DNA of 35,473 bases, taken from the IMG/VR virus record IMGVR_UViG_3300046536_000267, positions 1-35,473 of that record. The stretch is one strand, 5' to 3'. The position numbers and the translations under genes were made by a program. A model generated the notes under the pieces. That model was not told the origin of the DNA and did not search any database. It saw only the letters and a list, made by a program, of their open reading frames with translations. Source of the DNA: a virus. Positions 1 through 35,473 of this stretch are shown here, piece by piece. Within the stretch, counting starts at the first letter, position 1, and each line of letters begins with the position of its first letter.

Positions 1-155
1 AGCTGGCGGCGGCTGGCAGCTGGTGGCGGCTGGCGAGGCGGCTGGCAGGCGGTAGGAGGCGGCTGGCAGCTGGCGGCGGCTGGCAGCTGGCGGCGGCTGG
101 CAGCTGGCGGCGGCTGGCGAGGCGGCTGGCAGGCGGTAGGAGGCGGCTGGCAGGC
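1..155. repeat. G-rich low-complexity repeat block A (left part)
   Basis: Tandem mixtures of short units built from GGCGG, CTGGC, AGCTGG and TAGGAGG, such as CTGGCGAGGCGG. The stretch 31-84 is identical over 54 nt to 35367-35420 at the other end of the window, so this block probably joins the right-end block in a circular molecule. GG runs separated by one to three bases lie on the plus strand, so two-quartet G-quadruplexes are possible. I see no gene in it. Confidence 0.9.
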
Positions 156-172
156 GGTAAGGCCTGCCAGCC
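145..172 (-). terminator. GC-rich hairpin after the AWxTRR gene, possible terminator
   Basis: A perfect 11-bp inverted repeat (145-155 with 162-172, arm GGCTGGCAGGC) has a 6-nt loop. It starts about 13 nt downstream of the stop codon of the minus-strand gene ending at 186. There is no T-tract, so an intrinsic-terminator role is inferred from position and stem strength only. The left arm is part of repeat block A and the right arm is its unique complement. Confidence 0.45.
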
Positions 173-185
173 GAGCGGAGGCGGG

Positions 186-605
186 TTAGCGTCGGCCGCT
201 GCGGGTGCGGGTGCTAGCCTGACGGAGCGCGGACGACAGCGCGGTCAGGACGGCGGCGGGTTTCGGCTTGCGGGTGATTCGCAAGTTATCGCCGACGCTG
301 CGCGAGGCGGCGGCTGGCGGCGGCGGCTGGACAGCGGGTGCGGGTGCTGTCTTCGGCTGGCCTGGCATTGGAAACTTTTCAGGGTTCAATGCTCGGCGGG
401 TTGCCCAGGCCTGCTTAGCGGCTGAGGTACGCTTCGCCGCTACTTCGGCAGAAACGGCCACAGGAGCGGCGGCGGCTGGCGGCTGGACGGCTGGCGGCGG
501 CGGCTGCACGGCTGGCACTGCAGCTGCTTCGGCCGCGCGGAATTTCGCGCGCGCGGCTGGCGTAGGACGTGTTAGCGGTTTCGGCGCGACGGTCTTTTTT
601 TTCAC
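186..605 (-). CDS. Ala/Pro-rich basic protein with an AWATRR motif
   Basis: 139 aa from a GTG start at 605, chosen because AGGAG lies 8 nt upstream; an upstream ATG at 629 lacks such a site. The N-terminus is Lys-rich (VKKKTVAPK). Two low-complexity stretches of Pro and Ala with repeated AVQPP flank a central basic segment holding KQAWATRRALNPEKF, and the C-terminus is Arg-rich. The composition resembles histone H1-like or nucleoid-binding proteins, but I do not recognise a family. The AWATRR core is shared with the next gene upstream (708-977). Part of the DNA looks derived from the neighbouring G-rich repeat, since the Pro/Ala stretches are read from the same GGCGGCTGG-type sequence. DNA binding is an inference from charge and context. 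Confidence 0.7.
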   Translation of the reverse strand: MKKKTVAPKPLTRPTPAARAKFRAAEAAAVPAVQPPPPAVQPPAAAAPVAVSAEVAAKRTSAAKQAWATRRALNPEKFPMPGQPKTAPAPAVQPPPPAAASRSVGDNLRITRKPKPAAVLTALSSALRQASTRTRSGRR

Positions 606-707
606 GGTCGAGTCTCCTAAAAACTGCACGAGAATATCGGCCTCGTCAGGCAGCGGATTACGCTGCTACGCCAGCTTCGGCGGCTGGCGTTTCGGCCTGT
701 CGGCTGC

Positions 708-977
708 TTACGCAGCGCGGCGGGTTTCCCAAGCCATCCGCGCGGCGGCTGAGCGGCGGTTGTGTCGGATGGTGTCCCAGGCCTTCAGCGCCGCGCGACG
801 CTGGCGGCGGCTGACGGCTTCGGCGCGCATCGTCGCCCAGGCCTTGAACGCCGCGCGACGCTGGCGGCGGCTGACGGCTTCGGCGCGCATCGTCGCCCAA
901 GCCTTGAGCCCGGCCGCGCGGCGGCTGGCCTTAAACGCGCGGATGGTTGCGAGGCGGCGGCTGGTGGTTTTGGTCAT
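708..977 (-). CDS. Arg-rich tandem-repeat protein (AWxTxR repeats)
   Basis: 89 aa, starting at ATG 977 behind GAAGGGG. After a short leader it consists of about four copies of a basic helix-like unit. Two are full 20-residue copies (KAWATMRAEAVSRRQRRAA) encoded by nearly identical 60-bp tandem repeats at 781-840 and 841-900. Two are degenerate (KAWDTIR and MAWETRR). About a quarter of the residues are Arg. The spacing of W and R suggests amphipathic basic helices that bind nucleic acid, but this is inference. It is followed by the AWATRR gene at 186-605, probably in one transcript from the promoter at 1043-1071. Such AAxxAWxTRR segments occur in many phage and bacterial ORFs without an assigned function. 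Confidence 0.72.
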   Translation of the reverse strand: MTKTTSRRLATIRAFKASRRAAGLKAWATMRAEAVSRRQRRAAFKAWATMRAEAVSRRQRRAALKAWDTIRHNRRSAAARMAWETRRAA

Positions 978-1042
978 TTTCGTTTCCCCTTCGAGCGGCG
1001 GCGGCTTGCTTGATTGCTTGCTCAGCCCCGTTCGATATGAGA

Positions 1043-1071
1043 ATGATAATTCAGAGCGGTTTGATATACAA
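1043..1071 (-). promoter_or_regulatory. Promoter of the AWxTxR operon with ATCAAACCGCT element
   Basis: On the minus strand there is a -10 TATCAT (1043-1048), a 17-bp spacer and a weak -35 TTGTAT (1066-1071). The spacer begins with ATCAAACCGCT (1055-1065) directly next to the -35 hexamer. The promoter at 4011-4039 has the same element in exactly the same place. Transcription would run toward the start codon at 977. Confidence 0.5.
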
Positions 1072-1095
1072 GCAATAGCAAGCGGTCAGATTGTA

Positions 1096-1199
1096 GAAAC
1101 GTTAGCCTTTTCTGGCGGCGGCGGGTCTTTTGGCTGAAATCGCTAATCTTTTTCACAGATCCGCATTTATTTTTTGGGCTGGAAACGTTAGCCTTTTCT
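1096..1199. repeat. Pair of 18-bp direct repeats GAAACGTTAGCCTTTTCT
   Basis: Perfect copies lie at 1096-1113 and 1182-1199, 86 bp apart. A looser relative (GCTAATCTTTTTCA) lies between them near 1142. They stand in an AT-rich island between G-rich repeat block B and the promoter of the AWxTxR operon. They may be binding sites for a phage regulator or replication protein. Confidence 0.75.
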
Positions 1200-1207
1200 C
1201 GGTTTCG

Positions 1208-1552
1208 CGCGGCTGGCGAGGCGGCGGCTGGCAGCTGCTAGAGCGGCGGCGGCTGGCAGCTGGCGAGGCGGTAGGAGGCGGCTGGCGGCGGCGGCGGCTG
1301 GCGGCGGCTGGCGGCTGGCGAGGCGGCGGCTGGCAGCTGGCGAGGCGGCGGCTGGCAGCTGCTAGAGCGGCTGGCGAGGCGGTAGGAGGCGGCTGGCAGC
1401 TGCTAGGCTGGCGGCGGCGGCGGCGGTAGGAGGCGGCTGGCAGCTGGCGGCGGCGGCGGTAGGAGGCGGCTGGCAGCTGGCGGCGGCGGCGGTAGGAGGC
1501 GGCTGGCGGCGGCGGCTGGCAGCTGGCGAGGCGGCGGCGGGTTCCGCTCCTG
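1208..1552. repeat. G-rich low-complexity repeat block B
   Basis: It is built from the same units as block A (GGCGGCTGGCAG, CTGGCGAGGCGG, GGCGGTAGGAGG). It lies just downstream of the stop codon of the DUF2958 gene (1582) and upstream of the AT island, so it sits at a boundary between transcription units. Open frames on both strands through it are repeat artefacts. The plus strand is G-rich and could form G-quadruplexes; transcripts running in from the minus strand would be C-rich. Confidence 0.85.
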
Positions 1553-1581
1553 GCCAGCTGCTTAGGTTTCTCACTTCCCTG

Positions 1582-1983
1582 CTATTTTTTCCGCACCTTG
1601 CTGAGCGGCTGCGGCTCGAAGTGTAAATCGCGTTCGATGCGGAGCCCCCACTGGCCGCGCACCGCTTCCATCTCCGCTAGGCTGAAAGATCCGAGTTCCT
1701 CTTCGTGTCCCTGCACGAGCCCGAAGCATTCGTCGTCACCGTCGAACTCGAGCACGTACCAGGTCCAGTTGGACCACGGCGTAAAAAACTTCAGCCGCGC
1801 GATCGCGTCGTCGCCTTGTCCATCGGTCGAGTACAACGCCGGCAGCTGCGCGGCCTTCGCTGCGGCCACGAGCCCATGCGCGGCCGCGCGCTCCGCGAGC
1901 AGCTGGCGCTCTTCGAATGTCACCATGCAATCGTTGCACGTGCAGTGCGGGTCGTCCGCTTCGTGCCGTTCCTGTTGATTCAT
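1582..1983 (-). CDS. DUF2958 domain protein
   Basis: 133 aa. The core, LPALYSTDGQGDDAIARLKF followed by FTPWSNWTWYVLEFDG and then EEELGSFSLAEME with RGQWGLRIERDLHF, is the full DUF2958 pattern known from plasmids, phages and integrative elements. The biochemical role of the family is unknown. An N-terminal extension of about 40 residues carries HCTCNDC, a possible metal-binding cluster. The gene starts at 1983 with an ATGA overlap to the gene before it and is the last gene of the 3964-1582 operon; repeat block B follows its stop. Confidence 0.9.
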   Translation of the reverse strand: MNQQERHEADDPHCTCNDCMVTFEERQLLAERAAAHGLVAAAKAAQLPALYSTDGQGDDAIARLKFFTPWSNWTWYVLEFDGDDECFGLVQGHEEELGSFSLAEMEAVRGQWGLRIERDLHFEPQPLSKVRKK

Positions 1984-2231
1984 CGTTCCTCCGGTTCAGA
2001 TCGATTGAGGTCCCACGTCGGCCCGAGCGTGACAAGCGGCACCACGAACCCGCGCGCGATCAACTGCGGTTCGCAGTCTCGCCAGTCCCAATCGTCGCCG
2101 CGCCTCCGCTGAGCCGCGTCGAACGCTTCCACAGCTAACGTCTGTGCCGCAGCGATCGTCCAGGCATCGGGATACAGCACCACGCGCGCGTGCTCCTGGC
2201 CGTCCACGCTCTGTAACAGCAACACGTTCAT
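1980..2231 (-). CDS. Small hypothetical protein
   Basis: 83 aa, starting at ATG 2231 with GAGGAGG just upstream, which rules out the longer frame to 2564. It begins MNVLLLQSVDGQEHARVVLY and continues with an acidic/aromatic middle (RRGDDWDWRDCEPQ). No family is recognised. It overlaps the DUF2958 gene by ATGA and the gene before it by 4 nt, so it is translationally coupled within the operon. Confidence 0.75.
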   Translation of the reverse strand: MNVLLLQSVDGQEHARVVLYPDAWTIAAAQTLAVEAFDAAQRRRGDDWDWRDCEPQLIARGFVVPLVTLGPTWDLNRSEPEER

Positions 2232-2422
2232 CGAACCTCCTCGCAGTAGTCGCAGGCCATACACGCGATGAACGGCGCCGGGACCATTCGTGTTTCGATG
2301 CGTGATTGACCCACGGTGAAAAACGGCGGCACGACATCGCGACCGACCAGGCCATCGGTCACGAGCGTCAGCGCGCGCCGGCCGCACAGCGGACAGCGCG
2401 TCGGGTCTTGCGGTCGCTTCAC
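2228..2422 (-). CDS. Small zinc-ribbon protein
   Basis: 64 aa from GTG 2422, chosen because GTGA overlaps the upstream stop exactly as for its neighbours. Two Cys pairs, CPLC near residue 10 and CMAC with a following C near residues 54-60, are spaced like a four-cysteine zinc ribbon. Between them is a short beta-rich segment (VVPPFFTVGQ). It may be a nucleic-acid-binding or adaptor protein; the specific role is unknown. Confidence 0.75.
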   Translation of the reverse strand: MKRPQDPTRCPLCGRRALTLVTDGLVGRDVVPPFFTVGQSRIETRMVPAPFIACMACDYCEEVR

Positions 2423-2646
2423 TTCGGCTCTCGAATCTCGCGGCCGGTGCTCCGCACAATCGCGGCCACCGCGTCGAGCGTGTCGGCGGTCCACTGTTGG
2501 CTGTCCAGCAGCGAGCCGAGGCGGTCCAGTGCCTTGCTGTCGTCGTTCTCCATGCGCGCCGCAATCGTCACGAGCGCGCGCGCGATGCGCGGCATCGTGC
2601 CGTCATAGAATTGCTTCCCCATCCGCGTTTCGAAAAACTCAGGCAC
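2419..2646 (-). CDS. Conserved small phage-type protein
   Basis: 75 aa. It begins MPEFFETRMGKQFYDGTMPR and continues IARALVTIAARME, a pattern that recurs in small proteins of phages and integrated elements of GC-rich bacteria. It is probably all-helical. No function is known. It is coupled to the next gene by GTGA. Confidence 0.75.
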   Translation of the reverse strand: MPEFFETRMGKQFYDGTMPRIARALVTIAARMENDDSKALDRLGSLLDSQQWTADTLDAVAAIVRSTGREIREPK

Positions 2647-2647
2647 G

Positions 2648-2845
2648 TCAGACCTCCTTCACTTTGCGGCCGCGCCCTCGCCAGGCGAGGACCGGCGTCT
2701 CCTGCAACGCGGTCGCGAAGTCCACCGCCGGTTGCAGCTTGCGGAACGTGCGCTTCGACCCGAACATCAGGTCCACGTCTTCGCCGCACTCGCGTGTCGT
2801 GTCGTACTCTTCGACCACGATCCACACCTTGAATTCAATCGCCAT
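2648..2845 (-). CDS. Small hypothetical protein
   Basis: 65 aa beginning MAIEFKVWIVVEEYD and ending RGRGRKVKEV. It alternates strand-like and helix-like segments (possibly beta-beta-alpha), with an acidic middle (CGEDVDLMFGS) and a basic tail. It is not recognised. It lies one base from its downstream neighbour and three bases from its upstream neighbour, within the same operon. Confidence 0.7.
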   Translation of the reverse strand: MAIEFKVWIVVEEYDTTRECGEDVDLMFGSKRTFRKLQPAVDFATALQETPVLAWRGRGRKVKEV

Positions 2846-2848
2846 CGG

Positions 2849-3043
2849 TCAGGCCTCCCGTATGAGCGTGAAGACCAGCCGCCCGACGCGGCTGCCACGG
2901 AACACGAGCACGCGCAGCGGACCCGTCGTCGCGTCCGCATACATGCGCGCGCGGCCGACGGCGAGGTCCTTCGTGGTCTTGCCATCGAAGATCACGAACT
3001 GCTCGCCGTTCGGCTGCATCTGCACAACGCTGAACCACCTCAC
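2849..3043 (-). CDS. Small hypothetical protein
   Basis: 64 aa. The GTG at 3043 is preferred because GGAGAAATC precedes it and GTGA overlaps the upstream stop. It is mostly beta-strand-like (EQFVIFDGKTTKDLAVG, LRVLVFRGSRVGRLVF). No family is recognised. The longer frame extending to 3310 runs across the neighbouring gene and is unlikely. Confidence 0.7.
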   Translation of the reverse strand: MRWFSVVQMQPNGEQFVIFDGKTTKDLAVGRARMYADATTGPLRVLVFRGSRVGRLVFTLIREA

Positions 3044-3222
3044 GATTTCTCCTTCCCATCGGGCTCGGCTTTCTCGATGGCTGCGCGCAGTTGTTCGGCC
3101 AGCGCCCTCTCGTCCTCTGTGGCTTGACCGAGGTCGATCATCGTCACTAGGAGGCGTCGCGCCGATCGGCATGCTTCGAGTAAGTCCGGAGCCGCCGAGT
3201 TCAGTCTGGATGTTTTCGTCAC
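3040..3222 (-). CDS. Small helical phage protein
   Basis: 60 aa. The pattern APDLLEACRSARRLL followed by LAEQLRAAIEKAE matches a common type of small helical phage protein that begins with PDLLxA and ends with RxAIxKA. The function of these proteins is unknown. It overlaps both neighbours by 4 nt. Confidence 0.75.
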   Translation of the reverse strand: MTKTSRLNSAAPDLLEACRSARRLLVTMIDLGQATEDERALAEQLRAAIEKAEPDGKEKS

Positions 3223-3665
3223 AGGTACCCCGCCTCCTTGAAGCTGAAGTAGCCGCCGGCCGAGCCGATGATGATGTGGTCGGACACTTCGATACCGAGC
3301 AGCTGCCCACCAGCGATCAACCGCTTGGTCAGCGCCTGGTCGTCGGCGCTCGGGAACGAGTCGCCGCTCGGGTGTACGTGAGCCAGGATGATGCTCGCGG
3401 CGTTCGCGAGGATCGCAGCCTGAAAGACCGCGCGCCCATCGACGAGCGTCGCGTTCAACGTGCCTCGGCTCACTTCGTGGTAGGCGATCACCGTGCGCTT
3501 GATGCTCAGGCAGAGAATCCCGAAGACCTCGCCGGGCTCATGCGCCAGCACCGGCCGCAGCAGTTCCGCGGCCGCGCTCGGCATCGTGACCTGTCGCCCG
3601 ATGGCGACCGGGCCATCGGGCGTGTGCTTGACCGTATAGTGCACGGTCAGTTCTCGCAGCATCAT
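3219..3665 (-). CDS. RadC-like JAB/MPN domain protein
   Basis: 148 aa from the first of two ATG codons (3665), which forms ATGA with the upstream stop. The JAB/MPN metalloprotease-like motif is complete: E46, then HVHPSG at 96-101, then SADD at 106-109 (pattern H-x-H-P-S-G-x(4)-S-x2-D). The family is widespread on phages and plasmids as the C-terminal half of RadC. RadC was once linked to DNA repair, but the mobile-element versions have no settled activity. The N-terminal helix-hairpin part of chromosomal RadC is missing, which is usual for mobile versions. The longer upstream frame is a shadow of the 3662-3964 gene. Confidence 0.9.
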   Translation of the reverse strand: MMLRELTVHYTVKHTPDGPVAIGRQVTMPSAAAELLRPVLAHEPGEVFGILCLSIKRTVIAYHEVSRGTLNATLVDGRAVFQAAILANAASIILAHVHPSGDSFPSADDQALTKRLIAGGQLLGIEVSDHIIIGSAGGYFSFKEAGYL

Positions 3666-3964
3666 TCCGCGACCGCCGCGTTCTCTTCGAACTTCGCGTA
3701 GGCGTCGAGCACCACTTCGCGGATGCGGTTCTGCGCGTCGATGTCCACGATGGGCCGGAGCAGCGCGAACGAGCGGCGCTCGCCGTTCACCGAATACTGC
3801 CGCGCCGGAAACGTGACGTTGCGCCCGCCAGCTGCCCGCCGTTCCCAGATGCTGAACCCGATCAGCTTCAGCCCCGCGAGCGGTCCGTCCTCGAAGTGCA
3901 ACTCCGCATCGGCCAGCTTGCCGACCGGATTGCCGTGGTCGTTGGCGACGATCTTCACTGTCAT
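3662..3964 (-). CDS. Conserved hypothetical protein, first gene of operon
   Basis: 100 aa, ATG 3964 behind AGGAGAGTGTGGA. The centre LKLIGFSIWERR followed by NVTFPARQYSVNG and a final helix (IREVVLDAYAKFEE) gives a beta-rich domain plus a helix. The layout loosely recalls SpoVG-like proteins, but the resemblance is too weak to assign. It is the first gene after the promoter at 4011-4039, so it may be the most highly expressed of this operon. Confidence 0.8.
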   Translation of the reverse strand: MTVKIVANDHGNPVGKLADAELHFEDGPLAGLKLIGFSIWERRAAGGRNVTFPARQYSVNGERRSFALLRPIVDIDAQNRIREVVLDAYAKFEENAAVAE

Positions 3965-4010
3965 TCCACACTCTCCTATGGCTGCGGCAGGATGCGCGCA
4001 GCTGTAGATA

Positions 4011-4039
4011 AGTGTAGATGGTAGCGGTTTGATTGTCTC
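4011..4039 (-). promoter_or_regulatory. Promoter of the 3964-1582 operon with ATCAAACCGCT element
   Basis: The minus strand reads -35 GAGACA (4034-4039), a 17-bp spacer and -10 TACACT (4011-4016). The spacer starts with ATCAAACCGCT (4023-4033) directly next to the -35 box, in the same geometry as at 1043-1071. The start codon at 3964 lies about 45 nt downstream. Confidence 0.5.
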
Positions 4040-4046
4040 GATTTAT

Positions 4047-4640
4047 TTAAGCGGTTAGTTTGTCGCGCTTACGATGCGGGTGCAGACCGAGCGCGTAATA
4101 GGTCACGTTCGGCAGTTCGACCACCGACGCGTGGACGACCTTCGCGTAGTGCCACGTTTGGCTCAGCACCACGTTGTCGAGAAACGCCGCGAACTTCGGC
4201 GTCCGAGGCACCGCCCAGGTATTCGGAATCCCGCACGAGGTCAACACGCTCTTGCTCGTCACGCAGAACTGCACGCGGCCGCGCGTCAGGAACACGGCGA
4301 CCGGATCGCGCAGCTGTGGCAGGGCCGCGAGGTACGCGTCCCACGGCTCGCCGTACGGGTCGATGTCGATCACGTTGAAGCCGCCGAGGTCGAGCGCCTG
4401 GACCGCTTGCAGTGCCGAGAGTCGCAGCGTCCCGACTTGGCGCGGTGCGGTGTCGGAGCGGACCCAGGTCGCGATCTTCACGTGCTCGCGCATCGCGCCC
4501 CAGATGTGGCCAGCGCCCGCGCACGCGTCGAGCACCCGCACATCGGTGATGCCCATCGCATCGAGCAGCCACAGCCGCAGCTCCACCTTCGCCTTGAGCG
4601 ATCGGTTGTCCACCTTCGGCTTCGGCGGTCGTTTGTTCAC
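4047..4640 (-). CDS. Class I SAM-dependent methyltransferase-like protein
   Basis: 197 aa from GTG 4640 (GAGGCG upstream, GTGA overlap with the tiny gene before it). The motif I glycine loop is VLDACAGAGHIWGAM near residues 35-49. A motif IV-like VIDIDPYGEPWDAYL follows near residues 92-106. The D-x-D-P-Y-G form is unlike the NPPY/DPPY of DNA N6-adenine enzymes. It resembles the DPFG seen in Trm1-type guanine-N2 tRNA methyltransferases and some phage proteins, so the substrate is open. The C-terminal half is Cys-poor and beta-rich. It sits two genes after a ParB-like protein, a pairing often seen in phages, which suggests a joint role in nucleic-acid modification (inference). Confidence 0.75.
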   Translation of the reverse strand: MNKRPPKPKVDNRSLKAKVELRLWLLDAMGITDVRVLDACAGAGHIWGAMREHVKIATWVRSDTAPRQVGTLRLSALQAVQALDLGGFNVIDIDPYGEPWDAYLAALPQLRDPVAVFLTRGRVQFCVTSKSVLTSCGIPNTWAVPRTPKFAAFLDNVVLSQTWHYAKVVHASVVELPNVTYYALGLHPHRKRDKLTA

Positions 4641-4702
4641 CGTCGCCTCACGAGCAGGAGCATCACCGCGAACAGGACGAGCAGAGTCATCGCCAGCGTC
4701 AT
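4637..4702 (-). CDS. 21-aa single-span membrane peptide
   Basis: MTLAMTLLVLFAVMLLLVRRR, ATG 4702. It starts 2 nt after the ParB-like stop and ends in a GTGA overlap with the methyltransferase-like gene. One hydrophobic helix of about 16 residues is followed by three Arg, so the C-terminus should face the cytoplasm. It is short for a gene, but its tight junctions on both sides match every other gene pair in the operon. Upstream GAAG is a weak ribosome site, so translation probably depends on coupling. Its role is unknown; it could be a small holin-like or regulatory membrane peptide. Confidence 0.5.
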   Translation of the reverse strand: MTLAMTLLVLFAVMLLLVRRR

Positions 4703-4704
4703 GG

Positions 4705-5283
4705 TTACTTCTCGTCCTTCCCGCGAATCGTGATCCCGGTGAAGAGTGCATCGGTCTGCATGGCCTCCACCGCCGCCTGGTGCTTCGGCCATTCCTTCAG
4801 CGGAATCGCGACGAGCACCCATGCGATGTCGGCGGGTCGCGGCACCTCGAGCGGTCGGCGCTCCACCAGCGACTCGGCTGAGAGAATTGCACCGAGTTCC
4901 TTGTCGGTGAAGAACGGCGCGAGCTCCAGACCAGCGGCCTTGTCGGTCGCCAGCTGCTCGGGATTCCACGCGGCTAGTTCAGCGGTGCGGTTGTCGTACA
5001 TCGCCAGCTGGCGTTTCTCGTCGTCGGACAGGTTCCGCCGGCGCACAGCCACGAGTGTCTGCCCATCTGACTCGACCACCTGCACTTTAGTGATGCCTGC
5101 GGCCGAGGCTTGCTCCACCACGCCGTTGCCCGCGAGCACGACATCGTGCTCATCGATCACAATCGAGCGCGCGGCTCCCAGGTTTTCCAGCGACTGCTTG
5201 AGCAGTGCCTTGTTGCGTGTGGTGTGGCGGCGGCGGTTCTCCGGGTCCGCTTTCAATTTCCCGATCGCTATGGTCTTCGACAC
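4705..5283 (-). CDS. ParB/sulfiredoxin-fold (ParB N-like) protein
   Basis: 192 aa from GTG 5283; an in-frame TTG at 5286 is the alternative. A G-rich ribosome site lies just upstream. The N-terminal 60 residues follow the ParB N-terminal pattern: IAIGKLKADPENRRRHTTRN, then LLKQSLENLGAARSIVID, then VVLAGNGVVEQA (the GNG in place of the usual GHxR). A basic segment (VAVRRRNLSDDEKRQLAMYDNR) follows. The ParB helix-turn-helix is absent, so this is a phage ParB-like protein, not a partition protein. Relatives are found beside or fused to methyltransferases. The lost GHxR Arg/His makes CTP use uncertain. Confidence 0.85.
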   Translation of the reverse strand: MSKTIAIGKLKADPENRRRHTTRNKALLKQSLENLGAARSIVIDEHDVVLAGNGVVEQASAAGITKVQVVESDGQTLVAVRRRNLSDDEKRQLAMYDNRTAELAAWNPEQLATDKAAGLELAPFFTDKELGAILSAESLVERRPLEVPRPADIAWVLVAIPLKEWPKHQAAVEAMQTDALFTGITIRGKDEK

Positions 5284-5345
5284 CAAAATCTAACCCCCCC
5301 TTCCAATTTCGCGCGCCTCCACGCGAAGGGCCCGAGTGGTTTCAT

Positions 5346-5388
5346 TTGATCAATTTACGGCGCCTTTTGAATACGGGGAGGCCTCCCC
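5346..5388. promoter_or_regulatory. Intergenic palindromes upstream of the ParB-like gene
   Basis: The 5287-5410 gap holds two perfect palindromes: TTGATCAA at 5346-5353 and GGGGAGGCCTCCCC at 5375-5388. The second folds only into a 5-bp stem with a 4-nt loop and has no T-tract, so an operator is at least as likely as a terminator. The gap presumably contains the promoter for the ParB-like, 21-aa and methyltransferase-like genes. Confidence 0.4.
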
Positions 5389-5410
5389 ACGTGCGGATGT
5401 TTCGCGCGGC

Positions 5411-5728
5411 TCACGCACCACGGCCGGTCTTCCGACCGTGACAACGCACGCACAGCGCCTGCAAGTTCTCACGTCTCCAAAATAGAATCAGGTCGCCGCG
5501 GTGCGGCTGGATGTGGTCCACCTCGGAGGTCCGAGCACCGCACCGGCCGTCGATGCCCGGGCAGGTCGGCTGCATCAAGAGCACGAGCGCGCGCAGCGCG
5601 AACCAGCGCGGCGTTCGATAGAGGCGACGCACGTCCACGTTCGGTCGGTCGCGTTCCTTCGGCCGATGTCGTTCGCAGCGGCCGCGCTCCACGATTACAG
5701 AACAGCCTGGCTGTGTGCAGTACTGCAT
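5411..5728 (-). CDS. HNH endonuclease
   Basis: 105 aa. The HNH core is complete: C56 and C63, then EVDHIQPHRGD with H72, then ENLQALCVRCHGRKT with N88, C93, C96 and H97. An N-terminal CxxxxC..C..H cluster (C4, C9, C18, H21) may bind a second metal. Phage HNH proteins of this size nick or cut DNA and in HK97-like phages often assist terminase at cos. Here the gene is about 28 kb from terminase in the window, although close to it across the presumed circle junction. A role in packaging is therefore possible but not shown. Confidence 0.9.
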   Translation of the reverse strand: MQYCTQPGCSVIVERGRCERHRPKERDRPNVDVRRLYRTPRWFALRALVLLMQPTCPGIDGRCGARTSEVDHIQPHRGDLILFWRRENLQALCVRCHGRKTGRGA

Positions 5729-5731
5729 CGG

Positions 5732-6049
5732 TCACCGATTCGTGGCCTGTTGTTCTTTGGCTGCCCAAAACGCTTTACGCCCAATCGTTTGTAGCTGCGC
5801 GCGGGCCTCGTCACGTTCGCGGCACGCGATGAACAAATCGTTGCGAGCGGACCGGAGGTCGGCTTCCGTTTCTTCCAGTGACGAGCCGAGCATCTCCTTC
5901 TCGATCACCTGGTCAGCGGCGAAGCCAACCAGCCATACGAGCCGCGCTTCTGGATCGCTGGCGTGTGCCTCGGCCAGTTCCATGATTGACTTCGCGATGC
6001 GCGCGAGGTCCGCCAGGTATTGCTGCCGTCCGTCGAGCGGCTCAGCCAC
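5732..6049 (-). CDS. Coiled-coil hypothetical protein
   Basis: About 105 aa from GTG 6049; TTG 6064 is an alternative start. GGAAA lies 8 nt before the GTG. The C-terminal half (EMLGSSLEETEADLRSARND, then RERDEARAQLQ) is a clear heptad coiled coil. The N-terminal half is also helical (YLADLARIAKSIMELAEAHA). No family is recognised. It is the first gene of the unit that leads into the HNH nuclease, and three stacked inverted repeats lie directly upstream (6067-6128). Confidence 0.7.
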   Translation of the reverse strand: MAEPLDGRQQYLADLARIAKSIMELAEAHASDPEARLVWLVGFAADQVIEKEMLGSSLEETEADLRSARNDLFIACRERDEARAQLQTIGRKAFWAAKEQQATNR

Positions 6050-6066
6050 GTCGCCGGTTTCCAAAT

Positions 6067-6128
6067 TGCATTTTCAAAATGCAGGTTCCACGTGGAACGT
6101 ATAGAGCACCCGCCTGGTGAGCGGGTGC
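6067..6128. promoter_or_regulatory. Three consecutive perfect inverted repeats
   Basis: TGCATTTT-C-AAAATGCA (6067-6083), the palindrome GTTCCACGTGGAAC (6085-6098) and GCACCCGC-N7-GCGGGTGC (6106-6128) follow each other almost without gap, just upstream of the 5732-6049 gene. The third is an anticodon-arm-like hairpin (7-nt loop CTGGTGA) preceded by ATAGA. They may be operators for the downstream gene, accessory sites of the attP region, or, for the third, a terminator of plus-strand readthrough. Confidence 0.55.
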
Positions 6129-6141
6129 CGCTGGCGGTTTG

Positions 6142-6410
6142 GTTTGTGTGCAGTTTGTATGCGTACTCGACGTGATGGGCGGTTGCGAGAATGGAACGAC
6201 CGGAAGAGAAATGCAGAAATAGCTAAGTAAATGCGGAGTTGTATACATCCATCGTCGCGCGTGGAATCCCGGCAGCTGCTTAGGAGGCGGGTGCTCTATC
6301 CGCTGAGCTACGGGCGCAAATGGTTGCATGATTAGGAGTTGTCGCTTTTGATCAACCGTGGCCTGAATTTGGTTTTGCTGTTTGTGTGCAGTTTGTGTGC
6401 GTTCTCGACG
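6142..6410. repeat. 31-bp direct repeats flanking the tRNA-like site (putative integrase arm sites)
   Basis: The segments 6142-6172 and 6380-6410 match over 31 bp with two mismatches, in the same orientation. Each contains two tandem copies of a GTTTGTGTGC-like unit. The right copy lies inside the integrase C-terminal codons (the HKLHTN region). They flank the tRNA-like core at 6278-6317 at roughly 105 and 63 bp, the arrangement expected for arm-type sites around a core in attP. Confidence 0.65.
6278..6317 (-). other. 5' half of a tRNA-Arg(CCU)-like gene, probable attP core
   Basis: Read on the minus strand from 6317: acceptor 5' strand GCGCCCG, TA, D-stem GCTC, 8-nt D-loop AGCGGATA, D-stem GAGC, A, anticodon stem CCCGC, loop CTCCTAA (anticodon CCU). 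After GC the sequence stops matching: no GCGGG partner strand, T-arm or acceptor 3' strand follows. It cannot be a working tRNA. It lies 15 bp after the integrase stop codon, between 31-bp direct repeats. The likely reading is that it is the attP core, identical to part of a host tRNA-Arg gene up to the anticodon loop. Confidence 0.65.
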
Positions 6411-7738
6411 GATTTGCCACCGACTGCCTGGCGGAGTGTAGCAGCGGCGGCGGCGGCGGCTTCCGCATCGGCCTTCCGCTTGGCGTCGTACGCCTGCTGT
6501 GCGGTGCGCGCGCTCCCGGCCTCGACGTGCAGGTACGTGGCGGTCTGCGCGATGGTGGTGTGCCCGAGCCGGAGGCGGATCTGGTCGAGGTTCCACTGCC
6601 CACTTTCGAGCCAGCGACACGCCGCCTCGTGGCGGATGTCGTGGATGTGTTTGTTGATGTCCCGCAGCTGCGCCCGGGTCGCCGCGTCGTAGTCGCCCTT
6701 CTCGGTCCACACCGGCTCGATGCGGCAGGCGCGCAGGAGCGTCGTCGCCCAGGCTTTCTTCACGCTCTTGAGGCGGTCGCCGTAGGCATCGCCGAAGACG
6801 TAGGCGGTCAGCTTGAACTTCTTCCCGGCCGGGTCCAGCTGGCGCGCGAGCAGCAGCGGGTCGAGCACGTCGGAGATGTCGATCTTGCGCTCGCCGGTCT
6901 TGCCCGCGCCGACCTCCACGCCGCGGATGTGGATCGTCTTCGTGTCGAAGTGCACATCCTTCCACTGAAGCGCGAGCAGTTCGCCGACGCGCGCGCCGGT
7001 TTCCATCAACGCCGTGAGCAGGCCGACGAAGCGGGCGCCGTCCATCCGGAGCTCCGTCGCGGCTTCGAGAATGTCATCCCACAGCGAGCCGAGGAACCGT
7101 TCACGCCGCTGCGTCGATTGGCTGCGGCCGACCTTCTTCAGCATCGCCGGCGGCGAGTCGGTGAGAATGTCGCGCTCGATGTGGTCGTGCCACCGGGCCC
7201 AGGACCACAGCTGCCCGAGCACGGTGCGGATCTTGTTCCACGTGCTCGCGGACAGTTCCTCCTGCTCCGCGCGAAATTCGATGAGGTCTTCGAGCGTGAT
7301 GTCGGCCATGACGCGGGCGCCGAGGCGATCGCCGTCCACCTCGGTGCGGCACAACCGCTTCAGGTGCGCGCGGTCATTCGCTTTCGAGTTGTCGGCTTTC
7401 TCGGCATCCTTGTCGATACAGATGCGCGCGAAGGCCTCCGCGACCACATCGAGCGTTTGACCTGGCTGCGTGGTCTTCGGCGGCGGCGGCGGTCGATGGG
7501 CTTTCGCTCGTGCATACGTGCCCAGGCGAATCGCCTTGACCACATCGAGCGCGATGTTCTCGGCGTCGGCCTTCGTTTCGAGCGGTTCCGGCCGCGCGAG
7601 CACCACGGCCACATGGCGGGTCAGGTTCGGCGCGTAGGGTGTGCCACCCCACCGAATCTGTTTCAAGTACCACGGATGGCTGCACTTCGGCCACTTGACC
7701 TCCGCGCACGCGCATCGCTTCGTGACGAGTGAGGTCAT
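6332..7738 (-). CDS. int: Tyrosine site-specific integrase
   Basis: 468 aa. A Cys/His N-terminus (C9, C11, C19, H21 followed by W23) resembles the small zinc-like leader of many phage integrases. A SAM-like/core-binding domain spans about 95-185. The catalytic domain holds R250 (ETGARVGELLAL), H366-x-x-R369 (HDIRHEAACRWL), H393 (LGHTT) and the nucleophile Y402 (TYLH). It should catalyse integration and excision between attP and a host attB. The tRNA-like attP lies directly after the stop codon, which fits. An Ala/Lys-rich tail follows Y402, and its codons contain one of the 31-bp arm repeats. The start at 7738 overlaps the RHH gene by ATGA. Confidence 0.97.
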   Translation of the reverse strand: MTSLVTKRCACAEVKWPKCSHPWYLKQIRWGGTPYAPNLTRHVAVVLARPEPLETKADAENIALDVVKAIRLGTYARAKAHRPPPPPKTTQPGQTLDVVAEAFARICIDKDAEKADNSKANDRAHLKRLCRTEVDGDRLGARVMADITLEDLIEFRAEQEELSASTWNKIRTVLGQLWSWARWHDHIERDILTDSPPAMLKKVGRSQSTQRRERFLGSLWDDILEAATELRMDGARFVGLLTALMETGARVGELLALQWKDVHFDTKTIHIRGVEVGAGKTGERKIDISDVLDPLLLARQLDPAGKKFKLTAYVFGDAYGDRLKSVKKAWATTLLRACRIEPVWTEKGDYDAATRAQLRDINKHIHDIRHEAACRWLESGQWNLDQIRLRLGHTTIAQTATYLHVEAGSARTAQQAYDAKRKADAEAAAAAAATLRQAVGGKSVENAHKLHTNSKTKFRPRLIKSDNS

Positions 7739-7989
7739 CGGCGTGCACCCTGAAGCGCGACTTCGGCAGCCGCGCGCACGAAGCCAGCCGTCTTGAGTTT
7801 CTTTTCAATCGAGGCCAGCGAGTCCGGCCGGGTCTGGAGCCAGAGCGCGAGCGCCAGTTCGATTTGCCGATTGATCGGGATGCCCTCGCGTTCCTTGATG
7901 GCGTCCAGCTGCGCCTTCAGGTCCGTGTCCATCGTGATGCCCATCGCCTTTTGTGTGTCCCGCCTGCGAATCGGTGCTTTGTTTTTCAT
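7735..7989 (-). CDS. Ribbon-helix-helix-like DNA-binding protein
   Basis: 84 aa from ATG 7989, which excludes the long upstream extension. A strand-like AMGITMD is followed by helices DLKAQLDAIKEREG and PINRQIELALALWLQ, the layout of MetJ/Arc/CopG proteins. A C-terminal helix extends it. It is cotranscribed with the integrase (ATGA overlap), and inverted repeats stand directly upstream (7993-8032). It could therefore regulate its own expression and the integrase's, or act as a directionality factor. No ribosome site is obvious before the ATG. Confidence 0.75.
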   Translation of the reverse strand: MKNKAPIRRRDTQKAMGITMDTDLKAQLDAIKEREGIPINRQIELALALWLQTRPDSLASIEKKLKTAGFVRAAAEVALQGARR

Positions 7990-7992
7990 GTA

Positions 7993-8032
7993 TAGAAGCG
8001 TATATGGAACTTCTAGAAATGTCTCGACATTT
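7993..8032. promoter_or_regulatory. Two inverted repeats before the RHH/integrase genes
   Basis: TAGAAG (7993-7998) pairs with CTTCTA (8010-8015) across 11 nt, and AAATGTC-TC-GACATTT (8017-8032) is a perfect 7-bp inverted repeat. Both lie in the AT-rich gap between the HTH gene stop (8031) and the RHH start (7989). They are good candidates for the operator of the RHH protein; no T-tract supports a terminator. Confidence 0.5.
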
Positions 8033-8318
8033 ATTTTGCCCCAGGTTTGCGGCCGCGCCGCGCGAAGGTCAGCGGTTGCGGGTCGCCCACGAGCTCGGGC
8101 GCGTCGGGATTCACCACGGTCGGTATGCTCAAGCTGACCATCCAGGCCATGAGCCAGCTGTCGAGAATCCGGATGTCGTTCCGCGTGCCGAGCCGAGACG
8201 CGCGCAGCCGGCCGCGCTGGATGTTCTCGTAGATCAACCGCGTCGAGCATTTCGCCCGAGCCGCGGCCTCTTTCACCGTCAACCATTCCGCCGTTGCGAT
8301 CTGCGGTTCTGCGTTCAT
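8031..8318 (-). CDS. Helix-turn-helix (HTH_17/excisionase-type) protein
   Basis: 95 aa, ATG 8318, ATGA overlap. Residues 11-45 (EWLTVKEAAARAKCSTRLIY, then a wing with RLRASRLG) form the MerR-like winged HTH typical of excisionase and AlpA-type proteins. R50-I51 with L52 complete the wing. A Pro-rich segment and a basic tail (ARRGRKPGAK) follow. Its place two genes upstream of the integrase makes an excisionase (xis) role plausible, though DNA-binding regulators share this fold. Confidence 0.8.
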   Translation of the reverse strand: MNAEPQIATAEWLTVKEAAARAKCSTRLIYENIQRGRLRASRLGTRNDIRILDSWLMAWMVSLSIPTVVNPDAPELVGDPQPLTFARRGRKPGAK

Positions 8319-8503
8319 CGAGGCCTCACGTTCGTCACGAGCACCGAGCGGCTGGCCATGCCCACACCGTCGATGGGTTTGATGAGCACGACGAGGCGCC
8401 CTTCCGGTGTCGGCTCGCGGAGGACCTGGGCCTCGATGTCGCGCTGGAATTCTCCACCGCGACTCAGGCGGTACCACACCTTGTCGCCAGGCTTCAAGGT
8501 CAT
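8315..8503 (-). CDS. Small SH3/KOW-like protein
   Basis: 62 aa. It begins MTLKPGDKVWYRLSRGGEFQ and continues with VLREPTPEGRLVVLIK, the look of a small beta-barrel that opens with a PGDxVxY turn, as in KOW or SH3-like folds. The function is unknown. It is coupled on both sides by ATGA overlaps. Confidence 0.7.
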   Translation of the reverse strand: MTLKPGDKVWYRLSRGGEFQRDIEAQVLREPTPEGRLVVLIKPIDGVGMASRSVLVTNVRPR

Positions 8504-8835
8504 CGCTTCGCCGCCTTCCGCGCGGCCGCTCGGTTCTCCGCGAGGCGCCGCCCATGCCGTCGCCGGATCTGCGTCGTCGTCGCGTCTTGCTGGCGGGTGA
8601 TCAGCTTCAGCACGGCAGGCGGGAGAATGAACCGCGCCGAGCCCACCGCATTCACCTGCGTCACGAACGCGGTCGGCCCCTCTTCGGTCTTCACGGTCTG
8701 CACCATGAACGAGGTGACGTTCCCGTAGAAGTCGGTTGCCTGCACCACGCTCGGCTGCGTATGGGCGCCGTTCGGCAGTCCGACCAGGCGCGACAACAGC
8801 TTGTCGAATGGGTCCGTCGGCAGTGCGTCACTCAT
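8500..8835 (-). CDS. Hypothetical protein with basic C-terminus
   Basis: 111 aa from ATG 8835 with GGGAGGAACGGGC upstream, so the longer frame is rejected. The N-terminal half is mixed alpha/beta, with TDFYGNVTSFMVQTVKTEEG. The last 30 residues are strongly basic (TTTQIRRRHGRRLAENRAAA, then RKAAKR), suggesting nucleic-acid contact. No family is recognised. Confidence 0.7.
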   Translation of the reverse strand: MSDALPTDPFDKLLSRLVGLPNGAHTQPSVVQATDFYGNVTSFMVQTVKTEEGPTAFVTQVNAVGSARFILPPAVLKLITRQQDATTTQIRRRHGRRLAENRAAARKAAKR

Positions 8836-9026
8836 GCCCGTTCCTCCCTGCTCACCACCGGCTGTGATCGGCCTGACCGCTGACCGCCTGCCGTGAGCGG
8901 ATTCCTGGCGAGGCGCGCAGCGGCCGCGCGCACGCGCAGCGGCACCAGGCCACGCCGCAGCTGGCGACACTGCCACTCGGTGAGCAGCATCCAGCACTGG
9001 CACGCGCGCGGCGTCCGTCTACCCAC
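8832..9026 (-). CDS. Small Arg-rich protein
   Basis: 64 aa from GTG 9026, with AGAGGAACC just upstream and an ATGA overlap at its end. It is rich in Arg and Trp (CQCWMLLTEWQCRQLRRGLV) and carries a CxC plus a third Cys. No family is recognised. It is real by spacing, but the sequence is low in conserved features. Confidence 0.55.
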   Translation of the reverse strand: MGRRTPRACQCWMLLTEWQCRQLRRGLVPLRVRAAAARLARNPLTAGGQRSGRSQPVVSREERA

Positions 9027-9294
9027 GGTTCCTCTTCCGTGTGTTCCGCCGCGCGTGTTCCGCCTCGCAGATTTGCGCCACGGTGCGCCCACAGGCCTGC
9101 TCGAGCCGGGTGATCGTGTCGGCCCACACGTCGGGACAGTCCACGTACTGTTCGAGCAAGCAGACGAGTTCTTCCACGTCGCGCACTCGAATCGAGATCA
9201 CAGGTTCGTCGTCGGCCGCGCGCGTGGCCGTATGGCAGGTCGCGCACCGTTCGATGCCGACACCGTCGCGATAGCGGTCGCCTTTGCGAATCAT
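9019..9294 (-). CDS. Hypothetical protein with a CxxC motif
   Basis: 91 aa. ERCATCHTA near residue 15 is a CxxCH motif. The middle (EPVISIRVRDVEELVCLLEQ) is alpha/beta, and the C-terminus is basic (EAEHARRNTRKRNRG). There is no signal peptide, so the CxxCH is unlikely to be a haem c site and more likely binds metal. It is not recognised. It overlaps the next gene by 8 nt. Confidence 0.7.
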   Translation of the reverse strand: MIRKGDRYRDGVGIERCATCHTATRAADDEPVISIRVRDVEELVCLLEQYVDCPDVWADTITRLEQACGRTVAQICEAEHARRNTRKRNRG

Positions 9295-9299
9295 TGGTT

Positions 9300-9443
9300 T
9301 CAGTACGGAAACAGGATCGAAGCGAACCAGCAGGCGAGGCCCGCCGCGACCATGTTCACGCGCTCATCTTTGGGCACGTTGAAGACCGCCAACAATTCGC
9401 AGAGAAACGCGAGCACCATCAGGACGAGCTTGGCCGATGTCAT
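9300..9443 (-). CDS. Two-span small membrane protein
   Basis: 47 aa from ATG 9443, with GAGGA 4 nt upstream. Helix 1 is LVLMVLAFLCELLAVF, followed by a short charged turn (NVPKDERVN), then helix 2 MVAAGLACWFASILF. This hairpin with RVNxVAxGLAxW is a common tiny phage membrane protein of unknown function. It could be a holin-like or accessory lysis protein, but its place next to the integration genes does not support that specifically. Confidence 0.75.
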   Translation of the reverse strand: MTSAKLVLMVLAFLCELLAVFNVPKDERVNMVAAGLACWFASILFPY

Positions 9444-9509
9444 CGTGTCCTCGCTTTCATGGAGTAAGATCCGTTCCCGCTCCAACCGTTCACCTGAAAG
9501 GATTTCCTC

Positions 9510-9884
9510 ATGCCCTCGAAACTTGTGATGATGTCGTGGAACGACGACTCTCCCCTCGGTCCGTCGAACGCACTGCCGACGCCGCCGATGTATCCATCGG
9601 GCGGGTTCCCAGTCGCACCCGGCTATCCGTCAGGCGGGTTCCCCGTCGCACCCGGCCATCCATCAGGCGGGTTCCCGATTGCGCCTGGCCTGCCGATCAC
9701 GCTGCCCGTCTTCCCGTACGATCCGACCCTCGAACCGACGCCGCCCATCGCCGGGACGACGCCGCCGCCGCCGACCACGAAACCCATCGAGCCGGGCGCG
9801 CGCTTCATCGTGAAGTGGCTCGCCTGCGTCGGCCTCATCTTGGTGCCGGACAACACGCTGCCGCCGACCGCGACCCCGAAGTAG
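9510..9884 (+). CDS. Pro/Gly-repeat protein on the plus strand
   Basis: 124 aa, ATG 9510 with AAAGGA 8 nt upstream. Residues 28-60 are three tandem 11-residue repeats of the form YPSGGFPVAPG. A Pro/Thr-rich linker (TPPIAGTTPPPPTTKPIEPG) and a C-terminal domain RFIVKWLACVGLILVPDNTL follow. Similar Pro-rich proteins with a final aromatic segment occur in metagenomic phages, with no known function. It is one of only three plus-strand genes, diverges from the membrane-protein gene at 9443, and faces the minus-strand gene at 9955. Separate regulation from the rest of the phage is likely. A virion or surface role is possible. Confidence 0.8.
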   Translation: MPSKLVMMSWNDDSPLGPSNALPTPPMYPSGGFPVAPGYPSGGFPVAPGHPSGGFPIAPGLPITLPVFPYDPTLEPTPPIAGTTPPPPTTKPIEPGARFIVKWLACVGLILVPDNTLPPTATPK

Positions 9885-9913
9885 ATCGCCGATCACAGTG
9901 GCCACCACAGTCG

Positions 9914-9935
9914 GGCGAGCTTCGAGATGCTCGCC
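9914..9935. terminator. Hairpin between convergent genes, possible bidirectional terminator
   Basis: GGCGAGC (9914-9920) and GCTCGCC (9929-9935) form a perfect 7-bp stem with an 8-nt loop, 30 nt after the plus-strand stop at 9884 and 20 nt after the minus-strand stop at 9955. There is no long T-run on either side, so the call rests on position and stem. Confidence 0.45.
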
Positions 9936-9954
9936 TGGCTGGTATTTCAGGGGC

Positions 9955-10173
9955 TCACACACCGTCGTCCTCTCGGTCCAGTAGCAAGCGGAGGCCTCGC
10001 CGCAGTTCGCGCGCTTCGACCAGCAGCTCACGGAGCTCCGCGCGCACCTTCGGCCCGTCCAGGTCCTCGACCAGCCCACGGATTTCGGCGTCGTTGTCCG
10101 CGTCCCACGTGAGTCCAGCCTTGACCCAGACCGTTCGCAGGTAGTGAATTAGCAGCTGCGCGGGTTCGTTCAT
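9955..10173 (-). CDS. Small acidic helical protein
   Basis: 72 aa, mostly helical, with charged heptad-like stretches (VRAELRELLVEARELRRGLR). No family is recognised. It is the last gene of the 13647-9955 unit and overlaps the gene before it by ATGA. Confidence 0.7.
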   Translation of the reverse strand: MNEPAQLLIHYLRTVWVKAGLTWDADNDAEIRGLVEDLDGPKVRAELRELLVEARELRRGLRLLLDREDDGV

Positions 10174-10385
10174 TCTCGTTCGACCACAATCTGCGCCTCG
10201 GGCAACGTCGTGATCAGGTTCACGCGATGCCCGCGCGCTGGATAGAGTGTCACCGTCGTGCCGCCGTCCACCGTCGAGATAATCCCGACGCCGCGCAGCT
10301 GGTTGCTGATGTCCTGGCCATCGAGCACCACGGCGCTGTCGCGCGCGGTGGCGGTCAGGTACATGGCGATCGTGTGGTCCTTCAT
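10170..10385 (-). CDS. Small beta-rich hypothetical protein
   Basis: 71 aa from ATG 10385 (ATGA overlap). Strand-like segments alternate (HTIAMYLTATARDSAVVLDG, GTTVTLYPA, EAQIVVERE). The pattern VVLDGQDISNQLRGVGIIST is reminiscent of phage proteins with an I(S)xxLxGVxI segment, but no function is known. The long upstream frame to 11171 is a shadow of the next two genes. Confidence 0.72.
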   Translation of the reverse strand: MKDHTIAMYLTATARDSAVVLDGQDISNQLRGVGIISTVDGGTTVTLYPARGHRVNLITTLPEAQIVVERE

Positions 10386-10825
10386 TTCCCGTCGCTCAGC
10401 TGGAGTTGCGCCGGCAGTCTGCCGGTCTTGTACGCGGCACCGATCAGCGGCTTCGCCAACTCCGCCATCGTCATATCGTTCGGCATCACGATGTAGCCGA
10501 GAAACTCTTCCTCGAAGCTGGCGATCTGGTTCTCCACCGCTTCGAGCTTCGCCTTGATCACCAGGAGCAGCGCCCGCCACTTCTGCCGTTCCTGTTGGTC
10601 GAGGCGCTCGGCGCGTTTGAATATTTTCGGGTCGGGCAGGTTGACCACGAACCGCACGATGCGGTCGTGCAATCGGAACTGCACACGTGCTTGCAGGATG
10701 TCGTGGTCCACCGCCGTGCCGAATTGCGCGGCCTTGTGGCGTCCGAGCAGCCGTTCGATTTCCGCCCGGGTCTGCACCACCGGCACCTTCGTGTCCTGCG
10801 CGAAGCGGCGCGGCCGCGAGGTCAT
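10382..10825 (-). CDS. Conserved phage protein (KVPV...AEIERLL family)
   Basis: 147 aa. TKVPVVQTRAEIERLLGRHK leads into RFVVNLPDP, then RQKWRALLLVIKAKLEAVEN, then FEEEFLGYIVMPNDMT. This combination is well conserved in phages and integrated elements of many bacteria, but I know of no established function. A central long helix is flanked by a beta domain. It sits in the early-middle region near RusA, so a role in DNA metabolism is possible. Confidence 0.82.
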   Translation of the reverse strand: MTSRPRRFAQDTKVPVVQTRAEIERLLGRHKAAQFGTAVDHDILQARVQFRLHDRIVRFVVNLPDPKIFKRAERLDQQERQKWRALLLVIKAKLEAVENQIASFEEEFLGYIVMPNDMTMAELAKPLIGAAYKTGRLPAQLQLSDGK

Positions 10826-11325
10826 GCGTGCACCTCCACCGCTGGCGCCTTCGTATCGAGCAGGGACAACTGTTGCGGGTGAAACGTAATGAACCGCTGT
10901 TGGGTGTACCAGTTACAGATGTATTCGAGGTCGTCCGCGCCGACCGGCCCGAAGCTGGCGTAGAAGACGAACCCATAGCCGTCCACGCCTTTCTCGGTGC
11001 GCGCGCGCGGCCGATCGATCGCGACTTCCGAGAACAGGATCTGCGGCTCGCTGCTCTCGGGCAACAGATACACCGCGAGCGATTGGAGGCCTGGCGATAG
11101 GGCAAACTCCACCGCTTTGATTTTCGGTTTCGGTTGACCATCGGACAGGTTGAACAGCAGCGCGTGGACATCCGGATCGAGCGACGACGCGAGCGCCGGC
11201 GTCAGCGGTTGAACGCGCAACGTCAGGTCCACCACTTTGATTTCGGTCCCGTCTTTCGTTTTCTCGACGCGGTGCCCGATGTCATCGAGGTAGCAGCCTA
11301 CGCGGTCGTCATCGAAGAGGCGCAT
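10822..11325 (-). CDS. Hypothetical protein
   Basis: 167 aa from ATG 11325, with AAAGGA upstream. A beta-rich protein: TEIKVVDLTLRVQPLTPALA, KIKAVEFAL, GLQSLAVYLLPE, then GFVFYASFG and a final CNWYTQQRFITFHP. It contains DPDVHALLFNLSDG near residue 50. The layout of repeated strand pairs recalls phage proteins that handle recombination substrates, but nothing is diagnostic. It overlaps the next upstream gene by 28 nt. Confidence 0.7.
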   Translation of the reverse strand: MRLFDDDRVGCYLDDIGHRVEKTKDGTEIKVVDLTLRVQPLTPALASSLDPDVHALLFNLSDGQPKPKIKAVEFALSPGLQSLAVYLLPESSEPQILFSEVAIDRPRARTEKGVDGYGFVFYASFGPVGADDLEYICNWYTQQRFITFHPQQLSLLDTKAPAVEVHA

Positions 11326-11774
11326 CGGTCGGTCCTTTCGTTCACGTCGGCCCACCTGGTGGTAATCCACACCACCGCGCGGCGTCCGGTACTGGTCTGC
11401 CGTTTCACGGCTGCCCCGGTGTGATCGCGGCGAATCACAATCTCGCCCAACTTCCAAAGTTCCCATCGGCGCGGCCGCTCGGAGCTGCCATCCAGCTGCA
11501 ATTCGTGTTGCAGTTCGTCGTCGGTGCGACCGTGACGCGCCCACCGATCAATCGCGCTCTGCACCAGCTGTCGCTGCGCGGCTTTCGATTCCACCACGCT
11601 CACGGCGGCGGCTTCCGATGTCGCGTAGGTGGCCGGGTCGAGCCCGGCCATCAGCAGCGGGACCTCGGCGGCGGCGGCGGCTTCCACCTTGCCCTGTTGC
11701 CCATCGCACCGCAGCTGGTGAAACAGGTCCGCGTCTTCGATGTACTCGCCGCAGAACCGGCACTTCAGGCTCAT
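11298..11774 (-). CDS. Zinc finger plus winged-HTH-like protein
   Basis: 158 aa, ATG 11774 (ATGA overlap). Residues 5-23 form a C-x2-C-x10-H-x3-C zinc finger (CRFCGEYIEDADLFHQLRC). The C-terminal half has a helical segment (QSAIDRWARHGRTDDELQHE), then RPRRWELWKLGEIVIRRD and TSTGRRAVVWI, the pattern of the phage winged helix that ends in (T)xSGRxxxVW. It is probably a DNA-binding regulator or replication accessory. Confidence 0.72.
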   Translation of the reverse strand: MSLKCRFCGEYIEDADLFHQLRCDGQQGKVEAAAAAEVPLLMAGLDPATYATSEAAAVSVVESKAAQRQLVQSAIDRWARHGRTDDELQHELQLDGSSERPRRWELWKLGEIVIRRDHTGAAVKRQTSTGRRAVVWITTRWADVNERTDRCASSMTTA

Positions 11775-12298
11775 GCGCGACTCTCGTCGCCGCTCATGGC
11801 GTCGATGCCTGGATAGCCATCGAACAGGGATGCGGGTGCAGCTGGCACCACGAACGCGCGCGTCCCGGCGGTCGAGGCGATCCGGATGTTCACGTGCGGC
11901 GGCTCGTCCGTCTCCGCATAGAATTTCGCCGCCACGAGTTCGACCACCTGCGAATCGTCCTGCCACGCGACCGAGGTCAGCGCGTCGAGCACCCCGCGCA
12001 GTAACTTGTCGATGTCGGGTGCTTTGAGATGCGCGGCCGGGACGCCGCGTCGTTGATATTTCTTCGGCCGTGGGAGATAGAACGCGACGCTGAGGCGCAC
12101 GGCCCCGACCAACACGAGGCGCTCAGCCTCGGGTAGATCGCCGAGCGCGCGGCTCGCACCTTCGGCCACGAGCTGCGACCAGGACTTCGCACTGCGATTC
12201 GAGTCCGTCACAATCGGAAACTTCATGCCCTTGAGATGAATCGCGCGCATGTTGCCCTTCGGCTGCGCGACCCCATACACCGTGAACGACAACGTCAT
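11771..12298 (-). CDS. rusA: RusA-family Holliday junction resolvase
   Basis: 175 aa. SFTVYGVAQPKGNMRA at the N-terminus, VRLSVAFYLPRPKKY, then APDIDKLLRGVLDALTSVAW and DDSQVVELVAAKFYAETDEP match RusA throughout. The metal-binding carboxylates correspond to D95 and D97 with D114/D115, and K98 follows. RusA cuts four-way junctions as a dimer and in phages resolves recombination or replication intermediates before packaging. The last 40 residues are an extra, Ala/Pro-containing tail. Confidence 0.92.
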   Translation of the reverse strand: MTLSFTVYGVAQPKGNMRAIHLKGMKFPIVTDSNRSAKSWSQLVAEGASRALGDLPEAERLVLVGAVRLSVAFYLPRPKKYQRRGVPAAHLKAPDIDKLLRGVLDALTSVAWQDDSQVVELVAAKFYAETDEPPHVNIRIASTAGTRAFVVPAAPASLFDGYPGIDAMSGDESRA

Positions 12299-12304
12299 CG
12301 CTGC

Positions 12305-12391
12305 TCACTTGTCTGCGGTGCCGTCGTGGGGACGGACTCGGTCGGCCAAGACAGCCAACCGTTCCCAGGCAGTCCGCCCCACGAGCAGCAT
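12305..12391 (-). CDS. Possible 28-aa leader-like gene
   Basis: MLLVGRTAWERLAVLADRVR followed by a short polar tail. The ATG at 12391 overlaps the lipoprotein stop as TAATG, and the stop at 12305 is 6 nt before the RusA start. Such a reinitiation junction on one side and tight spacing on the other make a real small gene plausible. An in-frame ATG at 12406 would give 33 aa. The peptide is one amphipathic helix. No homology can be judged at this size. Confidence 0.4.
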   Translation of the reverse strand: MLLVGRTAWERLAVLADRVRPHDGTADK

Positions 12392-12825
12392 TAGTTGGCC
12401 CGCCATGTGCCGCTCACCGAGATCGTGTTGAGCGTCGTACTCGTGGACACGGCTTCGCGGAACACCATGCCGTCGATGAGAATTTGCGCCGAGAGAAACG
12501 GTGCCGTCGCGCCGAACGGAAATGCCGTGGGCGTCACGTCGAGCGACAGAAACATCACCGTCAGCGCCGACGGCACATCGACGGTGTAGGGCAACGCGGT
12601 CACCACTTGCGAGGCGCCATCGAGCGGGTTTTCGATTCGAATCACCGCCGACACCGCGTTGCCGGTCACACGGAATTGGACCGTGTGGCGCGTCGGCGCC
12701 GTCGGCAGCGGCGTCGGTGTCGGTGCCGTTGGATTGTCCGGATAGATATTCGTATCGCCGCACCCGGCCGCCACGAGCGCGACGAGGGTGACGAGCATCG
12801 CGTGTCGGATCGTGGTCATCATCAT
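12391..12825 (-). CDS. Secreted lipoprotein
   Basis: 144 aa from the first of three ATG codons at 12825, with GGGAG upstream. The signal sequence is typical: MMMTTIRH, hydrophobic AMLVTLVALVAA, lipobox LVAAG-C22, so Cys22 would be lipidated. A Pro/Thr linker (NPTAPTPTPLPTAPT) leads to a beta-sandwich-like domain (HTVQFRVTGNAVSAVIRIEN, SQVVTALPYTVDVPSALTV). The domain resembles small envelope proteins of soil Acidobacteriota. In a prophage it could alter the host surface or block superinfection. The Pro-rich linker also recalls Rz1 spanins, but the protein is too long and no Rz partner is seen. Confidence 0.8.
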   Translation of the reverse strand: MMMTTIRHAMLVTLVALVAAGCGDTNIYPDNPTAPTPTPLPTAPTRHTVQFRVTGNAVSAVIRIENPLDGASQVVTALPYTVDVPSALTVMFLSLDVTPTAFPFGATAPFLSAQILIDGMVFREAVSTSTTLNTISVSGTWRAN

Positions 12826-13058
12826 GGGTGCTCCCTGCCGTTGTTGCCGTTCTCGCGCGGGTCCATTACGCCTAGAAATCGTTCCAGCCTGGCCGACACT
12901 TGCTCGGGCGTCCACTCGCGATTCCGCCGCCGCGTGTGCGGTGCGAGGCGTCCATCCTTCGTGAGCACGTGCCAGTCGTCTTCACAGAGCGGGCAGGTGC
13001 CGCGACCGTCCGCGTTCACGCGCACCCGCAGTCCTGATGCTTCACAGCGGTCCCGCAT
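12822..13058 (-). CDS. Small Cys-containing hypothetical protein
   Basis: 78 aa from ATG 13058 (GAGG 7 nt upstream); GTG 13076, in a GTGA overlap with the previous gene, would add six residues. CPLCEDDWHVLTKDGRLAPH gives C-x2-C and two His that could form a zinc site with C5. A segment EWTPEQVSARLERFLGV follows. No family is recognised. Confidence 0.65.
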   Translation of the reverse strand: MRDRCEASGLRVRVNADGRGTCPLCEDDWHVLTKDGRLAPHTRRRNREWTPEQVSARLERFLGVMDPRENGNNGREHP

Positions 13059-13072
13059 CGGCGTGCCTCGCT

Positions 13073-13324
13073 TCACCCTTCCTGCCCCGGCTCGCGTCGG
13101 CTGAACACGAGCGGTAACAGGCCGCGGAGCGGACGCAGCGGCGGACCTGGGTCGAAGACGCGCACGTGATCGGGTAAGGCTGGCGGCGCCGGGCCCTCGC
13201 AGCTCGCGCACCGCCGCAACGTCGTCGTCCGCAGTGTGATCACCAGCATCGGCGCACCATCACTCAGCGGGAGTCCGCAGCGGCCGCACACATGCCCGAG
13301 CGCCGCCCGCGTCCAGGTCCTCAT
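13073..13324 (-). CDS. Zinc-ribbon protein
   Basis: 83 aa, ATG 13324 (ATGA overlap). Knuckles C13-x2-C16 (HVCGRCGLPL) and C39-x2-C42 (RRCASCEG), with a beta hairpin between (PMLVITLRTTTL), make a four-cysteine ribbon. The C-terminus is Pro/Arg-rich. It is probably a small nucleic-acid or protein adaptor; the role is unknown. Confidence 0.72.
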   Translation of the reverse strand: MRTWTRAALGHVCGRCGLPLSDGAPMLVITLRTTTLRRCASCEGPAPPALPDHVRVFDPGPPLRPLRGLLPLVFSRREPGQEG

Positions 13325-13647
13325 GCGACACCGCGATACTCCGAGACGCCGGCGTAGATCCGGTCGAGCAGCGCGCGCGCGTCGTGCGCGGGCACCGACG
13401 GCACGGCCGTATCCACCGGCGGTGTTCTCCGTCGGTCCCGCGCAGCGACTTTGGTCAGCGGCAGATTTGAATTGACCAGCCGATAGGCGTGCGTGATGGC
13501 GTCGTCGTCGCACGGCAGCTTCAGCCGGCGACATCGGTCACGCAGGTCGTATGTGAGGTCCGCGAGGTATTCATACCGCTCGGTCTTGACGAGTTCACGC
13601 ACCAGCTTCGCGAGCTGTCGAGCCTGGTTGTTTTTGTCGTCAGTCAT
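13321..13647 (-). CDS. Hypothetical protein, first gene of the middle operon
   Basis: 108 aa, ATG 13647. Helical N-terminus (QARQLAKLVRELVKTERYEY, LADLTYDLRDRCRRLKL), then DDDAITHAYRLVNSN and a basic, Pro-containing linker. No family is recognised. Directly upstream is a regulatory gap (13648-13784). A hairpin at 13653-13668 covers the only weak ribosome site (GCGAG), so translation may be controlled by RNA folding. Confidence 0.72.
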   Translation of the reverse strand: MTDDKNNQARQLAKLVRELVKTERYEYLADLTYDLRDRCRRLKLPCDDDAITHAYRLVNSNLPLTKVAARDRRRTPPVDTAVPSVPAHDARALLDRIYAGVSEYRGVA

Positions 13648-13652
13648 GGGTG

Positions 13653-13791
13653 CTCGCGTCTGCGCGAGGTTCTAATAGTTACAAGTACGAAGATCGGTAC
13701 TAACGATCACAATCGGTACAACCAGCTTGTACGTACAAGAGACGGAGACGGAGGCCATTCCTTGAGCGATGCTCAAGCAGATGCTCAAGCA
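13653..13791. promoter_or_regulatory. Regulatory gap with palindrome and direct repeats
   Basis: From low to high coordinates: hairpin CTCGCG-TCTG-CGCGAG (13653-13668); two direct ATCGGTAC boxes (13693-13700 and 13712-13719, 19 bp apart); the perfect palindrome CTTGTACGTACAAG (13726-13739); inverted repeat CTTGAGC-GAT-GCTCAAG (13761-13777); and tandem 12-bp repeats GATGCTCAAGCA (13768-13779 and 13780-13791) that run into the stop codon of the DUF1376-like gene. The gap must contain the promoter of the 13647-9955 operon. The 19-bp phased boxes suggest a regulator binding one face of the helix or small iterons. Confidence 0.55.
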
Positions 13792-14147
13792 TGTGCTTGT
13801 GCACCGTTCCACCTCCCGCGCGCCCCTTTCAATCCGCGCTCCGAGGCCGCGCGCTGGCGGCTCACGGCTTCGGCATACACCTCGAGTTGTGTGTCGTTCA
13901 CGAGCGTGTTTTTCTGCACCCGCCAGAACTGTTTGACGAGCGGCCACGAGCGCCGCCACTCCGGTACCGTGGCGCCAATCGCGCGGCGGATCGCTTCGTG
14001 ATTGTTCGGCAGCTGCGCGCCCCGCCGCCAGGCCTGCGTCAGCATCTCTCGATACATTCCCCGCGCCTCCATCGGGAGCAGAAACGCACGCGAGCCCTCC
14101 CACCGATCTGCCCAGAACCATTCCGCTAACAACTTGTCACTGGCCAC
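13785..14147 (-). CDS. DUF1376/YdaU-like replication-associated protein
   Basis: 120 aa from GTG 14147, with AAGGA 6 nt upstream. AEWFWADRWEGSRAFLLPME, then ARGMYREMLTQAWRRGAQLP and AIGATVPEWRRSWPLVKQFW follow the DUF1376 pattern (phage YdaU and related N-terminal replication domains that read W-x-x-D-x-x-x-D-T...Y-x-x-L). Only this N-terminal domain plus a basic tail (SERGLKGARGRWNG) is present. Longer relatives carry a DnaC/DnaD-like domain after it. It is the only candidate replication initiator accessory seen here. Confidence 0.75.
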   Translation of the reverse strand: MASDKLLAEWFWADRWEGSRAFLLPMEARGMYREMLTQAWRRGAQLPNNHEAIRRAIGATVPEWRRSWPLVKQFWRVQKNTLVNDTQLEVYAEAVSRQRAASERGLKGARGRWNGAQAHA

Positions 14148-14163
14148 CGGCCATCCTTCATCG

Positions 14164-15162
14164 CTAGGTCAGCTGAGTAATTTCGAGCGTGAAGCGGCCC
14201 TTCGGGTCGGTCACGGTGTACTGTTTCTTGAGGTCGGCAGGCAGCTCCACCCGCGACTGCTTGCCCCACGAGCCGAGGATCTGAAACTTCCCGGCGATGC
14301 CGCACTCCACGCCGCGCAGCCGATCCTTGATCTGCTTGTCGAGCGCGGTGTACTCCGTCCCGGCCGCTTTCAAGGCCTCGCGCCGGTCGAGCGCGGCTTC
14401 GAGGTCTGGGTCGGTCAGCACCGTCGCCGCGCTGGCGCTCAGCGGCGGGTTGCACGTGTGGCCGTACCACGAGCAGCGCCGACACTCGGCTACGTCGTCG
14501 GCGAGGTAGTCGGGCAGCGTCTCGGCCTCCACGTGATCGAGCACGCGTTCCGCGCGCGAGAGAAACTCTTCCATGCGATCAAGGTTCGCGGTGAGTTCGA
14601 CCGGCAGTAGCTTCGGCAGGCCTGAGCGATCGAGCAGCATAAATCCGAACGGCTCCCCCGCACCGTAGAGGTACGACAGGAGTTGATAGCCGCCCGAGCG
14701 CGTCCACGGATTCTCGAAGAGGTCCTCGAACGTCTCGATGCGGTCCACCATCATCGGCGACCAGGCTTTCACTTCCAGCGGTGCGCGGGTGCCGTCGATC
14801 ACGAGCCGCGCGTCCACCTTGCCGACGATGGCCACGCGGCTCTTGTGGTCCCGCAATTCGAACCGTTCCTGCTGGCCGACAATCGCGAACGGCGGGTCGG
14901 ACGCGCGGCCGATGCGGGTGAGGTCCACGAGCAGATCGCGTTCGCGGTCATCACCTCGGCGGAATTTCGCCAGCATCTCAGGCGACCACGGCGGCACGCG
15001 GTCGGGCAGCGTCAGTTCGTACACCATCCGCCGCTCGCAGACCCGCCAGGCCGAGGCGTACACGTACGGGTGTGGTGTGGCCGGCCGACTGCTGGCCGTG
15101 AGAAACCGCGCCCACGATTCGCCGACGCGCTCCGCAATCGCGGCCGCAGCCCCATCGGTCAT
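14164..15162 (-). CDS. Cas4/RecB-like PD-(D/E)XK exonuclease with Fe-S cysteines
   Basis: 332 aa. The nuclease core is seen as GKVDARLVIDG (D117), APLEVKAWSP (E130, K132) and GGYQLLSYL (Q160). C42 (WRVCERRMVYEL) and C227, C230, C237 (CRRCSWYGHTC) are placed like the four cysteines that hold a 4Fe-4S cluster in Cas4 and AddB-type nucleases. After the last Cys comes about 95 residues with a coiled stretch and a beta C-terminus (GKFQILGSWGKQSRVELP). It should degrade DNA ends. The neighbouring zinc-ribbon gene at 15159 is its probable recombination partner. Confidence 0.88.
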   Translation of the reverse strand: MTDGAAAAIAERVGESWARFLTASSRPATPHPYVYASAWRVCERRMVYELTLPDRVPPWSPEMLAKFRRGDDRERDLLVDLTRIGRASDPPFAIVGQQERFELRDHKSRVAIVGKVDARLVIDGTRAPLEVKAWSPMMVDRIETFEDLFENPWTRSGGYQLLSYLYGAGEPFGFMLLDRSGLPKLLPVELTANLDRMEEFLSRAERVLDHVEAETLPDYLADDVAECRRCSWYGHTCNPPLSASAATVLTDPDLEAALDRREALKAAGTEYTALDKQIKDRLRGVECGIAGKFQILGSWGKQSRVELPADLKKQYTVTDPKGRFTLEITQLT

Positions 15163-16028
15163 TTGCCAAACACCTCACTGGCGGTCGGCGGTGCCGTCGT
15201 CGTCGGGCTCGGTGCCGTCGGCGCGAGCCACTTGTCCGCGTCCACCGTGAATTTTTTGTCCTTGTGCGTGTCCCACTTCGGGCACCCGTAGAACGCGCCA
15301 CGTGTCCCCTTCGCTGGTCGATACGTACACTTCGACTGGCAGTGCGGACAGATCGGTGGGTCCACGTCGGGCGCTTTCTCGGTGCGCGCGCCGAGCCGTT
15401 CATCGCGCGTGCCGAAGCCGCGGCCGCGTCGGCACTCGTCCACCCGCTTCGAGGTGCCCTCCCAGGCTTTCTCGAGGTCCGCGATCGGGACCGACTTCAT
15501 CCCGGCCAGTTCGCGCGTGATGTTGCCGTCGAGGTTCGCGCGCGCGGCCTTGCGGACGGCGAGCTCCAGGTCGAGCCCTTCTTTCGCTTTACAGAAATCA
15601 TCCGTCGAGGACCGCCCGCCCTCCACCTCTTCGAGCACCTGGCGGGTCAGCTTGCAGCGCCCCGAGCCGGTAATCAGGTAGTGAAAGATTCGCGGGTCGT
15701 TGCCGACCACCTTCTCAGGTTTCGAGACGCCGAAGATTTCGATCCCGTAGAGGTCGCGCACGCGGTCGGCGCCGCAGTCCTGCAAGTAGCCGACAACCTG
15801 CCCGCCTTGCTCCTCGGGACTCTTGAACAGCAACCAATCGGCTGGACTCGTCGCGCGAATCGAGGCCCGGCGCAGCGTCTCCAGTACCTGAATCCGCGCT
15901 TCGATGATCTCAATCGCTTCACCCTTGCGCGCGGCCAGCTCGCCGAGCGTGACGGGTACGCCGGGATGTCGCAGCGCCAGCGCCTCGGCTTGGTCGTTCT
16001 CATCGGTGACGATTTCCGGGTCAGACAT
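15159..16028 (-). CDS. Zinc-ribbon recombination-type phage protein
   Basis: 289 aa, ATG 16028 (TGATG overlap). Residues 35-180 form a conserved phage domain: IEIIEARIQVLETLRRASIR, then WLLFKSPEEQGGQVVGYLQD, then RSSTDDFCKAKEGL and VRKAARANLDGNITRELAGM. Residues 227-255 are a topoisomerase-type zinc ribbon (CPHCQSKC, GAFYGCPKWDTH; C227, C230, C234 and C249, with H255 another possible ligand). Pairing with a Cas4-like exonuclease through an ATGA overlap suggests an exonuclease/annealing-protein pair, as with Red or RecET. The fold is not one I recognise as Redbeta, RecT, Erf or Rad52, so this is inference. Confidence 0.75.
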   Translation of the reverse strand: MSDPEIVTDENDQAEALALRHPGVPVTLGELAARKGEAIEIIEARIQVLETLRRASIRATSPADWLLFKSPEEQGGQVVGYLQDCGADRVRDLYGIEIFGVSKPEKVVGNDPRIFHYLITGSGRCKLTRQVLEEVEGGRSSTDDFCKAKEGLDLELAVRKAARANLDGNITRELAGMKSVPIADLEKAWEGTSKRVDECRRGRGFGTRDERLGARTEKAPDVDPPICPHCQSKCTYRPAKGTRGAFYGCPKWDTHKDKKFTVDADKWLAPTAPSPTTTAPPTASEVFGK

Positions 16029-16228
16029 CAGGGCTCCTCTTCTGAGAGCACGCGCGCCACCACGACATCGGCGGTGCGGTTGCCACACACACAGCGATCA
16101 CCGACCTGCACCGGGACTCGCCAGCGATGCACGAGCGCGTCGCACACGAGCGTCGGTCGTCGTCCAGGCGCGTGCTTCAGCAGCTGGCGCGATAGCATCA
16201 TCCGATGATGCAACCGTCGTCGCTTCAT
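16028..16228 (-). CDS. Small hypothetical protein with CxC motif
   Basis: 66 aa from ATG 16228 (ATGA overlap), ending in TGATG with the next gene. A basic N-terminus (MKRRRLHHRMMLSRQLLK) is followed by LVCDALVHRWRVPVQVGDRC and VCGN. C29, C46 and C48 with nearby His could bind metal. Not recognised. Confidence 0.65.
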   Translation of the reverse strand: MKRRRLHHRMMLSRQLLKHAPGRRPTLVCDALVHRWRVPVQVGDRCVCGNRTADVVVARVLSEEEP

Positions 16229-16407
16229 GGTTCCAGCACCTCGGGTCCGAACAGTTTGTCTGGGTGCACCTGGCGACAATGCGTCAGTAGGAGCTGGCGC
16301 AGGAACGCCGCGATTTCGAGCACGGTGTCGGCGGTGTGCTGCGCGGTCCAGCGGCACCACTCGCACGTCACCACGGCCGACGGTCTGGGCGTCACGACTT
16401 CACGCAT
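16225..16407 (-). CDS. Small C/H-rich hypothetical protein
   Basis: 60 aa from ATG 16407; an earlier in-frame ATG at 16458 would overlap the upstream gene by about 50 nt. VTCEWCRWTAQHTADTVLEI carries C-x2-C, and LTHCRQVHPDKL adds C and two H, the layout of a compact zinc finger. It probably binds nucleic acid. It overlaps the next gene by ATGA. Confidence 0.65.
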   Translation of the reverse strand: MREVVTPRPSAVVTCEWCRWTAQHTADTVLEIAAFLRQLLLTHCRQVHPDKLFGPEVLEP

Positions 16408-16409
16408 GG

Positions 16410-16580
16410 TCAGTGCTCGCGACGTTGGCCGCTCTGGTAGTGATTCGTTTGCAGCCATCGGCTCGACATCTGTCCGCAACAGGCCGCGAGCTGCGCGCGC
16501 CGGCGATGCTCGCGCACGGCCGCGCGCGTCTGCTGCCGCACACGCCAGCGCACCAACCAATCGATGAACGCGCGTCTCAT
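16410..16580 (-). CDS. Small Arg-rich protein
   Basis: 56 aa, ATG 16580 with AAAGG about 11 nt upstream; stop at 16410, 2 nt before the next start. Basic and Trp-containing (MRRAFIDWLVRWRVRQQTRA, AVREHRRRAQLAACCGQMSS), probably helical. No family is recognised. Its existence rests on the tight packing and the absence of any other frame filling the gap. Confidence 0.5.
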   Translation of the reverse strand: MRRAFIDWLVRWRVRQQTRAAVREHRRRAQLAACCGQMSSRWLQTNHYQSGQRREH

Positions 16581-16604
16581 GGGTCGCTGCCTTTCGCGAC
16601 CGGC

Positions 16605-16859
16605 CTAGAGCGTCAGTGTTTTGAAGAGGACCTCGTGCGGCTCCTTCAGGAGTTCCGCGAGGCCGAGTTGTTCATCGAGCGTCGGCGCTTGTCGGCCGCG
16701 CACGATGCGCGAGAGGCGGAACGGTGAGATCCGCAGACGCGCCGCGATGGTGCCCTGGGAAATTCCGCTCTTGATGATGGCGATTTTTAGTCGCGTGGTT
16801 GGGTTCGTGGTCCCGAGTGGGAGGTGGTCTACTGCCGCCGCCGCCGACCGTCTAGTCAT
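16605..16859 (-). CDS. XRE-family (Cro/CI-like) transcriptional regulator
   Basis: 84 aa, ATG 16859, without a strong ribosome site. Residues 23-75 form a Cro/CI helix-turn-helix: RLKIAIIKSGISQGTIAARL, then RISPFRLSRIVRGRQAPTLD and a final helix (LGLAELLKEP). It lacks a cleavage/oligomerisation domain, so it is Cro-sized and not a full CI. It heads the early operon. The TGCAA-N4-TTGCA sites at 16988-17025 lie 130 nt upstream and are the natural candidates for its operators. Confidence 0.87.
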   Translation of the reverse strand: MTRRSAAAAVDHLPLGTTNPTTRLKIAIIKSGISQGTIAARLRISPFRLSRIVRGRQAPTLDEQLGLAELLKEPHEVLFKTLTL

Positions 16860-16969
16860 AGTCGCCGACTCCGTGAACGAAGCGTCTGCCCACCAAACGC
16901 CGCGAAGGGAAAGTAAAATCCAATCGCTACACCAAAGGTTGTAAAAAAGATCGCTTTCGAAAAATACCC

Positions 16970-17025
16970 TGCAAGTCGTGGTACCGCTGCAAGTTATTGC
17001 ACCTCTGCTGTTGCAATTCGTTGCA
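16970..17025. promoter_or_regulatory. Operator-like sites TGCAA-N4-TTGCA
   Basis: Two perfect inverted repeats of the same half-site stand at 16988-17001 (TGCAAGTTATTGCA) and 17012-17025 (TGCAATTCGTTGCA), centres 24 bp apart. A degenerate third (TGCAA-N4-TGGTA) starts at 16970. They lie in the gap between the XRE gene (minus) and the zinc-ribbon gene (plus), the expected place for a repressor/Cro switch. The plus-strand promoter at 17051-17079 is just to the right. Confidence 0.7.
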
Positions 17026-17050
17026 GTATCCCGACCCGCCGCCTTACTTC

Positions 17051-17079
17051 TTTACGGTATCCTTCTCACGGGATATATT
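17051..17079 (+). promoter_or_regulatory. Promoter for the plus-strand zinc-ribbon gene
   Basis: -35 TTTACG (17051-17056), 17-bp spacer, -10 TATATT (17074-17079). Transcription would start near 17086 and reach the GTG at 17122. The operators at 16988-17025 end 25 bp upstream of the -35 box, so they could repress or activate it. Confidence 0.45.
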
Positions 17080-17121
17080 CCACAGACCGCTCGTCGGCGA
17101 CAATTTCGTCAGGCTGTTCAC

Positions 17122-17277
17122 GTGGCGAAAATCACCGTCAGCAAACCTGGGTGGCGGTGCGACCGCTGCGGGCACGAATGGATTCCGCTCGTGCCTCACA
17201 CCGCGCCGCCCGCCTGCCCGAAGTGCAAGTCGCCGTACTGGAATCGGCCACGCCGACGGCCGACGGCGAAGCACTAA
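17122..17277 (+). CDS. Small zinc-ribbon protein
   Basis: 51 aa from GTG 17122; the frame upstream to 16978 covers the operator/promoter region and is not coding. KPGWRCDRCGHEWIP with PPACPKCKSPYWNRPRR is the widespread single zinc-ribbon protein (C13, C16, C32, C35) found in bacteria, archaea and phages, with the typical SPYWNxPRR ending. It likely contacts nucleic acid; the exact role is unknown. It overlaps the convergent minus-strand gene by 4 nt. Confidence 0.78.
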   Translation: MAKITVSKPGWRCDRCGHEWIPLVPHTAPPACPKCKSPYWNRPRRRPTAKH

Positions 17278-17456
17278 GGCCGCACGATGTCGGTCTGCTG
17301 CGCGCACACCACCGTCCAGCGATTCACGCCGTTCGGGAGCAGGTAGCGCACCTCCCACCCGCTGTCGGTGAGGCGGGTCAGCTGCTCGGCGAGGTCGAGC
17401 GCCTGGCCGTCGATGATGCGGTTGCTCTCGACGATCACCGCGAGCCAGCGCGTCAT
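17274..17456 (-). CDS. DUF4177-like small protein
   Basis: 60 aa. LDLAEQLTRLTDSGWEVRYL followed by NRWTVVCAQ matches the short DUF4177 pattern (helix, GWE(V/L), strand). Function unknown. It is the last gene of the late region, coupled to the gene before it by ATGA. Confidence 0.7.
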   Translation of the reverse strand: MTRWLAVIVESNRIIDGQALDLAEQLTRLTDSGWEVRYLLPNGVNRWTVVCAQQTDIVRP

Positions 17457-17803
17457 GCCGCCGTATCAATGCCGCCGAGCGCGTTCCAGAGCGACCGCAC
17501 CTGCGACTCGAGGTCGATGTCAGCAATCGTGCACGTCGAGGCCTTCGTCGCCTCGTCGTACGTCGTCGCGTTGATCACGTTCACGCCCATCACCACTTGC
17601 GGCCCGGCCTGCTGCGCGGCCTGCGGCGGATTGTGAATCACCGTCTGCGCGTAGTAGGCGCGCGCTGAGTGAAACGGCGTCGCGCTCGCCTCGCTGAGCA
17701 CCGAGCCGGCGACCGACGCCAACGTCGCCTGTACACGCTCCATGAATCCGCCCGGCAGCGTGTCGCGCGTAAGCGCCATCTGCTTCGTTGTTGTGTCTGC
17801 CAC
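17453..17803 (-). CDS. Phage structural-region hypothetical protein
   Basis: 116 aa from GTG 17803, with AGGAG upstream. Helical N-terminal part, then HSARAYYAQTVIHNPPQAAQ, a variable Gln/Ala-rich centre, and DLESQVRSLWNALGG. The size and the RxxYAxxxxxNP segment resemble small proteins encoded at the end of siphophage tail operons. Role unknown. Confidence 0.68.
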   Translation of the reverse strand: MADTTTKQMALTRDTLPGGFMERVQATLASVAGSVLSEASATPFHSARAYYAQTVIHNPPQAAQQAGPQVVMGVNVINATTYDEATKASTCTIADIDLESQVRSLWNALGGIDTAA

Positions 17804-17814
17804 GGTTGCTCCTT

Positions 17815-18546
17815 CTAGGCCATCTCATAGGTAATCGTGAAGTCTACGTGCAGAAAGGTCGGTCCAGTAAACGCGCTGCCGGTCAAGCGGAAAATGGGGA
17901 AGGCCGACGACGACGCCGTCCGTACCATGCACGGAAACGCCCCCGCGCCATCGCTCAGGACGCCAGGCGCAGACGTGTAGCTATTTGCCGCGTTTATGGG
18001 CGGGCCGAGATACAGCTGGGACGTTGGACCACTCAGCCCGGTGTTGTACAGCGACAATGTCCACGTCACCATCCTGCCGACGATGGTGTACCGATTGACG
18101 TAGACGTTCTCCGGCGCGACCGTCCACGTCGCGGAATAGCCGTTGAATTGGCCCGCGTTAAAGGGGACGGCGATCCAGTGTCCGAGCGGCGTGGTGCGCC
18201 CCTGCTCGTAAATGTTGGTACCGACCGACATGCCACCATCGCGATACAGTTGCAGCGGTGTCGCCTGGACCGCATAGGCATCGCTGACCGCTTGCACATA
18301 GAAGCGCTGCCCCGCATTCGCGACGACGAAATTACGGGCATTCGCCGGAGCCGAGGTATCGGCAAACACGAGCGCGGGACCAGACTTGGTAATGGATTGA
18401 TCTGCCGCGAAGCTGTTCTGCTGATTGACAAACGCGGCGCTCGCGTCGATCTGGTTGTAGAGCGCCTGCTTCTCGGCGTTGTTGATGATGGTGCCGGTCG
18501 TGCCAGTGCCATCATCATCGACCCAGGCCGTGCGGGTAATCGGCAT
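17815..18546 (-). CDS. Tail fibre/receptor-binding-like protein
   Basis: 243 aa, ATG 18546 (TGATG overlap). The N-terminus (MPITRTAWVDDDGTGTTGTI, INNAEKQALYNQIDA) is typical of phage tail fibres that start by attaching to the baseplate. After a beta-rich shaft, residues 120-243 read as a jelly-roll of the C1q-like type (WIAVPFNAGQFNGYSATWTV, RYTIVGRMVTWTLSLYNTG, ending HVDFTITYEMA). It probably determines host adsorption. No chaperone or hypervariable repeat is seen. Confidence 0.75.
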   Translation of the reverse strand: MPITRTAWVDDDGTGTTGTIINNAEKQALYNQIDASAAFVNQQNSFAADQSITKSGPALVFADTSAPANARNFVVANAGQRFYVQAVSDAYAVQATPLQLYRDGGMSVGTNIYEQGRTTPLGHWIAVPFNAGQFNGYSATWTVAPENVYVNRYTIVGRMVTWTLSLYNTGLSGPTSQLYLGPPINAANSYTSAPGVLSDGAGAFPCMVRTASSSAFPIFRLTGSAFTGPTFLHVDFTITYEMA

Positions 18547-20228
18547 CAGTCCACCTCATCGACCCAGGTATCCACCACGCCGGCTGGCTGCACTCTGGTC
18601 GCGGTGCAGTGTCGGCGAGGCGGGTGGTTTGTCGCGATCGGCGTCACCGTGACATTCGTGATGCGTACGTCGTCGGTGAGCGGCGTGCCTTCGGTGAACG
18701 CAATGTGCTGCATCCGGCCAGGCTCGGCGTTCAGATCTTCGGTGTCCCATTCATACGTCAGGGTCGGCCGCGAGAAGTCCGCGAGCTCCGCATCGGCGCG
18801 CGCACGGCATCCCTCGATGCTGTAGCGGCCGTCCTGCACGATGTGTTCATAGTAGCCATCGCCGCCATCGCGAGCGGCCGTCTCGGCGGCGGCGGCGTCA
18901 TCCTGATGCTTGACGACCAGCACCACCGGGGCGCCCTGCGGTTGCGCGCGCATGTCTGCCGCAGCGAACGCCACGCCCGCGCCCACCGCCGGCGTGCGAT
19001 CTCTCGCGCCGTTTTCAATCCAGGGGATCGCGACCACCTGGGTGCCAGCGGACAGCGGCGCCTGCAAGCACCCATAGAGCGGCGCCGGGAGAAAGACCAG
19101 CTGCGTGGGACTCAGCACCTCAGCCCAGACCACTTGACCGCCCGCTTGCGCGTAGCCCTTCGGCGGAAACATCGCCGTCGATACCACGTAGATATTCGTC
19201 GCGCCTGCGGCGACATCGGCCGTCAGCGTGGTGCCAGGCAGATTGTCCGACGGCTCGATCGCGGGATCTTGCGCTTGCCCGTTATCACTCAGGAGCGCAC
19301 CGACGCGCGCCCAGACATCGTCGCCGTAGGTGTTCTCGCCATACGCCGTCCGTGGAAAGATGCCGCCCGCCGCGAGCGGCATCGACCAAATCTGCCCGCC
19401 GCCTTCAATGCCGGCCATGCCTGCGGCATCAGGGATGCCGAGCAGTGCGGTCGTGCGCTGCCCTTCGACCCACACCCGCGTCCGCTGTTGGCTCGCATCC
19501 TCGGTCGAGCGGAACGACTTCAGCGTCGAGAGGTGGTCCGTGAGCGGAACGGGCGGCGCTTCCTGCATCGGACTCGGCACGGTCGCCGACCAGGCGCGCA
19601 GCACCCGGTTCGCATCGAGGTAAAACCCGCCGCCGATTTTGTTCGTGATGCGACGCAGGATGGTTGACGGGCGCTCGTTCACCACCGCCATGCCGGGCAC
19701 CGACTCGAGCCCGGCCGGCACGCCAGCGGTCGAAATGTTGGCGCGGGTGAATCGCGCGATGATGTCGAGAATGGTCGTCGTCGCCGATTGCGTCGGATAC
19801 TCGGCCACCACGAGATGCGCGTCGAGCAGCGCGGTCCAATCGACACAGGTCAGCTCATACCAGAAGCGCGCATAGAAGGGCGAGCGCGGGTCGATGCCGG
19901 CGCGGCGCTCGCGCTGCACCACCATCACGAGCCCGGCGAACTCCACGTTGCTCGCCGCCCCGAACGCGATCCGCACCTGGCTGCGCGTCTTCGGCACGAA
20001 CGGCAGCGACGGTAACAGAGAGATGGTTGCGGTGTCGATGTCGTCGTTGAGGTTCAGGCTCAGTTGCCACCCGTTGTGCACGATGTACTTGGAGATGTCC
20101 GTCGCCACGCCGCCGTCCTCGATCGTGATGATGGCATCGCCACGGTAGTAATTACTGCGGGTCGCGCCCGACCGCGCCACGCCTGCGCGCGCCTGCATCA
20201 ACGCCGGCTGGTTGCCGCTGAGGGCCAC
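18546..20228 (-). CDS. Tail hub/baseplate protein
   Basis: 560 aa from GTG 20228, which overlaps the tape-measure stop as TAGTG. The N-terminal domain (YRGDAIITIEDGGVATDISK, then VRIAFGAASNVEFAGLVMVV and FWYELTCVDWTALLDAHLVV) has the tandem beta-barrel layout of hub proteins (gp27/gpD-like). Then comes the WYELTCVDW-type segment with IARFTRANIS and ILRRITNKIGGGFYLDANRV. The C-terminal third (APLYGCLQAPLSAGTQVVAI) is beta-rich. It closes the tail tip and carries the fibre encoded by the next gene. Confidence 0.82.
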   Translation of the reverse strand: MALSGNQPALMQARAGVARSGATRSNYYRGDAIITIEDGGVATDISKYIVHNGWQLSLNLNDDIDTATISLLPSLPFVPKTRSQVRIAFGAASNVEFAGLVMVVQRERRAGIDPRSPFYARFWYELTCVDWTALLDAHLVVAEYPTQSATTTILDIIARFTRANISTAGVPAGLESVPGMAVVNERPSTILRRITNKIGGGFYLDANRVLRAWSATVPSPMQEAPPVPLTDHLSTLKSFRSTEDASQQRTRVWVEGQRTTALLGIPDAAGMAGIEGGGQIWSMPLAAGGIFPRTAYGENTYGDDVWARVGALLSDNGQAQDPAIEPSDNLPGTTLTADVAAGATNIYVVSTAMFPPKGYAQAGGQVVWAEVLSPTQLVFLPAPLYGCLQAPLSAGTQVVAIPWIENGARDRTPAVGAGVAFAAADMRAQPQGAPVVLVVKHQDDAAAAETAARDGGDGYYEHIVQDGRYSIEGCRARADAELADFSRPTLTYEWDTEDLNAEPGRMQHIAFTEGTPLTDDVRITNVTVTPIATNHPPRRHCTATRVQPAGVVDTWVDEVD

Positions 20229-23200
20229 TAGGCTGCGCGCCTCCGGTGCGTCAGTCCGTGCTTGGCGTTCAGCGCCTGCTCGATACGATCGGCGAGTCGC
20301 TGGTCGGAACCGGGGTCATTGAACAGGGCGCCGCGCGCGTCGATGTTGATCACGACGGCCTGCTCCCCGCCGCCGCCGAGCCCGGCCGACGCACTGGCGC
20401 CGCCGCCGCTGCTCGCCGCACTCAGGAGCCCCGGCACCGCCCCAGGCTCAGAGGCCTGCGCCCGAGGCACCACCGCCTCCCACCCATGCAGCATGACCGG
20501 CGTGCCTGCGCCAAAGTCGCGGAACCCGTCGGTGCCGTGCTGATAGCCTTCGATCGGTTTGCGGTTGAAGGGACTCGTTGGGGTCTGCGACTCGGTGTAT
20601 TTCACCGCGACATCGACGCTCTTCGGAATCTTGTTGATCTTGTCGGTGGTGTCGTCGATGGCCACGCCGAGGCTGGACGCGATGACCTTGCTCAACTTTT
20701 CGACCGAGGTGATCAGCGCCTTGAAGCCGTCCGACATCGACATCGCGAACGAGATGCCAGAGCCTTCGAGGTCCGTGATCTTCTCGCCGTTCTTGTCGGT
20801 CAACAAACCCATTTCGACCATGTGCTGCAACATCGGGCGCATGGCCTCGGGCACCTCGCTGCCCATCGCGAGCGCGTTCTGCACGTAGGCGTTGATCGAT
20901 TCCGACATGCGGTTGGAAATCGCGACCGTGTCGATCCCGGCCGCGTTGAGGACTTCCCAATCGTGGAACAGCTGCTGCGCCTGCTTGTCGAGTTCCTGCT
21001 TCTGCAACGTGGGGCCGAGTTCTTCCAGCGTGAACCCGTACCGCTGCGTGACTTCATCGAGGTCCGCCATCGCCTGCTGTTGGAAGGCGAACGCCGCCTG
21101 GAGGTCGTTGACCGCCTTCTCAACGTCTTTGACTTTCTTGGCATCGAGCAGCGCGTCGAGGCTCACGCCCGCCTTCCGCGCCTCTTCCGCGATCGCGGTA
21201 ATGCCGCCGGCAGAATCGACCCACTGGGCGCGTGCCTTGCGCGCCTTCTCGACCTCCGAGGGACCGAACAGACTGATGATGAATCCAGCGGCGGCGCCGA
21301 CCGCTGCGCCCCACGGACCCGCGACGGAGAACCCAATCGCCGCGCCGTTGAGCGTCGCGTTCAGCTTGCTCGCGCCCTTCGTCGCCGCGACGAACGACCC
21401 CGCGACGGCGACCGCACCGGCTGCTGTCGATGCCATGTTCCCGGCGGTCATGCCGCCGGTCTTGCCCAGATTCGAGAGCCCGGCCTTGAACGTGGCGGCA
21501 CCCTGCTGCGCTGCGCCCATCGCGTTGAGCACCACGCCGATGTCCTGCGCCACGCCGCCCCAGGACGATCCGCTCACCTGCGCCATCTGCACGAAGGCGC
21601 CGCCGAGGTCCTGAATCGCTTTGTTGAAGTCGATGGTCTGCGCGCGCGCCACGTCGAGGCCGGTGCCGCCATCGCGCAACACCCCGATCGCCGAGACGGT
21701 TTGTCGGGCGAAGAGTGGCAGCGTCGTCGCGCCCACCGTCTTCATCACCGTGTCGAGCGAAGTCGTCGCGGCGATCGCCGGGACGGTGGCCGCCCAGAGG
21801 TCGCGCATCGCCTGGGGCGCCACTTCGCCGAGCGAGCTATAGGCGGCAATCGCCTCGCCCATGACCTTGTTCACTTCGGCCTGCTTGTCGGCCGACATCT
21901 GGTAGATCGGAATCGTTTGGCTCAGCGCCTGCAACCAGAGGTTCGCTTTGTCGATGGCCTTCCCACCGGACAAGTTGTCGGTGATGTCGCGGAGCGAGTC
22001 CGCGTACTTCTGCTGCGCGGCGACCAGGGCCTTGTGCGCTTCCGTGTTATCGACCAGCGCCTTCGTGCTGCGGTTCATCACGCCCGGCACTTCGGCGCTC
22101 GCGCGGGTCACATCGACCGTCTTGCCGCGGGTCTTCTCGAGTTCGTCCGCGAGCCCGTTCGCTTTCTCCGCCAGGGTGTACGCGCCGAGCGCGAAATCGA
22201 CGGTGCCCTTCGCCGCTTTCCCGAATCCTGTTTCGAGACTGAGCAGTCCCTGTTGCAGCTTCAGGACTTGCGGCAACGCTTTCTTCATGCCGGTGTCGCC
22301 CATCGCGGCCGTCAGCTCGACAAACTTCACGACGGCGACCATCGTGTAGTTCAGCCCTTTGGTGAGGTATTCGAGGACGACGATCACCGGAGCGGTGACC
22401 TGGGCGATATAGCCGACCGCGTTCGACAGCAGCGCGAACGCGCGCACGGCCAGCACGACCGCATCGGACACGAAGTTCGTGACCGCTTGGTTTTCTTTCA
22501 GTTCTCCGGTGTTGTCACGCAGGCTTCCGGTGATGCTGTTGACCGCTTCGAGCAGCGTCCCGTTGGTGGTAATCGCGCGGCCGACCGACTCCTGCACGTC
22601 GCCCCACGCGTTCCCCAACTGCGCGACGCGCCCCGCGTACGTGTTGGCGGCGGCCGACGCCTGCCCGCCGAATTTATCGTTGATCGCGTCGAGGACGCCG
22701 GCGAAGTCTTTGGTCTTCCCTTCGGTGTCTTTCGTGGCCACGCCGACTTTGTTGAGCGCCGTGACGTTGCCAGTCGCGGCCTTCGCAACCATCGTCGCCG
22801 CATCCACGAGGTCGATGCCGAGCCCCGCCGCGAGATCGGAAGTCGCATCGAGCGCCTTCTTCATATCGCGCGGCATCACGTTGCCGATTTGCACGAGCAG
22901 CGCCATCGCCGCTTGTCCGGCTGCGGCCGAGTAAATCGTGGTCGCTTGGAGTTGTGCGGAGTACTCCTGATAGAGCGCGATCACCGACGGCATCGCGGTG
23001 TCCTGCGCGCGCATCGCGGCGGTGAGTTTCGACTGCGCGTTCTCGCCCTCAATCGCGGCGACCACCGACGCTTCGATGAACCCGGTCACCAGGCTCCAGG
23101 CTTTCGAGGCGACGGCGAGCGCCGCCTGCGCGGTCAACCAGCCCGCCGCCATCTTGAGGACGGACGTGGTCATGCTTTCCATCGAGCTCGTGGTGTTCTT

Positions 23201-23524
23201 GCCTGCGTCGGCCACGTCTTGCAGGCCCTTCGGCACGTCCACGCCCATCGCGCGCATTTTCTCGGCGGCTTGCTGCGCTTTCCCGCTGACGGATTCGAGT
23301 TCGCTCGCGGTGAGCTTCGAGACGCCGCCCACCTCTTCGATGGCGCGCACCATCACTTCCGCGTCTTGGATCAACTTCCGCCCGCTGAAGTTGTCCACCA
23401 TCCGGTTCAGCTGTGGCCCGACTTTGCTCGCGCCATCCCCGAGCGATTTCAGGGACACTTCCGCCTTCGCGACGGCCTCCTGAAAGGACGAGAAATCGGC
23501 GATGAACTTTCCGGTTAGGGCCAT
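20228..23524 (-). CDS. Tail tape measure protein
   Basis: 1098 aa, the longest gene. Long helical stretches begin with FSSFQEAVAKAEVSLKSLGD. Hydrophobic segments lie near 130-155 (MAAGWLTAQAALAVASKAW) and 760-785 (GAAVGAAAGFIISLFGPSEV). The Ala/Gly-rich C-terminus ends GLTHRRRAA. Position after the chaperone and before the hub is canonical. By the usual 0.15 nm per residue the tail would be about 160 nm. ATG 23524 overlaps the frameshifted chaperone end. The long open frame on the other strand is a GC artefact. Confidence 0.95.
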   Translation of the reverse strand: MALTGKFIADFSSFQEAVAKAEVSLKSLGDGASKVGPQLNRMVDNFSGRKLIQDAEVMVRAIEEVGGVSKLTASELESVSGKAQQAAEKMRAMGVDVPKGLQDVADAGKNTTSSMESMTTSVLKMAAGWLTAQAALAVASKAWSLVTGFIEASVVAAIEGENAQSKLTAAMRAQDTAMPSVIALYQEYSAQLQATTIYSAAAGQAAMALLVQIGNVMPRDMKKALDATSDLAAGLGIDLVDAATMVAKAATGNVTALNKVGVATKDTEGKTKDFAGVLDAINDKFGGQASAAANTYAGRVAQLGNAWGDVQESVGRAITTNGTLLEAVNSITGSLRDNTGELKENQAVTNFVSDAVVLAVRAFALLSNAVGYIAQVTAPVIVVLEYLTKGLNYTMVAVVKFVELTAAMGDTGMKKALPQVLKLQQGLLSLETGFGKAAKGTVDFALGAYTLAEKANGLADELEKTRGKTVDVTRASAEVPGVMNRSTKALVDNTEAHKALVAAQQKYADSLRDITDNLSGGKAIDKANLWLQALSQTIPIYQMSADKQAEVNKVMGEAIAAYSSLGEVAPQAMRDLWAATVPAIAATTSLDTVMKTVGATTLPLFARQTVSAIGVLRDGGTGLDVARAQTIDFNKAIQDLGGAFVQMAQVSGSSWGGVAQDIGVVLNAMGAAQQGAATFKAGLSNLGKTGGMTAGNMASTAAGAVAVAGSFVAATKGASKLNATLNGAAIGFSVAGPWGAAVGAAAGFIISLFGPSEVEKARKARAQWVDSAGGITAIAEEARKAGVSLDALLDAKKVKDVEKAVNDLQAAFAFQQQAMADLDEVTQRYGFTLEELGPTLQKQELDKQAQQLFHDWEVLNAAGIDTVAISNRMSESINAYVQNALAMGSEVPEAMRPMLQHMVEMGLLTDKNGEKITDLEGSGISFAMSMSDGFKALITSVEKLSKVIASSLGVAIDDTTDKINKIPKSVDVAVKYTESQTPTSPFNRKPIEGYQHGTDGFRDFGAGTPVMLHGWEAVVPRAQASEPGAVPGLLSAASSGGGASASAGLGGGGEQAVVINIDARGALFNDPGSDQRLADRIEQALNAKHGLTHRRRAA

Positions 23525-24071
23525 ATCACAGGGTCCGGCAGTGCGGGCGCCGCCGCCTGGTTGCCAGCCGCTTCGCGCTTCACTTCGTCAACGAGCACAG
23601 CGTAGACCTCGGCAGGCAGGTCAAGCAGATCGTCGTAGGACCAGTGCATCAACCGACAGAGGCGGAGATCGGTGACGACGCTGTCGCGCCACCCGGGTCT
23701 TTTTTTTCCGCCTCGATCGCGGCGCTCATCGCCGCCTCGTGCTTCTCCACCGCGTCAATGACCTCCCGGCCTTTGTAGTCATCGAGCGCCGAGAGCGCCG
23801 CGAGAATCTCCACCTCGCCCTTGCGCCGCACCACAATCGGATTCCCGGCCGCATCGAGCATCGACCAGTCGAGCAGGTAGGCGACCACGAGCGTGGCGCC
23901 GATCTGCTTCGGGTCCACATCGAGCGTGCCGGGCTTCACACCCGATTTGAACAGGCGCACTTCGGCATCGCGCTTCTCACCCCAGGTCAGATACTTCTTC
24001 ACCAGAATCCAATCGTCGTCGGTCGGGAGAGGGATGCGGACCTCTTCCGGTGCGCGCGCGCGTGATGGCAT
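23515..24071 (-). CDS. Tail assembly chaperone, -1 frameshift product (G-T type)
   Basis: The upstream frame (23649-24071) contains a run of eight A on the minus strand at 23707-23700, read GAA-AAA-AAA-GAC. Slipping back one base on A-AAA-AAA at codons 123-124 opens the -1 frame. It then runs for 61 codons (starting RPGWRDSV, with LMHWSYDDLLDLPAEVYAVL in the middle) to TAA at 23517-23515, 10 bases into the tape-measure gene. The product would be about 185 aa. This is the standard arrangement for siphophage tail chaperones: two proteins sharing an N-terminus, encoded between tail tube and tape measure. Confidence 0.85.
23649..24071 (-). CDS. Tail assembly chaperone (short form)
   Basis: 140 aa. 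An acidic/charged helical protein: VRIPLPTDDDWILVKKYLTW, EKRDAEVRLFKSG, VVAYLLDWSMLDAAGNPIVV, then ILAALSALDDYKGREVIDAV. The core (DxDWI(L/V)V(K)xxLTxGExR, YLxDWS(M/L)xDxxG) is typical of siphophage G-type chaperones that coat the tape measure before tail tube assembly. The stop at 23649 comes 17 codons after a slippery A8 run, and most ribosomes would end here. Confidence 0.9.
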   Translation of the reverse strand: MPSRARAPEEVRIPLPTDDDWILVKKYLTWGEKRDAEVRLFKSGVKPGTLDVDPKQIGATLVVAYLLDWSMLDAAGNPIVVRRKGEVEILAALSALDDYKGREVIDAVEKHEAAMSAAIEAEKKDPGGATASSPISASVG

Positions 24072-24085
24072 ACCTGCTGTCTCCT

Positions 24086-24352
24086 TTATGGTTTGCGCGC
24101 GCCGAGGCGCCCCACCAGCGTGGTGCCTTGCAGCTGCGCGTCGAGTAACTGCCGCTGAAACGGGGGACGCCCGCTGGCGCCGTTGTCCACGGTGAACCAG
24201 AGCGGTGCCTGCGTGATGCGGAACGCGTCACAGGACCGCACCACCGCACGCAGGAACCCGTCCTGCACCTGCCAGGCGCCGAGATCGGCGGCGGTGTGGT
24301 AGCCCCATTCCACCACCGCCTGCTCGCCTTGCATCCGGAGCGACGACGGCAT
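24086..24352 (-). CDS. Tail-region hypothetical protein
   Basis: 88 aa from ATG 24352, 10 nt after the tail tube stop; the longer frame into that gene is rejected. Mostly beta (EQAVVEWGYHTAADLGAWQV, FRITQAPLWFTVDNGA), ending LVGRLGARKP. Genes at this place often encode a small tail protein. No family is recognised. Confidence 0.68.
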   Translation of the reverse strand: MPSSLRMQGEQAVVEWGYHTAADLGAWQVQDGFLRAVVRSCDAFRITQAPLWFTVDNGASGRPPFQRQLLDAQLQGTTLVGRLGARKP

Positions 24353-24362
24353 CGACGCGGCT

Positions 24363-24992
24363 CTACAGCGCGACGCCGCTCGCCCACGCGCTGCCGGTCC
24401 AGTGCGCGCTGCTCGCATCGCCGAGCACCACCGACTGTCCCGTCGTCCACGCCGTCGCCGGCGACGCGGTCACGCCGCTCAGCGCGGCAAGGTTCGCAGG
24501 CGCGACGGCGCCGGCCGGAGTGAACGCACCTGGCGTGCCAGCGGTCGCGCCGGTCGCCGCCACGCCGCCCCACGGCGTGCGCGTCCACGAGCCGTTCGCG
24601 CTGAAGTTGCCGTCGATCGACACGGCCGCGCTCACGCCGCTTTTCAGCGAGACATCGAGCCACGCCGGTCCTTTGAAGCACGCCGGTGAATCGAGGTTCG
24701 GGTAGATTTCGATCTGCACGCCGTCGGGCGACTCGGCCGCGCTGAACAGCGTGTCGTCGGTCGAATCCCAACTCCCGGTGAAGGTGCCCTTCACGTCGTC
24801 GAGGCCTTTCACGTAGGTCTTGTTTTTGTCGCCGAGCGCGGTCGTCTCCACCTTGTCGCTGGTGCGGTCCAGCGTGTATTCGGTGATGAGACACACCGGC
24901 TTGGTCACGCCGTTGCGGGTTTCCGAGACATAGAGCACGCCGCCCTTGCCGTGGATGGCTGGCGGGTTCAACGGTTGAGCGGGTGTCGGCAT
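24363..24992 (-). CDS. Major tail tube protein
   Basis: 209 aa. The tube signature is clear: GGVLYVSETRNGVTKPVCLI, LDRTSDKVETTALGDKNKTY, KGLDDVKGTFTGSWDSTDDT, then DSPACFKGPAWLDVSLKSGV. This is the beta-sandwich of lambda gpV/TP901-1-like tail proteins. The C-terminal 60 residues are Ala/Gly/Thr-rich, with GVTASPATAWTTGQSVVLGD, probably a surface-exposed extra domain. It precedes the chaperone, as expected. Confidence 0.87.
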   Translation of the reverse strand: MPTPAQPLNPPAIHGKGGVLYVSETRNGVTKPVCLITEYTLDRTSDKVETTALGDKNKTYVKGLDDVKGTFTGSWDSTDDTLFSAAESPDGVQIEIYPNLDSPACFKGPAWLDVSLKSGVSAAVSIDGNFSANGSWTRTPWGGVAATGATAGTPGAFTPAGAVAPANLAALSGVTASPATAWTTGQSVVLGDASSAHWTGSAWASGVAL

Positions 24993-25002
24993 CTGACTTC
25001 TC

Positions 25003-25437
25003 CTATGGTGACGGTGTGATTAAGAGTTCGTACTGCCCACCGCGATGGTGCCAGCGCGCGTCGGTGACTTCATCGACTTCAGGGCCCGGCGGCAGCCGTT
25101 CGGTTCGCTGTATCACCATCGACGGGTGATAGCCGGGAGCGGTGAGTGTCTGGTCCTGCAACAACAGATGAATCCTGGCTTCCGCCTGCGCCGCCACCAG
25201 ACCGCTCTTGCCTTCCGTCACGGCCTTGACGAGATAGACAAAACGTTCCCAGGCCACGCCATACGGCATCACGTACGCGTCGGCGTGATCGGCCAGCGAC
25301 AGCAGCAGAAACCGCTTCTTGTCGGCCGGTGCCACGCGCCACCAGACCCCATCCGGCAGGAGCGCCATCAACTCGGCGTCGGCCGCGAGGTACGTTTCGA
25401 GCGCGGCATCCACCGCAGGGCTATTCGCGACGATCAC
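25003..25437 (-). CDS. Tail terminator-like protein (DUF3168 type)
   Basis: 144 aa from GTG 25437 (GTGA overlap). SPAVDAALETYLAADAELMA, LLPDGVWWRVAPADKKRFLL, then YLVKAVTEGKSGLVAAQAEA and RTERLPPGPEVDEV follow the DUF3168/lambda gpU-like layout (helix, GV(Y/W), long helix, beta tail). It caps the tail and joins it to the head. Order relative to HK97-gp10-like and tail tube supports this. Confidence 0.75.
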   Translation of the reverse strand: MIVANSPAVDAALETYLAADAELMALLPDGVWWRVAPADKKRFLLLSLADHADAYVMPYGVAWERFVYLVKAVTEGKSGLVAAQAEARIHLLLQDQTLTAPGYHPSMVIQRTERLPPGPEVDEVTDARWHHRGGQYELLITPSP

Positions 25438-25880
25438 GCCGCGAGCTCCGTTTCTGTGGCCGAGACGATGAATCCCGCCCGCTCGACCAGGCCGATCAAG
25501 GTCTGCACCATGCGGCGCCGATGTCGTTGCGCGGTCGGAATAAAAATGTGCAACGGCGCCATCGCGCCCCGAGACACGCCCTTGCTAGTCCGCCGCATTT
25601 GCGTGCCGTTCTCAGCCCACCACGCATGGGGCGCGTGATTCTTCAGCACGGCCACCGAGCCGTAGCGGAGGTACTCGTCCGTCGTGGTGAGTTGCAGGCC
25701 TCGGCGCAGATTGCCGGTGACCTCGTGCGCGGCATACTGCGAGTCCATCTCCTGATAGGCGGCGCTCGCGGCCGCGAAGACAATCGCGCCAGCCTCTTTC
25801 GACAAGTCGGCTGGCAGGCGGCGCAAGGCCTCTCGCAGCTCGGTGATGCCTGCGATCGTCAGTTCGTTGTGCGCGCCCAT
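25434..25880 (-). CDS. HK97 gp10-like head-tail/tail completion protein
   Basis: 148 aa, ATG 25880 (TGATG overlap). LTIAGITELREALRRLPADL, then ASAAYQEMDSQYAAHEVTGN, then LRRGLQLTTTDEY and HAPHAWWAENGTQMRR follow the gp10 pattern (hydrophobic helix, TGxLRxG, A(x)xxExG). The C-terminus has helices typical of the family. It sits between the connector and terminator genes. Confidence 0.82.
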   Translation of the reverse strand: MGAHNELTIAGITELREALRRLPADLSKEAGAIVFAAASAAYQEMDSQYAAHEVTGNLRRGLQLTTTDEYLRYGSVAVLKNHAPHAWWAENGTQMRRTSKGVSRGAMAPLHIFIPTAQRHRRRMVQTLIGLVERAGFIVSATETELAA

Positions 25881-26233
25881 CACCGCACCTCGCTGCACAC
25901 CAACGTTAGGTCGGTGTTCCGCCCGTCGTCGTTTTGTACGCTCTGCACCTGGAGCACCCGCGCGCCCAGGAGCAGCCGCGTGGCCGGCGTGATCCCCGGG
26001 TGGTACGGCCCCTGCACAATGTGTGTGGCGGTTGTCGAGACGGCCACGCCACCGACGACGCGTTCCATATCCAACGCCGCCGCGGGTTTCATCGAGCACC
26101 ACCACAGCGGCGGCGCCAGGTCGGTCCATGCCTCGGTGAAGCCGCCCGCGCCATCGGGGACGGGCTCGCCGGGATTCTGGAGCGTCACGCGGTGCGGCCG
26201 CAGCGCCGGGCCCCTGGTCCCAATCAGACTCAT
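25880..26233 (-). CDS. Head-tail adaptor/head closure protein
   Basis: 117 aa, ATG 26233. RPHRVTLQNPGEPVPDGAGG followed by FTEAWTDLAPPLWWCSMKPA is the classic start of head closure proteins (HRVTxQ...DGxGGxT...W). The rest is strands ending VLQVQSVQNDDGRNTDLTLV and CSEV. It should form the ring below the connector. Overlaps both neighbours. Confidence 0.85.
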   Translation of the reverse strand: MSLIGTRGPALRPHRVTLQNPGEPVPDGAGGFTEAWTDLAPPLWWCSMKPAAALDMERVVGGVAVSTTATHIVQGPYHPGITPATRLLLGARVLQVQSVQNDDGRNTDLTLVCSEVR

Positions 26234-26961
26234 ATCAGCGTCACCAGCCCGAACGTTTCGATCGCATCCTCGAAGCCCTGCGGCATTTCGCTCACCGTGC
26301 TCGACGTGATGCTCACGAGGTCGCGGCCCGCTGTGGCGTAATGGGCGGTCAACAAGCCGACCGCGTGCACCAACAGCGGCGGGATCTGCTCGACCGCTGG
26401 CCAGCCCGCGACCACACGCACGGACCACGGCTGAAACGGAAACGGCTCAGTCGGCCAATCGCTCGGCGTCGGGACCGGCGACGACAGGACCGCTTGAATC
26501 GGCGTCGTCTGCGGCGGTCGTTGTCCGGGTCCGAACAAGTACACGTCCCGCACCTGCGTGAGCAGCGCGAGCCCGGTACGCTGTTCGACCTGGTTCTGCG
26601 CGGCCGCGATGAACCCGAGCATCAAGGCATCTCGAGGATCGCCGGCCTCCCACTCCAAACCCGCGCGCAGCTTGCCTTCGTCCAACGTCAGCACCAGGCG
26701 CGCGGCCGTGCGCGTCGCGGTGCCGCCGCTGCCCGCGACCGTCACATCTTTCGGAATCGAGAATGAGGTCGGCCCGAGCACGGTCACGAGGTAGTCGCCA
26801 TCGAGCGCGGGTGTCGCACCCACGTGCCCGGTCAGCCGCGCCGTGTCACCGCTCACGAGGTAGTGCGGAGCCTCCGTGGTCAGCACCGTCGGATTGCCCA
26901 CCGACGACGACACCACGGCCGTTGTGGGCGTCACGAGCACCGACCGAGGCGGAATCATCAT
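26230..26961 (-). CDS. Head-tail connector (gp6-like) with FCCH-like insert
   Basis: 243 aa. Residues 95-243 are a gp6/YqbG-type connector: LRAGLEWEAGDPRDALMLGF, IAAAQNQVEQRTGLALLTQV, then PPLLVHAVGLLTAHYATAGR and VSEMPQGFEDAIETFG. Between the N-terminus and this domain, residues 20-90 form a beta-rich insert (VLTTEAPHYLVSGDTARLTG, YLVTVLGPTSFSIPKDVTVA) of the FCCH-like kind that recurs in phage structural proteins. The insert probably decorates the neck. ATG 26961. Confidence 0.83.
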   Translation of the reverse strand: MMIPPRSVLVTPTTAVVSSSVGNPTVLTTEAPHYLVSGDTARLTGHVGATPALDGDYLVTVLGPTSFSIPKDVTVAGSGGTATRTAARLVLTLDEGKLRAGLEWEAGDPRDALMLGFIAAAQNQVEQRTGLALLTQVRDVYLFGPGQRPPQTTPIQAVLSSPVPTPSDWPTEPFPFQPWSVRVVAGWPAVEQIPPLLVHAVGLLTAHYATAGRDLVSITSSTVSEMPQGFEDAIETFGLVTLI

Positions 26962-27194
26962 GGCGTCTTTCGCTTGCGTCGATACGTGCCGCTCGTGAAC
27001 TGGTCAGGCGGTAAGGTCGCCTGCACGTGATCCGCGACGAGCGCCGGCGGCGGCGGCGCCGGATTCGGTGCGCTCACCGTCGTCGCTGGCCCATGCGACG
27101 GGACAATCGGCTGCGACACCGGCCCGGCGTTCGCGGTGCACGCGCTGTGCGCGGCTCCGCAAATCGGGCACGGTCCTGGGTCCTGGCGGAACAT
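26958..27194 (-). CDS. Small phage protein with CPxCGxxHxxC motif
   Basis: 78 aa. PGPCPICGAAHSACTANAG near residue 6 is a compact C-x2-C-x3-H-x3-C cluster typical of small siphophage proteins encoded beside the gp6-like connector. A Pro-rich middle (PAPPPPALVADHVQATLPPD) and a basic end follow. Probably a minor virion or assembly protein. ATG 27194 is directly after the previous stop (TAGATG). Confidence 0.75.
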   Translation of the reverse strand: MFRQDPGPCPICGAAHSACTANAGPVSQPIVPSHGPATTVSAPNPAPPPPALVADHVQATLPPDQFTSGTYRRKRKTP

Positions 27195-27536
27195 CTACGT
27201 GATCGTCGCGCCGTGTGGCGCACTGACCGGCACCCATCGCAGGTTCGAGGCGATCAAGTCGATGCAGTCGCCGACGACGGCGAAGTGGATCACATACCCG
27301 CTGGCCACCGTCACGGCGTGCGCGAACGCCGTCCGAGAAATGATCACCATCCGCGTGTTCTCTTCACTGTCTAGCGGATTCGAGAGCGTCATGGCCAGCG
27401 CCCCGGTCGGCTTCGTCAGCGCGTGCACGCCGGCCGCGTGGCTGATCGCTCCGTCCGCGCTGTATGCCACATCGGACGACGATCCCGGCCCGGTTTCGTA
27501 GGAGTTCGTCACCGGGTTGTATTTCGCTTCGCTCAT
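27195..27536 (-). CDS. Capsid-region beta-rich protein (possible decoration protein)
   Basis: 113 aa from ATG 27536, AGGAGA upstream. Strand pairs YETGPGSSSDVAYSADGAIS, ALTKPTGALAMTLSNPL, TRMVIISRTAFAHAVTVASG and YVIHFAVVGDCIDLIASNLR suggest a beta fold. HAVTVASG-type repeats recall small proteins encoded after the capsid that coat the shell, but no decoration-protein family is firmly recognised. Confidence 0.65.
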   Translation of the reverse strand: MSEAKYNPVTNSYETGPGSSSDVAYSADGAISHAAGVHALTKPTGALAMTLSNPLDSEENTRMVIISRTAFAHAVTVASGYVIHFAVVGDCIDLIASNLRWVPVSAPHGATIT

Positions 27537-27603
27537 GTGCGTGTCTCCTGCGTGGCCGTGGTGCCGAGCGGGTGCGCCCGACACCACGGCCGTGCCTGCC
27601 TGT

Positions 27604-28875
27604 TTAGTTCAGTCCGGTCACTTGCCCGAACGCCGCCTCACGATAGGCCGCGAGCGCCAGCCGTTCCTCGGCTCGGATCGCAACCAGGTTGTTGACGAAG
27701 AACGACGCGTGCGAATTGCTCGACTCGACGCGCACCCCGCCCTTGCGGAAGATTTGCGCGGCCGTGCCATACGCGCCCACGAGCGCGCTGTTCGCCACGA
27801 TCGTCGGGGTCACGGCAACCTGCACGCCCCACAGCGTCGGGGCCTGCGCCGCCGACCAGGGCCCGGTGCCCATGTAGTTGCCCTGCGCGTTCTTCGTCAA
27901 CTGGATCGTTTGCCAGTTGATCGGGTTGATCACGATCCCGTCGGGCATCAGGAACACCGTCGTCGCGATGGTGGTCATCTGCATAAAGATCGCGTCCGCG
28001 TTCGACTCGGTGGTCCGCAGGTGCGCGGGCGTCAGCCCGGGCAACTTCATCAGGCCGAGCAGATGCGGAGCGACGCCGCTGCCGTTCAGGAGTTCGTCTT
28101 CCTCGGTCAACGCGAGGCCGAGCCGCAACCGCGCGTCGATGATCGAGGCGGTCTGCGCGAAGTCCTCCAGCATTTCTTCGGTGACCGGAATCCAGTGCGC
28201 GATCTTCCGCACGGGTGCGGTCGCCCCGGCGAACACGAGCGTCGATTCCGGTTTCGGATCGCCTTCGAGGACCGCCGCCGCCGCGTTCGTGAACGTGGTT
28301 TCCTTCATGTACGAGACGACGTTCGAATCGGTCGTGCCGGGTGCGATCAAGTCGGCCACCACGAGTCGCCGCGTCGGGAGCGGCACCAGCCCCGGCGCAA
28401 AGTCGGGCACCACCAACGCGCCGCCCGATCCCGGCTGCGTCGTGAGCGTCGTCGCCTGCATCCCTGGCGGTACCCAGTGCGGTGTTTCGAACGACGGCGA
28501 CAGCTGCCCCTGCCGACGATGCAGGCCGGCCTTGATCCATTCGCGGTACCCCGGGTCCGCGATGAACTGCTGGCCGAGCGTGCGGCTCGGCCGCGCCTGC
28601 GAGGTCGGCGCCGCCATGCCGTCGGTCAACCGCGCGATCTCCTCCGACAGCGCGGCATCGCCGCTGAGCGACGTGATGCGGTCCTTCAGCGCCTTCGCCT
28701 CGTTCAGCTTGGCTTGGATCGCGCCGCGTTCCTCGGCAGTCATCACGCGCTCGGGCACCGCCGCTGCGGTCGCGGTCGCCGGCTTCTCTTCGCACGCGCG
28801 GCGGGTCGCGTCCATCAGCGCGGTCGCTTCGGCTTGCTTCGCTTTCAAGTCGGATTCGAGTTGGGCAATTTTCAT
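27604..28875 (-). CDS. HK97-fold major capsid protein
   Basis: 423 aa, ATG 28875 with GAGGA upstream. Residues 1-100 are the coiled-coil scaffold domain (IAQLESDLKAKQAEATALMD, EERGAIQAKLNEAKALKDRI) normally removed by the protease. The capsid core has GSGGALVVPDFAPGLVPLPT, then WIPVTEEMLEDFAQTASIID, then EEDELLNGSGVAPHLLGLMK and SHASFFVNNLVAIRAEERLA, with A(Y)REAAFxxVTGL at the end. It forms the icosahedral shell. Placed after protease and portal as in HK97-like phages. Confidence 0.97.
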   Translation of the reverse strand: MKIAQLESDLKAKQAEATALMDATRRACEEKPATATAAAVPERVMTAEERGAIQAKLNEAKALKDRITSLSGDAALSEEIARLTDGMAAPTSQARPSRTLGQQFIADPGYREWIKAGLHRRQGQLSPSFETPHWVPPGMQATTLTTQPGSGGALVVPDFAPGLVPLPTRRLVVADLIAPGTTDSNVVSYMKETTFTNAAAAVLEGDPKPESTLVFAGATAPVRKIAHWIPVTEEMLEDFAQTASIIDARLRLGLALTEEDELLNGSGVAPHLLGLMKLPGLTPAHLRTTESNADAIFMQMTTIATTVFLMPDGIVINPINWQTIQLTKNAQGNYMGTGPWSAAQAPTLWGVQVAVTPTIVANSALVGAYGTAAQIFRKGGVRVESSNSHASFFVNNLVAIRAEERLALAAYREAAFGQVTGLN

Positions 28876-28883
28876 AACATCCT

Positions 28884-29840
28884 CTACAGGTCGAGTTGGA
28901 GCAGCTCACCGTCGATGGTGTTCTGCCAGTGCACGTCGGCCTGTCGCTCCTGAGACGTGGCCGCTAGTCGCGGCTCCTGGTCTGTGGCGAGTCCGACGCT
29001 GTGAGTCCGCGAGGCGGTCGCCCGCGCGATCGTGTCGCTCAGCGTGCCGATGCTATCGACCATGCCGAGCGCCAGCGCATCCTCGGCCGTGATCGCGCGG
29101 CCTTCCCCGTAGCCGTTCTCGACCGCCGCCGGCTTGACGCCGCGCCCGAGCGCCACATCCGCGATAAAGCGGTCGTACGCGCTCTTGATCACTTTGTTGA
29201 CGTGCGCGAGCGCGGCGTCCGAGAGTGGCCCGTCGAGGCCTTCGGTCTTGAACTTGCCCGCGCCGATCACCGTCCGTTTCACGCCCAACTTCGCGAGCGC
29301 CTCCGAGATGTCGTCGTGCATCGTGTACACGCCCACCGAGCCCACCATCGACGACGGGGTCGCCACGATTTCGGTCGCGCCGGACATCGCCCAATACGCC
29401 GCCGACGCCATCAGGTGATGGGCCTGCGCGATGATCGGTTTTTGCGTGCGGGCCTTCAGCACCTCGCGCGCGAACTCCGTCGCCCCGGCGACGTTGCCGC
29501 CCGGAGAGTCCACGTCGAACACAATCGTGCCGACCTGCGGATTGGCCAGCGCCTCGTGGAGCTGCGCCGTCAGCGCGTCGAACGTGGTCCCGCCCGACAT
29601 CTCGCTAAGTAAATTCATGCGTGGCGCAATCACGCCGTAGACCGGAATCACGGCGACCGCGCCACCGCTGGCGGGTGCCAGGTTCTTCCGAGGCACGATC
29701 GCGGCCAGCGCACCAGCGTCGGTGTCCTCGCCTGCGACGTGGCGCGCGATGATCTGTGCGATCTGCTCGCCCATCGAGCGCGTGACCGCCCACGGATGTT
29801 CCAGCGCGAAACTGAGCACGTGTGCGTACGGGTTCTTCAT
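28884..29840 (-). CDS. Prohead (head maturation) protease, S49/SppA-like
   Basis: 318 aa. GAVAVIPVYGVIAPRMNLLS, GTIVFDVDSPGGNVAGATEF, then HHLMASAAYWAMSGATEIVA with nucleophile S146, SSMVGSVGVYTMH, and GAGKFKTEGLDGPLSD with the likely general base K198, give the Ser-Lys dyad of lambda gpC/S49 proteases. It cleaves the scaffold part of the capsid protein and itself during maturation. Its C-terminal tail (residues 275-318) is charged, like an embedded scaffold. Confidence 0.95.
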   Translation of the reverse strand: MKNPYAHVLSFALEHPWAVTRSMGEQIAQIIARHVAGEDTDAGALAAIVPRKNLAPASGGAVAVIPVYGVIAPRMNLLSEMSGGTTFDALTAQLHEALANPQVGTIVFDVDSPGGNVAGATEFAREVLKARTQKPIIAQAHHLMASAAYWAMSGATEIVATPSSMVGSVGVYTMHDDISEALAKLGVKRTVIGAGKFKTEGLDGPLSDAALAHVNKVIKSAYDRFIADVALGRGVKPAAVENGYGEGRAITAEDALALGMVDSIGTLSDTIARATASRTHSVGLATDQEPRLAATSQERQADVHWQNTIDGELLQLDL

Positions 29841-31327
29841 TGGAGGGCCTCGCGTTCGAGTTGAAAGTACGTCTCGCCATTCGCCTGGAGCGCCAGCCGC
29901 CGCGCATCCTCAGCCGCCAGCCCCGCTGCGGCCAGGTCGTTCGCCAGCTCGAGATTCCAGCGGCTGCGCGCGCGGTGATCGAAGGTCGCCGGACGATCCG
30001 CCACCGGCACCTTCGCGAGCCGTCCGAACTGTCGAGCCCGCGTCGCGTGGAGAATTTGCTGCACCGAACCGCCGAGCGTCGTGTCCGGTTCAAGGACTGT
30101 CGCGTCAGTCGCGTCAGTCGCGTCAGGCAGGTACGGCGGCGGCGCCGCGGCGGGTCCACCTTGCTGCGCGGCCAACTGGTTCGCGGAGGGATCGTCCAGC
30201 GCAGGCAGGTTCAACCGCGCGCGGCCTTCGTTCGCGGTCATGATCGGCCGGCCGACCAACGCGTGCAACGCCGCCGCCTGCTCTTCGAAACTGCCCTTCA
30301 GCTTGTCTTGGATGTTGAACTCCAAGTAGACGTTCTCCGTGTCGCGGCTCTCAGGGAGCAGCTGCGCTTCCAATTCCTCTTGCACCATTTCGAGCCACGG
30401 CCCGAGCGAATCCTGGTACAGCTGCTTGTGCTGTTCCTTGACGTTCGAGAATGTCGCGTGGTCGAGAATCCCCACCATCGGCAACGGAATGTGGTACGCA
30501 GCCGCGCACTCTTCGCGCGACAGCTTGCGGCTGGCGAGGTATTCGGAATCGCGCGGTGAGAACGACACCGGCTTGTAGGTCATGCCTTTCGGCAGCACCG
30601 CCGTCATCCCCGCCTTCGACCCACCGGCAGAAAATTCCTGCCACTGCGCGCGGAACTTCGCTTTCTGGATGTCGTCCCAGTTCTGCGCGTCCTTCGACTG
30701 TTCGATCACGCCGTCCATCCGGCCGGCGTTCTTCCAATAGCTTTCGCGGTTCGCGGCAGCGGAGGCCTCCTCCGCGAGAATCCGCCGCAGGGTTTCGAGC
30801 GGCGACAGGCCCATCAGCGGGTTCAGTGCGTTGTAGCCGTTGAAGTACACGACATCCTCGATCGCGAGGTACCGGATCGCGCCGTTCATCGTCCACGTGA
30901 ACCGCGACGGCAGAAGCCCGCCTTCGACGGCCATCTCTTCGGGCGGGAGCCGCACCAGGCCGACGCGACCGCCAGCCATCCGCAGCTTCAGCCAGTACGC
31001 GTTGAAGTACACGCCGAGGTCAGCGATCAGACTTTCGATCAGCCGGTACCGCGTGGTCGAGGGATTCGGTTTCGTTAACCACTGCGCGACATCGTGATCG
31101 GCCAGCCGCACCCGGTCGGTGTCGGACACGCGCCGAAATACATGGAGCCCGAGCTGCGCGATGTTCCGCGCGAGAAAGTCCACGCACGTCCGCACGTTCG
31201 GCTGTGTCGCGTAGATCGTCGCGTAGGCTTGACTCTCACCGTAGAGGGAGACGCCGCCAGCGGTCGGCCAGTACGACGGCGTCGTCGTCGTGGTTTGCAG
31301 CGCCCCGAAACTTTGAACGATGGGCAT
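29837..31327 (-). CDS. HK97-family portal protein
   Basis: 496 aa. YATQPNVRTCVDFLARNIAQ, LGLHVFRRV, ADHDVAQWLTKPNPSTTRYR, YNALNPLMGLSPLETLRRIL, and SRKLSREECAAAYHIPLPMV with GILDHATFSNVKEQHKQLYQ are all hallmark segments. It forms the dodecameric ring for DNA entry and exit. Near residue 415 is a short tandem DATDATDAT from three 9-bp repeats (about 30101-30127), a possible length-variable linker. The last 60 residues form an extra helical tail. Confidence 0.97.
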   Translation of the reverse strand: MPIVQSFGALQTTTTTPSYWPTAGGVSLYGESQAYATIYATQPNVRTCVDFLARNIAQLGLHVFRRVSDTDRVRLADHDVAQWLTKPNPSTTRYRLIESLIADLGVYFNAYWLKLRMAGGRVGLVRLPPEEMAVEGGLLPSRFTWTMNGAIRYLAIEDVVYFNGYNALNPLMGLSPLETLRRILAEEASAAANRESYWKNAGRMDGVIEQSKDAQNWDDIQKAKFRAQWQEFSAGGSKAGMTAVLPKGMTYKPVSFSPRDSEYLASRKLSREECAAAYHIPLPMVGILDHATFSNVKEQHKQLYQDSLGPWLEMVQEELEAQLLPESRDTENVYLEFNIQDKLKGSFEEQAAALHALVGRPIMTANEGRARLNLPALDDPSANQLAAQQGGPAAAPPPYLPDATDATDATVLEPDTTLGGSVQQILHATRARQFGRLAKVPVADRPATFDHRARSRWNLELANDLAAAGLAAEDARRLALQANGETYFQLEREALQ

Positions 31328-31330
31328 CGC

Positions 31331-31564
31331 CTACGGCACCACTTGCAGGAACGACACGTTGCTCCGATGAATGACCGCTTCCCCGTCGAGGCTGACCGGC
31401 GGCACGTTCGGTTTCAGCAGCGAGGTATTCCGCAGGGTCAACCACGGTCCGCGCGCGTCCCAGAGCACCCCACGCAGCGCCGTGCTCGGGTCATCTTGCA
31501 GGTTGACAATCACGACCTTGAGCAGACACGGCGGTCGCCACCACATCAGCCGGGACAGCCACAC
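31331..31564 (-). CDS. Small phage protein between portal and terminase
   Basis: 77 aa from GTG 31564. KVVIVNLQDDPSTALRGVLW, ARGPWLTLRNTSLLKPN, then VSLDGEAVIHRSNVSFLQVV is a recurring small beta-barrel protein found just before the portal gene in many siphophages (VVIVNL..D..T..RGVLW..RG.WLxL). Function not established; it may assist terminase docking. Stop is 4 nt before the portal start. Confidence 0.8.
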   Translation of the reverse strand: MWLSRLMWWRPPCLLKVVIVNLQDDPSTALRGVLWDARGPWLTLRNTSLLKPNVPPVSLDGEAVIHRSNVSFLQVVP

Positions 31565-31651
31565 GCCTCCGCAGTGTGCGGGTCAGGATTCGCCGAAGGC
31601 AATTTTCAATATGGAAATCGGCTCAGGATGTGATAGAACCGGACTCACCCC

Positions 31652-31852
31652 ATGCCAGCCGACGACCGCACGCGGGCCGCTCGTGGTCGGCCTGCCGTGT
31701 CTGCTGGCGAACGCTCCACCCCGATCTGCGTCACGGTCGGCGATTCGGATTTCAAACGCGTCTACGACCGGGCCCAACGCGAGCGCACCTCGATGCCGGC
31801 CGTCGTACGCCAGGCCATCACTAACTGGCTGGACGACGATCGGGACGACTAG
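31652..31852 (+). CDS. Ribbon-helix-helix (CopG-like) protein, plus strand
   Basis: 66 aa, ATG 31652. STPICVTVGDSDFKRVYDRA is the strand and first helix, RERTSMPAVVRQAITNWLDD the second helix, as in CopG/Arc regulators. The basic N-terminal arm (DDRTRAARGRP) may touch DNA. It points against the late operon and overlaps the terminase stop by 4 nt, an unusual place for a regulator. It could control late genes or act as an antitoxin; no toxin partner is visible. No strong ribosome site is seen. Confidence 0.75.
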   Translation: MPADDRTRAARGRPAVSAGERSTPICVTVGDSDFKRVYDRAQRERTSMPAVVRQAITNWLDDDRDD

Positions 31853-33531
31853 GCGAACACGAGGTCCGGATCGTCGGCGACCTGCGGTGCGTTCAGTCGC
31901 AGTTGTAAATTCCACGCAATCGCCAGCGCCACAATCGGGTCGATGCGGCCGCGGCTCTTACGTTTCACCGGGTAGATGTTGTCCTTGTTGTCCCGCTGCA
32001 CGACCGCGTTCCCCGCGCACCACAGCATCAACGGACAGCCGCCAGCGTCCACCGCGCCGGCCGATACTTCAGCTTCCATCGCCTTGCAGCCGCTCGACAT
32101 TCCGGCGAATGTCTGCGGCACGTCGAGCGCCTGTTCTTCCGCGTACCCGTCTTCGGTGACCAGCTGCACCTGGAGCTGCTCGGCGTGCCACGGATCGAAC
32201 CCGACCGCGCGAATCGTGACCACCTCACTCAAGTCGGCCAGCGTCTCGCGGAACACCTGGTGGTTGACGATGTGTCCCGGCGTGGCGATGAGCACGCCCA
32301 TCTCGACCCACGTCTGATACGGCGCACGGTCGCGCTCGGCTCGCTTCGCGAGTGTGTCGGCTGGCGTGAACACCCACCGGCACACCGCCCACCGCCGCCG
32401 CGTCTCCGTCGGCGGAAAGAGCGCCACGAGCGCAGCCAGGTCCTGCTTCGACGCCAGGTCGATGCCCACGACGCAGGCCTCGCCGCGCAGGTCCTCCAAC
32501 GTCCAGAGGCCGCTCTGCCCGAGTTGCCACCCGTCAATCGAGAGCCAGGGATCGAACGCGCTCACCCACAGATTCAAATGCTTCTGCTTGTACGTCGCGG
32601 CCGCACTGTGCATCCCGATGGCCTTGATCCGCTTCGACAACAGGTCGTCCGGATTCACCGACACGCCGTAATTCGGATTCGCTTTCCGCGCTGTGGCCTC
32701 GGCGGTCCAATCGTCCTCGGGGTCCGCGTGCGCGATGAACGCGAAGTACGTCTCGTCGGTCAGCGTGCCTTCGAGCAGCTCGCAGGCGTACCGATGCTCA
32801 TCACCGCACGGTGAGACGAGGTCGCTGCCCGCTGTGGTGATCTTGAAGACGAGCGGTTGTCGCCGCGCACCCGTCGCGGTTTCGAGCACGTCGATCATGC
32901 CGCGCGTGCGGTAGGCGTGCAGTTCGTCCATGTTCACGAAGTGCGGGTTCAGCCCATCGGTCGAATCCACGTCGGCCCCGAGCGGTTCCAGCTTCGACGC
33001 CGTGCTCGCGCGGGACAGGTTCGCTTGCAGCGGGACCAACCGGGTGTGCAGACCGCTGCGCTCGACGAGCCGCTTCGCATCGTTGAAGACGATCTTCGCC
33101 TGGTCGCGCTTCGTCGCCGCGCAGTAACCTTCGGCGCCTGGCTCTGGCGGGTCATCGAAGAACGTCACGTAGATCGCGACCACCGCCGCTTCCAGCGACT
33201 TGCCTTGCTTGCGTGGGAGTTCGTTGTACGCGTTTCGGAATCGGCGCAGGCCTGTCTCGACGTGCACCCATCCGAAGACCGAGCCGAGGCGGAACACCTG
33301 GTGCGGCTGCCAGCGAATGTACTGCCCGGCCCATTCGCCCTTGTAGTGCCGCAGCTGCTCCCCGAAGCGCAGGAACCGCTCCGCCTTCGCGATGTCGAAC
33401 CGATACGGAAACTCTGGCGTGTTCTCGCGCGCGCGGTCCCGCTGGTGGCGCGCACACGAGAGCCGATGATACTTGCCGGCCGGGATCGCGCCCGACACCA
33501 CCGCGTCGGCGTACGCGTCGATCGGATGCAC
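31849..33531 (-). CDS. terL: Terminase large subunit (HK97 type)
   Basis: 560 aa from GTG 33531 with GGAGG 4-5 nt upstream. Walker A is NELPRKQGKS (R107-S112); Walker B is PHFVNMDE (D202, E203); the nuclease part begins VVGIDLASKQDLAAL with D358 and ends RGRIDPIVALAIAWNLQL, which gives the last acidic residue. It translocates DNA into the prohead and cuts it. HK97-like enzymes make cos ends with 3' or 5' overhangs, often with help of an HNH nuclease, and one is present at 5411-5728. Confidence 0.97.
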   Translation of the reverse strand: MHPIDAYADAVVSGAIPAGKYHRLSCARHQRDRARENTPEFPYRFDIAKAERFLRFGEQLRHYKGEWAGQYIRWQPHQVFRLGSVFGWVHVETGLRRFRNAYNELPRKQGKSLEAAVVAIYVTFFDDPPEPGAEGYCAATKRDQAKIVFNDAKRLVERSGLHTRLVPLQANLSRASTASKLEPLGADVDSTDGLNPHFVNMDELHAYRTRGMIDVLETATGARRQPLVFKITTAGSDLVSPCGDEHRYACELLEGTLTDETYFAFIAHADPEDDWTAEATARKANPNYGVSVNPDDLLSKRIKAIGMHSAAATYKQKHLNLWVSAFDPWLSIDGWQLGQSGLWTLEDLRGEACVVGIDLASKQDLAALVALFPPTETRRRWAVCRWVFTPADTLAKRAERDRAPYQTWVEMGVLIATPGHIVNHQVFRETLADLSEVVTIRAVGFDPWHAEQLQVQLVTEDGYAEEQALDVPQTFAGMSSGCKAMEAEVSAGAVDAGGCPLMLWCAGNAVVQRDNKDNIYPVKRKSRGRIDPIVALAIAWNLQLRLNAPQVADDPDLVFA

Positions 33532-33540
33532 GAACCTCCG

Positions 33541-34017
33541 TCAGTTGTAGCGAATCGGCGGCGGGTCGAATTCTGCGAACGGGTCCGCCGCTGGCGCATC
33601 GATCACGCGGACGCGTGTGCGGCTGGATGGCGTCAACCCGAGTTCCGGCCACAGCTTCGTGCAGGCCACGAGCGCCTTCGTCGCCACACTGAGATACGGA
33701 TTAGGCATCGGGTATCCGCTCGGCGTCAACACCACCAGCGTGGTCACTTTCGACAGCGCCTCGAGGTAGCGGCCCCACTCGATGCACAGCGCCATCAACG
33801 CACTGTGATCGGCATCGCTCACTTGCCGCGCGGCCGTGAGCAGCGGGACCAGGCGCCGCCACTCCGCGATTGCGGCCGGGTGCGTCAGTTCAGGCGGGAC
33901 CGCGCGATAGGCGTCGGCCGATGTGGTGATCTGCGGTTCCTCGTCGTTCACCGGCCGATGCCCAGGATTCCCGGCCAGCTGTCGTTGCGACGAGGTCTTC
34001 GGTTTGCGGCCGCGCAT
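33541..34017 (-). CDS. terS: Terminase small subunit, P27 family
   Basis: 158 aa. MRGRKPKTSSQRQLAGNPGH, ELTHPAAIAEWRRLVPLLTA, SDADHSALMALCIEWGRYLE, then GYPMPNPYLSVATKALVACT with GLTPSSRTRVRV is the complete P27/Terminase_4 pattern. It recognises the packaging site and hands DNA to TerL. Nine bases separate it from terL. Its last residues (FAEFDPPPIRYN) are typical. Confidence 0.95.
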   Translation of the reverse strand: MRGRKPKTSSQRQLAGNPGHRPVNDEEPQITTSADAYRAVPPELTHPAAIAEWRRLVPLLTAARQVSDADHSALMALCIEWGRYLEALSKVTTLVVLTPSGYPMPNPYLSVATKALVACTKLWPELGLTPSSRTRVRVIDAPAADPFAEFDPPPIRYN

Positions 34018-34020
34018 GGG

Positions 34021-34188
34021 TCAGTTCGGCTTCGATTGTTGCTGGTCTTCGATCTTGGCGACCGCCGACTTGATCGCCACCAGTTCTTCCATCGCCTCGA
34101 ATAGCAGCCGCTTCGCGCTCGTCAGGTGGTCGGCCACGCGCACCAGGCGGTTGGCGATGTCCTGAAACTCCGGATCTCTCTTGGTCAC
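34021..34188 (-). CDS. Small coiled-coil protein
   Basis: 55 aa from GTG 34188 (GTGA overlap with the gene before it). VTKRDPEFQDIANRLVRVAD then SAKRLLFEAMEELVAIKSAV and a Gln/Lys tail form a continuous amphipathic helix. The longer overlapping frames nearby are shadows. It lies directly before terS; function unknown. Confidence 0.68.
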   Translation of the reverse strand: MTKRDPEFQDIANRLVRVADHLTSAKRLLFEAMEELVAIKSAVAKIEDQQQSKPN

Positions 34189-34937
34189 AGCAACCTCGCT
34201 GGCTCAAACGAGGTCTTCGGAAACGCGCGTTGGATCTTGCCGTCCAGTTCGATGCCCATCTCCGTGCGCGGTGCGGCCGACTGCTTGAAGAAAAACGCGG
34301 TCTTCGCTTTTCGGCAGCGGACCTGGAGCTCGCGCGCCCACGCAACTTCCATCGGCCGGAACCCGGGACCGGATTCGCCGCCGACGATCAGCCACTCGAT
34401 ATGCTTCAGGTCTAGCGATGGCAGCGGACCGAGCAGCGGTTCCGCCGAGACGAAATGCACCGCCGCCGGCACCTGCGTGAGCAGCTGCGCGCGGTGACTG
34501 TGGCGGTCGTTCTCGATGCTGACCCCGAGCCACACATGCGGCCACGGCCAGCCGACCGGCAGCATCGCCGGAATGTTCTCCGGCCGCTTCGTCAGGATCT
34601 GGAAGTCCAGCCATTCGGCTTCACGCATCGCGGCCCAGGCCTGCGGCCGCACCGCGTTCGCGTCCGGATGGTCTTCGAAGAAATCGCCGAGCGACATCAC
34701 GAACACCCGTTGCCGGATGCGCGAGGCGGCGGCGGCGCGGTTCCACTTTCGAATGTTGGCGTACACGCCAGCGACCGGCTGGCGTTTGCTCTCCCCTGGC
34801 GGGCCCCACACGTGCAGCTGCATCCGATTGATCGTTAGGACCTCGGCGTAACAGTGCGCGCAGCCCGGCGAGATTTTCTCGCAGCCCATCCAGAAATTCG
34901 CGGTGTTGTTCGTCCACGCGATGATCGAGTCTTGCAT
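34185..34937 (-). CDS. Phage Gp37/Gp68 family protein (DUF5131)
   Basis: 250 aa. NFWMGCEKISPGCAHCYAE gives C19, C26 and C29, the hallmark cysteine set of the family, which looks like a radical-SAM-type iron-sulphur site. GVYANIRKWNRAAAASRIRQ, FVMSLGDFFEDHPD, then LTKRPENIPAMLP, VWLGVSIENDRHSHRAQLLT and FVSAEPLLGPL follow in the usual order, and FFFKQSAAP ends the core. The family is frequent in temperate phages and unexplained; a nucleotide or DNA-modifying role has been suggested by analogy only. Confidence 0.9.
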   Translation of the reverse strand: MQDSIIAWTNNTANFWMGCEKISPGCAHCYAEVLTINRMQLHVWGPPGESKRQPVAGVYANIRKWNRAAAASRIRQRVFVMSLGDFFEDHPDANAVRPQAWAAMREAEWLDFQILTKRPENIPAMLPVGWPWPHVWLGVSIENDRHSHRAQLLTQVPAAVHFVSAEPLLGPLPSLDLKHIEWLIVGGESGPGFRPMEVAWARELQVRCRKAKTAFFFKQSAAPRTEMGIELDGKIQRAFPKTSFEPARLL

Positions 34938-34955
34938 CAGGCCAGCCCCCTCATG

Positions 34956-35213
34956 CTACTCCTGCCCTTTTTTGAATTGCTCGCGGCGGGTCTGCCACCG
35001 CCAGCCGTGCGCGCCGCAGCTGGCATCGAGCGCGCGATCGGCGTGCCCACCCACCACAGGTTCGCCGCAGTGCGTACACACACGGCGCGGTCGTCCGGCT
35101 TTCTTGGCGTTCTGTTTCCGCGCGCGTTTTTGTTTCGCCGTGTTCGCGAGCCCACCGAGGCGCCCGAGAATAGCGGCCGGATTGTCGTCTGTCGGTTTAG
35201 TTTTTTTGGCCAT
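34956..35213 (-). CDS. Small basic protein with zinc-finger-like C-terminus
   Basis: 85 aa, ATG 35213, no clear ribosome site. The N-terminal half (NPAAILGRLGGLANTAKQKR, ARKQNAKKAGRPRR) matches the short GxLGGxA...K-rich pattern of small phage DNA-binding-like proteins. CTHCGEPVVGG with a later C and H (ASCGAHGWRW) could bind zinc. It heads the late region. The shared element ATCAAACCGCT is only 7 nt upstream of its ATG, so the true start or transcript start may be unusual. Confidence 0.7.
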   Translation of the reverse strand: MAKKTKPTDDNPAAILGRLGGLANTAKQKRARKQNAKKAGRPRRVCTHCGEPVVGGHADRALDASCGAHGWRWQTRREQFKKGQE

Positions 35214-35219
35214 AGTTTG

Positions 35220-35230
35220 AGCGGTTTGAT
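35220..35230 (-). promoter_or_regulatory. Third copy of the ATCAAACCGCT element
   Basis: The same 11-bp sequence as in the promoters at 1043-1071 and 4011-4039. Here the matching -10 position would fall on the ATG of the 34956-35213 gene (ATGGCC) and the -35 would be GCTAAA, so a normal promoter in this geometry is weak. It may act as a regulator site for the late operon. Confidence 0.5.
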
Positions 35231-35269
35231 TTTAGCAGGATATGAGCGGCGGCGGCGGTATTGTTTCTC

Positions 35270-35473
35270 GTCCTGGCGGCGGCGGCTGGCAGCTGCACAC
35301 GAGCGGCGGCGGCGGCTGGCGAGGCGGCTGGCGAGGCGGCTGGCGGCTGGCGGCTGGCGAGGCGGCTGGCGAGGCGGCTGGCAGGCGGTAGGAGGCGGCT
35401 GGCAGCTGGCGGCGGCTGGCGGCTGGCGAGGCGGCTGGCGAGGCGGCTGGCGAGGCGGCTGGCAGGCGGTAGG
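35270..35473. repeat. G-rich low-complexity repeat block A (right part)
   Basis: Same units as the left-end block, including repeated 12-mers CTGGCGAGGCGG and GGCGGTAGGAGG. 35367-35420 equals 31-84. The window ends in the middle of a unit (GGCGGTAGG) and restarts at position 1 with AGCTGGCGG, so the break is probably arbitrary within a longer array. No gene is seen. Confidence 0.9.

Follow-up and report, generated by a model that had tools for sequence, protein, structure and literature searches.

A conserved predicted binding site overlaps three neighbouring promoters in a temperate-like phage

Gene units and promoters at the locus

The window, as we call the whole 35,473-nucleotide stretch of viral DNA analyzed here, is derived from a phage that is temperate-like, in that it carries an integrase and an attP region. 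Three minus-strand gene units are each preceded by the same 11-bp element, ATCAAACCGCT. Site 1 (1055-1065) stands before a gene for an AWxTxR repeat protein (708-977), which is followed by a second AWxTxR-type gene (186-629). Site 2 (4023-4033) heads a unit composed of P0002, a conserved protein of 100 aa (3662-3964), and a RadC-like JAB-domain gene (3219-3662). Behind site 3 (35220-35230) the first gene encodes P0003, an 85-aa protein with the residue pattern GRxGG...GRPRRVC..C...GGH...C..HGW (34956-35213), the second is a DUF5131 gene (34185-34937), and the terminase large subunit of the late region (31849-33531) is located downstream. The ends of the window adjoin in relatives, so that the three units form one cluster running into the late genes, with a distance of about 1.3 kb between site 1 and site 3 (1.06-1.34 kb in relatives). 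This adjacency had been overlooked in the first-pass annotation.

The three copies are exact and all on the minus strand, as first described, and no exact copy occurs on the plus strand anywhere in the window. The expected number of exact copies on both strands is 0.012-0.018 under Markov models of order 1-3 (about 0.02), against three observed, in agreement with the earlier estimate that almost none should arise by chance. Copy number by itself does not decide the matter: with GC repeats left out, 245 11-mers are present three times or more in the window, and the 80 of these that were listed are mostly GC-rich words. All three copies of the element are positioned at promoter-like places, and a pattern of many copies away from promoters was not found.

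The shared -35/N17/-10 geometry proposed for sites 1 and 2 was confirmed, with the element in the -35-proximal part of the spacer. The site 1 promoter (TTGTAT-N17-TATCAT, 1043-1071, minus strand, score 37.7) is repeated in its layout in the related contigs G001, G002, G003 and L138, and the site 2 promoter (GAGACA-N17-TACACT, 4011-4039, minus strand, score 34.6) is conserved in G001, G002 and G003. The -35 boxes, TTGTAT and GAGACA, are weak, and a strict promoter scan of positions 1-10000 returned zero calls. Each of these two sites is accompanied by a weaker minus-strand copy: ATCTGACCGCTTGCT (1077-1091), 26 bp upstream of site 1, which takes in a variant already noted at 1081-1091, and AACTAACCGCTTAAA (4046-4060), 27 bp upstream of site 2 and ranked 9 in the window. 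The latter shares bases with the stop codon of the gene at 4047-4751 and could reflect coding constraint on the C-terminus of that gene, which ends there.

At site 3 the element comes after an extended -10, TGCTAAAAT (35229-35237, minus strand), which was located by sequence comparison and reads TGCTACAAT or CTACAAT in relatives. Only 6 bp separate the end of the element from the ATG at 35213, and no -10 was found downstream of the element. In L048, L169 and L176 the match to site 3 may be partly coding sequence.

Conservation and a wider dyad family

Across the aligned sequences, conservation is the decisive evidence that the 11-bp element is real. Within each of the three upstream regions, comparison with diverged relatives puts it first among 11-bp windows for conservation, with identities of 0.89, 0.94 and 0.86 at the three places compared to 0.36-0.57 in the flanks, and the flanks of the three sites are unrelated to one another. 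The same site is thus found at several promoters of one phage and kept at orthologous places in its relatives. Relatives that keep the promoters and lose the element, the observation named earlier as arguing against a function, were not seen; the element is kept at 3/3 places where the flanks have diverged.

The element corresponds to one half and the core of a degenerate 14-bp dyad, with the consensus TCGGAGC|GCTCCGA, that is present in a broader phage group. The dyad is TCAAACCGCTCTGA at site 1 (1051-1064), and its frame spans 4019-4032 at site 2 and 35216-35229 at site 3, here between the -10 and the start codon. By eye, 5/7 pairs are palindromic at site 1 and 3/7 at both site 2 and site 3, which are only half-palindromic; related sites are clearly palindromic, whereas window sites 2 and 3 are largely one-sided. 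In other lineages the same dyad lies inside TTGACA-N16-18-TAYACT promoters, including related promoters with a full TTGACA-N17-TAYACT around it and, in L048 and L204, a perfect TTGACA with a near-optimal spacer. The broader group also carries a weaker copy about 27 bp upstream of the dyad, as at sites 1 and 2 (identity at offset 27 of 0.42 vs 0.255 +/- 0.055).

Out of about 35,460 positions, a matrix trained on other phages only gave the three window sites ranks 1, 2 and 3, and a stricter held-out matrix gave them ranks 1, 12 and 4. Promoter-type dyads were called in loci with a P0003 homologue (n = 25 in 231 kb, including a few double calls on both strands or spurious ones), whereas same-clade terminase loci without P0003 gave 0 in 225 kb and more distant terminase loci gave 2 in 701 kb, some of the P0003-negative loci being short; the L204 sites lay outside the training set of this search. 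Only two contigs in the viral collection carried the full promoter-operator pattern, and P0003 is present in both. The dyad consensus and its association with P0003 rest largely on loci that were themselves retrieved via P0003. A loose pattern, ATCANACCGCTN{4,8}AYACTT, gave mostly chance matches in viral contigs and yielded L138. When simply counted, near matches to TCGGAGCGCTCCGA were no more frequent than those to shuffled palindromes, so the argument is based on promoter context and conservation instead of the number of dyads.

A predicted operator and a candidate regulator

Most likely, the element is a conserved predicted binding site overlapping three neighbouring phage promoters, through which one protein would control all three gene groups. 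We estimate a probability of about 0.66 that it serves as the operator of a single dimeric, probably repressing and probably phage-encoded regulator of the three units. Such a homodimer would bind the 14-bp operator and shut the three adjacent promoters together. Judged from sequence only, the operator would overlap the RNA polymerase footprint at each promoter: at sites 1 and 2 the bound regulator would occupy the -35/-10 spacer, and the weaker copy about 27 bp upstream may allow cooperative binding, and at site 3 it would sit immediately beyond the -10, in front of a gene that has almost no leader. The late-region head gene would then be switched as one regulon with the RadC and AWxTxR units. 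We infer repression, dimeric binding and a phage origin of the regulator; the footprint overlap and the variable position relative to the -10 fit a repressor. The first-pass annotation had proposed either one regulator or a phage-specific promoter element. The shared trans-acting factor is retained, and an operator over host-type promoters is preferred to a promoter element because the position relative to the -10 varies and because relatives carry the full TTGACA-N17-TAYACT. The site, its promoters and its target genes together constitute a regulon predicted for a group of uncultured phages.

Among the candidate binders, the zinc-ribbon-like P0003 tracks the operator best and is our leading, still tentative, candidate, acting as an autoregulator. 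It is possible, with slightly greater reserve, that P0003 represents a new family of phage transcription regulators, separate from CI/Cro; in that case it would bind the dyad TCGGAGCGCTCCGA, act as repressor of its own, almost leaderless gene and have late and accessory promoters under its control. P0003 had no Pfam or NCBIfam match above curated thresholds, no PHROGs match at E 0.001 and none in the PDB, and no homologue was found in named phages and plasmids. Of two structure models the first was poor and the second moderate (pLDDT 72), with no recognised DNA-binding fold and no significant structural match. No dyad is located directly before the P0003 gene in L170, L173, L174 and L204. The search for the regulator now has concrete starting points, namely a few candidate genes and three sites of known position.

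The Cluster A mycobacteriophages offer a precedent for a short site repeated at promoters of one temperate phage, in the orientation of transcription, with one regulator for scattered units. Their operators and stoperators are more than 20 asymmetric 13-mers that are bound by a monomer and also occur between genes, where they stop elongation (PMC9283540), whereas the window has just three strong sites, each at a promoter and each belonging to a dyad family. No repressor homologue was found here.

Alternative explanations and the attachment region

The weak -35 boxes, good -10 and fixed element spacing at sites 1 and 2 would also suit a phage activator that recruits host polymerase from the element, with the -35 replaced. 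The T4 MotA box, which takes the place of the -35 in middle promoters and has its centre at -30 (PMC2988021), is likewise a phage-specific box at fixed spacing from a sigma70 -10. The dyad, however, has its centre near -21, occurs together with TTGACA and its near-optimal spacer in the L048 and L204 promoters, and follows the -10 at site 3, and we regard an activator as unlikely.

Rather unlikely, too, is binding by a host regulator, for example LexA, by which the phage units would follow host stress. In known bacteria LexA operators usually lie inside the -35/-10 spacer, as the dyad does, but to our knowledge the dyad sequence is unlike LexA boxes. The dyad is absent from the promoters of five Acidobacteriota lexA genes, which may not be of the host's group, and six trial genomes, which may not include that group, do not contain the promoter-operator pattern; the promoter-type dyad is confined to P0003-positive phages. 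A host search via terminase and tRNA-Arg yielded no firm host.

Cox/Apl-type excisionase-repressors are small helix-turn-helix proteins of which one and the same binds repeats at attP and at promoters. The excisionase-like HTH_17 protein of the window (8031-8318, minus strand) could act in this manner, as it is kept in G001 and G002, and the attP regions of the window and G001 carry ACCAAACCGCC / ATCAAACCGCC. The attP copy, at 6133-6143 in the window and also present in G001, is nevertheless imperfect, and it is not kept where integrase and attP are exchanged: in G002, with a different integrase, no element was seen in the attP region, yet all three promoter sites are kept. As HTH_17 was found in 5/18 contigs (many partial) and was not found in most other dyad contigs, we consider its role improbable.

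Lambda-type operators are palindromic sites over the polymerase site, bound by dimeric CI/Cro and present in tandem copies (PMC9283540), and both the palindrome and the tandem arrangement a few helical turns apart have their counterpart here, in a temperate-like phage that encodes an XRE/HTH_3 protein (16605-16859, minus strand). A CI/Cro-type immunity repressor is nonetheless quite improbable as the binder. The operator differs in sequence, has one strong and one weak copy per promoter and lies away from the CI/Cro-type region in two relatives (L209 and L175), where the regions between divergent HTH_3 genes lack the dyad; no strong dyad was found upstream of the window XRE gene. The XRE protein, suggested earlier as a binder along with RHH and HTH proteins, is therefore disfavoured, and the RHH gene (7735-7944) was found in just two sequences, the window and that of its closest relative.

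A functionless origin of the element, as a short word that recurs by chance or was recently duplicated, could be argued from the many 11-mers recurring three times in the window. It deserves almost no credence against conservation at orthologous places in diverged phages, unrelated flanks among the three sites and their prediction by held-out matrices.

The variant noted earlier near 6135 (6133-6143) was rejected as a fourth promoter, as it is located in the tRNA-Arg/integrase attachment region without a -10. It adjoins repeats of the type ACGCAnACAAACTGCACACAAAC.

An 11-bp element at three minus-strand promoters

A search of both strands revealed exactly three copies of the element ATCAAACCGCT in the window, all exact and all on the minus strand, at the positions given by the first-pass annotation: 1055-1065 (site 1, heading the AWxTxR unit), 4023-4033 (site 2, heading the unit of RadC and P0002, a 100-aa conserved protein) and 35220-35230 (site 3, heading the late region and P0003, an 85-aa zinc-ribbon-like protein). 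The annotation had also held that chance should yield almost none, and we calculate 0.012-0.018 copies for both strands (Markov order 1-3), although the count alone is not proof: 245 11-mers in the window recur at least three times outside GC repeats, so conservation in relatives was the main test. On the minus strand, sites 1 and 2 read TTGTAT-ATCAAACCGCTCTGAAT-TATCAT and GAGACA-ATCAAACCGCTACCATC-TACACT, both with 17-bp spacers, in agreement with the common geometry proposed for them. The element lies upstream of the −10 at these two sites and downstream of it at site 3 (TGCTAAAATCAAACCGCTCAAACTATGG), where it overlaps the end of the extended −10, with six bases between element and start codon.

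Relatives were gathered through P0002 (37 loci), P0003 and the DUF5131 gene. The element is kept upstream of the same gene at site 1 in four related phages (G001, G002, G003 and L138) and at site 2 in G001, G002 and G003; at site 3 it is kept in these phages, and with one or two changes in L046 and L168. Compared without gaps, each region is most conserved at the 11-mer, which ties with the window shifted by one base: identity at site 1 is 0.89, against 0.57 and 0.46 in the flanks; at site 2 it is 0.94, against 0.44 and 0.45; and at site 3 it is 0.86, against 0.36 and 0.50. Phages outside this clade with P0002 homologues lack the 11-mer at that place. A second conserved motif, AAAAGGCTAACGTTTC, occurs upstream of site 1 as two exact copies and one relative (1097-1112, 1183-1198 and about 1136-1152), and similar sequence is found in G001, G003 and L138 and before one promoter of L204, a contig with P0003.

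Order of the units and the attachment region

The window, an IMG/VR virus record, encodes terminase, portal, protease, major head protein and integrase, and all its main genes lie on the minus strand. Directly after the AWxTxR gene, G002, G003 and L138 have the P0003 gene and terminase, with 1340, 1055 and 1343 bp, respectively, between sites 1 and 3; across the window ends this distance is 1308 bp. This order and spacing indicate that the genome is probably circular or permuted and that the three units are neighbours, in the order P0002/RadC unit, AWxTxR unit, late region. GCCAGC-type GC-rich repeats occur at both contig ends, and dense GCCAGC/GCCGCC-type repeats fill three intergenic stretches (1-180, 1205-1545 and 35235-35473), probably the reason for the contig break there. 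Three 33-bp tandem repeats at 9591-9689 encode a collagen-like GNPPDGxPGAT motif.

Just beyond the integrase gene (6332-7738) lies a 40-nt fragment of a tRNA-Arg(CCT) gene (6260-6315), which is a likely attP. Near-identical stretches (1-2 mismatches) in 2 of 247 Acidobacteriota genomes are only suggestive as a pointer to the host. Repeats of ACGCAnACAAACTGCACACAAAC flank the tRNA piece on both sides (6133-6170 and 6375-6405) and are probably integrase arm-type sites; the near-match to the element at 6133 lies at the end of one of them. At the corresponding locus of G002 (L007, 2399-3900) the integrase is a different one, the attP is tRNA-Cys-like, and several GCTACCCT repeats are present; this module swap left the three promoter sites in place.

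A 14-bp dyad in more distant phages

In more distant phages with P0003, equivalent positions are occupied by AGCGGTCTGAT, AGCGCTCCGA and related variants, which combine into a 14-bp dyad, TCGGAGC|GCTCCGA, inside TTGACA-N16-18-TAYACT-type promoters (L048, L174, L204, L172, L173 and others). Near-match counts to the dyad consensus do not exceed those of shuffled palindromes; what stands out is the promoter context. Simple promoter rules gave 25 calls in 231 kb of P0003-positive loci (a few being one site on both strands, or spurious-looking), none in 225 kb of same-clade terminase loci without P0003, some of them short, and 2 in 701 kb where the terminase is more distant. The matrix behind these calls was trained on part of the P0003-positive loci, with the L204 sites outside the training set. 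Sites of other contigs ranked 1 to 14 with their own lineage left out, and the window sites ranked 1, 2 and 3 with the window and G001 left out; a matrix from non-syntenic phages only ranked sites 1, 2 and 3 at 1, 12 and 4. When the entire promoter-operator was searched for as a degenerate pattern, the viral collection gave matches in just two contigs (L204 and L048), both P0003-positive; the pattern had been drawn up from these phages, so the result reflects rarity rather than discovery. Judged from sequence, the element is real and functional-looking and belongs to a conserved family of probable phage operators, broader than first reported. Elsewhere the operator heads genes for von Willebrand-type (DCSGSM motif), kinase-like and alanine/lysine-rich small proteins (L204 6122-10600, L048 3466, L174 3975).

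The dyad is partly repeated 27 bp upstream (mean identity 0.42 versus a background of 0.255 ± 0.055; next-best offset, 26 bp). The window's upstream copies are a match at 4050 and the variant at 1081 noted earlier, which stands as a partial dyad copy. The site 2 copy overlaps a coding-gene end, making coding constraint possible.

Mode of action and candidate binders

A repressor appears to fit better than an activator or special sigma factor, because the position at which the site overlaps the contacts of the polymerase varies, and in relatives the sigma70 promoters around it are otherwise good. The upstream tandem copy would permit cooperative binding. Both published systems used for comparison, the T4 MotA box and the operators and stoperators of Cluster A, differ from this one in defining features. 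An operator regulon is of a known kind; for this site and its possible regulator, the collections searched had no counterpart.

Of the genes in the window, P0003 and the two terminase subunits are the only ones found in nearly all dyad-bearing loci. P0003 has conserved GRxGG, GRPRRVC, CxxC, GGH and CGxHGW motifs; it matches no family at scores above the curated cut-offs, and a structural search with its moderate model (pLDDT 72) gave nothing significant. The dyad directly precedes its gene in most lineages, not in L170, L173, L174 and L204; in L048, L169 and L176 the match there could be coding sequence. HTH_17 (8031-8318) and XRE/HTH_3 (16605-16859) are each found in 5 of 18 contigs, many partial. 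The dyad is absent from the control regions of the HTH_3 genes in L209 and L175, and from five lexA promoters of Acidobacteriota, only a tentative host group. A perfect palindrome, AAATGTCGAGACATTT (8017-8032), lies just upstream of the RHH gene, and TCGAGACA also occurs immediately before site 2.
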